A DNA stretch of 64,000 bases from Scenedesmus sp. ARA3 (lineage: Eukaryota > Chlorophyta > Chlorophyceae > Sphaeropleales > Scenedesmaceae), in contig RWJK01001937.1 of the NCBI GenBank assembly GCA_004335835.1, positions 35,717 through 99,716 on the forward strand, written 5' to 3'. Position 1 is the stretch's first letter; each line of letters starts with the position of its first letter. Shown piece by piece: positions 1-64,000 of the stretch. Under the pieces are notes generated by a model. The model did not search any database. It had not been told where the DNA came from and saw only the letters and a list, made by a program, of their open reading frames with translations. The position numbers and the translations under genes were made by a program.

Positions 1-1270
1 GCATCGTGGCAATAATCGTCAACTGTTGCCTTGATGCCTGTCAGAGTGGATCAGAAGGTGATCTGTCCGCAGATGGCGCCAATTGATTGCAACTTGTGTA
101 GGTAGTGTAGCTGACAGCTGTGCACTGTGCGATTCAATGCGGCGCTCAATTTTGGCGTAAGGTTGGCGTCCTTGCTGGTGCTGCTGCTGCTGCTGCAAGG
201 TGCATGGCGACACCTACATCAGCGGGTTGTGCTTGGCCCTGCAAGCCACGCAACGTTGTTGAGCATGCTGCAAGATGTCTGCTCCTGTGATACTTGCCGT
301 CGCTGCGGCTCAGTGCAAGTGAGCGAGAGCTGCGTGCTGCCGCTGCAAAGTGTGCAAGAACTGTCACTATACAGAGTTGCTGGCTGGGAGGTTGCTGCAG
401 CACCATGCTACAGCAGCCGCTGCTAATGTGGCAGGCATGAGTGGCAGCTCTTGGCCCAGTGTGCAAGTTGGGCTGTTCCAAGTGCTGGCAAGGAACAGGT
501 TTGTCTGAGTGCTTGGGTGCTTTGTAACCTCTCAAATGCCCTGTTTGCAAATGGTTGTGTCAGGTTGTATTGCAAACCTATATACTGCAGCTGCAGTGAA
601 ATCCTCATCAGCGCCGGTGCCACTGGTCAGCAGGGTTGGGCTTGGCAGCACACAGCACATAGCACAGCCCAGGTTGTGACAGGTTCCGAGGCAACAGCCA
701 TCCAGTGGGATGCTTGACTTCCATTGTTTATCGGAGAACGCACTAACTGCTTTGCCATCACGACGTAGCACAAGCTATTCAAAGCAAACCACGACAGCTC
801 AACAACACAGCTAGCCTTTTCCACGAACAGTGCACCTCGTTCCGTGACATGCTGCTCGATTACTGATGTTTGAGTTGTACTGTATGCTGTGTTCATGCAT
901 GCGTGCGATGAGGGCGCAGCCTGGGCTCTGCTCGTGCTCTGCTGCTGCTGCTCAGTAAGCAATGGCAAACCCGCCTGAGCTGGATGGCTTGCAGCCTCAC
1001 GAGGGCCTTCTACCAAACCTTGACCTTGCCTCTTGCACGAGAGAGCAGCTGCAGGCAGCATTCCCGGGCAGGTGGGAAATTGTGTCGTTATGAGGGCATC
1101 CTGTGTGAACAGTGCAAGGCAGCAAGCTCGAGGCATGCAGCAGTTGACATGCGTCAAGCTTCCTGCAAGCAACACAAGATCATTACATGGTTTATAGTCA
1201 ACTGCTTGTGCTTCTGTTGCCTGACATAGCCCGCTGCTGCTGGCCTCCAACGCAGATTCTTCCCCTGCAG
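1..1270. other. Upstream region of the YqaJ gene, no exon placed
   Basis: The nuclease gene that becomes readable at 1271 must have at least one exon upstream, because that exon opens in mid-codon after a clear acceptor (tcccctgcag). Open frames exist here, for example a 99-codon plus-strand frame at 127-426 with a Cys-rich stretch (CSCDTCRRCGS), but none could be joined by phase and splice sites. No RNA gene or mobile element is visible. Confidence 0.4.
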
Positions 1271-4200
1271 TCACAGCGACAGCCACAGCAGCATCGAAAC
1301 AGCCAGCCAGCTGCATCGGGAACTCACCGCAGAACAGATTGCCGCACTGCAACAAGGCAGCACAGCATGGCACCTCGGGCGCAGCCGGCACATCACAGGG
1401 TCAACTGTAACAGACCTGCTAGGGTTTGACTGTCCTGCAATCAACCGCCTGCTGGCAGCACACGGCGTGTACCATGCAGTCAAAGACAGCAGGCAAGGGG
1501 ATGCCAAGCTGGCAGCAGCAACAGCAAAGCTGCGGGGAGAGGCAGCTGCAGCAGCAGGCCGCATGGGGCCGTTTGGGATGCTGTCCTGCGAGTTTGGCAA
1601 CAGGTGTGGCAGCAGTAGCCCACCCACCATGTGTTGCGCAGCAGCAGGAACACCGCAGGGCTGTCCAGTGAAACCTTGGCTTCATGCAGGCACAATGGCT
1701 TGGTTATCTGTCAGTGCAGTTGTAACAACAGCAGCAGCAGCAGCAGCAGCTTGCCAGGCATGTGTCGATGCAGAAGCACCCTGCTGCAGCAGCTGCTGTG
1801 AGCACGTTGCCCCTGTTCATGCTGCCGCCCGCTATGCATCGGCCAGCCATCACGCACCCGGACACCCAGCTCCTGAGCATGCCGTAGTCATGCCTGGCTG
1901 CAGCCGCGCGCTTGCTCACCTGCTGTACCATTCATCATGCCTGCAGACATGAGGCTGCAGGGCTGCAGACCCTCACGAGCATGCCGGAGATATTCTCGAG
2001 TGGCTGATGTATCCCTGCTGTTCTGCTGCACATGCTACTTGCAGGCACGAGGCTGCAGGGCTGCACACCCTCATGAGCTATGCACCACCTGGTGCTGCGC
2101 TCATCGATTCCGGCTTTGTCAGCCTCAACCCGCAGCTGGTGGCAGCTAACCCGGCCTTTTACGGCAGCATCCTCAACCCCAGCAACAGCAGCAGCAGCAG
2201 CAAGTGCTTAGGCAGTTTGGGCCCTTTAGATGCCAGCTTGTTCAGTGAGCTGCGCGTTGGCTGCTCGGTGGATGGCCTGTTGGCAGTGCCTGATGGGACT
2301 GCAGCGCAGCAGCCGCTGGTGCGCGAAGGCGGCAGCATCAGGCGGGCGCCCCCCTTCACATGGATCGCTGACGCGGGCTACAAGGTGAGAAGCACACATG
2401 TATTCGAAATGTCCATAACCAGGGGGAGCTGTCACCAGCTGTAAGGTTTGAAAAGACGGTTGCGAGTTCTATTTGTTTGGGACTGGGGTTTGCTTAGTGG
2501 ATGGGCTGCTGACGGTGCCTGCTGGGACTGCTGCAGCTCAGCAGCCAGCGGGGCAGCAGCAGCCGCTGGTGTGCGAAGGCGGCAGCATCAGGCGAGCGCC
2601 TCCCTTCACGTGGATTTCTGATGCAGGCCACAAGGCAGGGCTTTGACTCAACTGCCCTGCGGCATTCCACGTCACAGTACGTTTCCACCCTTCAACCATT
2701 CTAATCACATATTCGTCCGCTCCTGCTCGTACGTTTTGTGGGCCTTTTGTGAGTTGTCCAGCAACCCCTGCCCTGCAGGCTGCAATGGTGGAGGTCAAGT
2801 GCTACTGAATTAGCCGTGCACCTAGTGGGTGGCAAGCCCTGGGCCTTTAGGGTGCGGAGTGTAGGGTTCAGGGTCAGCTCTTGATTGACTGTGGGCTGTG
2901 CTGTGGTGCAGGCTGTGGTGCGCGGCAAGCGTCGGGCATTTGGGGTGCTAGCCAGCCCTACCAATCATTTAGCCCAAAATTGGGATCCTACTTTAATCAA
3001 CAAATGCATGTGTGATCAAGCTATGTTGTGTGTCTTGTGCTGCAGGCTGCGGTGGTGGAGGTCAAGTGCCCCACCCCTTACCACCCAGTGGGTAGCAAGC
3101 CCTGGGCCTTTGGCTAGCCAGCCCTACCAATCATTCCTGCCAAGCTTGGGATCCTATGTTGACAAACAAATGTATGTGTGATCAAGCTATGTTGTGTGTC
3201 TTGTGTTGCAGGCTGCGGTGGTGGAGACCAAGTGCCCCACACCGTACTACCCAGTGGGTGGCAAGCCCTGGGCCTTTGGGGTGCGGGCAGCCCTGCGGGT
3301 CATATGCCTCGAATTGGGCATGCCTTGTTGAACAGCAATCGTCATCTCATGCTATGTTGTGTCTTGTGCTGCAGGCTGCGGTGGTGGAGGTCAAGTGCCC
3401 CACGCCTTACTACCCGGTGGGAGGCAAGCCCTGGGCATTCGGTGTGCGCGGGGCGAGCGGCTACCGGCCTTATAAATTTATGAAGGCGCACTACTACTGC
3501 CAGGCACAGCTCAACATGCTGGTCACAGGTACGACTGGATGGCAGTGTGCTGTTTGTTATGAAGAACGTAGTATGTGGTTTGTGGGGGGGCCTTACTAAT
3601 GCATGAAGGCGCACTACTATTGCCAGGCGCAGCTCATCATGCTGGTCACAGGTGTGTTGCGGGATGTTGCTGTCTTGACAGGCAAGGTGTCATGTGGCGT
3701 GGGTGTGTGAGGTGCAGTGAGATGCGGGGTCGTGCAAGGCACAGCTCAACATGCTGGTCACAGGTGGGAGGGGTGCGGGGTGCGGTTGCATTTGACGACT
3801 GTCGACCGCCAGGGAGGTGAAAGAGGTGTGGCGTGTCTGGCTTGATGGTGGCAGCTGAGCAGGGCTGAACTCAGTGCGTGTCAGTGCAATGGTGGCAGTG
3901 CCATGAGTGTGGACATGTATTTACACAACGCGCTGTATCTCACTGCCTGCTGTCATTCCAGCTCAACTCGCTTTAGCTGTTTGCTTACGGCATGAGCTGC
4001 TGCTGTTTTGTGCTGTGCTGCTGCTGTGCTGCTGCTGTGCTGCTGCTGTGCTGCTGCGCAGGCACTGAGCTGTGTGTGTTTGTGGTGTGGACGCGCACCC
4101 GCACGTGGCTGCTGCACATCCCTGTGAACAAGCCCTGGCTGCATGCACTGCTGCACCTGCTGAAGGCAGTGCACAACAGATACGTGGCACCAGCAGCAGC

Positions 4201-7200
4201 AGCACCTTCACCAGCAGCAGCAGATGCAGCAGCAGATGCAGCCAAATCACCCGTAGAAGCTGCAGCAGCATCACCACCACCGCCACCACCACCACCAGCA
4301 GCAGATGCAGATGCAGATGCAGCAGCTATTGCAGGCAACGCATCCGTAAAACAAGCAGCGGCAGCAGCAGCAAGTAGGGGGACTTCTGGTGGTGTTGAGC
4401 AGCAGCAGCAGCAGCAGCCTGCTGACAACCTGTTCTGGTGTGATGCAGACTTGGCACTGCGGGGCCTGTTCAGGCGCTTCATCAGCCACACTGCACAGCT
4501 GTCAGCAGCCATGAGCAGCGAAGTGCTGCCTGACCCACTCTTCCAATCATGGGCCGGCCAGCAGCAGCAGCAGCAGCGGCGGACGGGTCAAACACAGCAA
4601 CAGCAGCAGCAGCGGCTGGGTCAAGCACAGCAACAGCAGCGGCGGCAACAGGGGCTGGGTCAAGCACAGCAACAGCAGCAGCAGCAGCTGGGTCAAGCAC
4701 AGCAACAGCAGCAGCAGCAGCAGCGGCTGGGTCTAGCACAGCAGCACCTGCAGGAGCAGCAGCAGCAGCAGCAACTGGGTCAAGCACAGCAACAGCAGCA
4801 GCAGCAGCAGTCAAAGCAAAATCAGCAGCAGCCTGCTGCCGCTCCCAGTGCAGCAGATCCTCAGCGTGCCAGCACTGCCCAGCAGCGTGCCATGCTGGCC
4901 TCATCACCACCACCCGGCTGGGAACGAACAGCACCCACCTCCAGCGAGCCTGCTGCTGCTGCTGCTGCTGCTGGCCCCTTCTGGGTGCATGACAGCAGGC
5001 TAGGTGTGTACCATGCCATGGTGCGCAGCGTGCACCTGCCATGGCACAGGCAGCAGCCGCTGCAGAAGGACCGCTGGTGAGCCTGAGTTTGAGTTTTAAG
5101 CTGTCATATCTCAAGTTATCTGTGCTGCCTGCCGATTTGTCCAACCTGGTCGAGTGCTGATGATCACTGCCAAGCATTCAAGTAGCGTCCGTGTGAACTT
5201 GTCTCATACCTTTATCTACTTGTCCCTTGTTATGCTCGTGATCACCATTTGAGAGGGTAGTCGCAAGCCAATTGTGAACCCCTGGGATGAGTGCACACTG
5301 TGTGCTTCTCTCTGCCTGCTGCTGCGGCCAGGTTTCTTGACCGCTGCGACCCAGAGAGAGACTGCTGCCAGCAGCAGCAGGAGCTGCTGCAGGCCTGGCT
5401 GCAGCACCCGCTGCTGGACAACCTGGCAGCACAGCCCCAGGCAATGCTGACACTGCTGCACAGGCTGCACCAAGCTGCACCGGCAGCAGCACCTGCAGCA
5501 GCAGCAGGGGCAGCAGGAAGCCTTGCAGCAGCAAGTCTAGGAGATGGTGGAAGCCTTGGCACTGCTGCTGCTGTGGCTGCAGGTGGCATGTCGCCGGGGG
5601 CGTTGCTGCTGGCACTGCTGCTGAAGATGGGTGGGTGGCTCAGTCGCTGGGCGCTGCTGCAGCTAGCAGCATGTAGGTGCATGTGTTCAATCCGCTCTGC
5701 TGCACTGTGCAACCGCCATCTGCATCAGCAGCGGCATACTTGGTAACCGTGGCTGGCTGCTTAGTCTGAGTGCTAGCAGCCTGCTGCACAGTGTGCTGTG
5801 AAGTGCATCCATTGCATGCACAACTCTTGCTACAACACCAGCGTGTCACACATTGTAACACCAAAAAACACGTCACTGCCGCGTGTGTAAATTGATGCTC
5901 TGCTTCTCTCTGCAGAGCAAGTCAATGGCCTTCGGCTGGATGTGCTGTGGCAGCAGCTGCCGCCATGTGCACGCCGCCTGCTGCTGGCAATGAAGCAGGC
6001 ACTGCTGGCAGCTGGAGGGACTGCTGCTGCTGCTGCCTCATCCATCTTGACCACAGTTGCAGAACCTGCTGGTGTTCATGAAGCAGGCATCTTCACAATT
6101 GGCAGAAGCACTGCATTGCCAACAAGCCTACTAGACAGTGTGTTGCCTGCAGCAGCTGGCACCCAGCAGCAGCAGCAGCAGCAGCAGCGGCAGCTAGGCA
6201 GCACTCTTGGGGCGTTGTGGGGCTTGCGACGGCATCAGGCAGGGTTCAGCAGCAACAGCTATACCCTGATGAGCAGTGGCGGCTGCTTAGCACCCAGCAG
6301 CAGCAGCAGCTTGTGGCAGCAGGCGCGTCACTACAGCCGGCTCAACACTCGAGCAGCAGCAGTAGCAGCAGGGCCGCAATCTGCTGTGGCCAAAACCAAA
6401 AGGAAAGGCAAGCAGCAGCAAGGCCGGCGCCAGCTGTATGAGCCTCCACTGGGTTGTGCAGCCAGTAGGAGCAAGCGTGCTGCTGCCCGGCGGCTGCTAG
6501 CAGCAGCGCAGCAGCGGCAGCAGGCAGCGGCAGCAGCTAGACACCAGCAGATTGTACGGGACTGGCCGGTGGCGGATCTTTTACAGCAGGTGCAGCAGCA
6601 GCAAGGTGGTGAGAATGAGGCTGCTGTTGTGCAGCGAGTGGCGCTACAGCAGCCGCTGCATGTGCTGCTGCAGCAGCTGCTGCTTGAGGTGCAGCAGGTG
6701 CAGCAGCTGGCAGCTGACACTGCAGATAGAGAGGGCCTGCTGGTGGGCTTCCAGCAGCAGCAGCAGCAGCAGCAGCGGCGGCGGCTGCAACAGCAGCAGG
6801 CACGGCAGCAGCAGCAGCAGCAGCAGGTACGGGGGTCGCAGCAAGGCAGTCCTGCAGAGGCAGCAGCAGCAGCAGCTGGTGTGGGAGCAGGCAGTGGGAG
6901 TGGTGTTGTTGCAGCAGCTGCTGCTGTGCTACAGACAGGCAGCTATGTCAATGCAGGCGTGGTTGTCAGCAAGACAGGCAAGAAGATATTTAGGCGGAAG
7001 TTCCTGCCAGCAGGCGGTGCAGCAGCAGCAGCAGCAGCAGCAGCACTGGATGTGCCAGGACATGCTAGCACAGCAGCAGCAGCAGCAGCAGCAGCAGGCA
7101 TGGTTGCTGAGTCAAGAGGAGCAGTAGCAGTCCCAGCTGCAGCAGGCGACAAGGCGGTGGCAGAGACTAAGGCAGCAGCGGCAGCAGCGGCATCAGTGGC

Positions 7201-8903
7201 TGTGAAATCCAGCACAGCTGCATCAGCTGACAGTACTGAAGGTGAGCCAGCATGCACCGCAGCAGCAGCCGCAGCAGCAGCAGCAGCAGCAGCAAGTGTC
7301 AGCAAGCCTCTGGGTCCTGCACAGCAGCAGCAATCGCCGCAGCTGATGCCGAACAAGCAGCAGCAGCCGGCGCAGGAGCAACAGCCGCCTGTTGCATCCC
7401 CAACTGCAGCAGCACCAGCCGTGAAGGCCGGGGATAGCCACTTGCAGGAGGCGCAACCCAGCAAGCTCCTAAAGCCAGGCGGCAGCAGCAGCAGCAGCAG
7501 CAGCAGTGCAGCCGTATGGAGGGCAGTGGCGGCAGCTGCAGAGGCCATCCTGAACCGCAGGGCCGAGCTTGCAGCACAGAACAAGCAGCCTGTTGCAGTG
7601 CATGGGGGTGCGTCTGCCGTCACTGGTGCTGTGGTGGCAGCAGCAAGCCTGGCAGCACCACTACCAGCAGCAGTGGCAGCAGCAGCAGCAGGAACAGCAT
7701 CGCTATCATCTGCTGTACAGGTTGGCAGAAGCAGGTCGTTGCCGCTGATGTTGGGCAAGCGGCGCAGGCCGGCAGCAGTTCGGCCGCCAACACAGATCTC
7801 AGAGCAGCAACAGGGTGAGCTTTACAAGGGTGAGCAGCAGGCATGCAAAAAAGGCACAGACAGCAGCCAGCCAGACGCGGCGGAGGCAGCTGTACTAGAG
7901 TCAAGAACACAAGCAGCAGCAGCAGCAGCAGCAGCAGCCGGGTCAGCCAACAAGCTATCAGCAGCTGGTCCTGCGAGCAAGCCGCCCCATGCAGCAGCAG
8001 CAGCAGCAGCAGCAGAAGGCGCAGCAGCACAAGGTGCAGCAGGCACGGCAGCTGGTGCAGCAGCAGCAGCAGGAGGTGCTGCACCTGTATGTGGGCGTCC
8101 CGCACAAGCAGCAGCAGCAACGGCGGCGGCGAAGCCTGCAGCAGCCCGGCCACCAGCGCTAGGCTGGTGCAACCTTGGCACTGCCGCAGCTGCTGCAGCC
8201 GCTGCAGCTGCTGGTGTGTCTACTGCTGCAGGTGATGCCAGCGCCTGGCACAGCAGCGTTGCTGCCAGCAGCAGAGCCTTCCAGGCCCTGCTGCGGTCAC
8301 GGAGCAGGGCAGCCATGGCCCGCAGGCATCATGCAGCCGCAGCAGCAACAGTTAGTGGTGGCGGTGATGCTGCTCTAGCACCGCAGCAACAGCAGCAGCA
8401 GGCATGCATGGCCAGTTTTGGAGGTAGCATACAGTCCGCAGGGCGGCAGCCTGGCCAGCAGCCTTGGCAGCAGCCGCAGCAGGGTCCTGCATCTGTCCTG
8501 CAAGCTGGCCAGGCGCCTGTCGTGCAAGCTGTTCTGCAAGCTGATGATGACGAGTGTGAGCTTGATGAGCTGCTGGCTAGTGGGGCACTAGACCACTGGC
8601 TGGGGCAGAGCAACAGCAGCCAGCAGCAGCAGCAGCAGCAGCCACAAGGCCTGCAGGGACCTTATGAAGCAGCACTTCCGCAGCACATGGGACAGCAGCA
8701 GCAGGCTGCTGGCTCGCAGGAAGCACAGCCAGGGCGTACGGTGGTTCTGCAGCAAGCAGCAGGAGCGCAGCGGCAGCTGCACCAGCAGGGGCAGCTTCTG
8801 CAGCATCAGGCTGCCGTTGAGTCAGCAGAGCAGTGTGCTGGTGCACCTTGCAATGCCGAGCAGGCGGAGGTGACCGCTGCTGCTGCTGGACAGGCTGTCA
8901 AGA

Positions 8904-8944
<41 letters not shown>

Positions 8945-9139
8945 GTGTGTGGCAGCTGTGTGGGGAAGCCGCCCAGCAGTCCTATTGTGGGCAGTGGCAG
9001 AGTTGCAGATACAGCTGCGCGGCATGCAGCTGCAGGCAGCACGTCTCCTGGCTGCAGCAGCATCAATGCAGACGCAGCCGCTTTTGCTGTGGTTGCGCCG
9101 GCGGCATTAGTACCATCAGCAGCAGCAGCGCAGGTCTGA
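1271..9139 (+). CDS. YqaJ-type (lambda-exonuclease-like) nuclease with giant Gln/Ala-rich tail, 5' partial
   Basis: Six exons join in phase: 1271-1603, 2045-2384, 3375-3528, 4062-5076, 5332-5630 and 5916-9139 (TGA), giving 1,787 residues from the first visible base. The first exon has the YqaJ opening (QGSTAW...ITGS). A Glu follows in FGNRHEAAGLHTL, an Asp in VGCSVDGLL, the E-x-K pair in VVEVKCP (3384-3395) and the Tyr/Gln motif in YYCQAQLNMLVTG. ELCVFVVWT and LHIPV follow as in the family. These match the acidic and Lys active-site residues of the PD-(D/E)XK-like YqaJ recombinase domain, which resects DNA in phages; in eukaryotes such genes are often tied to viruses or transposons. The last exon codes about 1,070 residues of Gln, Ala and Ser runs with little predicted fold, far beyond the usual domain of about 150-200 residues. 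Introns carry many exon echoes. The domain call is strong; the cellular role is unknown. Confidence 0.82.
1941..1980 (+). repeat. Exon echo, upstream copy of acceptor and exon start (YqaJ exon 2045-2384)
   Basis: ctgcag plus 34 bases match the acceptor and first 34 bases of the real exon at 2045 (about 30 of 34 identical). It reads HEAAGLQTLTS against HEAAGLHTLMS, and then diverges. Confidence 0.75.
2497..2634 (+). repeat. Exon echo, downstream copy of exon end (YqaJ exon 2045-2384)
   Basis: Repeats the last ~120 bases of the exon in frame (VDGLLTVPAG... to WISDAGHK against VDGLLAVPDG... to WIADAGYK), with an in-frame insertion of about seven codons. The donor GT has become GC. Most differences outside the insertion are synonymous or conservative. 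Confidence 0.85.
2779..2868 (+). repeat. Exon echo, degenerate copy of catalytic exon start (YqaJ exon 3375-3528)
   Basis: ccctgcag is followed by AAMVEVKCY and then a stop codon. The rest still matches GGKPWAFGV at the DNA level. A worn remnant follows at 2912-2948. Confidence 0.8.
3046..3113 (+). repeat. Exon echo of catalytic exon start, copy 2
   Basis: gtgctgcag acceptor plus 68 bases coding AAVVEVKCPTPYHPVGSKPW. By hand, five synonymous and two amino-acid differences from 3375 onward. Part of a ~168-bp tandem unit that includes the preceding intron end. Confidence 0.88.
3212..3297 (+). repeat. Exon echo of catalytic exon start, copy 3
   Basis: gtgttgcag acceptor plus AAVVETKCPTPYYPVGGKPW and GVR. 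By hand, about eight synonymous differences and one amino-acid change (Val to Thr, between the Glu and Lys of the active site). Confidence 0.88.
3603..3651 (+). repeat. Exon echo, copy of exon end and donor (YqaJ exon 3375-3528)
   Basis: Codes MKAHYYCQAQLIMLVT followed by a GT donor. Three base differences from the exon, two synonymous. Confidence 0.88.
3735..3763 (+). repeat. Exon echo, second copy of exon end and donor (YqaJ exon 3375-3528)
   Basis: The last 29 bases of the exon (AQLNMLVT) followed by a gtggga donor, in the intron about 235 bases past the real donor. Confidence 0.8.
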
Positions 9140-9751
9140 GCAGCAGTGGCGCCAGCGGTCGCCATATGCGAACGCAGCTGGCTGCAGGCAGCTAACAAGC
9201 AGCAGCAGTAGCAGCAGCAGCTGCTGCAGTGAAGTGAAGTGCTATGCCGCCAGCATGCAGCTTAGTCTGCAGTACCAGCATCCATGTGTGCAGCCCAGTA
9301 GCATGTGGCACCTTGTTGACGATGTAAGACCCAGCTCAGTACTGATGCATCTTGACGGTGTAGGGCTGGAGCATTGTAAGCATCCCAGTTGTGGAGTAGC
9401 GGGTGGCATCTGTGCGCAGCAGCTACATGACCTGTCACTGGGCACACTGAGTGTATATGTCATGAAGCAAGGCTGGTGCCTATGCTGTGGCAAGCTCAGC
9501 TGGCCCGCCAACTTCATGACACTTTCTTTACTAAAAGTACCGCAGCCATCTGATAAGAACGGAGTTTGAGAGCTGCCCATGCACGCTAAGCGCCTCACAC
9601 CCTAACCGTGACTTTTGAAATAAGACAACAGCCACGATCCTTGTGTCACGAAATAAAAAGCGCGCGGTTACATGCGAAGATTTCCTGCATCTTTTTATCT
9701 GTCAACACAATCAAGTCAGAGTTTAGGCAAAAGCAGCTACATTTGCCCGGC
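9140..9751. other. Intergenic, YqaJ gene to first BTB gene
   Basis: No gene is supported. The last ~220 bases before 9752 resemble the DNA upstream of the second BTB gene (12940-13170), including a shared aagcgcct...ccctaacc stretch, so the tandem duplication included upstream sequence. Confidence 0.5.
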
Positions 9752-11956
9752 ATGACTCCAACGCCGTTCGTGCCTTATTACGGCGGCTTCTTCCAGCAGG
9801 AACGGCACTCAAATGTTTCCATACTTATCGTAGAGGAAGCAGGAGCTCCTGGAGATGCTTCTGTGGCCCGCAAGCTGCCGGGGCACAGGTGCTGGCAGCT
9901 TTTTCTCACTACTGCAAAGCCAAGGTAAACCAGGTGCTGCCACCTAATTTAGGGAATGACGATTTAGTTATTTCATTGATGTTCACATATGCTTCAAATG
10001 TATGGACAAACATGACTGGTGCACAGCATCCTGGTTGTGTTTCGCCTACTGCTGCTGATGATGCTGCTGTCGCGGCTGTGCCGCTGCGCTATATCTGACG
10101 CTATGCATGTGCTCTCAGCTGGAAACATGGAGCCACACTGGCAGCTTCCAAAGCAGCAGGGTACAGGATGCAAGTCTGGCATGGCCGCTGGGGCCGCTGG
10201 TAGCCTTGTTCAACTACTGCAAGGCCAAGGCAAGACCAGTTGCTCTGCGTTCTGTACAGAGGATGCATCACCAGTGCCAGCATCCGCTATCTAGTCTTGG
10301 CAACAGCAACAGCATAGCTGGTGCTCCTTGAAGAGCGTGGTCATATGCTCCATCATACGTACACACGACCCTGGTCTGTTTACCAAATGCAGTTACTGCT
10401 GTGCCTTGTGCTGTCCCACAACAACATCAACTTGCATGTGCTCGCAGCTGGCCCCATGAGCTATGCTGGTGCGTACAACAGCAGCAGCACCGAAGGCAAG
10501 CTGGAGGTGCTTCTGCCGGTGCCTGCAGGGCAGCAGGAGCTGGCAGAGCTGCTGGTCAAAGGTGAGCAGGCGTTGCTTGCGGGAAGCGTGAACAAGGTGG
10601 CGATTACGCCCATGGCATGCCCTCAGCACACCAAGTGCCACAGTTGGTGATGCTGCTTGACGCTCATTGGCCTTCTTTTGGCAGCAGGCAGGTGCTTTGG
10701 CTTCCCATGGCTGCTGAATCAGGCCGCGCCATTGCTCTGCCCCTGTTCCTGCAGGCATGTACCAGGCCCAGCCCACCATCACAGACGGGCTCAGCCAGCT
10801 GCAGCTGCTGCAGCTGATGCTGCTGGCAGACCGCTTTGGCGTGCCCAAGGTGCAGGCAGCAGTTGCTGCTGCTCTCAGCACTGTTGATGTTCAGCATATA
10901 GATTGGGACGCTGCTGTGGAGCTGCTACAGCTGCCGCCCAGCTGCGCGCAGCAGCCAGAGTTTGAAGCAGTGCGACAGGTGGCAGTGCAGCAGGTGCAGC
11001 AGCAGCTGGGAGATCTGGAGGAAGTGTGGGCAGACCCTGCACGGCAGCAGCTGCTGCTGGCGCTGCCATGTGAAGCGCTTATGCAGCTGCTGCAGGATGA
11101 CACCACGTGCGTCGCCACCGAGAATACAGTGGTGTACACCATTGAGCGCTGGTGGAGTGCACAAGATGCTGCACTGCAGCACGCTGAGCACCTGCGGGCG
11201 CTGATGCACCTTGTGCGCATGCGCTACTGCACGCCTTACTACTCTGGCACAGTCATGCATCAGAGCAGCCCGGTGCAGCAGAGCTTTGAGCATGCAGCGC
11301 TGCCGCTGATGCGCGAGTGCTGCACGACAGGCGGTTATGCACGCTTGCAGGAAGCGCAGTGCTTGGTGCTGCACTGGTATCCAGCATGGGGTGCAGAGCA
11401 GCGGCCAGCATCAGCACGGCAGCCAGTGATAGAGTGGCGCCTGCCCTTGGCCAGCTTGCGGGCAGCTGTGGATCAGTTGCTAAGCAGCGGCAAAGCTGCT
11501 ACGTTTGACTTCAGCGACACATGTGTTGTCCAGGGGCAGCCAATGCGCATTTCAGCTTCGTTGACAGCTGTCGACACTGTGGATTTAGCTGCGGACACTG
11601 ATGATGAAGCTGCGGCCACTGATCACAATCCAGCCTTGCACCTGGGCTTGTCTTTGTGCCTGCTAGACCTGCCAGCGGGCTCGATGCGCCTAGTGGCGGC
11701 AACCATCAGCGTGCTGTCACTGCGCAAAGCAGCATCACTCAAGAACAAGTTCAAGAAGCGCCCCATGTCGGCAGAGCTGGCGAGCTGGGGATTCAGTAAG
11801 CTGGTGCCTCTAGGCGCGGCGCGCAGCTGGCAGGCTGTGAAGGCAGAGCTGTACAGGCAGCAGCTGGTGCATGGAGATGCAGCATCTGCTGCTGTGTCAG
11901 ACCAGGACGACAGCCTCCACCTGAACATACAGGTGAAGGTGGAGACGCTGCTGTGA
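9752..11956 (+). CDS. BTB-BACK domain protein, tandem copy 1 (frame breaks in 5' exons)
   Basis: Exon 1 starts at ATG 9752 (MTPTPFVPYYGGFF) and holds the start of a BTB fold (HSNVSILI...KLPGH). Exon 2 (10448-10561) gives KLEVLLPVPAGQQELAELLV. The main exon (10755-11956) gives the BTB end (LQLLQLMLLADRFGVPKV), a BACK domain (LLALPCEALMQLLQDD to NTVVYTIERWW) and a conserved C-terminal module (DTCVVQGQPMRI, LPAGSMRLVAATISV). BTB-BACK proteins are usually substrate adaptors of CUL3 ubiquitin ligases. Compared with copy 2, exon 1 lacks four bases (CATG at the GHSMVL position) and exon 2 lacks one, so the 5' exons cannot be read through simply, while the 400-codon main exon is fully open. It may be a decaying gene, use other splice sites, or contain sequence errors. 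Confidence 0.65.
10119..10229 (+). repeat. Exon-like block in BTB copy 1 intron (echo of exon 1 second half)
   Basis: A gctctcag acceptor leads an open block ending QDASLAWPLGPLVALFNYCKAK and a gc donor. It aligns with GDASLARRLPGHSMVLVPFSDYC of exon 1, and its acceptor side resembles the one before exon 2. It could be an alternative exon or an echo. Confidence 0.55.
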
Positions 11957-13170
11957 GAGCGCTGCCAGTAGCGCTTGGTGTGACATCTGGTGTGCGGTGG
12001 TGTGCTACAGGCATGTAGCAGGCAACTAGTTAACGACAAAGCTGATGCGTTGGCGGCCACGCAGCTTGCGGCTCTTAGCCACGCATGATGCATTGCAGCA
12101 GCAACATCCAGGTCATCTCTCACACGTGTTGTGTATACCTGGTTGGCACAGTGTGATTTGTGGTGTTGTGGGCGTGGGATAGCTGTTTTTGCATCAAGAG
12201 TTGCGCAACTCTCGGTTGCATGCAACCGTGCTCGAGCAGTGCTCCCTCTTTCTTCTGTTCCAGTGGGGCGCGGCGCTGATAGTGCCACTGCTGTGCCATG
12301 ATGTGTGACATGAAGATAGATTATGGTGATGATGTTATCAAGGCATTTGTTTCGTCGGCTCTTGTAAAGCGAATGTACCGAACACCAATGGATTACAATA
12401 GACGAGCCCTGCACTCACTCCTGCAGTTTTGAGCTGCCCTTCCGCTGCACCCTGCAAATAACAGGCAACTGTACTACAGCGCAGCTTGCTGCAGCTGGCA
12501 TGCGCTGCTGCCACCAATATGCTGCTGCTGGCCCTGCCCTGCCACCTTTTGCAGTAGCAGCACCAGCAGCCCTGTCTCCAAGTGCTGATTTGTGCCACTG
12601 CTGCAGCGCCTGGGCCCCCAAATCCGTGACTCCCAACCTTGACATCCTGATCTGCATCTTGTGCCCCGACAGCCGCTCCTCGCATGGTCACGTGGCTGTC
12701 ACCCGGTCAGCAGCCAGCCAAGCAATTGGCTGGGCCAGGGCCAGCCCACCTGTTGACATGCGACAAGGTTGATATGTATGCCACTCTGCAGTGCTGGTAT
12801 CCTCAACCTTTGCAAGCCTCCTAGTCGTGAAAAACTTCGCAGTGGGTAGCATGTGTCGTACATGTATCATGGCAGTGCTACATGCCATGAGCTAGGTCTG
12901 GTGATGTGTGCTGCAAACAGCTGGCCCATCTGTTCATGCCACTGCGTGACGATGTTATATGTTGATAACGACATTTTTTGCTCCCAGTGGGCACAAAGCG
13001 CCTGTTGAACCCTAACCTTGGTTCATTGGAATTCAAAGAAATCTGACAGCTAACACTCCATTGTCAAAAGAAGCACCGTGCGGGGACTTTCAGAGTCCCA
13101 AGAAACATTGTGCCATAAATTTCAGGAAGTTACCATGAGTTCAGGGCGTTGACTGCTGGATTTGCTCGAC
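11957..13170. other. Intergenic between BTB copies, containing a deacetylase remnant
   Basis: 12500-12690 resembles the last exon of the minus-strand deacetylase at 17064-17346: ctgcagcgcctgg is followed by a shared catctgc.tcttgtgccc.gacag region. The remnant is frame-broken. The rest shows no gene. Confidence 0.5.
12500..12690 (-). pseudogene. Remnant of class II deacetylase last exon
   Basis: On the minus strand the DNA aligns with the segment coding [20 protein letters not shown] and the following residues at 17064-17230, but with many indels. It sits just past BTB copy 1, as the intact deacetylase lies past BTB copy 2, suggesting that a BTB plus deacetylase unit was duplicated and one deacetylase then lost. 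Confidence 0.55.
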
Positions 13171-15544
13171 ATGGCTTCAACGGCGTTCGTGCTTGATTAC
13201 GACGACTACTTCCGGCAGGAAACGCATTCTGATGTGTCGCTACTTATCGCAGATGACGCAGCAGTTTCTGGCGATGCGTCTCTGGCCCGCAGGCTGCCGG
13301 GGCACAGCATGGTGCTAGTGCCTTTCTCTGACTACTGCAGGCCTGCCCTAGGGCTAAGGTAAAACAGGCTCTGCCACTTGATTCAACGAATGAATGCAAC
13401 TTCAAATGTTGCATCTTGGTCCAAGTCGTTTGTACAACAGGCATAAATGGTACACGGCAACCTTGTTTTGTTCAACCTCCTGCTGCTGACGCTGCTATCT
13501 CTGTGGTGCCCTTGCGTTTTCATATACGCTGTGTCATGCATGTGCTCTCAGCTGGAAACATTGAGCCAGGCTGGATGCTGTCAAGGCAGCAGCGAGCAAG
13601 ATGCAACCCTGGCATGGCTGCAGAGGCCCTTCATGCCGCTGGGAGCCGTATTCAACTATTGCAAGACCCAGGTAATTGGTGTACAAGCGTTGCTGCTCAT
13701 ATGGATGATTCAGCAGCACCAGCAGATGTCTCTCCAGTCATAGCAACAACATAGCTGGTGTGCCTTCAAGTGCACCACCATTCACCTCATCTATGAGCAT
13801 GGCGAGCACAGAGACCTTGGTTTTGTTGTGCCAAACTGCTGCTACTGCTGTTGCACCTGGCGCTGTCGTACGACAACAATTTCGCTGGTACTCCAGCTGG
13901 CCCCAAGGAGCTATGCTGGTGCCTACAACAGCAGCAGCATTGATGGCAAGCTGGAGGTGCTTATGCAAGTGCCTAAAGGGCAGCAGGAGCTGGCAAAGCT
14001 GCTGGTGAAAGGTGAGCAGGCGCTGCTTGCAGGAACCACTGACAGAGCAGCATAAGCACACATGGCATGTTCTCAGTGCAGCATGTGGCACATCAAGTGA
14101 TGCATTGCGCTGGTTAGCCCTCTACTTGCAGGAGGCAAGTGCGTGTTGGCTTCTCAGCTTCTTATTTCGGCCAGACAACATGTTGAACTGCTTTGCACCT
14201 GTTCCTGCAGGCATGTACCAGCACCAGTTGAACTGCTTTGCACCTGTTCCTGCAGGCATGTACCAGCACCAGTTGAACTGCTTGGCATCTGTTCCTGCAG
14301 GCATGTACCAGTACCAGTTGAACTGCTTCGCATCTGTTCAGGCTGCGCCATTGCTTTGCACCTGTTCCTGCAGGCATGTACCAGGCCCAGCCCACCATCT
14401 CAGATGGGCTCAGCCAGCTGCAGCTGCTGCAGCTGATGCTGCTGGCAGACCACTTTGGCGTGCCCAAGGTGCAAGCAGCAGTTGCTGCTGCTCTCAGCAC
14501 TGTTGATGTTCAGCAACTAACTGGGACGCTGCTGTGCAGCTGCTGCAACTGCCTCCCAGCTGCGCGCAGCAGCCAGAGTTTGAAGCAGTGCGGCGGCTGG
14601 CAGTGCAGCGGGTGCAGCAGCAGCTGGGAGATCTGGAGGAAGTGTGGGCAGACCCTGCACGGCAGCAGCTGCTGCTGGCGCTGCCGTTTGAAGCGCTCAG
14701 GCAGCTGCTGCAGGATGACACCACGTGCGTCGCCACCGAGAACACAGTGGTGTACACCATTGAGCGCTGGTGGGGTGCACAATATGCTGCACTGCAGCAT
14801 GCTGAGCACCTGCGGGCGCTGATGCACCTTGTGCGCATGCGCCACTGCACGCAGTACTTTGCTGGCATAGTCATGCAGCACAGCAGCCTGGTGCAGCAGA
14901 GCTTTGAGCGTACAGCGCTGCCGCTGATGCGCGAGTGCTGCACACTAGGCGGCTTTGCACGCTTGCAAGATGCAAAGTGCCAGGTGCTTCAGCAGTATCC
15001 AGCATGGGTTGCAGAGCAGCGGCCAGCATCAGCACGGCAGCCAGTGGTAGAGTGGCGCCTGCCATTGGCCAGCTTGCAGGCACCAGTGGAGCAGCTGCTA
15101 AGCAGCGGTGGAATTGCAACTGTTCGCTTCAGCGACACATGCGTTGTGCAGGGGCAGCCGATGCGTATCAAAGTAGAGATAAAAGCTGTGGACACCGATG
15201 AAAAAGCTGCGGACACTGATCGCGCTCCAGTCCTGCACATAGGCGCGTTCCTGGGCCTGCGAGATCTTCCAGCGGGCTCGATGCGCCTAGTGGCGGCAAC
15301 CATCAGCGTGCTGCCACTGAAAGCGGCAGCACCACCCAGCAAGACAACCAGCGAGCTGACAGAGCGCCTCATGTCACCAGAGCGAATCTGGGTTTTCCCA
15401 CAGCTGGTGCCTCTAGGCACACAGCGAAGCTGGCAGGCTGTGAAAGCAGAGCTGTACAGGATGGAGCTCGTGCATGGCGGCGCTTCGGCTGCTGCTGTGC
15501 CAGACCAGGAGCATAGCTCACACCTGCACATCAAGGTTTGTTGA
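13171..15544 (+). CDS. BTB-BACK domain protein, tandem copy 2 (frame breaks)
   Basis: ATG 13171 (MASTAFVLDYDDYF) is supported by its alignment with copy 1. Exon 1 gives HSDVSLLIADD and RRLPGHSMVLVPFSDYC. A second exon ending near 14008 gives YNSSSIDGKLEVLMQVPKGQ. The main exon starts at 14374 with the BTB end (LQLLQLMLLADHFGVPKV). A one-base deletion near 14518 relative to copy 1 shifts the frame, after which the BACK domain (LLALPFEALRQLLQDD, NTVVYTIERWW) and the C-terminal module stay open to 15544. The end differs from copy 1 (HLHIKVC). Exon 1 also has 11 extra bases before its donor. Either the copy is degenerating or the draft has indels here; the long open frame after the break argues for a recent break. 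An alternative-acceptor array precedes the main exon. Confidence 0.6.
13552..13671 (+). repeat. Exon-like block in BTB copy 2 intron
   Basis: Counterpart of the copy 1 block: a gctctcag acceptor, 40 open codons ending GAVFNYCKTQ, and a GT donor. Conserved between copies with its frame open, so it may be a real optional exon. Confidence 0.5.
14183..14340 (+). repeat. 45-bp tandem array carrying repeated 3' splice sites
   Basis: The motif ttgaactg recurs at 14183, 14228, 14273 and 14318 (period exactly 45). The first three units each contain gttcctgcag followed by gcatgtaccag, the acceptor and first bases of the exon whose real copy starts at 14374. The period is a multiple of three, so the first three acceptors are in frame with each other. 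Confidence 0.9.
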
Positions 15545-15756
15545 GGTGAAGCAGCTGCTATGAGAGCGCTGCCAGCCGTGCTTGGCTGCAGCCGGGCGGC
15601 ATACGTGCCAGATTACAGGGTTGGTGCAGTCAGCTAGTGCGTGGTGGAGGTTCATACAATGACTAAGGGTAATGGCTTTGGGGCCCAGGCATGTGTTAAT
15701 TTGCCCCGTCCACGACGCTTGACAGTACCAAGTAAGGTGTGCCATTACATTGTACT

Positions 15757-16310
15757 ACATTACATTACATTACATTACATGCTCCACTCAACGAGGAGTG
15801 GGAACCCCAGTCAGGAGCCAACGGGAGGCTCATAGGGGGAGGAAACATCGAAGAACAACTCATCAACGTCCAAACCGTCAGACGAAAACGCAGAAAAAAA
15901 TTCATCAGCATCATCAATAGCTTGAGCAATAGCCTGAGAGGACAGAAACACCTCAGGATCAGTGTCCGGGTGACACCGCATCAGATAGCAGCAGTGCACA
16001 AAAGCGGCCACCAAAGCAGGTGCCTGCTTCATAAAAGTGATCATGTCATCGCCTGCTGGGTGGCAACCAGCAATAGTAGCCCATGTTTGTGACGAGTCCC
16101 CGAAGGGTTCGAACAACATAGCAAATCGCTCGCGGACTGGTGCATAGAAAGGGCACTCAAAGACCATATGAAACTCATCCTCAACAACCTCAGACTGGCA
16201 GCCAGGGCGTAGGCACACTACAATTAGTGGTTGGTGGTGCCGCCAGCACATTGGCCTTCTGGCATGTACATTTGGGTGCATACGCTGCTGGCAGCCCACG
16301 TGCACGTTTC
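15757..16310 (-). mobile_element. 5'-truncated LINE (non-LTR retrotransposon) 3' end, copy 1
   Basis: A minus-strand frame (16305 to 15811) ends with a Cys/His cluster (CLRPGCQSE, DEFHMVFECPFY, VRERF) of the kind found after the reverse transcriptase of LINE ORF2 proteins, then an acidic tail. Past the stop is a short 3' UTR and a pentanucleotide tail (attac repeats on the plus strand, 15757-15780), typical of non-LTR 3' ends. A second copy with the same 3' end lies at 61187. No reverse transcriptase core is present, so this copy is dead. The 5' border is not clear. Confidence 0.75.
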
Positions 16311-16734
16311 ATCATACAGCATAGAATCGAATATCAAAGGTGGTTGATGTAGCTGCTGCAGGGGCGTAGTAGGTTGAAGTGTTGCTGCAGGTTGCAGCAA
16401 TAGCAACATGCTTGATCGCATGGCTGCTGTGCCTTGGATGGAAACATAAGGATTCTGCGAACATGCCCTCCTGCAACTGCTAGGCTTTGTTTGATACCAG
16501 TGTTAACAACCATTGCTGTGTTGCATCAACTGCATTACATACAACCTGAGCAGATGACAACGGTTGCTCCTGTCACACTGTGACATGGCATGTGCATTGC
16601 AGCACCCACACACACATATCAATAACGTCTTGTTTCCACAGACAATTTAGTAGTAATGTTGGAAGGAGGATAGCGTAACCCACATGCAGCGCAGCGCTTG
16701 TGCTGCAGCTGGCACACTCAAGTGCCAGCACGTT

Positions 16735-17061
16735 GCTACTGCTGGCATCACCCTGCCATTTTTCTGCCGCAGCAGTGCCAGCGGCCCTGCCTCCACCTGC
16801 TGCACCATGGGCCACTGCCACGGCTGCACCTAAGGGCGTATGCTACTGCTGGCATCACCCCGCAATTTTCTGCTGCAGCAGTGCCAGTGGCCCTGCCTCC
16901 ACCTGCTGCACCACAGCCTCCTGCCACGGCTGCATCCAAGGGCTTATGCTACTGCTGGCATCACCCTGCCATGTTCTGCCGCAGTAGCGCCAGCGGCCCT
17001 GCCTCCACATGCTGCTGCACCATGGGCCACTGCCTCAACCACGGCTGCACCAAGTTGCTGA
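16735..17061 (-). repeat. Echo array downstream of deacetylase stop codon
   Basis: Three ~107-bp units repeat the final coding segment of the deacetylase (the [19 protein letters not shown] region) past its stop; unit starts fall near 16735, 16842, 16948 and 17062. On the minus strand each unit keeps versions of gcagccgtggcagg, gcagggccgctgg and cagcagtagcat. Confidence 0.8.
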
Positions 17062-17063
17062 TG

Positions 17064-18194
17064 CTACTGCTGGCGTTGCTCTGCCACCTTCTGCCGCAGC
17101 AGCGTCAGCGGCCCTGCCCCCACTTGCCCAATCACTGCATCCTGCCACGGCTGCAGCGCCTGGCCCCCTACAGCAGTATCACCTAGAAAAACATCCTGCA
17201 TCTGCGTCTTGTGCCCTGACAGCTGCTCCATCACTGCTAGACCGCAGAAGGGCACATATGCTGCGCTGTAGCCGCCCTCGTGGAAGTACAGCAGCCGCCC
17301 GCTGCAGTGCCTGTCTGCAGCTGCTGACATGACCTGTGTAAAGTACCTGCAGCAGTGTGAAACGGTGTATGGCACTCTTCATGCATTTGCGAGATGGCAA
17401 CCACATGGCTTGAGGCGTAGGGCAGCAGCCTCTGCCGACAGTACGTAGCTGCAGCTGCTGGCCGACACATCCATTTGCTGTGCAGAATGCAGCTGGCAGT
17501 TGAACATCAGCCGCAGCTGTTGACCCAGCTGGCACCCAAGAGCCTCAACACGCCCCAGCCTCAACGCCCTTATGCCAGACACACACCTGTAATCCTCGCT
17601 TGTGCACATTTGCTGCGCAAGCGGGTCAAAGAAGCTCGCATCAAACCCGCTGGACACCAGCACCAGCTGAGGCTCAAAGGCATCCAGAGCAGGCACCACC
17701 ACCCTGTCAAACACGGCCCTGTAGGCGCCAGAGCCGCTCCCAGGCGGCAGCGGCACGTTGATTGTGGTGCCGCTGCCTTTGCCGCTGCCTGTGTCTGTGA
17801 GTGGCCCTGCAGCAACAAACATTTGGCATAGCGTGCTACATCAGTGTGCAGCGCTAGCATCACGGCTGTGTAGCAGGTGCCCCTGTGACACCTCACATGG
17901 TTAGAAGGCAGCGCTGAGGAACAGGCCACAGGCAGGGATTGCAGGCTAAACACTTGTGGCAACATGCCTAGCACAGCACCTTGCAGATGGTTGAAGAATG
18001 CTTTGCTTGTCTGTCATGCTGCTTGTTATTTGAGACTTGTCTGTCATGCTGCTTGTTGTTTGTGTGCAGGCAAGCATGCATGGCTCGACAGAGCTGTGTG
18101 CCAGCCAGGCGTCGCACCTGAGTTCAGCGGGTAGTTGCTGTCCTGGTGGATGCTGATGAACAGCACGCGATCATCCTCCCAGAACATCTCCTGC

Positions 18195-18259
<65 letters not shown>

Positions 18260-20210
18260 GAGCACAATTTGGCACGTGAATGCATGTGCGTGCAATGCTA
18301 GGACCACACCAGAATGGGCAGAACCACACCAGAATCGGCTGCTGTAGCCCAAGCAGTTGCGAGATTTGAATACGCTGCAGCAGCGTCCTATGTACATGGA
18401 CTGCCGCAATTCCAGATCAGCAAACGCAGTGAAGGCAGTTAAACTAGTTGCTGCTGCTGTCGCTGCTGCGAGTCATGAGTAGCATCGCCAGCCAATGCTC
18501 ACACATGCTTGCATCTGGACACATGATCCAGCGCGCGGCTCTGTGGTGCATGCTGGATGTCACAAACAGCAGGAAGTTTCACATTGACATGACATGTCTG
18601 TTATGATCTGTTGCGCTGCTGCACCTGCGTGCCGTTGCCATGGTGCACATCATAGTCCACAATGGCAATGCGGCTCAGCCCGCGCGCCTCCAGTGCATGC
18701 GCTGCCGCCACCGCAATGTTGTTGAACACGCAGAAGCCCATGCCTACGGCAGCAGCAGCAGCAGCAGACACAGCAATACTGTTTTTCGACCGTGTAGATG
18801 AAACGGGCAAGCTGACAGCAGTGCGAAAGTCCAGTCAGCACAAGGAAGGCTAGGAAGGCAAGATGAACACGGCCACTGACCTGCTGCAGCCATACAGTAC
18901 GCTGACACCATATCGCCAGCAGTAGGTCTGCGCCACTATCCACCTTGATGTGCACAGACAGCCCACAACATGCAGCAGACTGGCTGCAGGGCACCCAATC
19001 AAGTCCATGTCCATGCATGAAAATCAGCATGTGTGTTACAGCAGCTGGACCACACTACTACCCACCTTGGTCTGCACAGGCGTGATGCCCTGGCGGCCGC
19101 ACCAACGCGTAGCCATTCCTGATGCTGCCATCTAGTGCTGCATCCACAATGGCAATGGAGCCGCCAGCTGCCAGCGCTGCTATCTCATAACCGCCTGCAC
19201 ATGCAGAGGGCAGAGGCACAGTACTGCTGCCGGTCATCAGTTGCACTGCTCAAATGTGAATTCCGAACACGTGCAGCACGCTTGCTAGGATTTGGCTGTC
19301 CTGCAGGCAGTGTCGCTGTAGCAGCAGCTACTACGGAGGCGGCCCCTCAAGTGAAACTTCACATCACCACCTGTGCCGAAACATGCATCATCATCTGGTG
19401 GTGCTGCTGTGCGGCTGCTGGGGCCGGTGATTGGTAAAATGTGCATTGCTGGCGACCGCTGTAACGTGCTCGGCAAAAGGCCGTGTGGCTGTTGGTTTGC
19501 AGCGCACCTGGCCCAAAAGCCACGTCGGGGCCTGCCTTGTGGATGCCCTTGCTGCTGTCTTTGCTGAGCTCCTGCACATACTCCACATATCGCTGCGTGT
19601 GCACCCTGCAATGTCACATATTGCATTTGCAGGTGCACATGACGGTGAAAGGCAGCCCGTGACTCTTCTATTTGCATACAAGCAAGCCGTAGATTCCATG
19701 CCAGCCATGGCAGTACCATAGTGCCGCTGTGCAAGGATACCATGGGTTCCAGATGTAGGGGAAAGTCGTGTGCGGCAACAGGCACTGATGTTCTATGTAC
19801 GCCACAATCGCTTTTGCTGCGGTGATTCTGAATTGCAGCCTGCAATGTGGGGTTTGGCAGGGTTCATCAGGCATGCTGCACAGCTTGTTCAACTAGGCAG
19901 AGGCTGCAGGCACTTGCACCTGCAAAGCTCTTGCACTGTTGCTGTCCGCGCTTTGACTTGCTGCAGCTTGTCAATGAGGCCCGAGGCGTGTATCAGGTTG
20001 TTGAAGCGGCGCTTGGTCTCCATGTTCCTGCAAGCATCCAGCACATGGATGGCCATTCTGGTGAAGTGCAGTGAAACCCTAGTGGTGCTGCTGCTGATGC
20101 TGGCCTGCTCACTCAAAGTGCTGGGTGGGCTCCAGCCCCTTCCGGACGTTTGTCATCTCCCCAGGAGTCCACCACATCATTAGTTCTGAGAACAAGTAAC
20201 CGGTGGCCAT
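17064..20210 (-). CDS. Class II histone deacetylase-family protein (375 aa)
   Basis: Eight exons in phase: 20210-20113, 20027-19920, 19605-19508, 19194-19066, 18743-18625, 18190-18118, 17806-17587 and 17346-17064 (1,128 nt, 376 codons with stop). The start ATG at 20210 gives [14 protein letters not shown]. Zn-dependent deacetylase motifs are in order: [65 protein letters not shown] and [13 protein letters not shown] with the catalytic-type Tyr. The zinc and His-His residues are intact, so the enzyme is probably active on acetyl-lysine or related amides. It resembles bacterial and plant class II enzymes and is paralogous to the gene at 53541-56561, which has a longer N-terminus. Here the last exon is not interrupted where the paralogue has introns. 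No transit peptide is visible, so cytosol or nucleus is inferred. Divergent from the RING gene, with 302 bases between start codons. Confidence 0.92.
18191..18257 (-). repeat. (CTG)n against a 3' splice site in deacetylase intron
   Basis: About 22 trinucleotides, reading CTG on the gene's sense strand, run straight into gcag and the exon at 18190. Confidence 0.9.
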
Positions 20211-20512
20211 TTTGATGTAGTGCTGGCACAGTGTACGCTGTTGGTTGTTGCTGCTGCTGCCTGTCTGCTGCAGCTGAGGTGCTTCACCCTTTTGCGAGCA
20301 ACTCTTTCAATTTGACTTGGAACACGAGTTGGTAGCCGGATGGCGAGATGTGTCACGCCTGGCGGGTATTCTGACATTCAAACCACATGCATAACAGCAC
20401 AGCATGACACTGCACAGCACGAACTACTTCAGCGACTGCTGGGCTCCAATGCTGCAATCCATGTTCAAGCCTAGGGTGAGATCTGTGTGTATCACATTAG
20501 GCTTTGCTCGCA
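20211..20512. promoter_or_regulatory. Shared divergent promoter region, deacetylase / RING gene
   Basis: The 302 bases between the two start codons must hold both promoters and 5' UTRs unless there are noncoding exons. No clear TATA box or operator is seen. Confidence 0.5.
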
Positions 20513-22429
20513 ATGAGCCCGAAGTCCAGCATGTCGAGCAAAGCAGCTGCGATGGGGCAGGACGAGCAGGCTCACAAGCAGAACCACAAGTATAAAGCAA
20601 GGGCTAACAAGTACAAGCTCAAGCTGAAGGCTGCTCAGGTCCGCCTGCGCTGGGAACCCACTGCTTTGCCAGGCCAACTGACTGGACCACGTTCTGCCCA
20701 TGCAAGCTGCATTGGCCAGCGATGCTGAATCGACGGTGTCTCGTGTGTGCAGGAAGAGCTTGTCAGGCTTCAGAAGGCGAAGGCCGAGCTTGCTGTGCTG
20801 AAGCAGGAGCAGGCTGCTGCTGTCGGCCTGCATGCAGCAGCGCAGCAGGAGATTGAGCAGCTGAAACAGCAGATCAAGGCAGACAAGTCCACGTTAGAGC
20901 AGCAGAGCGAGCGGATGAAGAAGGATGAGGCGCTGCACAACAGCTACTATGAGGCGCTTGATGCGCAGGGGCTCATCTGCGGCGTCTGCTTTGAGAGTGA
21001 GTAGCAGCTGATCCACTGCAGTGATGCCGTCCTCAAGCAGCATCTGCTATGCAGTTTTCTGGGCAGCCTACATATGTACGTAACCTTTTTGTTTTGCTCA
21101 TAGTGGCAGGCTAGTGTCCAGAGGCAGTGCTGGTACAGCAGCAGTCTCCCCACAAGTCCTTTGTTCGCTAGCAACACTCCACTAGGATGCGCTTGCAATG
21201 TATTTGTTGCTTGTTCATGCAGCTGAACTTGGCTGTGCCCTGGTTGTGTTCCTGCAGGTGTAGTCCAGGCGGAGTCGCTGTCCTGCTGCACCAACAAGCT
21301 GTGCGAGCAGTGCGAGCAGCAGGTGGCGCTGCGCCACAGGCAGTGCCCCTTCTGCAGGGCACCCATGACGCCTCCGCAGCAGCCCGAGCAGGAGCAGCAG
21401 CAGCAGCAGCAGCACAGTCCACGGCATTCCATGCGGGGCGCTATGCGGGAGCTGATGAGTCTGAGCAGAGCAGATTTCGATGACGGTGACCCGCACTCGC
21501 TCATGCACGGCCTGCTGAGCATGCTGACGCAGCACGTGCCAGGGGCTGCAGCAGCAGCAGCAGCTGGCGAGGATGACAACGAAGATGACAGCGAAGATCC
21601 TGGCAGCTTCGATGACGATGATAGCAGCGAAAACGAGTACGAAGATGACTGCGAAGACGGCTACGAAGACGCAGCAGCAGCCGGGGACCACGCAGCGCCA
21701 GACACCACACTGCTGATGGCAGCAGCAGCAGAGGCGCTGTATGCATCCCGGGGTCCCTCTGGCAGCTGTGGGCTGTGCAGCGGCAGGTACCTTGCATCTG
21801 CGCTGGCAGCAGCAGAGCAGCTGCCAGACATGCTGCTGTGCCGCGGCTGCTGGCGCAACATTCCCGACCTTGCAGGAACGCCGTTTCCTGCAGGCGCAGG
21901 CAGCGGGCACAGGGTGCAGGTGGCTGTGCCTGGCAGTGGCCGCAGTGGCGCAGCACCAGCAGCAGCAGCAGCTGGCGGCAGTGATCTGGCAGCAGCTGCT
22001 GCAGCTCCAACTGCTGCGGCTGAACCTGCAGCAGCAGCAGCTGGTGCTGGCAGGGGCAGCAGCCCGAGGGCAGCTCTGCGGCGCAGCATGCAGGCTTCAG
22101 CTGCAGCAGCAGCAGCGGCGGTTGAGGCCGACAACTTTGAGCGCAGCAGCAAGAAGAAGAAGCGCAAGCACGGCGAGAGGAGCGGCTCTGGCGGCAACAG
22201 CAGCAGCAGCAGGATGAAGGAAGAGGCACATGCAGCCAAGCGCAAGCGCGCCGCATCTGCAGCAGCAGCAGCGTTGGTGCGGTCGGCGTCGCCACGCAAG
22301 AAGCCGGCAGGGCACAAGCAGCAGGCTGCCGCTGCTGGCAGCAGCAAGCCCAGCAGCGGCAGCAAAAAGAAGGGCAGCGTGCACTCTGCTGCAAAGAGCC
22401 CTCAGAGGAACGCGCTGCGCAGCACCTAG
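20513..22429 (+). CDS. Coiled-coil RING finger protein, likely E3 ubiquitin ligase (513 aa)
   Basis: Three exons in phase (20513-20638, 20753-20996, 21258-22429; 514 codons with stop). The start MSPKSSMSSKAAAMG is the first ATG of the frame. Residues ~30-110 form a charged coiled coil (EELVRLQKAKAELAVLKQEQ, then QQEIEQLKQQIKAD). A RING-type zinc site spans the exon 2/3 junction: ICGVCFE, then LSCCTNKLCEQC, then QCPFCRAPM. The usual His ligand position is Asn or is shifted, so this is a variant RING. Then come an acidic block (EDDNEDDSEDPG, ENEYEDDCEDG), a second Cys group (CGLCSG... CRGCW), Ala/Ser runs and a basic end (SSKKKKRKHGE, KRKRAAS) that looks like a nuclear localisation signal. RING proteins pass ubiquitin from E2 enzymes to substrates; the partner here is unknown. 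A nuclear E3 ligase is inferred. Confidence 0.78.
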
Positions 22430-23921
22430 ATGGTCAGTTGCGATTGCAGGCAGCTGGCATTCTGAGCAAAAATCAGGAAGGATAGGTGTGCAGCCAAAGG
22501 AGAGCTCTGCTGTTGGTGCGTTTGTGTAGAGCGCAACTGTCTGGTTCGGCAGCTGACTGACCAGATGCAGCTGCAGTTGCCCTGCGCCTGGCAAAGAGCA
22601 TCCGCCTGTGACAGGTGTAGCATGTTGGTGTGCCATGGGTCCGTTGAAGGTTGCAATTGCTTGTTGGTGCTTGTGCATGGTGGCAGGCGGGGTTGTGGGT
22701 TGGTTGGTTGTAGATACACATAGATAGGATGTTCAGTTGTGCAGTTGTGCTGCTCTGGCAGTTTGTACACTACAGCACTTGCAGTCAAGGCTGCACAGTG
22801 CATTGTGCTAACATCGTCCTGTATGTCCAGTCATTGGTCCTTTGCAGACGTTCTCTTTGCAGGAAAGGGGTAGGTCAGGATGTCAAGCTGACCTAGGTCA
22901 TGTTGAGTAGCAAATGGTTGACGGCCCACTGCCGGTTGGACCAAGTGGAAGATCGCCAGGATCCTATATATAAAAAGAATAAGGTGGCCCCCTGGTGGGG
23001 ACGTACCATGCAGCTGCAGGCCGCAGGCACACTATTAATGTAAAGAGGTAAATTAGGACAGGTGGTTGCAGAAGTTTCAGGGCAAAAGGTTGCCCGTGTA
23101 GGGAGAACAGGCAGCACAAGACCCTTTCAGGGGCTTTTTTCGCAAACTGCGTGATGAAAGCATAGTGCCTCACAGCTTAAACGGTTTGTTTTGCAGTAAT
23201 GTAATTTTACAGCGATCTTCGGCTGCATCAGAGGGCGCTTCAGGATGTGGACAAAAGTGAGAACGTGCAAGTGTGAGGGCGAGCAAAGGACGAACGGGGT
23301 TTCGAGAAGTTATTGATGTGATAAAGCAATGATCAAATTGGTTTACCATCTGTTGCTGCTTTCGAATATGTCACGCACAGGAGTATGCCCTTCAAGGCTT
23401 GGGGCCGTGGCATCATGCCACGGGTTTGTGCTAGTCTTTGTTAATGCGTGGATGTCTGCTGGCATCACTCGTCGGTGTGACCACGTTGCTTTGAGTTGAC
23501 AGAGGGCTGCTGTCTCCCGTAACATGAGATTTGCATTATGAATGCGTCCAACCACTGGCTTGCTTGGTGCTGGCACTGTGCACAGCAGTACAACTGGCTG
23601 ATTCGCAGAAGTCGTTCCGCAGCAGCAAAGTAGCATTTAAGATAGAAGTGGTCATCTGGGTAAGGGCTCTATCGCGCTTTTCATCGCAGGAGGGGAGCGG
23701 AAACATGCCAAATGAACCACGCAGGTGACATGACATGAGGGCTTTTGAAGGACACGGTAAGGCCTCAGCTCTACACGTTGACTTAAACATTAAGCGTTTT
23801 CGTCACGTGATCATATCTGTACGCAAAGGCCTCACCCGGCAGGTGGTTATTTGCCGCTCAGTTCATTAGACAGTTCTTGCAGCATACGCTAAGCTAGGAC
23901 AGCCGGTTCCACACCAGGGGC
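22430..23921. other. Intergenic, RING gene to RPT2
   Basis: No supported gene. TGTAA at 23038-23042 may be the polyadenylation signal of the RING gene. The RPT2 promoter should lie in the last few hundred bases. Confidence 0.5.
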
Positions 23922-25876
23922 ATGGGGCAAAACCAGAGTGCTCCTGGGGGTGGGCCCCCGGGAGCTGGGGAGCAGAAAAAGAAAGATCAGGTGGGTACAG
24001 CACTGTGATGCCACCCACAGGTTGATTGGCCTGGGTCGTTTGTCTGCATCAGATCGCCGTCCGTGGACTTCTAGTAAAAGCATGGTTTCTTTTAGCACGT
24101 TTTTGGATGCTGGGCCATTAGCATCTGCATGCATGGCAGCAACTGCTCACCATTGCAGCAGCAGTGTCAGTTGCAGAGTTGCTGTGCATGCCACATGCAC
24201 CAGAGCCAGCACGTCTTCTTCTCTTTGGTTTATGCAGTTCCTCTCTACACGTCTAACCACAGCAGTGCATCCCAGCCACTATCCTCAATCAGACCCAAAG
24301 CAGCGCACCAACAACAGTTGCAGCCACGCCCTGCACTTGCTGCACCCATCGCCCGTGGCAGTTCCCCACCCCTGTGCCATTTCACCCAGGTCTTCACCCC
24401 CCACACCACCTCCACTTGATACATATCCATACATACACATCACACATATTTTGCACAAACCCCACACTTGCAGGAGAAGAAGAAGAAGTGGGAGCCCCCA
24501 GCCCCCCCTCCCCGCGTGGGCAAGAAGCAGCGCAAGCGCGATGCAGCCAGCGGCCTGGGCAGCAAGCTTCCTGCAGTCACTCCAGCAACCAAGTGCAAGC
24601 TGCGGCTGCTCAAGCTGGAGCGCATCAAGGACTACCTGCTGATGGAGCACGAGTTTGTGCAGAACCAGGAGCAGCTGCGGCCGCAGGACGAGCGCAATGA
24701 AGAGGACAGGTCAAAGGTGGGGATGTGCTGCTGATGTTATGCTGCAAAAGAAAGCAGCAGCCATTGTGTGCAAAAACAACAGCAGGCATGCAGGGAGATG
24801 TAGATACTGCACTGGGCTCCCTGTCTCTGCAGGTGATGCACAATCACCGCAGTGGCAACTGCGAGCTGGTCCTGGCAAGTGGAATTGGCTGCTGTGCTTC
24901 CTACGCCTGCCATCAGCTGCTGGGCTATGAGCGTGTCTGCACCTGCGGAGCACAGTGAAGTGACATGCTTTGCTCTGACTTTGCTGCTTTGTGTCCGCGG
25001 TTTCTTTCTTTGCAGGTGGATGACCTTCGCGGGTCTCCGCTCAGTGTAGGCAGCCTGGAGGAGATCATTGATGAAAAGTGAGCAGCGGCAGCAGCAGCAG
25101 CGCAGCAACAGAGGCAGCGGCAGCGCAGGGCAGCGGCGGAGCAGTAGCAGCGCGGCAGGTGCAGGAGCAGCAAAGGAGTGTCTAGTGGTGGTGGCAGCAG
25201 CAGCAGCAGCATGGTAATTGCCGCAGAAGTCAGCAGGCTGCAGCTTGAGTTTGTGGTTCCACCAGGATCAAGGTTGTAGTTGCAGCTGTGTGCACATGCT
25301 TTATGAAAGCGGTCAAACTGGGGCAATCGTGGCTTAGTATCTTGCAGCAGATGCTGTATGCCTGCAGCTCTGAACTTAAAAGCTTGTTTGCAGCTGTGGC
25401 ATGCCAGTCCCTTACGCTCAAGCTTGTGTGCAGCATGCCTACACCTGTTGCGGTTTGAACAGCCAGCTGGTGATGGCTGTGCTGGCATTTTAACGTCAAC
25501 TGTCTGCACTGCTGCTGCTGCATCGCGCCATCGTTACTGCGGCGTGCAGCCACGCCATCGTGAGCAGCACGGTGGGCCCCGAGTACTACGTGGGCATCCT
25601 CTCCTTTGTGGACAAGACGCAGCTGGAGCCGGGCTGCAGCGTGCTGCTGCACAACAAGGTGAGCCAGATAAAAGCTGCTGCTGCTGCTGCTGCTGCTGCA
25701 ACTGCAATGGTGTTGCTGCAATGACGTTGCTGCAGCACTGGTGCTGCTGCGTTGTGCAGCAGCATGGCAGACCTGTTTTGACTGGGCGAGCAGCCGCCGG
25801 TATTGTAGGGTGCACCAGCAGCAAGGGCACTGCCGTGACATTGCGGCGCTTGCACCTGCAATGGCCTCATCGACGC

Positions 25877-25909
<33 letters not shown>

Positions 25910-28900
25910 AGGTCATGTCAGTGGTAGGCATCCTGCAGGACGAGACAGACCCCATGGTGTCAGTCATGAAGGTGAGGCAGGGCAGCCACGCTTTCATCAC
26001 AGCAAGTCATGCAGTTTGATTAAAGGGCATACACTACTGCAACAGCTGTGTCCTGCATGGTGTCAGTCATGAAGGTGAGGCGGCGCAGCCTGGGCTGTGC
26101 TGCTGGGCCTTCAGCACGTTATGTTATCTTATTGTAATGCGTGCAGTAGCGTCAGCTGTATCCTGCCTGTTGCTGGAAGTCAACATTGGACACTGGGCTG
26201 ATGCGCAGCGCATGTTCCTTTGACGACTGCAAGCAACAGGTGGCTGCTACAAGAGGCCGGCTAGCATGGTCTTATGCATCTACCGTTTTGTGGAGTACAA
26301 ATGTTCTCTGATCGCTCATTTGCAGTCGCTGCAACTGGACAGTCAAAGCACATTTGTACTCCACTGCGCTGGAATAGCCTGTGTGTCGTGCTACATATGC
26401 GCGCTCGACGGACATTGTGTAGGCCATGAAAGTTATCCACATTCATGACTGTTTGTGTGGCCAGGCCTCTCTACCGCTGCCCCTCGTAGTCTCTGCATGG
26501 TTGGCATCATGCCCGGCCTCCAACCCTTGAGGCTGTGCGTGACACACAGATAACGCCTGCGCGTGCGGTTGCACCGTCACCATTCTGCATGCTCTGCTGG
26601 TACTTTCACCAGGTGGAAAGCGCGCCGCTGACATGTTGTGGTGATCATCACCGTCATCATCATCATAAGGATAAGCTTAAATCATCATATTACTGCATTG
26701 AACACTGTGCACTGTGTGTTGCTAACAACCCCATGCAGGTGGAGAAGGCGCCGCTGGAGAGCTACACCAATTGTCATTTGCATTAGCACCAGCGACATCC
26801 TTCCTTGAGCAGTATTGATGTACTTTTGACAACCCATGCAGGTGGAGAAGGCGCCGATGGAGAGCTACGCTGACGTGGGCGGGCTGGAGCAGCAGGTGCA
26901 GGAAATTAAGGAGGCCGTTGAGCTGCCGCTGACCAACCCAGAGCTGTATGAGGACATCGGCATCAAGCCACCAAAGGTAAGGGTTTAGGGGCCTGGGGGT
27001 ACGGTTGTTCCTGCTGCCCCACGTAACCCAGCCGCCGCTGTTGAGCTGCTGCTGCCGCCAGGCGTGATCCTGCCTGCTTGCTGCACTGAGTTCATGCACT
27101 GCCTGAACCGGCCTGCTTGCTGCCCAATGCACGTATCCCTGCAGGGTGTCATTCTGTATGGCGAGCCAGGTACAGGCAAGACGCTGCTTGCTAAGGCTGT
27201 GGCCAACTCCACATCCGCCACGTTCCTGCGCGTGGTGGGCAGCGAGCTCATTCAGAAGTACCTGGGTGATGGGCCCAAGCTGGTGCGGGAGCTGTTCAGG
27301 GTGGCGGATGAACTCAGCCCCGCCATCGTGTTCATAGGTGAGGCCGGTGTATGTGTTTGTTTGTATTTACAGGCAAAGCGCAGCGCTGTGTAGTTATGTG
27401 CATCCAAGCACAGCCTCGGCATGGTGTGCTTGTATCGTGTCACTGTCAGGGTTTTAGGTGTGTGGTTTTGTGTTTTGGTTGGGCAGCGAGTCGATTCAGA
27501 AGTACCTGGGTGATGGGCCCAAGCTGGTGCGGGAGCTGTTCAGGGTGGCGGACAAGCTGTCCCCCGCCATCGTGTTCATAGGTGAGCGGTAGCAGGAAGG
27601 CGCAGTAGTTTATAGATGCACTTCACCGCATCACACGCTCCCTCGTCTTTTTGGTCAAGCCCGCTGTCAGTTTCTGCCAAGCTGCAGCTGCAGTGCTATA
27701 GTACAATCAAAGCTTGCGCTACCGTCATTGTCACTGCTGTCGTTCTGCTGCATTGTTGTTGTGCTGCAGACGAGATCGACGCCATCGGCACGAAGCGCTA
27801 CGACAGCCACAGCGGCGGCGAGCGCGAGATCCAGCGTACTATGCTTGAGCTGCTCAACCAGATGGACGGCTTCGATGCACTCAGCGAGGTCAAGGTGCGG
27901 CGGTTTGAACGTTGTTACTTGTTACTTTGACTTGTTTGACTGCTGCTGTGGTGGGTGTGGCATCCAGCGCACCATGCTTGAGCTTCTATCACATGGGGGT
28001 GCGACACTGCGCCTGCTGCATCACGCTGATATGCTGTCATCAAACCCAACACATCCAGCCACCCTCTTGCACTGCTGGCTGCAGGTGATCATGGCCACCA
28101 ACGGCATCGAGACGCTGGACCCGCGCTGATTCAAACCTCTGTCACATCTGTCACAATTTTCAAATGATCGTCTGCGCGGCTCTGCAGGTGATCATGGCCA
28201 CCAACCGCATCGAGACGCTGGACCCCGCTCTTATCAGGCCGGGCCGCATCGACCGCAAGATCGAGTTCCCGCTGCCAGACGCAAAGACCAAGCGCCGCAT
28301 CTTTGGCATCCACACAGGTGACCACGCGTGCTTGTGTTTTGACCAACAATATTATGTCTGTTATGTGACAATTCAAGCCAATAGGCCCAAGCTCCACTGG
28401 AGCAGAAGGAGGAGGGCATACTGTGCCTGAATGTGTGTACGTGTTGCGCATGTGCATTGACCGCAAGATCGAGTTCCCGCTGCCAGATGCAAAGACCAAG
28501 CGCCGCATCTTCGGCATCCACACAGGTGCGGCCACGTGTTGATGCGGGGGGGAGGAGCCTGTTATATGGTTTCAATGGGCTTACTTAAAAATGCATGCAA
28601 GCAGATAGCGATGCAGCCTGGAGGAGTACGTGATGGCGTTCCTCACACTTTTCTGAATGCTGCACACCACACATTGCCACCATTTGTCAGTGCTTCTTTC
28701 ATGCACCGCTCGCCGCAAACTGCAGGCCACATGACGCTGGTCAATATTGTCAACCTGGAGGTGTTTTTCATGGCATTTCCACGCTTCCTTGCGCTTCACT
28801 TGGTCATCTTGTGTAACATTCCTTTCATGCATTGCACGCTGCCCTGCAGGCCGCATGACGCTGTCTGAGGACGTCAACCTGGAGGAGTTTGTCATGGCCA

Positions 28901-29571
28901 AGGACGAGCTGAGCGGCGCAGACATCAAGGCGGTGTGCACAGAGGCGGGGCTGCTGGCACTGCGCGAGCGGCGCATGCGCGTGACACAGGTACGCTGCTT
29001 TTTTCTTGGGAAAATGCATTTGTAGCTGCCCTGGTCAGGCGTGTGATGGATTGGGCAGCTAGCGCTATTGATAGCTGCTGGCGCTGCGCGAGCGGCGCAT
29101 TTGCGTGACGCAGGTGTGCCGCCCTTGGATGAAAACGTATTGCTTCTGAGTCCAGTTGTATGCCGCAGCCATATGATGTGTTGTCACGAGCTGCTGCATG
29201 CGCCCCTGCTGTACAAATGGCTGAGTCGCTGGCACAGTGAGGCGGCTGCTGGGTGCTGGCGTGTGAGGCATTTCCTTGTCAGCCTGTTGCTGCCACAGCA
29301 CCGCAGCTCGGCACTCTAGCTTAATGCGCGCCGCTGCAACAGAAGTGCATGCCACCAGGGCCTTGACTTCAACCCTGTCACTCCCTGGCGCCTCCACACT
29401 GACAGTTAATCCTCTACCCACCACTCCCGCGGTGCAATAATAACTGTGTGGTTACCTGCTGCTGTTGGCTGCTCCTATTGCTGCTGCTGCTGCCAGGCTG
29501 ACTTCCGCAAGGCCAAGGAGAAGGTGCTGTACAAGAAGAAGGAGGGCGTGCCTGAGGGCCTTTACATGTAA
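23922..29571 (+). CDS. RPT2: 26S proteasome regulatory particle AAA-ATPase subunit RPT2 (446 aa)
   Basis: Eleven exons: 23922-23990, 24474-24716, 25016-25077, 25550-25658, 25912-25971, 26842-26976, 27145-27337, 27770-27894, 28188-28317, 28850-28989 and 29497-29571; 1,341 nt, exactly 447 codons. RPT2 forms part of the hexameric ring that unfolds ubiquitylated proteins and opens the 20S gate. The N-terminus [10 protein letters not shown] keeps the Gly2 that is myristoylated in RPT2. [15 protein letters not shown] is the N-terminal helix, [13 protein letters not shown] the OB fold, GEPGTGKT (residues 232-239) Walker A, IVFIDEID (~287-294) Walker B across the exon 7/8 join, and [15 protein letters not shown] the SRH/Arg-finger region. 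The C-terminus GLYM is the HbYX gate-opening motif. Length matches plant RPT2 (~443). Introns hold nine echoes of neighbouring exons, yet the spliced frame is perfect. Three TGTAA motifs follow the stop. Confidence 0.97.
26056..26074 (+). repeat. Exon echo, copy of RPT2 exon 5 end and donor
   Basis: Repeats the last 19 bases of exon 5 (MVSVMK) and its gtgagg donor, 103 bases downstream of the real donor. Confidence 0.8.
26613..26632 (+). repeat. Exon echo, worn copy of RPT2 exon 6 start
   Basis: A ttcaccag acceptor followed by gtggaaagcgcgccgctgac, resembling the exon 6 start gtggagaaggcgccgatgga. Confidence 0.55.
26739..26768 (+). repeat. Exon echo, copy of RPT2 exon 6 acceptor and start
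   Basis: cccatgcag plus [10 protein letters not shown], then it diverges. The real exon at 26842 reads [11 protein letters not shown] after the same acceptor. Confidence 0.88.
27484..27581 (+). repeat. Exon echo, copy of RPT2 exon 7 end and donor
   Basis: 98 bases repeat the exon 7 end ([20 protein letters not shown] to SPAIVFI) plus the donor. Differences include GAT/GAC, CTC/CTG and a Ser AGC/TCC switch, all silent; E/K and L/S are the amino-acid changes. Confidence 0.92.
27961..27990 (+). repeat. Exon echo, internal piece of RPT2 exon 8
   Basis: IQRTMLELL is recoded with four synonymous changes relative to 27829-27858; the last codon differs (Asn/Ser). Confidence 0.8.
28085..28130 (+). 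repeat. Exon echo, copy of RPT2 exon 9 acceptor and start
   Basis: ctgcag plus [14 protein letters not shown] and then TGA. One substitution (Arg to Gly) and a one-base deletion set it apart from the exon at 28188. Confidence 0.9.
28458..28525 (+). repeat. Exon echo, copy of RPT2 exon 9 end and donor
   Basis: 68 bases with three differences from 28250-28317; the two inside codons are silent (GAC/GAT, TTT/TTC). A GT donor is present, no acceptor. Confidence 0.92.
28726..28773 (+). repeat. Exon echo, copy of RPT2 exon 10 acceptor and start
   Basis: A ctgcag acceptor then gccacatgacgctgg, aligning with the exon at 28850 ([13 protein letters not shown]); several substitutions (LEVFFMA). Confidence 0.8.
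29074..29113 (+). repeat. Exon echo, copy of RPT2 exon 10 end and donor
   Basis: [13 protein letters not shown] followed by GT, against [13 protein letters not shown] at the real exon end. Two differences are silent. Confidence 0.88.
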
Positions 29572-29588
29572 CAGCGTTACTTTTGGCA

Positions 29589-29615
29589 TGTAACACCAGT
29601 TGTAACACGCTGTAA
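29589..29615 (+). terminator. RPT2 polyadenylation signal cluster
   Basis: TGTAA occurs at 29589, 29600 and 29611, 18-45 bases past the RPT2 stop. TGTAA is the established chlorophycean polyadenylation signal. Confidence 0.75.
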
Positions 29616-31330
29616 GGCCTTGTTTTTTGTGAGCAGCACTTCGGGGCCTGGGGGTCGATCATGCTCTCATGATGATGTGTGCAAGTGCGATGTGTGGTTC
29701 AGGGCAAGGTTGCTGTGGTTGATGGTGTGGCGTCAGCTGAGATGCAAGCAAGATCTTGTGGCGCTGCTCAGTTTTTATGGCGGCATGCAAGGTGGTGCAA
29801 TCCGCAATTGGCGGCTAAGCGCTGCTGTTCAGTACTCAGCAGCTGCATGGTTCAATGGGTCGGCCCGCAAGCTTGCCTGGAAAGTTATCTTGATGGATAC
29901 TGCACAGTAGGTGCGGTGTGCATACCGCATACACCTGGCGTCGCACAGCAGTGCTAGCTTCGCATCATGCGTCAACATCATACAATGAGCCACGCAGCAG
30001 GGCGCTTATCACCATGGATATCACGACGGGACTTGCACCCTATCTTCAGCCTTCCCAGTGTGTGCGGTTCCAGTTGTGTGTGCTTGTGCGCTTCTTCAGT
30101 GTAACCCAACGTGTTCATGCACACGATTTTGAAGGTATACCTAGTACGTACTACCACTGCCGTGGCGCAGCGTGCCAGGCTGCCAGCGGCCAGGCCAGGC
30201 CTAGGCCGCCACTGGCAACTGGCAGCTGCTGCATGGCCAGGCCTGCAGTCCTTCTGCAATTGTGAGCCGCTCACTGCAGGCTGCAGTAAAGTATAGCAAA
30301 AAGGAAGTATAGAGGCGGCTGAGCCAACGGCGCGGCAGCCAGGTGATTGCTGTTTTGTTGCATTCATTCAAGGGATGTCATGGCATGGCCCTCAACTCTG
30401 TTAGTCCAAGGTTGCCGTGATCACTGCAGAGCGTTTACAATGCAACTTGCATGACGATGTTCACAGACCCAGCGCGCAAGGCCATGCCGCCATGCACGGC
30501 TCGTTCAGTCTGCATACGGCTCCACGTGTGCACACGGCTCGCTCAGACAGCAGCAGTGCACACAACCGCTGCCAAATTTCACGAGTGCTAGCAATAAGCA
30601 CGCAGGTCAGGACGAAAAATGAAATTCCTGTTACGGAATCATTGTGCAGCAATCGCCCTCACGCAGCGTCAGGAGCAGCCTTATTCCAAGCTCTGTACAC
30701 CACAAGGCACTGGCACGAGGTTTCGTCATCTTGTTGGCTGAGCCCCTTACAGCGCAGGGCTCGTTGCTAGCTGGCACGGCAGCATAACTGCTGGGTGGTT
30801 TGCTGCCACCGTTGTGTTGGGTGGCTCAGCGCAAGATATAACCTATGCATGACCAACCGGTGCTGTGACACCTTGGTATGTAATGGCAAATGTGACTGTT
30901 ACACGGCTTCCAACAAACTCTGACCAACAGTGGTTCTTACAGAAACAGTTTGCCATGCACATGTACACGAACACAGCCTGCCACGGGTGCAAGTCACGGC
31001 GGCCGGGATAATGGGATGCCGACAATCGCGAGTACATGGCGTTGAAATTTAGTGCCACAAGTTCTCACGTCTCACACTTGTGAGAGCTGCAACTTCCTAG
31101 GAACTTGTGCACTGCTACTCTCANNNNNNNNNNNNNNNNNNNNNNNNNNNNNNNNNNNNNNNNNNNNNNNNNNNNNNNNNNNNNNNNNNNNNNNNNNNNN
31201 NNNNNNNNNNNNNNNNNNNNNNNNNNNNNNNNNNNNNNNNNNNNNNNNNNNNNNNNNNNNNNNNNNNNNNNNNNNNNNNNNNNNNNNNNNNNNNNNNNNN
31301 NNNNNNNNNNNNNNNNNNNNNNNNNNNNNN

Positions 31331-31367
<37 letters not shown>

Positions 31368-31618
31368 GGGTGGGGATGGTGACCCTCCCGGCGTACCCTC
31401 ATACAACTTTGCTCCATTGCATCCAGCATTTTACGTAAAAAATATTGGCGCAAGCTGTTTGCACAACAAATGCTGGGAACTGTGTCCAAACAACTTTTTG
31501 ATTTTTCTTTTTCGTCCGTCAATAAGCAAGTTGCAACTGTAAAACCCAGCAGGCGGCACAGCCAGGCGTACAGGCTGCTTCAGCAGCCAGATCCACTCAA
31601 TTGTTGAAACGACACACA
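29616..31618. other. Convergent intergenic region with assembly gap
   Basis: Between RPT2 (+) and the DUF2325-like gene (-). No supported gene. Contains the N gap and a CAG run. Confidence 0.6.
31124..31330. other. Assembly gap (207 N)
   Basis: The right edge abuts a CAG repeat (31331-31365), so the gap probably marks a longer unresolved CAG tract. Confidence 0.95.
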
Positions 31619-32611
31619 TTACGCCGTGTCCATGTCGCTGCTGCTGCTGTTTGCGTCCTGCCACTCAGCCTTGCGCCGCGCCTTCTCCCCCGCATCCAGC
31701 AGGAGCACAGGAATGCCCCTGTCCTTGCACAGCCTCGTAACAAGCTGTGTGGTGGTGTGGCTGTTCCAGCGCGTGGGCATGTACACCTCGTCAATCGTGC
31801 CCGCTTTGATTGCGGCTTCTAGGCGCTGCAGCTCTCCCCTGCCTGTGTCCCGCGGACTGCCAAAAAAGCGCACCTGCAGGGCAATGAGTTGCAGGAAACA
31901 CACTTTGGAGAAGCACAATGCCAGATAATACTCATTCGCGTGTCTGGATGACTTGACCTGAGCAGCAGCAGAGCAGAGCAGCCATGTTGATGTATGCAGT
32001 TGAATGATGTGGCAGTTGCACCTCGTCAATTGTGCCCGCTTTGATTACAGCTTCCAGGCGCTGCAGCTCTCCCTGCCTTTGTCCCACGGACTGCCAAAGA
32101 AGCGCACCTGCGGGGCGAGGATGTCAGTCAGTCACGCCCGGGTGAGGCATAAGGGTATAAAGAGTTGCAGGATACACACTTTACGAACGCACAATCGTCA
32201 ACATTAGGCTCAGTCACACGTCTAGGCATACGGGTATGTGTGCCAGCACACCACACAGTGTGGCGCTGCATGCGCAACAGACAGCAAGGCTGCATGTATG
32301 TACACATGGCTGAGGCGACATGTCGTATGTGGTCACATGCGTGCATGTGTGTGTGTGTGTGTGTGCTGATGCCGCACCCAACTCAGCATCATCATCATCA
32401 AATTACCATTATAATTCTGATCATCATCAAATTACCATTATAGTTCTGATCACATGTAAAATTATACTATCAAACCATCATCCAACCATCGCACCCACCT
32501 CAGCATCAGGCGGCAGTGTTTTCCTGTCAGACGGCTTCAAGGCGCGGCCCCCGACAAATGCAACAACCTTCCTTGGGGCAGCATCCTGCGCCTTAGACGC
32601 CTCATTTGATG

Positions 32612-32646
<35 letters not shown>

Positions 32647-33475
32647 GGTTGCTGTACATCAGCTGTGGTTGCCGCAGCTGGAGCAGGCCGGCTGCCGCCC
32701 TGCTGCTTGTGGCTGCTTTGTCCGGTGGTGCTAACCTACATTGCATCATAGTATGAACCAAGGCACAGCAGGGTGGTGCAGGTGTGAGTGGCATACTACA
32801 AATAGCAAGTAGGATGCGCGCAAACCTACCCATGCCCACGAGGTGAGCAAAGTGACGTGTCATTAGCGCAGCGCCACAAGCGTCCCTGTGTCCTCTGCCG
32901 TAGTCTCCCACACGCCCCCTTGGCCCCCTCACCTGGTCCTGTGCTGCTGCCTGCTGCTGCTGCAGCAGCAGCAGCTCGAACTGTGCAATCTGCAGCTGTC
33001 CTGCAAGCTGCTGTGCCTCTGCCTGGCTGGCTGCCAGCTGATCTTTGAGGCTGTCCCCTTTGCGGCTGCCTTTGCGCTCCTGCCTTAGCTGCTGCTCCAG
33101 GCGCTGGTTGTTTGTGGCCAGGCTTTGAATCTACACACACACAAAAGGGAGGCGTGTGAGATGAACTTGAAGCGGGCGAGGAGGGTGGACAGGCGGCGGA
33201 GAAGTCAGAATCCAAAGGAGAGAGGCAGGCGGATGAAGGAGTAGGAGGGGGTGTGCCTGACAGTACTGGCTCTAAGACGGTGAGATATGCCACACAGCAG
33301 CACTATGCCAGCAGATACAACCAATTCCTGTCTGAGACAACTGCTGTCTCACACCTTGTCAGCCTGGCGCTTGAGCTGCAGCTGCAGCTCCTGCTGCTCA
33401 TTGTCAGCAGCAGCAGGCTCCTGAGCTGGCTGCTGCTGCTGCTGCTTGCTGTCTGCAGCTGCAGACTCCTGAGTT

Positions 33476-33512
<37 letters not shown>

Positions 33513-34256
33513 GAAGGAGTGCACAAACACACGCCAGCAAGCACAAGCTAGATGCGGCAGGCAGGTCCTCAGGTGGTACCACTGCTGACACAACAGCAGC
33601 TGCTGCTGCTCCTGCAGCAGCTCCGGGGTTGTTCATGGCCAGTGCTGCCAGCTGCTGAGTCGGCTGTAGTGATGACGTGTCACTTGTGCTGCTGCTGCTG
33701 CCATTGCTGCTGCTGTCGTCTTGGCTGTGGGGTTTGCTGGTCCTCAGCAATTGTTCAAGCACTGCTGTGGCAATGGCAGTTGCTGTGCAGGCCACCTGCA
33801 GGAACAGCAGGACAATAAGTGTTGTCATAACAGGCCATGTGTGTGATAATGTCACGGTCAGCAACAGTCCGCAGCAACTGATGCAGGGCGGAAGATGAAC
33901 AGGCAGGCGCAGATGAGCTCACAGTGCAGGCAGGGGGCCCTCACCTCGACTGAAAGCGGTGCTGCTGTGCTGATGAGCGAGGTTATGCAGATCACTGCTG
34001 TGCATGTGACTGTGGCAGGGCGCAGTGCACCCCTGCAGAGCAGAAAAGAGGCAGTATGCAGCGTAACGCATCACATCACATGACATGCAGGTGTAAGGAA
34101 CAGGCCATGGAACAGGCTCATTCGCGAACGCACACACCATGTTAGGAGATCTTGTTTGGCTGCAGCAGCTGTCACTTGAAGTCTCCGGCAGTGCTGCCGA
34201 GAAGACAGCTTGGGAGCCCTCAGGGCAGTGCTGCTGCTCCATTGATATTGCATCAT
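31619..34256 (-). CDS. Putative plastid membrane protein with DUF2325-like C-terminus (445 aa)
   Basis: Six exons in phase: 34256-34138, 34032-33945, 33795-33355, 33130-32933, 32735-32499 and 31873-31619 (1,338 nt, 446 codons with stop). The N-terminus (MMQYQWSSSTALRAPKLSSR) is Ser/Arg-rich without acids, like a transit peptide. One or two hydrophobic segments follow (ATVTCTAVICITSLIST; SSLCLLACVCALLL), then Gln-rich coiled coil (SLATNNQRLEQQLRQE, QIAQFELLLLQQQQ). The C-terminal ~110 residues (KVVAFVGGRALKPSD, then RFFGSPRDTGRGEL, TIDEVYMPTRWNSH, LCKDRGIPVLLLD) look like a small Rossmann-like fold of the bacterial DUF2325 type, where VGG and a Ser-His pair are conserved. Function unknown. Plastid location is inferred. 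The coiled coil suggests an oligomer. Confidence 0.72.
32022..32107 (-). repeat. Exon echo, copy of last-exon start (DUF2325-like gene)
   Basis: On the minus strand a ccgcag acceptor leads RFFGSP with silent changes, then a one-base deletion breaks the frame. It lies upstream of the real exon at 31873. Confidence 0.88.
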
Positions 34257-34762
34257 CCCCGCCGTTCGTCGGTCGCTGATCGTTTTGCGACTACATGAAA
34301 ACATTGAGCCACATGGTTTTGACATTGCGTTTTAGGTCTGGGATTCACGCGCAACACCACAATGCGATCAGATCCGTGGCACGGATTCGGCTTCTCTGCG
34401 CTGCAAGGACAATGAGCTGTCTGAGCTTCTGTAAGAAACAAACTGCAAATTCAAACATTTTGTCATGCTGGTAAGGGTTACCAAACTGAGATGGGCAAAC
34501 ACACCAGTAACCCACAGAATCACTGGGTGAGTCAACCTAACACCTTGGTTGTGTGCACTTACTCAGGGAGGTCAGGCTGTATGCAGGTGAAAACAAGCCA
34601 ATGGTTACATTTTGTGACTAAGAGCATCACATCAAACAACATGGAGCGGCAACAGGAGCCGTGCCATCTAAACAAGTAGGGTTCAGTCTGTCTTGTGCCG
34701 CGGTGTCCTCGAGGTACAGAGTCAAGCGACTGCCGCTTGTCACATAGAAATTCCACATAGCA
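34257..34762. other. Intergenic, BRE homologue to DUF2325-like gene
   Basis: 506 bases between two minus-strand genes. It should hold the promoter of the DUF2325-like gene. No other feature seen. Confidence 0.5.
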
Positions 34763-34872
34763 TTACAGCGCGGCCCCACTGCTGCCGCCCTCCATGTCCT
34801 TGAGGATGCCGGGCGCCTGCTGCTTCACAAAGTTGAAGAGCCGCGCAGCCATCTCAGCTGCATCCCACCTGC

Positions 34873-34921
<49 letters not shown>

Positions 34922-35555
34922 CAGCAGCAGAGCAGCAGAGGTCAACAAGAGTTGAAGCTGCAGGAGTGCTGGAAGGGGCTGGTTGCAGCGCGGGCTTTGC
35001 CTCTCCAGAAGAGCGAGCAGTGCTGCAGGTTTAATCCCACCCAGCACGCATTAGCCCTACACAGCGGCATCCTAATGGCATTTGGAGCACGTTCAACTCT
35101 GGCAACAGGCCTTTATCACCCATAGAGTCGCATCATCTTAGAGATATGATAAACAACAAGCAATGATATTCAGTGTGCCTGACTGCAGCTCACCTGGGGC
35201 TCCATGGGATGTTGCTGAGGGCAGCACAGCTGTCAGGCCCCAGCCGCCACATGACTTATACACAGCTGCATTATCATGGCTCTTTCAGCACCTTTGATGC
35301 TCGCAGACTGCCTCTGCGTCCTCAAACCCACTTTTGCCAATGGCAATTGCACACTTTCAACTATGACAACAAGTCTGTATGCCTGACTGCAGCTCACCTG
35401 GGGCTCCAAGGGATGTTGCTGAGGGCAGCACAGCTGTCAGGCCCCATGCGCCGCATGCTCTGCAGCAGCAGCAGCGGCGCCTCTGCAGGAAAGCTGGGCG
35501 GCATCTCCACAAACAGCAGCAGTGGCTGCTGGTCAAACTGCAGCTGAAACACCGC

Positions 35556-35588
<33 letters not shown>

Positions 35589-36639
35589 TTTGGCTCTGCC
35601 CATGCTGCTGCTGGTTCCTGCAAAGCTGCTGCTGCCAGCTGCAGCGCTGCCTTTGACTGCACTGCTGCCCTGCATTTTGACTTCCAGCGGGTGGCCAAAC
35701 ACGCCGGCTAGGGCTTTGACCAAGTCAAACCTCAGCACGGCTGCAGGACAGCTGTCCTGCAAGTGCTTGTTGAGGCGCTCTGCTAGGTGCGGCACATACT
35801 CCACAAGAGATGTCTGGGGATCCCAGGACGGCAGAGACAGCGGTGGCAGCTGCTGCTCTGCCCAGTGCGGGTACTGTAGCTGCAGCTCCGGTGCTGCGTG
35901 GCTGCTCACACCACGCCCTACACGGAAGGCTACATGCAGCATGAACGGCTGCCGCTCCTGCTGCTGCTGCTGGTGCTGCTGCTGCTGCAGGCAGTCGATG
36001 AGGCGCTGAGCTGGCCCAAGGTCAGCCTCTACTGGGATGCTGAAGCAGGCCTGCTGGCTGCCATCTGCAGCTGCTGTGAGCAGCAATGCGTGTGGCGGAG
36101 GCAGTTGGTAAGCAGGTAGTTCTTGCTGCGGAGACTGGTAATGGTAAGTGCGCATCTGTGCATTAGCAGATCATCATCCACGTAACTGCTGGTGAGCAGA
36201 GGGTTGAATAAGTTGAGCTGCACAGCATTAACAGTAGTGGAAGCTTGGCGAAGCACGTGCACGGCAGCAAAGAGCAGCTTCACTCACCAGAGAGCAGCAC
36301 CTCTGAGCAGCCCAGGTCCTCCAGCATTGCAAGCTCAAATAGCAGACGGTCGTCCTGCAATGCTGCTATCTTTTCCTTTTGATGCTGCATGTATAAGCTT
36401 AGAAGCAGCTCCAACATTGCTGTCAGGGAGGAGGTAGGGTTGCTGCTGCTTGTGCTGCCCCAGCTGCTTAGCATCTGCACTAGTTCGGCGCTGATCGAGG
36501 GATCCAGCAGCGGGTTGAACGTTACATCGTCGAACACAACATCTGGAGCCTGCAAGGGGTTGCACGGGTCATGCACTACGTGCCACTGCAGGGACCGGTT
36601 GGCGTACTGACGCTTGTACACCAGACAACGCGATTCCAT
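34763..36639 (-). CDS. BRE: BRE / BRCC45 (BABAM2) homologue
   Basis: BRE is the UEV-like scaffold of the BRISC and BRCA1-A deubiquitinase complexes. The first exon (36639-36288, possibly longer 5') gives LQWHVVHDPCNPLQAPDVVF and a helical region (AMLELLLSLYMQHQ), matching the first UEV domain. The next (about 36155-35398) gives SLVEYVPHLAERLNKHLQ, a UEV2 core (FQLQFDQQPLLLFVEMPPSF) and LSNIPWSP. The last (34868-34763) completes the invariant SPRWDAAEMAARLFNFV tail seen as YPYSPRWDGNEMAKR in animals. The join CCCAG/GTGGGAT is exact. The exon 1/2 junction did not resolve in phase, so a small exon may be missing around 36155-36287. Ser/Gln insertions are typical of this genome. Cytosol/nucleus inferred. 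Confidence 0.85.
34869..34930 (-). repeat. (CTG)n against the last acceptor of BRE
   Basis: A CAG run on the plus strand, hence CTG on the gene's sense strand, ends in ctgcgcag just before the exon at 34868. Confidence 0.9.
35173..35247 (-). repeat. Exon echo, copy of BRE exon end and donor
   Basis: Repeats GPDSCAALSNIPWSP plus gtgagctgc in the intron ~200 bases past the real donor, with one silent change in the Pro codon. Confidence 0.92.
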
Positions 36640-37270
36640 CGTGCTGCTCGCGATATGTGAACAAACGTAGTCGGTAATGCTGGAAAAAGCTGCGCTATGC
36701 TGTTGACAAGCAGCAGATGTCGAGAAAGTGCTCGTCCAGTGATAGGCAGTACTGGTCACAGCAGTATTGCTGATGCTTGCTGATGCGAGCTGCAAGGTGC
36801 AGAAACGATTCCAGCCACAGCCACCCCACTGCCCGAAAGCATCACCTGCTTTACTCTGCTGTAGTCAGTCATGGCACAGAACAACACACTGTCACTGACA
36901 GTCACTTCAACTGTTACATGCCGGCACTGCACGCTCATTCCAAGCCTGCTGGTCAGAGCATGTCTTTGGCAGACATGTCACAGACGTTTTAATATACAGT
37001 AGTGCCCAGTGCCCATGCAGGTTTGCACTGCAGGATCAACAGTTGCTGCATGCGTAACAGCTCACCAAAGTGAACACTCATTTTGCACTACCATCACAGC
37101 GCACATCCAGTCACCTGCCAGCATGTCACAGCTGCAGCTGTAAGAAGAATGCTGAGAACACTGAGCAAAACTGGAGCCTGTGTGCTCAACTTGTGCTTTG
37201 AAAGCACAGCGCCACCGCACTGACAGCCACCATCCAAACATCAGCAACTGCGCCTGCTGCTCCTGCTGCT
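36640..37270. other. Intergenic, upstream of BRE
   Basis: Between the BRE start and the first echo behind the FNR-like gene. The BRE frame stays open upstream to ~36795, so a longer N-terminus is possible. No other gene. Confidence 0.45.
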
Positions 37271-37275
37271 GTGAT

Positions 37276-37650
37276 GAGAAACACTCACAGAACAGCAGCC
37301 ACTCCCAAGCCACCCCTTTGACTGTCAGCGCCTTAAAGACTCGCTGAAGCAGCTGCTGCTGCTGTGCCTAAAAGCAGTCGCAGAACAGCAGCCGCTCCCA
37401 GGCCACCCCCTGGAACGTCAGCCACTTCGCAACAGCGCTTGCCGAACACCAGCAGCAGCAGCTGCTGCTGCCGTGCTTCGCTTAGAAGTAGCCACAGAAC
37501 AGCAGCTGCTCCCAGGCCACCCCCTTTAACGTCAGCTGCTCCACGACAGCTCTCGCTGAACAGCAGCTGCTGCTGCTGTGCCTAGAAGTAGTCGCAGAAC
37601 AGCAGCCGCTCCCAGGCCACCCCCTTGAAAGTCAGCTCCTTATAGGCGGC
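37276..37650 (-). repeat. Echo array of the FNR-like gene's C-terminus, past its stop
   Basis: Four units of ~95-110 bp (about 37276, 37362, 37480, 37575) repeat the coding end of the gene including a stop: minus-strand readings are GVAWERLLFCDYF or variants (GVAWEQLLFCGYF, VAWEWLLFCECF), as at the true end 37719-37780. CTG runs separate the units. Confidence 0.9.
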
Positions 37651-37718
37651 GCTCGCTAACAACAGCTGCCGCTGCTGCCGCTGCCGCTGCCGCTGCTGCT
37701 GCTGCTGCTGTGCTTTGC

Positions 37719-40700
37719 TTAAAAGTAGTCACAGAACAGCAGCCGCTCCCATGCCACCCCCTTGAACGTGAGCTCCTTTGCAACAGCGCTCGCAATGTCC
37801 CCGCCCAGACCAGCCAGCAGCACCGTGGCATCACTCGCCCTGCCACCTAGCACGCTTTCAATACCATGCTCATGCAGGAAAAGACCCTGATCCAGCAGGC
37901 CCATGATGTCAGCAGCAGTGACAACTGCATCGCTGCCGCTGCTGCTGCTGCTGCCGTTGGCTGCAGGAGCTTCGCCATCCTCGCTGCTGCTCTTGAGCAT
38001 GGACTCTGTGTACAGCGGGTGGAAGTTGATCTGGGGTTGCGGCAGTATGCAGCAGAGAAGAAAAGGCAGCAAAGAGAGGGCAGCATTGTAGGTGTTTTGA
38101 CCGGCCAAGGGTTTTGTGCATTGCTTTTGAGCATGGCCTCTGTATACAGCGGATGGAGGTTGATCTAGCGGCAGCAGACAGCAGATCAAAATGCGACATA
38201 AGGCAGCAAGATGAGCGTAGAGGTGGTGGCCAGGGTCGGAGGAACAAGCATGACAGCTTGGCACTACTGCTGGCATTGGCTGGCAAGCCATGCCTCTCCC
38301 TGCACCGGGCCAGGAAAGCAGCACGCAAGCACAACAATCTTTTACGTGTAAGCAGCTGAATGTATCAGCAACTCCCCACGCACAAGCATCTGCTGACAGG
38401 ACAGCCTGCCCACGGCACAAACCTCATCACCTCAATGCTGCCGCCGCTGCTGCTGCCCCAGCTACTAGCTGCCTGTATAGCTACACTTTCCGCTGGTGTC
38501 TCTGCGCTTCCACAGCTAGATGTATGAATATTGTAGTTGGATGAATCAGCCGCTACCCCTGCCTCACGCCACTGGTGCCACTCCGCCAACTAAGGCAGCA
38601 CTGCTGGGGCTCATGGTCACATACACGCAGCTGACGCGGTGGCTGGCGGCCACCTAGCAACGCCACCTGCAACCTGCAATTCTGACACGCTTGCTGCCGT
38701 CAAGCAAACACTACCCTAGCCTAGGGTTCAGCTGCTGCCTCTTTAGCCATGCAACGCTGGCAACATCTGTAGCTTTACATCTAGCTTTGTATCACTCACC
38801 CCTGCCTCACGCCACTGGTCCCACTCCGCCAAGAAAGCAGCGCTGCTGGGGCTCTTGGTCACATACACGCAGCTGACCCTGTGGCTGGTGGCGTGCGCCT
38901 GCACGGGCGCCCAGTTGAGCACTGCGCGCATTGCAGCAATGCCGCGCAGGCCGACTGCGATAGCCAGGATGTTGCGCTGCTCCTGTGATGCAAAACAGCA
39001 AGCAGTAATGAGTGCGGAAGAAGGTGCAATCACAATCCCGCGCAGGCCGACTGCAGTGGCCAGGATGTTGCGCTGCTCCTGCGGTGCAAAAAGCAAGCAG
39101 CACCAATATCGGACAGCAGATGCACACATCACAAGCTATGCAGCTGCCATGCGCCACACAAGCTGCTGTCCCTGCCGCGCCTCCATCGAGCTGGGCAGGC
39201 CTGAGTAGCTGTTGAAAAGCGAGGCCACACTATGCAACAGGAGCAACATAACATACTGCTCCTGTTGCAATGTCTGACTTACGACGTTATTACACGAACC
39301 TAGTATGATGTAGGCCATAGTGTGCTTGCATGCAACTGACTGTAACCTTCCTGTCAGCAACACACAGCTGCACATGCGCCATGCTGTACAAAAAAGTGCT
39401 GCCAGCCCTTACCTCCAGGGAGCTGGGCAGGCCTGAGTAGCTATTGAACAGCGAGGCAAAGCCACGGCCCACAACCTGGCTGACCTGCAACAGCAACAAG
39501 GCATCATTGCAGCAATCGGGCAGCCACAGACATGAGCAGAAGAATCAGCACAAATTGTAGGAATTGCAGAAAGTCAGCACAACAAGCTGCCAAGCAGCTG
39601 AGCTGTTCAACAGCACAGCAGGTGCGGCGCCTGTTTCGGAGATCCTGCCCAGACACACCGCAGCTCGCTTGAATACATGTCGTACACGTTGCCACGCCAC
39701 CTGTGATACAAGCTAACTGGTGCAGGAAGAAGCAGCACACCGTCTTCATCCGCAGTAGGTGCAAGCATGGTCGGCTGTGCCCGACCATACGCTTATGCTT
39801 TGCATGTTTGCATGCGTTTGTAACACGTTGTGCGCACCTCCACAGTCGCGCCTGGCGCCATGTCTGCCAATGTCGACTGGTCCCCGCCGTTGCGCTTGTC
39901 AATAACCACCTGCGCAGCAGACACAGCACAGCGATTGGAGCATAGGGCGAGATGGTGCGCCTGCTGTAAGAAACATCTATGCATGTGTGATGCACCATGC
40001 AGCATCCCTGGACCACTTTTTCGATGCATCAGCTGCAGACAGATATAGCACAGGTATGCAAGAGAACTGCTACTGCTCCTGTGGCGCTGTTGCTATCACA
40101 GCTCTGCAGGACAGCTCCAACAGTCCCCAAAACAGCTGCAGCATCTGCTGCTGCTGCTGCTGCTTGGCCATCCCACCTCAATGATGGAGCCCCCGATGTA
40201 TGCTGAGTCTCTCCGTGACTCGTACGGTGAGCATGCGATAGTGTACAAGTGCTGGTTGTCTGCTAGCCCGTTGGTCTCGTCCTGTGTGGTTGGCCGCACA
40301 CCCACAAACTGCCCAGGGACCTGTCAACATGGAAACAGACAAGTGCAGAAGAACCAAAACGTACAGCGCCATGCGGTGCGTGGTGTCAGATATGTTGCTG
40401 AATCAAGCATACCTTGCATTGCTGTTCAGGTGGCAGGTGATCAACGCTGACATATGCAGGATGCATGCATACTGCTTTGTACTGCCCTGCAGTGCAGCAA
40501 TGCACCTAAGTCGCTTGCCGCCCATGCCCATAGGTTGTGCTGCAATTTTAAGCTTGCAAGCAGGCAGGGCTTGATTTGTACCGTACTACGCTTATGTAAG
40601 CACATGCTGCTGCATGCAGCGCCCAGCACTGCACAACGACTGCAGCAGCTGCTAGCAATGATTGCTGCTGCCCCTTGCTGCTCTGTATTGCTGCAAAGAA

Positions 40701-41288
40701 GCGCCCCCTTACTGTGAAGGACTCGATCCATCTGGCAGTGTCTGGCACAGCTTGAATCTTGCGTCCATAGAGCATGTCAACCTGTTGAGGAAACGGAAAC
40801 CAGTCAGCAACACACCAGCTGATTCTGCTGGGCACAGCTCTGTTGCTGATGTCAGACCTAGGCACAGTACGCCTGGCTGCGCTAAAAGCAGCCATACCTC
40901 ATCTGATACACTGAGGTGCAGCAGCCTGTGGGTCCCATCAAGGTTGATTGCCCTGCATGAACGATGCAGGACGATGCAGGATTATTCCTGTCATGCCAGC
41001 AGCGCAACAGGCAGTACTGCAAGCACAGAGGGCCCCAGATGCTTACTCGTTACGGATCACGGTTGCTGGAGACCACGTGAGCTTCTCCTTGACCTCCCTA
41101 ATGCCGGCAACCACGTTGGGGCCGAGCTTTGCTTCGTGAAGCTCGTCTGGGTCTACACTGCTGCGCACTGCTACCTCAGGTCGTGCTGGGACGTGCCTGA
41201 GGCCTGCACAAGCCTGCCTACCCACAGCGTGTGGATATGCTAAATGCTTTGAAGCATGTCCGTGCTGCAGCTGGCTGGATCGAAGCAT
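37719..41288 (-). CDS. FNR-like FAD/NAD(P)-binding oxidoreductase, plastid type (396 aa)
   Basis: Nine exons proposed: 41288-41047, 40952-40898, 40781-40713, 40320-40177, 39909-39838, 39484-39413, 38982-38800, 38472-38431 and 38030-37719 (1,191 nt, 397 codons with stop). The start (MLRSSQLQHGHASKHLAYPH) is transit-peptide-like. PGQFVGVRP and HLYTIACSPYESRR form the FAD-binding barrel, VVGRGFASLF the flavin loop, NILAIAVGLRGIAAMRAVL replaces the nucleotide-binding ATGSGISPIRSL of plant homologues, AEWDQWREAG follows, and ATVLLAGLGGD to VAWERLLFCDYF is the family C-terminus. The closest match I recognise is the plant pKIWI502-type ferredoxin-reductase-like family. The substrate is unknown. The exon at 38472-38431 is least certain. 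Most exons have an intronic echo. Divergent from the coiled-coil gene at 41743. Confidence 0.82.
38127..38164 (-). repeat. Exon echo, copy of last-exon start (FNR-like)
   Basis: A ctag acceptor then INLHPLYTEAML against INFHPLYTESML at 38030. Confidence 0.88.
38558..38648 (-). repeat. Exon echo, copy of exon 7 end (FNR-like)
   Basis: SHRVSCVYVTMSPSSAA is repeated downstream of the real exon. Arg AGG/CGC, Ser and Ala codons differ silently; then the frame slips. Confidence 0.9.
39035..39078 (-). repeat. Exon echo, copy of exon 7 start (FNR-like)
   Basis: An acceptor then QRNILATAVGLRGI against QRNILAIAVGLRGI; two further differences are silent. Confidence 0.9.
39181..39229 (-). repeat. Exon echo, copy of exon 6 end (FNR-like)
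   Basis: ASLFNSYSGLPSSME against ASLFNSYSGLPSSLE, with three silent changes. The donor has decayed to GC. Confidence 0.9.
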
Positions 41289-41742
41289 TCTCGTTGCCAG
41301 CAGTGATCTCGGTGCTGCAACCAACTAGGTACACCTGGTTCGCTTACTTGACCATATTTTGTGAAGCTCAAACAATGAAGTGAACAGCGCAACAGAACGC
41401 AATATGCAACGACCAACTCACTAAACCTTTTCCCGAGAGGTCGATTTCCTGAGCAGAGCTCAGAATGCTCTGCACCTGCGTAAACTAAATGTGCGTACCC
41501 CTGTCCAAGCCTTAACGTTTACTACGTCGTTGAAGTTTGCGCTGCACTGCTTTCGGGCTGTTCAGGAGCAGCAGTTGTCCATGTTCTGCGCGCAGGCGTC
41601 GTCCTGCAACTTTTAAAACTTTTTGTTTAATTGTTTTAGAAGCTTTGGTCAGGCTTAAAGGCACAGAAACTGTGCTGCGTAGCAGCAGCGAGCTAGTCTG
41701 GCATGAAGGATACACCAAGTAGTTGATACAGAGCCCAGGCTG
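41289..41742. promoter_or_regulatory. Shared divergent promoter region, FNR-like / coiled-coil gene
   Basis: 454 bases between the inferred start codons of oppositely oriented genes. No clear core element was recognised. Confidence 0.45.
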
Positions 41743-43512
41743 ATGAATGAGGAAAAGGTGCGAACATCCTAGTTTGTAGATTGCATCGTACGCGACCGGC
41801 TTGGCTGAATGGGCCTGCATGCGCGCAGGGGGAGGGTGGGCAGAAGGCAGACGAAGTCAAGGCAGCAGCACACACGGGCGACGCCAGGTCAAGCAGCAGC
41901 ACTGCCTCAAAACCGTCCGAAGATGAAGTTGGCAAGCAGAAACGGCTCTCTAACCCGAGCAGCAGCAGCTTGGCCAACAAAATTGCTGCCTTTGCCAGCG
42001 GCGTAGCGCCTGTGAAAAAGGGCATCACAAATGCCAGTGAAGATGCCATCACAGTTGAGGAGGTGCTGCATAAGCTGGAGTCAGCAGCCAGGGTGAGTCA
42101 GCAACGGCTGTGTATGCCTGTCATGCAGCTGATGGCAGCACTCCTTGGACAGTGACACATGCTGGCAACTACCAACTGATGCCAAGCAGTACGACAGAGC
42201 CATGCAGCCGCAGATCAAATTTGATACATGACAAGATCATCATTTGGAGATGGCGCCGGGCAATCACTGTAGCAGGAGCAGCCGCTGTAGCGCAGTAGAG
42301 AAGGCGCCTGCAGTTCACCATGCATGTCCTGCAAGTGCCAAACTGTGTCAGCTTGCAGGCTCGTGTGTGCAGGAACACGGGACCGCTGCAGTATGATTAG
42401 CACCCCCTGTAGCAGTTGAATTGTACCGTAACAGCAACGTTGAACTAGCGCGTACTCTACGCATGCATGCCTCATGCAGCCTCCTCTCCCCAGGCCCTTT
42501 CCTGCAACCACCTGCGTATGCTTGCATGCTGTGCCACACTGGTTGGGAGCTCTGAGCACTAGTCAACTTCCTGCATAGTAACCATGCATGGTTAACATGC
42601 TGCGGCTGCTGTGGCTGCACACCGTCTGCACTTGCAGGCGGCCGCCGCCTCGGGCAAGACTGAGCTGCCGCAGCTGCTGGTCCGCTCAGCTTATGAGGCC
42701 CTCAGTGCTGCCCGCGATGACTCAGCGCGGCTCGCTAAGGAGCTCACGGAGCTCAAAAACAGCCGAGTGCAGCTCATCCCGCCCAGCGCGTGGGTGAAGC
42801 GCGAGCACAAGTATAAGATGGACCAGGAGAAGCACGAGCACACTGTGGGCATGCTGCAGCAGCGAATTGAGCGGCTAGAGCTGGAGCTGCAGGTGCTGCG
42901 GGAGGGCTTTAATGTGAAGCCGCTGGAGCAGCGGATAGAGGTGAGGCTAGCAGCAGGAAAGGATATTTGAATCAGCATGTGTCTTTCAGCGCTACGTGAT
43001 GGCAGCAGCAGCCCAAGGTGTGATGATGTCATCGAGTGACAGTATCCAGGTGCGCTCCAGCCGCACTGGGCGTGTGTTGCCGCAGCAGCTGGCACTGTCC
43101 AAGCTGCACAGGCGGCTGTTCTGGATGAGGCATAACGTAATCCACATCTGAAGCATTGCAGGTTGGACAGGCAGTACTAGAGCAGCCTCTGCTCAGGGGT
43201 CCTGGCACAGGATTGTCTGCCGCTTCTTCACCTGCTGCCCGATGCCCGTTGTTGCTTGCAGGAGCTGGAGACGCAGCTACTAGCCGCCTCAGAGGAGAAG
43301 ACCAAGGTGCAGAGCAAGTACCACCAGCTGTCCATCAAGCACAGGCAGCTCATAGAGACCAGCCCGCAGGTTGCCACCATCTGGAACGAGGTGCTGCAGC
43401 AGCAGCACGCCACAGGCACCAGCGGCGACAGCGCAGCAATGCAGCGGCTCAGCAACTTTGACTTGCGGTACACAGGGGCTCACAGCGGCATGGTCATGCC
43501 GGTGGCAGCGGT

Positions 43513-43544
<32 letters not shown>

Positions 43545-45803
43545 GCAATGGCGAGGCCAGCCCCCGGAAGCTGGCAAATGTAAATGCAGCAACAGCCATC
43601 TTCAGCAACGGCGCGCCAGTGGCACCAGGTGCGTGGGGTGCGCATGCCGTGTCACAGTCTGTGGCTGTTGATGTGGACATGCAAGCATGGCTGCATGGCA
43701 GCATGGCATTTCTGGTAGCAAACTGACACACAGGTGCTCGAGCACAAATTTCTTGCTTGTCTGCAATGCTTGGTCTTGTTGCTGACGTGCGCCCCTTGTC
43801 TCCTTCACTCAGCTGCCGTCGGCCTATGCTGTATCAACTCCCTATGGTCATGACTCTCAAACCCTGCCTGCTTACCTCACCATTCGCCATTCCTGCAGCT
43901 CCATCCGCATACGAGCCCAAGTTGTTGCTCCTTATATTGCCTATATGGCAGACTCTGACTTCACCTGCACCGACTGCCTTCACCGCTCATGCCACTCCTG
44001 CAGCTCCATCCGCATACGAGCCCAAGCTCGCAGCCACAGGCGCCAGCAAGCACCCGCAGCTGTCAGATGCGGGCAGCATCGAGCAGGGCCCTGAAACTCC
44101 TGTGCTCGCATACGCAGCCTCGCCAGTGCATGCAGGCTCTGGCGGCGGGACAGCAGCAGCAGCTGGTGCGTCAGCGCAGCCGCAGTCGGCAGAGGAGCGT
44201 GCTGCTGCGCTGATGCAGGCTGTTGCGCTGGAGGGGCTGTCTCCTGAAGCATCTATTGCGGCGCTGCAGCAGCTGAACTATGATTTGACCATGCAGGTGA
44301 GCTGAGGGTTGCAAATGCATGCAGCGGCAAGAGCAACACATACATCTGCAGGCTTGTGTATGCCTACAAGTGTATGCTGTCTGGGGCACCACTGCACTGC
44401 ACTGCAGCTGGTTGTGCTTGACGGGGAAGTTTGCAGGAAAACAGCAAATTACAGGGGCCTGCAGTCATTGCACAGTGTGCACTGTGGGAGCCATGGAGCT
44501 ATGCAACACACTGCCAGTCACCCTCGTAGCACTGCAGCCAACTGAGTTGCCGTGTGCTGCGCTTGCTGCTGCTGTCTGCTGCTATGCATCTGCCATGCTG
44601 CTGCGAATCTGTCTTGCGGCTGCAGCTGGGCCTGTACCAGCAGATGGTTGCTCGACTTAAGGATGCAATGGAGCAGGGCGACCTGGAAAAGGCAGAGCTA
44701 GAAGCAGACAAGCTAGCACTAGAGGCTCAGCTGCATGTGGTGTCCAATGCTGTAGCAGCAGCAGGCGGCGACCACAGCCAAGCAGCAGCGCTGATGGCTA
44801 CTGCCAACTCGGCTGGGTCAGTAACGGGCGGCGGCAGCAGGGCGGGTAAGGGAGGCTGGGGCTTCTTCTGGCGCCGCACAGGTGCTGGTAACACTGGTGA
44901 TGATGAGCAGGGCGAAGGCAGCTTGGCAGATGCAAGCAGCATTGGCCTGGCATCCCTCAATAGCAGCAGGCGCTCTAGCTTAGATCTTGATGCAGCACAG
45001 CAGCAGCAGCAGCAGCAGCAGCAGCTTGGCGCTGGGGGCTCGCCTACCGTGCAGCACAGCAGCAGCAGGCAGTCTGGCGCGGCTCCAGGCACACCAAACA
45101 GCGCAGCTGCAGATGAGGACGGGCAGCAGCAGCAGCAGCAGCTGCAGCGGAGCAACAGCGGCGACGCCTCGCCGCAACACCAGCAGCAGGGGCGCGTCAG
45201 CAGCAGCAGCAGCCCCTCGCTGCAGCCAGCCGGCTCTGGCAGCTCGCCTGCTCCGGCTGCAGCAAGCAGCGTGGCTGCACTGTTCACTGGGCGGCGAGCG
45301 CGCGCAGCAGCGCGTGCTGCATCTTCAGCAGACTCACTGCAGAAGGAAATGAAGGAGCTGCGGCGGCAGCTGACTAGCGTGCAGGTGAGAGGGAGCTTGG
45401 TGTCAAGCTGAATGCAGCGCTCTCTCGTGAGAGCAGCATCTTTTTAATGCACTGCCGTGTACCGGCACATATGCAAGCAGAAGTTGCGGCGGCAGCCGAC
45501 TAGCATGCAGGCAAGGGGGTGTTTTGAGACGGAGCTTGATGTCAAGCTGACTGCAGCAATCTCGTGTGAGCAGCACAATGTGATGCTCTGTCGTGTAGCG
45601 GCACATATGCACGCAGAAGTTGCGGCGGCAGCTGACTAGCATGCAGGAGAGGGTGCTTTGAGAGGGAGCTTGACGTCAAGCTGAAATGCATAGCTCTCGT
45701 GTGTGAGCAGCATCCTGCAATGCTCTGCCGTGTAGCGGCATAAATGGCAGCAAAGGCTGCAAACGCTCGCAGGAATTGCACTGGAAAGCTGCAACTGCGC
45801 CTG

Positions 45804-45841
<38 letters not shown>

Positions 45842-47096
45842 ACGTGCAGGATGAGAACAAGTTCCTGGTGCAGAACCTGGTGGAGATCAAAATGGAGCTG
45901 GCTGAGACGCAGAGTGAGTTTTGGGTTGTTGCTACAGCATGTGGCGTGCCTTGCAGTCCTCGCAAGAACTTGATGCACAGGGCTGGGCCGCCCGCGGCTG
46001 CAGCCATCATGCAGGGATCGTGCCATGAGGCATGCTTGCAGTCCTGCAGGGGTCTGCTGTGGGGTCGTGCTCAGGGTGCCTTGAGCAGCATTTTTTTCTG
46101 GGCCCAGTCCTCTTGCACCTCTTGCAGAGCAGTTCCACGCAACTGGCTTTTGACCATGCTAGGGGCACTCATCTCCATTCTGTTCCCTCCTCTGCTTGAA
46201 AGCCGAATATGGCTCTGACCTGCCTGCAACTGCCTCCTTCCTGCCTCCCTTGTGTGCTGCGTGTAACCTGCCTGCGCCCAGGCAACCATGACCAGGCGAA
46301 GCGTGCCTTGGTGCGGGCGATGGATAAAGAGGCCTGCCTAGACGTGCGTGTTGGCGAGCTCACCAACATGCTGGACATGGTAACGCAGCAGCAGCAACAG
46401 CAGCAGCAGCAGAGCCTGGCAGGCATCGCGGCTGTGGTGGCTGAGGGTGCTGTGTCTGTGGCTGAGTCAGCTGGCGCGGCTGCAGCAGCAGCCATCAATG
46501 CGGCTGGTGCGGAATACACTAAGACGCGCAACAGGCGCGCAGCCAGCCGGCGAAACAAGCAGGGCGCAGGGGAGCAGCAGGCCGGCAGTGCATCCGAGGG
46601 CGTGTCTGGCGGTGCGTCGGATACTGCCAGTTTGGAGGGTGATGCACATGGTGCTGCTGTGAATAGTGAGGGGCTGAGTGAATCTGGCGCAGATGAAGAG
46701 GGCGGCAGCAGCGCCGATGGTGCTGCTGCTGCTGCTGCTGCCGAGCTGCCTGTGGGCTCTCACAGCCTCAGCTCCACCAGCAGTGGCGAGTTTAGCGAGG
46801 CGCTCAGCAGGAGCAGCAGCGGCAGTGCTGCAGCTGGTGCAGCTGGTGCTGCAGCTGGTGGTGGTGGCGGAGCTGCAGCCGAGGATGGTGGTGATGCAGC
46901 AGGCCCCGGTAGTGTGCAGGAGCCAGATACAGCGGCAGCCGCAGCGGCAACAGGCGATGTCAGCAGCGGCAGCGGCGACGGTGATCCTGCAGCTGAAGAC
47001 GTTGCACCAGGCAGTGCTAGCAAGCGATCAGCAGGCACTGTGAACAGGCGTAGCAGGAGTAGCAGCAGCAACTCAACACACGAGCTGTCGTGTTAG
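41743..47096 (+). CDS. Coiled-coil protein with Ser/Gln-rich linkers (959 aa), function unknown
   Basis: Eight exons in phase: 41743-41757, 41829-42092, 42638-42940, 43262-43628, 44004-44296, 44626-45384, 45850-45913 and 46282-47096 (2,880 nt, 960 codons with stop). The tiny first exon (MNEEK) is the least certain. Heptad-rich stretches occur in exons 3 and 4 (RDDSARLAKELTELKNSRVQ, GMLQQRIERLELELQVLREG, ELETQLLAASEEKTKVQSKY), exon 6 (YQQMVARLKDAMEQGDLEKA) and exons 7 and 8 (DENKFLVQNLVEIKMELAET). Linkers are Ser, Gln and Ala runs, and the last ~200 residues are disordered and acidic. No enzyme or membrane motif was recognised. A structural or tethering role is the most that can be inferred. 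Several exons have echoes. Confidence 0.72.
43899..43921 (+). repeat. Exon echo with in-frame alternative acceptor (coiled-coil gene)
   Basis: cctgcag plus 23 bases coding PSAYEPK, identical to the start of the exon at 44004. The two acceptors are exactly 105 bases apart and the stretch between them is open in frame. Confidence 0.9.
45481..45760 (+). repeat. Tandem copies of exon 6 end and intron start (coiled-coil gene)
   Basis: Two ~137-bp units after the real donor (45385) repeat the exon end (KLRRQPTSMQ at 45481-45510, KLRRQLTSMQ at 45617-45646 against ELRRQLTSVQ), each followed by a copy of the intron start. Their donors are mutated (gc, ga). Confidence 0.9.
45807..45841 (+). repeat. 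(CTG)n just before acceptor of exon 7 (coiled-coil gene)
   Basis: About 12 CTG units, then ctacgtgcag and the exon at 45850. Confidence 0.9.
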
Positions 47097-47409
47097 GCGA
47101 CCCAGCAGCATATGGTTAGATGCGAGCCAACGGAAGTCTGTGCATGTATTGCAGCCCCCCATGCATGCCGGGAAGGCGAACAGCCAATGAGCATCCGCAG
47201 CATGGCATTCTATCGCTTGTACAACTCAGGAACTGCCAAAGTCAAACATGGTGTGGTGTTTATGTTTTTCCTTGTGTGGTCCAGGCTTGCACTTTTGACG
47301 CCGAAGGCAGCTTAATCTGCTTGCATATGTACGTGAATATGTTTAAATAATTGTTTGTGATTGGTAGACGAGCGATATGCAGGCATAAGCAGCTCTGAAA
47401 ACGGTAAAC
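47097..47409. other. Intergenic, coiled-coil to SRPBCC gene
   Basis: Short spacer between two plus-strand genes. No feature seen. Confidence 0.5.
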
Positions 47410-49691
47410 ATGCTTGCTGCGAGACTTCAAGGCCATCTTGCTGGCTGTACAGCTGACAACAAACGCCAGCTACGTGTAGACATAGCTTCTGTGCTGAAGA
47501 CGAGCTGTCGGGAATGTCGGGCCGCGCCAGCAGCCATAGCAGTGGCTGGGCACAGCCATTCGCGGATCAAGCGCCATAGGTACGTTAATATGTTGATCTG
47601 TTGTTTCTGATGCTGCTTTAGTGCACTCAGCCAGCGCGGACGTCCGCTGCTGCCACACAAGCAACTGTGACTGCTGCTGAGCCGTGGCAGCCAACAAAGG
47701 CCTGTGTGCTGCAGATCGCTGCCGACATGCCAGGCAGGGGAGCAAGATATCGGAGGCTATACGCCTGCCAGCTACATATCCTTCTCGGAAGACCCTAGCA
47801 AGCAGTGCCACCACCGGGCCGAGGTGGTGGTGGATGCACCCATTGAAGCCTGCTTCGCAATGTGGAGCGACTGGTCGAAGCTAGTGGACTTCATGGACCT
47901 CATTGGACAGGTGCAGACCATTGGATCACGCGTGTAAGAGCAGCAGCAGCTGCTCCTGCAGCAGCAGCAGTACTGTACTGGCGCATCAGCGGCTGATGTG
48001 TGAGATGTTCGTGCAAGCAAGTAAAACAAGATGCGCGCCACTGCTCGTGTGTGATGCATGGCTGTGCTGTTGTTTGCTGTACTGCAGATTGGGCTTGACA
48101 ACAACACCCCAGAGATGGCGCTGTTCCAATGCTTCTACCGCTGGAGTGAGTAGCAGCAGCGCTTGCGCAGACATGGCGCATCATCTTGAAATCTTTTGCA
48201 CACAATAAGCCTGGAGCATTCACAGCAGACAAAAGAAACAGCAGCATATGCGGATCAGCTGGCTTCTGTGGCAGGCTCTCAAGCTGGCAGAGGGTGGCGC
48301 CATTGCAGCAGCAATGCGGTTGCATGCAGTTCCTGCAAGCTGTGTTGCTGTGGCGTGTGCGCAGCATCCCTTGTTTGGCCAGCACCACCTGGTTCCGCAC
48401 ACGTCTAGTGCAGCAGCAGCTCACTCACACGTTCGTGGTGCACTTGTCCTCTCTTGTTGCTCTTGTTTCATCATCACCAGGGAAGCTGCCCATCATGGAG
48501 ATTGTGTTTCTGCTGGAGCGCACCACTGTGGAGCCCAACAGCTTCATTGCTTTCAAGAGCGTGTATGGCATGGCCCTGTTAGGTGAGAGCTTGCATGAAT
48601 GCGTGTGCAAGCAGGTGTACGGCATGGTCGTGTTAGGTGTTTGCTGAGGCTCCTGGTCATACAGCCGTGTGCAATGTAGACAGTCGACTGTGCAGTGTGA
48701 CGTGGAGCAAGCTGGCGTGTGTTGTTTGCAGTGTTACGGGGCGGCGAGGGCGAGCAGCATTTTTTTGAAGCAGCAAAAGCAACTGTTGTTCGGGCAGTTA
48801 AGTGTGCATTGGTGTGATAGCACTGCATCATTGTTCAGTCAGGAGGCATGTGGCAGGTTGCACCTGTTCCTGCAAGTGACGCACTGCTCAGTGGATGCAG
48901 TTCCTGCAAGGCCTGCTGGCATCCTGACACCTGCGTGTCTTGTGCTGCTGCTGCTGCTGACTGCAGGCGGAGTCACCCTGCAGGAGCAGGATGACGGTAG
49001 GACCAAGGTGCAGCTGTACTTCACACACCCCATCCCTAACCTGCTGGCACAGATGCATGTTGGGCCATTTGGTGTGGAGACGCACATGATGCAGATCCTT
49101 AAGGACAACATGGCAACATACAAAGCCAAGGTCGAGGAGACAGCACCAGCAGATTGGCAGCAGGCCAAGCAGCAGGTGGCAGCGCGCGTGCGTCAGCAGC
49201 AGGAGCAGCAGCGGCAACAGCAGGCACAGCAGCCGCTGCCAGAACAGCAGCAGGAAGTCAAGCAGCCGCCGCCGCCGCAGCAGCAGCAGACACAGCAGCA
49301 AGCGCAGCGGCCGGCTGAGCAGCAGCAGCAGCAGGAAGCACAGGGGTTGCAGCACCCGCCAGCACCTGCGGCACGCAAGCAGCGGACAAGCAGGCGCACC
49401 TCAGCAGCTGCTGAGGACCCAGCAGCAGCAGGAGCAGTAGCAGCAGCGGCCAGCAAGCCGCGTAGCAGAGCAGGCACTAGTCGGCGCACGGCATCTGCAG
49501 CAGCGGCTGCAGATGCTGGCAGCAGCAGCAGCAGCAGCAGCGCTGCTGGCAGGCGGCGCACCCGCACCGCAACAGGCAGCAGTGCAGCAGCAGGTGAGGC
49601 AGGCAACGGCACAGGGCAGCAGGTAGATGCTGCAAAGCCGTCGCGGCGCAGCACAACTAGCAGGCGCACAGCAAGCACGCGTGATCAATGA
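47410..49691 (+). CDS. SRPBCC (polyketide cyclase/COQ10-like) protein with disordered tail (423 aa)
   Basis: Five exons in phase: 47410-47579, 47715-47931 (47910 is an equally in-phase end), 48088-48145, 48481-48582 and 48967-49691. The START-like lipid-binding fold is recognised from AEVVVDAPIEACFAMWSDWS, then LVDFMDLIG, PEMALFQCFYRW, KLPIMEIVFLLERTTVEP, FIAFKSVYGMALLGG, TKVQLYFTHPIPNLLAQMHV and the closing helix (METHILKDNM type). Plant and cyanobacterial homologues are plastid cyclase/dehydrase-like proteins of mostly unknown ligand. The N-terminus (MLAARLQGHLAGC) could be a transit peptide. The C-terminal ~180 residues are Gln, Ala and basic SRRT repeats (TSRRTAS). Its end and 3' UTR are duplicated at 52357. 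Confidence 0.8.
48615..48636 (+). repeat. Exon echo, copy of SRPBCC exon 4 end and donor
   Basis: VYGMVVL plus GT, 54 bases past the real end VYGMALL. Confidence 0.85.
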
Positions 49692-50992
49692 CGTGGCTGC
49701 AGTATGCAGCAGCGCTGGTATCATGTACTACAGCCTGTAGTGCTGAGCATGCACTAGCTGGCGGTTGCCGGGCAGGCAGTGCACGAGGCAATGCAGGTGG
49801 CAGTCCATGCCTGGGGCCAAAGCACAGTTGGCCGCTACATGGTTTGTCTCTTCTGCTGCAGCACAGCATGGTTGCTTGGCTGCACTAGGAGCTTTCTATT
49901 GTGATGGTAACGATTGACCTGCTTGCACGTTGTACCAATTATATACTGATGGTGTGCTGGCTTTTATCGGTTCAGGCCACTCACTGATTATTGCAATGGC
50001 TTTCTTGTAACAAATTAATGATGTCAAATAGCCGAACATCACAGCTTTGCGAAAGTTACGTCTGTGCTGGAGGTGATTATAGAAGAGGGTGTCACTGACA
50101 AGGTGTCACCACCAGGATCACCTGGTCCTGTTGTGTCTGGGCACCAGCCCATCGGGTGCCGCAACTATTGTTTTCCCCCCAGGCATGTGGCTACCGGGAA
50201 CAGCACTGACCAGGCTGTCAATGCAGGTAACACTAGAACAAGTAGGAGGAGCAGCAGCACCAGGAGATCTGGCTCCGTCCTTCGGGATTCTGGCTTTGTC
50301 TAGAATTCGTCATTCTACATCTGAAGTTGAAAGTCATGGCCTGGAGGGGAGGGGGGGCTTCTAGCTATGTGAGTACGCATAGTGTCGCATTGTGCTTGTA
50401 ATGTATGATCTGCATGCACCTTGAAACTCTTTATACAGTTGCGATTCGCTCTCAAAACACAAGAGGGGAGCCCTCAGGGCTCAGCCCTGATGGATGTAGG
50501 CAGACTGGGGCCTTCACAGGATTGAACTATAGAGACGTCGTTAAAAACACACTTTCAACGCAACAAATGAAAGTAAATCATGTGGACGCAGGCTGCTCGT
50601 GCGCATGCTGCGCCTCCTGTCAGGAGGGTGGTGCCCAGTGGCCGTACGCCGTAGTCATCATAACACCGCGGCAGCATGAATGTGTACAATAGATACGAAA
50701 CTTAAATTTTCATTCATTGTTTATGGCGATGTTGTATACAAGCTGGCAGCTTTTGCTCGTCCGCTGTTAACATCAAACCCTGTTTGAATCGTTGCATTGC
50801 CCGTCCTTGCGCCTTAGATCCAGCTTCGAGATAAATGCGGTCATCTTCTGACCGTTTTTTTGAACACTGTGGGTCACAAACAGTCACTGATAAGGATCAC
50901 CGTGACTTTCGAGCAGTGGAACTTGCGAAGCGACTCCACTGCAAGCAACGCTCAAATGTAGAACACTTGCATCCTCGACACTGAAAGGAAGC
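49692..50992. other. Intergenic, SRPBCC gene to small gene
   Basis: The first ~215 bases are SRPBCC 3' UTR (also present at 52508-52728). 50060-50360 has a short open frame without recognisable similarity. No gene supported. Confidence 0.5.
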
Positions 50993-51638
50993 ATGGCGCT
51001 GCGGCAGCTGTCGAAAGACGAGCTGTTAGATCAATACGCAGCAGACCAGGTACGCCTCTTATGTTGACAAGCTCGCCCGGTGACAAACCGTGTGGTACGT
51101 ATAAGCTGACGTGCCGCTCTGCACTGCCGGCCAGACGCTGCAGGGTCTTTCTAATGCTGCACCATTGTTCTACTTTGGCGCTCCTGCCTTCAAGCATCCC
51201 TCTGGCTGTGTGCTCAAGAGATGGGCAAGGAACCGCATTTGGCTCGAGAACAGCACCAGCACAGACATCGTGGTGTATGTGCACCGCTTTAAGCAGATCA
51301 AGCAGGTGCTGGAGCAGGCATACAAGGTGGCTGCAGGCGCACCAGGCACAGTGAGCTTCGAGATGGCACTCAAAGCAGCACTGGAGAAAGGGCTAACACA
51401 AGAGTTCAACATATCAGCAGAAGAGACAGCTGAGGTGCGCGTGAACCTGGGGTCTGGCTCAGGAGGCGCGTATGTCACCACCCGTGCGCAGAGCAGCTAC
51501 ACAACGCTGTTCGGCAAAAACATAGTGGTCGAACCAGGTTGGTGCTACACCATCAAGCCACCCAGCTTTGAAGATGAAGCCTTGACACAGCCTGCGCCAG
51601 TTGCTGCTGGCCTCTCAAAGGCCTGTACAATCAGCTGA
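50993..51638 (+). CDS. Small unrecognised protein (186 aa)
   Basis: Two exons in phase (50993-51049, 51135-51638; 187 codons with stop). The first exon gives MALRQLSKDELLDQYAADQ. The second gives an aromatic, beta-strand-like pattern (APLFYFGAPAFKHPSG, KRWARNRIWLENSTSTDIVV, GWCYTIKPP) around a helical stretch (FKQIKQVLEQAYKVAAG, FEMALKAALEKG). No signal peptide, membrane segment or low-complexity run, which is rare in this window. I do not recognise the family. Alternation of polar and hydrophobic residues suggests a compact beta-sandwich; this is inference. Confidence 0.65.
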
Positions 51639-52253
51639 CCTCAGGGTGAGTGCTGCAAGCGCGCTGCGCAACCTGAGACCAACATCACGTCAATCAGCAT
51701 TGGCAGCAACAGTCTGTCTTGCTGGCTCTGCTTCTGAGTTATTGTGTCCTAGGCATTGCCGCATGCCGCAGACCGCGGTTGTACAGCCTGCAACAGCTTC
51801 GTCAGAACAGTTGAGACTGGTACCAAACTCGGAGGATGCGCCAGTGTGCATGATGATGCGATGCAGATAACTAAGCTAGTCTTATCACAGCACTGCTGGA
51901 GTGCCGTGTCCGGAGGTACGTGCCCCTATGCCTCGAGCAAGAAATTACCCTGACGGCTCTTTGCGCAAGCAGCACAGCCCGCACTGCTGGCAGTACTGCA
52001 GCACACACATAAGCTGCAGTGTTATCAAGATTAATGCTGCCAGTCACATGGCTAACTCACCGTGTGCTCTCTTCAAGTAAGAAATGTTGGTCACGCTTAT
52101 TATCTCAGCTGGTAAGTCTGCAATCTCAGCCTGGCCATCGTTGCTGCTGCTGCTGCCACTGCTGCTGCTGCCAGCAAAGCAGTGCTTTGAAGCAGTTGGT
52201 GCAGCCATCGCTGCGGCTATTGCAGGCTGCGGTTACCTCCACATCGGCAAGTC

Positions 52254-52728
<475 letters not shown>

Positions 52729-53540
52729 GTAGCGGCTGCGTATGGTCGAGGTTGAGGGTGCTCAAAACTACAGCCTGAGGAGGCAACAATATTGTGGCAT
52801 ATTGCACACAGTATTGTGACAATGTGGCAGTTCAGCTAGCACAGCAGTGCCATTTTTCCTAGGCGTGTAAATGTACATGATGCACTTGTCAAATAGAATC
52901 CACATCGTGCCACTGCTTGCTCCCATATGTGCAGCAAAGCACGGCAGCACGTTGTAGCCCCCGTTTGTTTGTTCCCTGGCATGGCCCATATGGGCATGCA
53001 TGCCGGCCATGCTGCGCCTACGCCACAGGCTTCCTGATTGTTGCCTTGGCAGGACACCGACTGAGTCAGTGGCAGCTGATGTCTGTGTAGATGGATTATT
53101 CCTGGCGAAACACCTTAGGTTAGCACTGCCAAAAGGGGGCATTGTTTGGTAGAACCCCAGTAGGGTTCTGCTGCAACGAAATGGATGACAATACTGCCAG
53201 GCTGAGCCTGACAAGTGCACGTCGACGCGTTTACGCATAATCACATATCCAGTAGCATATATGTGCAACAACCTACTTGTAACTATGTGCAACTGCGTCG
53301 CCGTGTGACAGTGTGAATAGCTTCATATTTCGAAACAGACTGTCAGCGCGTAATCAGGAGTGTTTGCCTTTTCAAGTTACTCAAATCACGTCTCACGAAT
53401 AGTTATTTGAATGCTGGTTTGACGTTTAGCTGTAAACGCGTGGTGTGTGGCAACACAACTGTGTTGCTGCTTACACTGGTTATCTTCTCGCTGCAGCCCG
53501 TCTCAGTGGCGACTTTCGCAACTATAGCACCAACTGCACC

Positions 53541-56500
53541 ATGCAGCAGTCAACCATGATGCGCGTCAGCCAAAGAGCGCTGCACACCTGCTCGCATGCT
53601 ACAGTCAGCACAAGCAGTAGCAGGAGGACCAGCAGACGGCCTGTCTGCGCGAAGGCCACGCTGCATGGCAGCTCAGGGGCACAAGACCGCAAGACCGGCT
53701 ACCTGTTTCATGAGCTGTATTTCTGGCATGAGCCAGGGCCTTGGGGCAACCTGAAGAACTATGTGCAGCCTACCCGCCACCCAGAGCACGTGGAGACAAA
53801 GCGGCGCTTGCACAACCTGGTTAGCGTCAGTGGCCTGCTGGACCAGCTTCATGTGCTGAAGCCCCGTCCTGCAACAGAGTCTGAGCTGCTGAGGTGAGGG
53901 CTGCCAGGACATGCACACCATGCATGGCAGCATGGTACAGAACAGCAGCTGCAGGGCTGGTATGCCTGCAGGAACTGCGGTTGGCAGCCTTTCTGCCAAG
54001 CAAGCATCACCCATCCAAATTGCTGGGCATGCTGCATATCCCGCGGTGCATCAACCGCAACTACAGCACAACACCGCCCATGTCAAGCAAGCCCTGAAGC
54101 CTGTCGTGCTCAAATGGTGCTGTGACTGCTTACCCACCTTCCAGTACTTCAACATTCCTTCTTGTCTCTGCAGCTGCTGGCCTGCTTGCCCATCTCATCT
54201 TACACCTTTTTTTGCATGCACATCCAACTGCCGGTTTCCTGCAGGGCGCACACTCCAGACTACGTGCATGCAGTGCAGGCCATGAGCGCAGACAACAGCA
54301 AGGCAGTGCACTGCGTGGGTGACGAGTCACACTTCATGCCGGGCGGCTATGACCTGGCAGCCCTGGCTGCAGGCGGCGCCATCACTGCGATGGAGAATGT
54401 GCTGGATGGCAGCGTGCGTAACGCGTACGCGCTCTGCAGGTGGGTTGTTTGCTGACGGTCACAAACGTGCTGTTATAATAACACTCCTTGGGGTGGTGCA
54501 TGCGTATAAAAGCACATGGTTTGCCTGCATGTTTTGTGCGCTGGCGTGCAGCCAGAGCTTGCAGGAACAGTGTTGGCTTGGGAGCTGCTACTGCCTTTGT
54601 ATGAATCGTTCTGCACCTGCCCCCAGCGCCCCCAAGACACAACACAAGTTTAACATTTCTTGTGCGGTCTGTTGGTGCTTGTCTGCGTTCCCTGTTTCTT
54701 CCTACCAGGCCGCCTGGCCACCATGCAGAGCCGGGCATGGGTGGCGGCTACTGCCTGTTCAACAATGTGGCCATTGCTGCGCTGCATGCGCTGGAGCAGC
54801 ACCAGCTGGAGCGTGTTGCTGTTGTTGACTTTGACGTACATCACGGCAACGGCACGCAGGCCATCTTTGCCGAAGACCCGCGCGTGCTGTTCATCAGCGT
54901 GCACCAGGCCGGCAACTACCCGCTGTTCTCAGGTGAGGAGCACACTGTGCATCCAGCATGCAGATGCCTGCTGTTATGTCACATGATTCATGTGCACATC
55001 TACGACAGCCAGGCTGGGGCTGGCTTGTTTCTATATGTATGGCGCCACCAACACTGCACTGAATGCTCAGCAGCTCACTTCATCTGTCACAGCGCATGAC
55101 TGAGTGATTGCTCTGCATGCCGCTGCCTGCTCTGTGTGCTGCTGCAGGTGATGTGTCTGAGATTGGGCAGGGCCCGGGCGTTGGCACCACTCTCAACGTG
55201 CCGCTGCCGCCTGGCAGTGGCAGGGGCGCCTACAGGGCAGTGTTTGACAGGGTGGTGGCGCCGGCACTGGACATGTTTGGCCCGCAGCTGGTGCTGGTGT
55301 CTGCAGGTGGGTGACTCATACTGGCTTTGCATGCTGCCCGCCAGTGTCATTGTCTGTATGCCTTCGCCCTGTGTGAACCTAAGCCCAGCTCGTACGGGTA
55401 ACAAGTCAACGCTCCAGCTCTGTGTCAAGCCACCTGTGTTTGTCAGTCTGCAGCCAACAAGCAGGGGCAGGTGCTGACTCAGCAGCTGCGCCCCAGGCTT
55501 TTGGAAGGATCTGGCATCCTGCAATCTTTCCTTTCTTTTGCCATCTGCTGCAGGCTTTGATGCCAGCTACATGGACCCGCTGGGCCACATGATGCTGGGC
55601 AGCGAGGACTACCGCTACTTCACTGCTGCGCTGCAGCAGCACGCGGCGACATCGCCACACTGCCAGGTGAGCTGCTTGTGCACTCGAAGGGCACTGCCAG
55701 TGCTGCACATCTGGCATCTGTGTTTGTTGGGGGAACTGGGAAATGGTGCAGCTGCAACTGCCGAGGAACTCCGCTGCCGCAGCTACCTGTGCCAATTGAC
55801 AGGCACTCCCCATGCCTTCTGACAATGCATTGTCATCAACCTCAGTCGGTGCCACCACGCTAGAATGCCGCTGCCCCAGCCTGCAATGTACTGTGGCGCC
55901 AGCTGACATGACACATTTGTGTCATTTCGCTGCTGCTGCAGGGCCGCGTGGTTGCTGTGCATGAAGGCGGCTACAGCGAGCAGTACGTGCCATTCTGTGG
56001 CCTGGCGGTGATCGAGCAGCTGGCAGGCCTGCGCACCAAGGTAAGCGCCTGTGCTGCGTGCACCATGACGCTGATGTGGACTGCCTAAGTATGGTTTTTA
56101 TAACACTTTACATGAACAATGTGGTGTTGCGGTCTTAACATGGGCTTGCTCCTGCAGTACGTGCGTCCTTCTGAATGGAAGTGAAATGCATCTAGTGCAG
56201 TGCATGTGCTGCCTCATGGCCTGGTGATGCAGCCGTCTGACCCATGCTCCTGTTGTTTGCCTGTGTGACTTATGCTGCTTCGCAGGTGCAGGACCCCTAC
56301 TGGGAGGACGTGTATAACTTTGCGTATCAGGAGCTGCAGCCGCACCAGGACGCATGCATCAAGGCAGCAGAGCAGAACCTGGAAGCACTGCGGCAGGCCG
56401 TGCTGCGCAGTGGCAGGCAGCCAGGCGGCAGCAGCAGCAGCAGCAATGGCAACGGCAGCATCAAGGCCAAGCACGCTGCGGGTGCTGCAGGCGTGCTGAG

Positions 56501-56561
56501 CAGCAGCAAGGGCGCAGCGGCAGGCACGGGCGCAGAGCAGGCTGCGATTCATGGCTGCTAG
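53541..56561 (+). CDS. Class II histone deacetylase-family protein with presequence (472 aa)
   Basis: Eight exons in phase: 53541-53893, 54245-54439, 54709-54932, 55148-55306, 55554-55666, 55942-56040, 56286-56561 give 1,419 nt (seven listed joins; 473 codons with stop). Motifs in order: [115 protein letters not shown] and [13 protein letters not shown]. All zinc and catalytic positions are intact. The N-terminus ([20 protein letters not shown] to RRPVCAKA) is Ser/Arg-rich and ends in a VCA-type site, suggesting import into plastid or mitochondrion. A Ser/Ala tail follows the fold. It is paralogous to 17064-20210. Unlike nearly every other gene here, its introns show no exon echo that I could find. 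Confidence 0.94.
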
Positions 56562-58407
56562 CCTGCTGAGCAGTGTTTGTCACGCGGCTGAATAGCAGTA
56601 GCTGTGCCGCTGTGTGCGATGTTGTGTGGTTTGCTGGCCGAATCGTGCGCCTGGTCATGCTGCTCGTGAGCAGAAAGCATCTGTGTGCTTCAGCTTTGGT
56701 CAGGGGTGGATGCAGCACCGCGCCTTCCTAGCAGGGCCTCGCTAGGCAGCGGACCAGCAAACTGAATGTATACATCGCTCAGTCTTTTGCAACTAAGATC
56801 ATGTGTACTTGTGTTATGTCTGCATGTGTTGGGGCTTTTCCTTGGCCTTGCAATGTCACTCTATGACACATCAGGCCTCTCATGCTGACATGTTTGACCC
56901 ACACGACCCAGGGTCTTGTACAGTGCATAGGCAGTGGATATGCTCGAGGTTTGGTGTGTGAGCATCTACGGGGTATGGATTATAGGTACATATTTACGCG
57001 TTCTGCCTTGCATCAAGGAACATAACGGCACTGCTGACTTTCATCCACTTTTGAAATCCTTCTCAGGGTGAGCCGCCCGATGGCAATGGCACCCTTTGGT
57101 GGGTGTTTCGTGCCTCCTGCATGATTTTCTGTCATGCTTCCTGCCATAAACGCAGGCTGGATAGTTTTCTCAGGTGCATGGCGTTTTTGTTCAGCAGGCT
57201 GGTGCGAGCTGCAGCTTGGGCGTCTGTAGGCACTGTCCCTTCGGCCATACACAACTATGGTGCATGGCCGTGGGCACTGCTACATCCTTCTTTTGAAGTC
57301 ATGAGCTTTTCTATTGAGTCATGCCCATAAGCCGATTTTCTGTGCCAGAGATTTGTGCTTGGCAGCTGAAAAGAGGCTGCCAGGCTGTCAGGCCTAGGTG
57401 GCTAGACTGTGCAAGGATACTATGCATGAGTCTGTGCCTCGAAACATCCAACCGTGTTTTAGAATAAGTTACATATATCGACATTCTGGCGGGGTCTGTG
57501 CGGACGACGAAACTGAGGAGCTGGTGCCACCTTCTTTTGTCACCTGCTACTTGTCATGTTGAAACGCTGGGCACCCTCAGGTATGTCAAGCGGATGCTCC
57601 TCTCACTATTTGCTGAAATTACGCTTACAATCCACCGTGCGGACTGTGTCACCGCATTCACAAACTCCTTGCCTTCCTCCCTACGCCCCTCACCTCACGC
57701 CGCGCAAAACTCATGTAGTTGCTGTCGTGACTACATACTAAACGTACAATCAACAAGGCTCATCGACACTTGGAGCGCAGGCAACCGACAACAAGGCATG
57801 CTCGAAGAGCTGGCACCGCAGGTGGGCCATGCTTCATATTCTTTTGTTTAAAGGAATATGGTATTTTATTTTGCTACATGAGGTTTTTTTGGCACGATCA
57901 GCTTGCCTCGCACTCCAGCAAAGCACTTTCTCGGGGAGCCGAGCTACCTCCTGACAGCATGAAAGGCAGCTGGTTGGCCAAAGTTTCAGCTAGATGATAT
58001 TCTATTTGCTGGAAGCTCGTGTGTGTGAATTGGCCGTGCCTCGCTGTCACTAGGATGTGGTGGGCTTGACAGTAACCAAGCCAGCGAGCCAAAGGTGATG
58101 GACAGCATGCTTCATCCAGGCAAGCTCTGTCTCCGCAGTGACTAGACACTCCCATACATAGCATTGCCTGGTGCTGCTAAGTGTCCGAGGCAACAGCATT
58201 TGCAGGTTCCCTGCAGCTCTCAGCCTGACGTCCCTGCTGCTGCTCTCCTGCAGGTCTATTGCTCCTCCATGGCGTGACCCACAGCTCCACCGCACCACAA
58301 CATATCACCCCTTGACACATTAACATACACAAGCAGACACCCTCAGCAAGCTCAGTGAGCCGGCGCTGCAAATAACAAGCAGCGCAGGCAGCTGCTGTGC
58401 TAGCAGC
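56562..58407. other. Intergenic, deacetylase to GT2 gene
   Basis: 1.8 kb without a supported gene, RNA gene or repeat. Short open frames have no recognisable motifs. Confidence 0.5.
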
Positions 58408-60801
58408 ATGCAGCAGCCACGCAGCAGTGACCAGGGGCTTCCCCTGGTCTTCAGAGATGAGTCACTCGATGAATATGGAGCAACAAAGCAAGCAGACCCA
58501 TACAACCCCTTTGCAGTGCCTCCTGCAAGGCAGAACACCCTGCGCAGCTCGGCGCCAGGCGTGCTGCTTGCAAGAAATGACGGCAGCAACCCTGCCAGGT
58601 CAGCTGCAGGAGGATTCGTGAGCCCATTTGCGTCCTTTAGCGGCAGGAGCAACAGCAGCAGCGGTGGCGGGCAGTATCCGCTGCCCGTTTTCCCGCCTGT
58701 GGCTGTGCAAGGAAACTTCAACAGCAGCAACAGCAGCAGCGTCAGTGCCAGCAGCGGAAGCAGCAGCTTCAGGACCCGTGGAGTGCCACCACTGGCAGCA
58801 GCTGCCATGGCAGCAGCAGCAGCAGCAGGACCAGCGCAGGACGAGCGGATGATGTACGGACAGGAAATAGCATCGGACTATGCAATGACGCCGGAGCAGG
58901 CAGCAGCAGCAGAGGCAGAGGCTGCTGCAGCTGTTGGAGGTGACACGCGTGCACTGCGTGACACCTTCAGCATGGGTGGCGCCTTTCCACCCATCAACAG
59001 CAGCTACCCCAACATCTCTGCTGCAGGCGCTGCTGCAGCATGTGACGCAGCCGGCTATGCAGCAGCAGCAGCAGACCAGCGCTTTCCACTAGTGCAGCAG
59101 CACTCACTGCCACTAGTGCCGCCACCGCCAGCTGCAATGCCGCTGCACGGCTATGGCGCTGCTGCTGATGTGCCTCATAGGCCCATGGGCATGCTCAACC
59201 CTGCCAACTGGTTTGCGAAGAAGCAGGCACCCCCGGCCGGCCCCAGGCCATCAGCACTGCAGGTGAGAAAAGAGAACATGTAGAGGTGTTTGCTGCCAGC
59301 GATGCACCACAAAGGTGCAGTTTTTGGCTTCGCATGGCAGCATTTGCCACTCAACCAGGTCAAGCAAAAGCGTAAGACGCGCTTGCACTTGCAACCTTGC
59401 TAACAAACCAGCAACTTGGTGGCTCGTTTGCAGCTCACGAACACAAACCACTGTATATCACACACTTTGTGGCGCACACTGCAGGTGGCGGCCTCCCGCA
59501 TGCCAGAGCGCGTGGTGTGGGCACCCCGCAAGGCCGGCAGCCCATGTGAACAGCATGTGAACACACAACCAACATGTCCACATGCTGTTATGCACACTGC
59601 AGGTGGCAGCCTCTCGCATGCCTGAGCGTCTAGTGTGGGCGCCCCGCAATTACAAACTGATATCTTCAATTCCTGTTCCGTTATGGACTGCAGGTGGCAG
59701 CCTCCCGCATGCCCGAGCGCGTGGTGTGGGCACCCCGCAAGGCCCCCAGGCCAACCAAGCTGCACTTCAGCCCTCTGGCGCTGCTGCTGCTGCTGGCGTT
59801 CCTGGGTGCTGCCGGCTACTACTTCTATGTGCGCGTGGCCTTCACCCTCAACATGGGCAGCCACACCTGGTGAGGAAAAGATGGGCGTATACATGTGTGC
59901 TGCTTGATGCTGCTTTTGATGTGCGCAGATTTGGGTTGTGGCGTTCATGGAATGCTCAAGATGAGTGGCCATACCTGGTGAGCAACAGCAGAGCAGCGGA
60001 GGTCTTGTGGTTTGTTGATGCCTGTGCTGGTACTGGCGGTGGCGATCCTTGGGCTCTCTGCAGCAGCACTGTCCAGCATGCTGCGGTATATGTCTTTCGC
60101 ATGCCTGCTTGCTGCAGGTACGGCGTGCTGGTGCTCGTGGTGGAGATCATTGGGCTCACAGCACTAGTGCCATAGCAGAACTCAACCCAACTATTGTCTA
60201 AACTGTCTACTCATATCCTGCAGGTACGGCGTGCTGGTGCTGGTGGTGGAGATCATCGGGCTCACAGCCGTGGTGCCGTACGGCATGCTACTGCCCTTCC
60301 ACACCCTCAGCAGCGGCAGCAAGGGCCTGCCTGTGGATGATGGGCGGGCCATCCTGCCGCCTGAGAAGCGCTTCAGGGTGCACATCCTGGTGCCATGCTA
60401 CAAGGTGAGCTTCCTGCAAGGGTTCTTATTCGGGGTCTTTCCTGCAAGGGCCTGCCTGTGGATGATGGCAGGGCCATCCTGCCGCCTGAGCGCTTCAGGG
60501 TGCACATTCTGGTGCCATGCTACAAGGTGAGAGTATCTGATAATTTGCACTTCCTGGTCATTTTGCAAGGGGGTCGGCTGAAGGTGGTACTCTGGTTTGG
60601 CCCCCTGGAGAGCACTCACGGCATGAGCAGCTGTGCTCCATATCACAAAACCTTGGATGGGTGGGCTGTGATGTTGTAACGGCTGGCGCAGACTGAAGGA
60701 GGGGTTACGCAATATGCTTCGGTAGCATCCCACCAACCTGCACCTGTGACTCTCCTTCCATCTTGTTGTCAGTGCTGTGTCTGGGCCTGTGTTGACAATC
60801 A

Positions 60802-60842
<41 letters not shown>

Positions 60843-63220
60843 AGGAGTCACTGGAGGTGATCACCAACACCGTCACAGCTGCGCTGGCTGCGGAGGTGCC
60901 CCCTGGCGTCACCCGAGTGCTGTACCTGTGCGATGACGGCAAAGACCCGCAGAAGGCTGACTTCATCGCAAGCCTTGCTGATGAGGCACAGTGAGTTGCA
61001 TGCCTGAATTCGATCAAATCACGTGCTGTACCTGTGTGATGACGAAAAGGACCCTGCCCAGGCTGAAGGTATTGCAAGCCTGGAACATGAGGCGCAGTGA
61101 GTTTATCTGGAACTTCCTGCGCTGTATATCTAGCCGGTGATACTGGTAATAAGTCAACAATGCGGAGCAGGTGCTGAAGTCAAATGCATTACATTACATT
61201 ACATTACATGCTCCACTCAACGAGGAGTGGGAACCCCAGTCAGGAGCCAACGNGAGGCTCATAGGGGGAGGAAACATCGAAGAACAACTCATCAACGTCC
61301 AAACCGTCAGACGAAAACGCAGAAAAAAACTCATCAGCATCATCAATAGCTTGAGCAATAGCCTGAGAGGACAGAAGGACCTCAGGATCAGTGTCCGGGT
61401 GACACCGCATCAAACAGCAGCAGTGCACAAAAGCAGCCACCAAAGCAGGTGCCTGCTTCATAAAAGTGATCATGTCATCGCCTGCTGGGTGGCAACCAGC
61501 AATAGTAGCCCATGTTTGTGACGAGCCCCGAAGGGTAAATGCGTAGCCAATGTTAGACCGCGCGCAGTCTGCTGCCCCCTGTCAATGCGTGATTTGCAAG
61601 TTTCTTATTTGCAGCTTGCGCTGGCTGCCCTTGCAGGTATGTGTCAGGCCGCAGCCGTGCTCCAGGAGAAATCAACGGCAAGAGCGCCAACCTGAACAAC
61701 TGCCTGCGCAACGTCATCTTCAAGGAGTATGAGGGGCGCGCAGCGGAGATTCCTGCAAGGGAGCTGGTGGTGGTGTTTGACGCTGACATGGCAGCGCGCC
61801 GGCACTTCCTGCTCAAGGTGGGTGCGAAGTTCAGGGTGTGAAGTTCGGCCGTGAACTGTGAACTTTGACGTTTGGATGGGGGAATCTCAGCAAGGGAGCT
61901 GGTGGTTGTGTTTGACGCTGACATGGCAGCGCGCCGGCACTTCCTGCTCAAGGTGGGTGTGAAGTTCAGGGTGTGAAGTTCAGGGTGTGAGATTTGGCTG
62001 TGAGTTGAATTTGATGGTGTGGAGGGGGGATATTGCAACGGAGCTGGTGGTGGTGTTTGATGCTGACATGGCAGCGCGCCGGCACTTCTTGCTCAAGGTG
62101 GGTGCGAAGTTCAGGGTGTGAAGTTTGGCCGTGAACTGTGAATTTTGATGGTAGGATGGGGAGATGCCTGTAAGGGAGCTGGTGGTGGTGTTTGACGCTG
62201 ACATGGCAGCGCGCCGGCACTTCTTGCTCAAGGTGGGTTGCAAATTCAAAATGTGACACTTGACGCTCAACTGTGAACTTTGATGTCAAGGTGGCTGCAA
62301 GCGCGGCTGCAATCAAAGGTCAAGCGCTGCAATCACAGGTTAAGCGCAATCGAAGGTTCAGGCTGCAATCAAAACTTGAGCGCCGCTGTGACATATGGAG
62401 CTGGAAGAAGTTACTGCATGTACAACATGTCACATGACGGCTGTCCTGCAAACTTTCCTGCAGGTGCTGGAAGCCATGTGGGACGACAGCATCAGCCTGT
62501 GCCTGACGCCCCAGGCCTTCTCAAACATCAACCCCGGCTCTGACATCTTCAACAACATCAACCAGCAGTTCTGGCAGTATGTACTGCCCGGCTGCGATGC
62601 GCTGGGCTACATCGCCTGCACAGGTGGGCGGATGATGTTACCTGCGATGTAATCTGTGCGAGCTTTTGTGCAGCCTAATAGGAGATCGTATGTGCAACCT
62701 GACATGCAAACCCGCCAGCTGCGATGCGCTGGACTAATTGCCTGCGCAGGTGGGTGGAGTTGGAGTTGCAGCATGTACTGGCTTTCCACTTCGCCCTCTG
62801 CACATGGTGTGCCGCGTTGTGACAAGCTACCGTCTGCCTGCTTCTCAACTTCTGCTTAAACTATGAAGCTGATGATGACAGCTTGGGTGCATGACAAAGC
62901 TCTGCATCACCCTAAACAAAGGTTTGTTGCGGCTCTGCTTTTCCTGTGCAGGCACAAACTTCTGTCTGCGTGCGCGCAGCCTGGCGGCAGTGGGCTGGTT
63001 CCCCGAGTACACCATCACAGGTAGGGTGACAGACACGCAGGCGGTTTGATGCAGATGGTGTTGTTGCCTGACTTTGTGCCTCTGAGCCCTGCAGCATAAG
63101 TAGGGAAGGCTGCAAGTGGCTTGAAACAGACAGTGGCATGCTGCAGTGCTGCCAGCGGCATGCATAGCAACACATAACAGGGTGGTCCTGCTGGTTGTGC
63201 TTGTTGAATGCTGGCGCTGA

Positions 63221-63270
<50 letters not shown>

Positions 63271-63514
63271 AGAGGACTATGCGCTGAGCATGGAGCTCAA
63301 GTCAGCGGGCTTCAAGGGCACCTACCTGTACAGCAACACAACACATGTACTGCTTACGATAAACTGCTGCTGCTGCTGCTGCTGCTGCTGCAGAGGACTA
63401 TGCGCTGAGCATGGAGCTCAAGTCAGCAGGGTTCAAGGGCACCTACCTGAACGAGTACCTGGCGGTGGGCGAGGCGCCGGATGAGATCCGCAACGTGTGC
63501 AGGCAGCGCAGCAG
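58408..63514 (+). CDS. GT2 processive glycosyltransferase (BcsA/cellulose-synthase-like), 3' end beyond window
   Basis: Exons in phase: 58408-59262, 59694-59869, 60224-60404, 60845-60990, 61637-61817, 62464-62623, 62952-63020 and 63394-63514 (629 residues so far). The first 285 residues are a disordered Ser/Ala cytosolic region starting MQQPRSSDQGLPL. Two membrane segments follow (PLALLLLLAFLGAAGYYFYV; YGVLVLVVEIIGLTAVVPYG). The GT-A domain has CDDGKD (Asp ~434-435), GKSANLNNCLRN, the DAD metal site (501-503), FNNINQQFWQ, GTNFCLRARSLAAVGWFP, the TED base (~589-591) and QRSR, which meets WTKGH at 63873 to make QxxRW. This is the signature of membrane synthases of beta-glucans and related polymers. 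The product is not predictable; cell-wall or extracellular polysaccharide is inferred. Introns hold ten echoes and one LINE copy. The transmembrane C-half lies outside the window. Confidence 0.93.
59485..59536 (+). repeat. Exon echo, copy 1 of GT2 exon 2 start
   Basis: cactgcag then VAASRMPERVVWAPRKAG. Two silent differences from the exon at 59694 before it diverges. Confidence 0.92.
59603..59652 (+). repeat. Exon echo, copy 2 of GT2 exon 2 start
   Basis: cactgcag then VAASRMPERLVWAPRN. Four silent changes, Val/Leu and Lys/Asn. Confidence 0.92.
59961..59977 (+). repeat. Exon echo, copy of GT2 exon 2 end and donor
   Basis: atgagtggccatacctg plus gtgagc, against atgggcagccacacctg plus gtgagg at 59869. 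Confidence 0.7.
60118..60175 (+). repeat. Exon echo, copy of GT2 exon 3 start
   Basis: ctgcag then YGVLVLVVEIIGLTALVP and TAG. Four silent changes and Val/Leu relative to 60224; the stop replaces a Tyr codon. Confidence 0.93.
60444..60526 (+). repeat. Exon echo, copy of GT2 exon 3 end and donor
   Basis: GLPVDDGRAILPPERFRVHI and LVPCYK plus GT. Differs from the exon by silent changes only (GGG CGG to GGC AGG, ATC to ATT) and loss of one whole Lys codon. Confidence 0.95.
60810..60843 (+). repeat. (CTG)n against acceptor of GT2 exon 4
   Basis: About 11 CTG units run into ctgcag and the exon at 60845. Confidence 0.92.
61023..61096 (+). repeat. Exon echo, diverged copy of GT2 exon 4 end and donor
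   Basis: Open in frame: VLYLCDDEKDPAQAEGIASL against VLYLCDDGKDPQKADFIASL, then EHEAQ with the gtgagtt donor. It looks like a diverged paralogue rather than junk. Confidence 0.92.
61187..61536 (-). mobile_element. 5'-truncated LINE, copy 2, inside GT2 intron
   Basis: Nearly identical to 15757-16110, antisense to the gene, with the same attac-repeat tail. Target-site duplication AAATGC at 61182-61187 and 61537-61542. Codes only the acidic C-terminal end after the Cys/His cluster. One ambiguous base (n) at 61253. Confidence 0.88.
61891..61952 (+). repeat. Exon echo 1 of GT2 DAD exon end and donor
   Basis: ELVVVFDADMAARRHFLLK plus gtgggtg. One base differs from the exon (61761-61817) within the shared codons, and it is silent. 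Confidence 0.95.
62041..62097 (+). repeat. Exon echo 2 of GT2 DAD exon end and donor
   Basis: The same 19 codons, two silent differences (GAC/GAT, CTG/TTG). The intron start is copied with it. Confidence 0.95.
62172..62232 (+). repeat. Exon echo 3 of GT2 DAD exon end and donor
   Basis: The same 19 codons, one silent difference (CTG/TTG), donor gtgggtt. Confidence 0.95.
62715..62749 (+). repeat. Exon echo of GT2 exon 6 end and donor
   Basis: cagctgcgatgcgctgg, then an indel-broken copy of GYIACT and a gtgggtgg donor. Confidence 0.82.
63222..63329 (+). repeat. Exon echo with its own (CTG)n acceptor, GT2 exon 8 start
   Basis: A (CTG)16 tract, cag, then EDYALSMELKSAGFKGTYL, followed by unrelated sequence. 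The real exon at 63394 follows a shorter CTG tract (63364-63391). The two differences are silent. Confidence 0.95.
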
Positions 63515-64000
63515 GTGCGAGCCTGCAGCTTCAGCAAGCTTTCTCAACACCGTCACCATGAGTTGTGGGGTGTTCAGATGATATGAATATGCGTGCAGCT
63601 GCTACATCAGGTCGCAAGCAGCTGCTGCTGTGTGGGTGCAGAGCTGGCTATGCAGCTGCGCCAAATGCATATGTTTCTCACATGGGCCACGGGCCAAACA
63701 CAAATCCACGCAGCTGTTGTTTGGTACGGTGTCATTGTTACGTTACATTGCTTTGACACCCAGCTTATGCAACGTAAAGCTGATGGAGTTTGCTTACGTT
63801 ATAATTCCGCCAAGGATGGCATGCTCCACTCAAACGTTACTTTCTGCTCTGTGCTTTGGTCTCATACGCCAGGTGGACCAAGGGCCACATATATATATCT
63901 TCTTCCACCGCAGTTACTTACCTAGTATAGTGTCAGCTGTGGTTGCTACCCACTGTTCTGTGCATGGGCCTCATGTGGTTGCTACCCACTGTTCTGTGCA
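63515..64000 (+). other. GT2 intron or next exon, and terminal duplication
   Basis: An acceptor at 63871-63872 is followed by TGG ACC AAG GGC CAC (WTKGH), in phase with exon 8, but the reading soon degrades, so this may be an echo with the true exon outside the window. The last ~60 bases contain a 28-base direct repeat (gtggttgctacccactgttc) at 63939 and 63972. Confidence 0.5.

Follow-up and report, generated by a model that had tools for sequence, protein, structure and literature searches.

Copies of exon edges in the adjoining introns of a green alga, and a possible origin in tandem duplication across splice junctions

Short copies of exon edges lie in the introns of Scenedesmus sp. ARA3 next to the exons from which they derive. 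These copies, here called echoes, are a real and common feature of the genome. Two classes are found, as the earlier note on this DNA had described: an acceptor site with the head of its exon, copied upstream, and the tail of an exon with its donor site, copied downstream. The birth of an echo is most simply explained by tandem duplication across the exon edge, because the intron parts of source and echo are on average related and whole units are repeated in the RPT6 gene. The window is the whole stretch of 64,000 nucleotides that was analysed (G000:C1512:35717-99716), and the genome searched is the 87-Mb assembly of 1567 contigs.

When the window was compared with itself after masking of simple repeats, 46 direct pairs scored at least 45 bits; they fall into 28 clusters with lags of 40-700 bp. 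This agrees with the figure of about 40 short intronic exon-edge copies proposed earlier. No inverted pair of at least 45 bits was found within 1500 bp in the window. Once the bit threshold is dropped inverted pairs do appear (40, against 95 direct pairs, within 3000 bp in the window), so the strand bias is valid for the better matches. The sampled loci contained one inverted pair at 45 bits or more, and one inverted pair was found in the nine modelled genes. The lags of 22 window clusters tested are 96-135 bp in 14, 163 bp in one and 204-244 bp in seven. Three stretches of the window (3.8-14.1, 17.2-25.9 and 45.8-59.4 kb) are free of clusters in the comparison at 45 bits or more. A spaced sample of 20 loci, taken at even steps down the contig list and covering 179,091 bases, contained 161 pairs of at least 45 bits, with at least three pairs in 12 of the loci. 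Local duplication is thus very active in this genome, as had been suspected. Among the 59 sampled clusters lags of 99-140 bp occur in 24 and of 212-264 bp in 17, while the other 18 lie elsewhere.

The protein-proved exons of the window are those of RPT2; the remaining 21 clusters were classed by visual inspection. The features are listed by window position and strand.

1942..1984, plus strand: candidate acceptor-type copy of a source at about 2040-2083, lag 98, acceptor score 5.2, by eye.
2773..3448, plus strand: acceptor-type array of four copies, first step 267 and then about 162-170 bp, by eye; the last copy continues into an open frame that resembles YqaJ by a Pfam match below cut-off.
3466..3766, plus strand: donor-type array, source exon end at about 3528 and two echoes, lags 123 and 112, by eye.
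23922..29568, plus strand: RPT2 (26S proteasome ATPase) gene, 11 exons, from exon-wise tblastn with the Tetradesmus obliquus protein P0002, splice sites checked and four of them adjusted.
26056..26090, plus strand: RPT2 donor-type echo of exon end 25971, lag 103; its 19 bp of exon are identical to the source and its 16 bp of intron have two mismatches.
26725..26765, plus strand: RPT2 acceptor-type echo of exon start 26842, lag 103-104, from window self-comparison and gene model.
27480..27586, plus strand: RPT2 donor-type echo of exon end 27337, lag 244; the copy takes in 102 bp of exon and has five nonsynonymous differences.
28079..28127, plus strand: RPT2 acceptor-type echo of exon start 28188, lag 103, from window self-comparison and gene model.
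28454..28528, plus strand: RPT2 donor-type echo of exon end 28317, lag 208, from window self-comparison and gene model.
28696..28774, plus strand: RPT2 acceptor-type echo of exon start 28850, lag 124-126; 77% match including about 30 bp of intron.
29074..29115, plus strand: RPT2 donor-type echo of exon end 28989, lag 124, from window self-comparison and gene model.
31776..32116, minus strand: acceptor-type-like repeat pair, lag 235, acceptor score 8.3, minus-strand coding call.
35170..35457, no strand given: repeat pair, at most a candidate edge copy, lag 204, splice-motif score negative.
38555..39457, no strand given: three repeat pairs, at most candidate edge copies, lags 243, 96 and 232, low splice-motif scores.
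43886..44026, plus strand: pair of acceptor-type-like copies with a lag of 105, identified by eye and with a negative splice-motif score.
59474..60531, plus strand: three clusters in a putative glycosyltransferase-2-like gene (Pfam match below cut-off; candidate exons), lags 93-209, 106 and 125.
61745..62286, plus strand: donor-type-like tandem array of four units, the source among them, period about 135, by eye.
62588..62758, plus strand: donor-type copy pair, lag 127, donor score 8.4.
63271..63452, plus strand: acceptor-type echo (63271-63331) and its source, lag 121, acceptor score 6.2.

All seven clusters of RPT2, modelled from a database protein, are exon-edge copies. The joined exons match P0002 at 100% (rounded) with one residue different, the exons of P0002 map in order, and the echoes are absent from this protein record. 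The DNA is therefore that of T. obliquus or of a strain almost identical with it. A separate observation concerns exon 26842-26976, which reads VEKAPM. The echo near 26738 and the orthologues P0002, P0003, P0009 and P0011 read VEKAPL, so that on translation the echo retains the common residue and the source exon does not. When the genome was searched once with RPT2 DNA, no family of repeated introns came to light except for a CTG-rich stretch.

Nine genes were modelled by homology (RPT1, RPT2, RPT3, RPT4, RPT6, three HSP70 relatives and one CCT subunit). Queries of 50 bp from exon edges found a direct copy in the adjoining intron at 32 of 122 edges. A chance origin of these matches is excluded because the controls are near zero: 0/122 for reversed queries, 0/366 for shuffled queries, 1/122 against the introns of other genes and 2/49 for exon interiors. 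Intron-only tiles of 50 bp matched in 63 of 464 cases, a count that includes tiles in echo arrays and low-complexity tiles, and in 14 of 464 when reversed. With queries up to 120 bp an echo was detected at 34 of the 122 edges (one RPT1 donor edge is left out of the edge counts), and in 31 of these the copy ends exactly at the exon edge. The best above-threshold copies lie 98-384 bp from the edge of their own exon. Clustering of all repeats in the nine genes gave 33 edge clusters, 5 intron-only clusters and no exon-only cluster. Each edge cluster touches a single edge and never the whole exon. Accordingly, whole-exon duplication with both splice sites, as in mutually exclusive exons, was not found among the clusters of the nine genes. 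Copies of the AGGT type (the head of the downstream exon directly after a donor or the tail of the upstream exon directly before an acceptor) were not found within up to 1000 bp of adjoining intron.

Echoes had been described as present in nearly every gene, which is too strong. They are absent from 6 of 13 genes examined (RPT1, L040, L041, L042, L043 and L044), as well as from the three cluster-free stretches of the window. The four further HSP70-family loci (L041-L044) have no repeats of at least 36 bits. The echo-free genes are HSP70 relatives, RPT1 and one CCT gene (L041, L042, L043, L044, L016 and L040). Echo rate is heterogeneous among the nine modelled genes (permutation p 0.002), and expression level or recombination may underlie these differences. 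For two other CCT matches (G000:C1492 and G000:C1032) the Pfam listing contains repeated profile ranges, which suggest that further CCT genes there carry echoes.

The nine genes yielded a set of 52 echoes, of which 24 acceptor and 20 donor echoes reach the edge and 8 more do not. The splice dinucleotide is kept in 40 of the 44 that reach it (AG in 20/24 acceptor echoes and GT in 20/20 donor echoes). In the acceptor class the mean identity of source and echo is 0.67-1.00 across the first 41 exon bases and 0.83-1.00 in the last three intron bases. It then falls to background, from 0.92 to 0.38 within 3 bp of the acceptor, 0.38 being the value at the sixth intron base. Donor-class echoes keep the first bases of the donor site, and their similarity has faded by about +10. 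This sharp drop in mean similarity at the splice junction was missed in the earlier note and is unexplained by simple neutral duplication.

The intron parts are nevertheless more alike on average than unrelated introns (rank test, p 1.4e-5 for acceptor and 2.2e-4 for donor pairs). Intron similarity exceeds the 95% cross-gene control in 13 of 34 pairs (8/16 acceptor, 5/18 donor) and is not individually significant in the other 21. Several pairs have exon identity of 90-100% yet no detectable intron similarity. In RPT6 whole tandem units of about 120-137 bp are repeated with exon and intron parts both alike, so that adjacent direct copies contain sequence from the two sides of the boundary, as expected of a tandem duplication that spans it. 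Arrays reach up to six copies. The full RPT6 units and the related intron parts support the earlier proposal of tandem duplication across an exon edge, with the extra copy tolerated as intron.

How far edges predominate depends on how the genes were chosen. RPT2 was the source of the finding, and RPT6, RPT3, L037 and L039 were fetched after multiple matches hinted at echoes, so 34/122 overstates the genome-wide rate. Correction for this bias dropped the 7 clusters of RPT2 and six discovery clusters (three from RPT6 and one each from RPT3, L037 and L039), which changed the ratio of edge to intron-only clusters from 33:5 to 20:5. In a simulation of duplication and decay the detectable life of edge pairs was 1.27-1.36 times that of intron-only pairs, with placement counts of 6222-12322 for edge and 18777 for intron-only pairs. 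The edge share expected under neutral simulation is 30-47%. The raw share of 33/38 lies above this (p=3.6e-7 at 0.47), as does the corrected share of 20/25 (p=0.0008 at 0.47 and 0.029 at 0.60). The genes chosen without a hint (RPT1, RPT4, L038 and L040-L044) contain 2 edge and 3 intron-only clusters, which makes the size of the excess uncertain. The earlier note had made its case depend on edge copies being commoner than intron-only copies. This is so in the modelled genes, both raw and bias-corrected, but not in those chosen without an echo hint.

Splice motifs at repeat ends were also scored. In the sampled loci, at a threshold of 4.5, the motif is present in the right orientation at 17/44, in the wrong orientation at 4/44 and at the centre in 5/44. 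The difference between right and wrong orientation (Fisher one-sided p=0.001) is given at the best of four thresholds; the other three gave p 0.002-0.03. Among 22 non-full window pairs, RPT2 included, 10 carry a correctly oriented motif and 3 a wrongly oriented one (threshold 4.5). A loose regular expression gave weak results in the sampled loci (donor 12/44 at repeat ends vs 7 at the centre; acceptor 19 vs 20) and in the window (donor 8/22 vs 2; acceptor 8 vs 10), and a PWM form of the test run without the orientation control failed to reach significance in a rank test. Codon scoring of the repeats for coding content, whose model was trained on highly conserved genes, was weak as well (above the 90th percentile in 11/59 sampled clusters, with 10% expected, and in 6/22 window clusters). 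Gene finding with a codon HMM called only 9% coding; it was rejected and kept merely to suggest exons.

Echoes are free of coding constraint as they decay. Where an array has two or more echoes, the echo-private changes are 48 nonsynonymous and 27 synonymous, near the neutral expectation of about 0.72 nonsynonymous (p=0.12), and the source-private changes are 1 nonsynonymous and 10 synonymous, as in a constrained sequence. A first count, which covered only 20 of 34 pairs with 14 of ambiguous frame dropped, is superseded. Over all 52 echoes pN/pS is 0.26 (0.19-0.35) vs 0.5 for a neutral echo with a constrained source. The 14 echoes below 88% identity have a pN/pS of 0.45 (0.29-0.75) and no synonymous excess. 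Synonymous differences in the whole set are above the neutral-echo expectation (113/251 nonsynonymous, expected share about 0.555, p=0.0009). From this we infer that some of the divergence built up at a time when both copies were coding, an outcome to be expected of exchange with other alleles or with members of the array. The best echo per edge has a pN of 0.043. The HSP70 paralogues are echo-free and hence provide no test of echo conservation.

Introns that contain an echo are longer. Among 51 complete introns, five with a likely unmodelled exon being left out, the median is 494 bp with an echo (n=25) vs 264 bp without (n=26; p=0.0002). The association may run in either direction because long introns offer more room. 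The accessible part of a 2018 report gives mean intron lengths of 462 bp in T. obliquus vs 230-302 bp in three other Sphaeropleales (PMC5966456).

Evidence from another alga consists of protein translations of contig ORFs, many of them from metagenomes, rather than of DNA. Read-through frames of RPT6 were searched (12 ORFs in one search and the best 120 of 1447 matches in another). In P0136, P0137 and P0138 one intron end adjoins the source exon, and in P0121 and P0133 that same intron end adjoins an echo instead. P0121, P0133 and P0135 share a second intron end, which adjoins the source. Three tandem copies are present in P0134, and P0139 contains a donor-type copy. Among the matches listed, the RPT6 exon head is present in more than one copy in 3/121 ORFs. 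Six ORFs contain an internal repeat, and two of them (P0147 and P0222) were left out of the echo count. Judged from their translations, these ORFs look like copy-number variants of one RPT6 edge that may have arisen by exchange within exon-edge homology.

We tentatively favour an account whose chances fall just short of even: tandem duplications span exon edges, are hidden by splicing and are reshuffled by exchange within exon-edge homology. Duplications of about 100-150 bp, or double this size, would arise locally at sites that straddle an exon-intron boundary. With the outermost donor spliced to the outermost acceptor, the protein would stay unchanged, so the extra copy would turn into intron and decay. 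Because selection holds the source exon, exon-edge copies would remain alike enough to re-pair. Slippage or unequal exchange in this short homology could add, delete and reshuffle units. The same events could swap the intron flank that adjoins the exon and lengthen the intron. Exchange of this kind may produce both the edge excess and the sharp boundaries. Weighing against this account are the pairs with 90-100% exon identity and no detectable intron similarity, the synonymous excess, the strong differences in echo rate between genes and the 2:3 clusters of the genes chosen without a hint.

Plain neutral tandem duplication might strike at any position; edge copies would then simply be tolerated, and the conservation of one copy would make them easier to detect. 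The near-neutral echo changes, the residual intron homology, the longer detectability of simulated edge pairs and the 2:3 clusters of the hint-free genes all agree with this explanation. We consider it unlikely to suffice, however. The modelled genes have a larger edge excess than a factor of 1.27-1.36 can explain, and the fall in identity within 3 bp of the acceptor speaks against it. Nor does plain duplication account for the missing intron similarity of pairs with 90-100% exon identity or for the synonymous excess. A duplication mechanism aimed at edges, tied to transcription or splicing, would copy exon ends delimited by the splice junction. It would fit the sharp mean boundary, the edge excess and the characteristic unit size, and is doubtful in view of arrays that contain the full intron part and of the RPT2 search, in which the sole repeated sequence was a CTG-rich stretch. 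We know of no enzyme or element that would aim duplication at edges, which also counts against it. The wider proposal that a process in the green algae of this group writes exon-edge copies into adjoining introns, bounded by the splice junction, and drives intron growth genome-wide is similarly speculative and probably incorrect.

An assembly artefact, in which two diverged haplotypes are joined in tandem at exon edges, is highly improbable. Diverged alleles would give alike exons and unlike introns, the assembly contains N gaps, and two reports indicate that a related strain is likely diploid and that another T. obliquus strain was assembled at twice the size (PMC7955037, PMC5552973). Such joins fit poorly with arrays of up to six copies, with edge clusters that never span an exon and with the similar arrays in metagenome contigs. 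The pN of the best echoes, together with RPT2 echoes that lose residues kept by all four orthologues compared, further implies that these echoes are not functional alleles. The earlier note had also raised a functional system of decoy or alternative splice sites. The splice dinucleotides retained in 40/44 edge-reaching echoes (4 lost, and 8 more echoes off the edge) would fit decoy or regulatory sites kept by selection. This idea gains no support from the echo branches, which change near neutrally at the codon level beside a constrained source. That result concerns coding rather than splice-site function. Echoes are also absent from 6/13 genes, and we regard selection for decoys as very improbable indeed.

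Edge-spanning tandem duplication followed by exchange has partial parallels elsewhere. In the potato RdRp gene, as far as the accessible text describes it, a duplicated segment spans an acceptor and exon head and copies the splice signals (PMC4974935). That is one case in which a new intron was made, whereas in the alga many edges are involved and the one protein checked (RPT2) is unchanged. Known intron gain from a duplicated exon segment likewise combines tandem duplication with splicing that conceals the copy; it makes a new intron, whereas here existing introns hold edge copies of their own flanking exons. Repair-mediated proximal duplications in vertebrates are close and short (mean 162 bp) and can include partial exon/intron sequence (PMC2671141, from the available portion). 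Of 824 human donors reported there, 278 are intron and 4 partial exon/intron. Human duplications thus rarely include exon edges, whereas edges predominate in the modelled algal genes and form tandem direct arrays. In Cryptococcus CNN00420 intragenic repeats with splice sites vary in number, for which the authors, in the part of the paper at hand, propose slippage, unequal crossing over or conversion (PMC2395259). There, repeat expansion gives polymorphic whole introns in one repetitive gene, unlike the partial exon edges in conserved genes of the alga. Unequal crossing over with change of intron length is also proposed for the 90-bp exon arrays of Tetrahymena LRR genes, in what is accessible of that work (PMC6564038), but these are whole LRR exons and the algal copies are partial and without coding constraint. 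Single boundary-spanning duplications are therefore already known, as in the potato gene, and the scale described here has no match in our literature search. The search found no report of genome-scale exon-edge arrays within its reach, which most subscription papers and bioRxiv preprints lie beyond.

Echoes offer a direct and countable source of intron lengthening. They suggest that splicing may let edge duplications accumulate unseen. Gene finders and aligners should be used with caution on such genomes, where echoes present many false splice sites. Should duplication prove to be aimed at edges, it would open to test a connection between splicing and change in the DNA.

Other features of the window were noted. 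A Pfam scan of its genes gave one match above cut-off (BACK domain) and others below. Very long CAG-rich open frames (Gln/Ala-rich) lie at 4559-8941, downstream of the YqaJ-like region. An array with a 45-bp period at 14182-14390 has an acceptor-like consensus with CTGCAG, and its period is below that of the echo arrays. A 106-bp tandem array at 16734-17155 has about four copies that are 80% alike. Direct copies of about 370 bp at 49542-49908 and 52358-52728 are 92% alike and, at 2.8 kb apart, dispersed rather than tandem.
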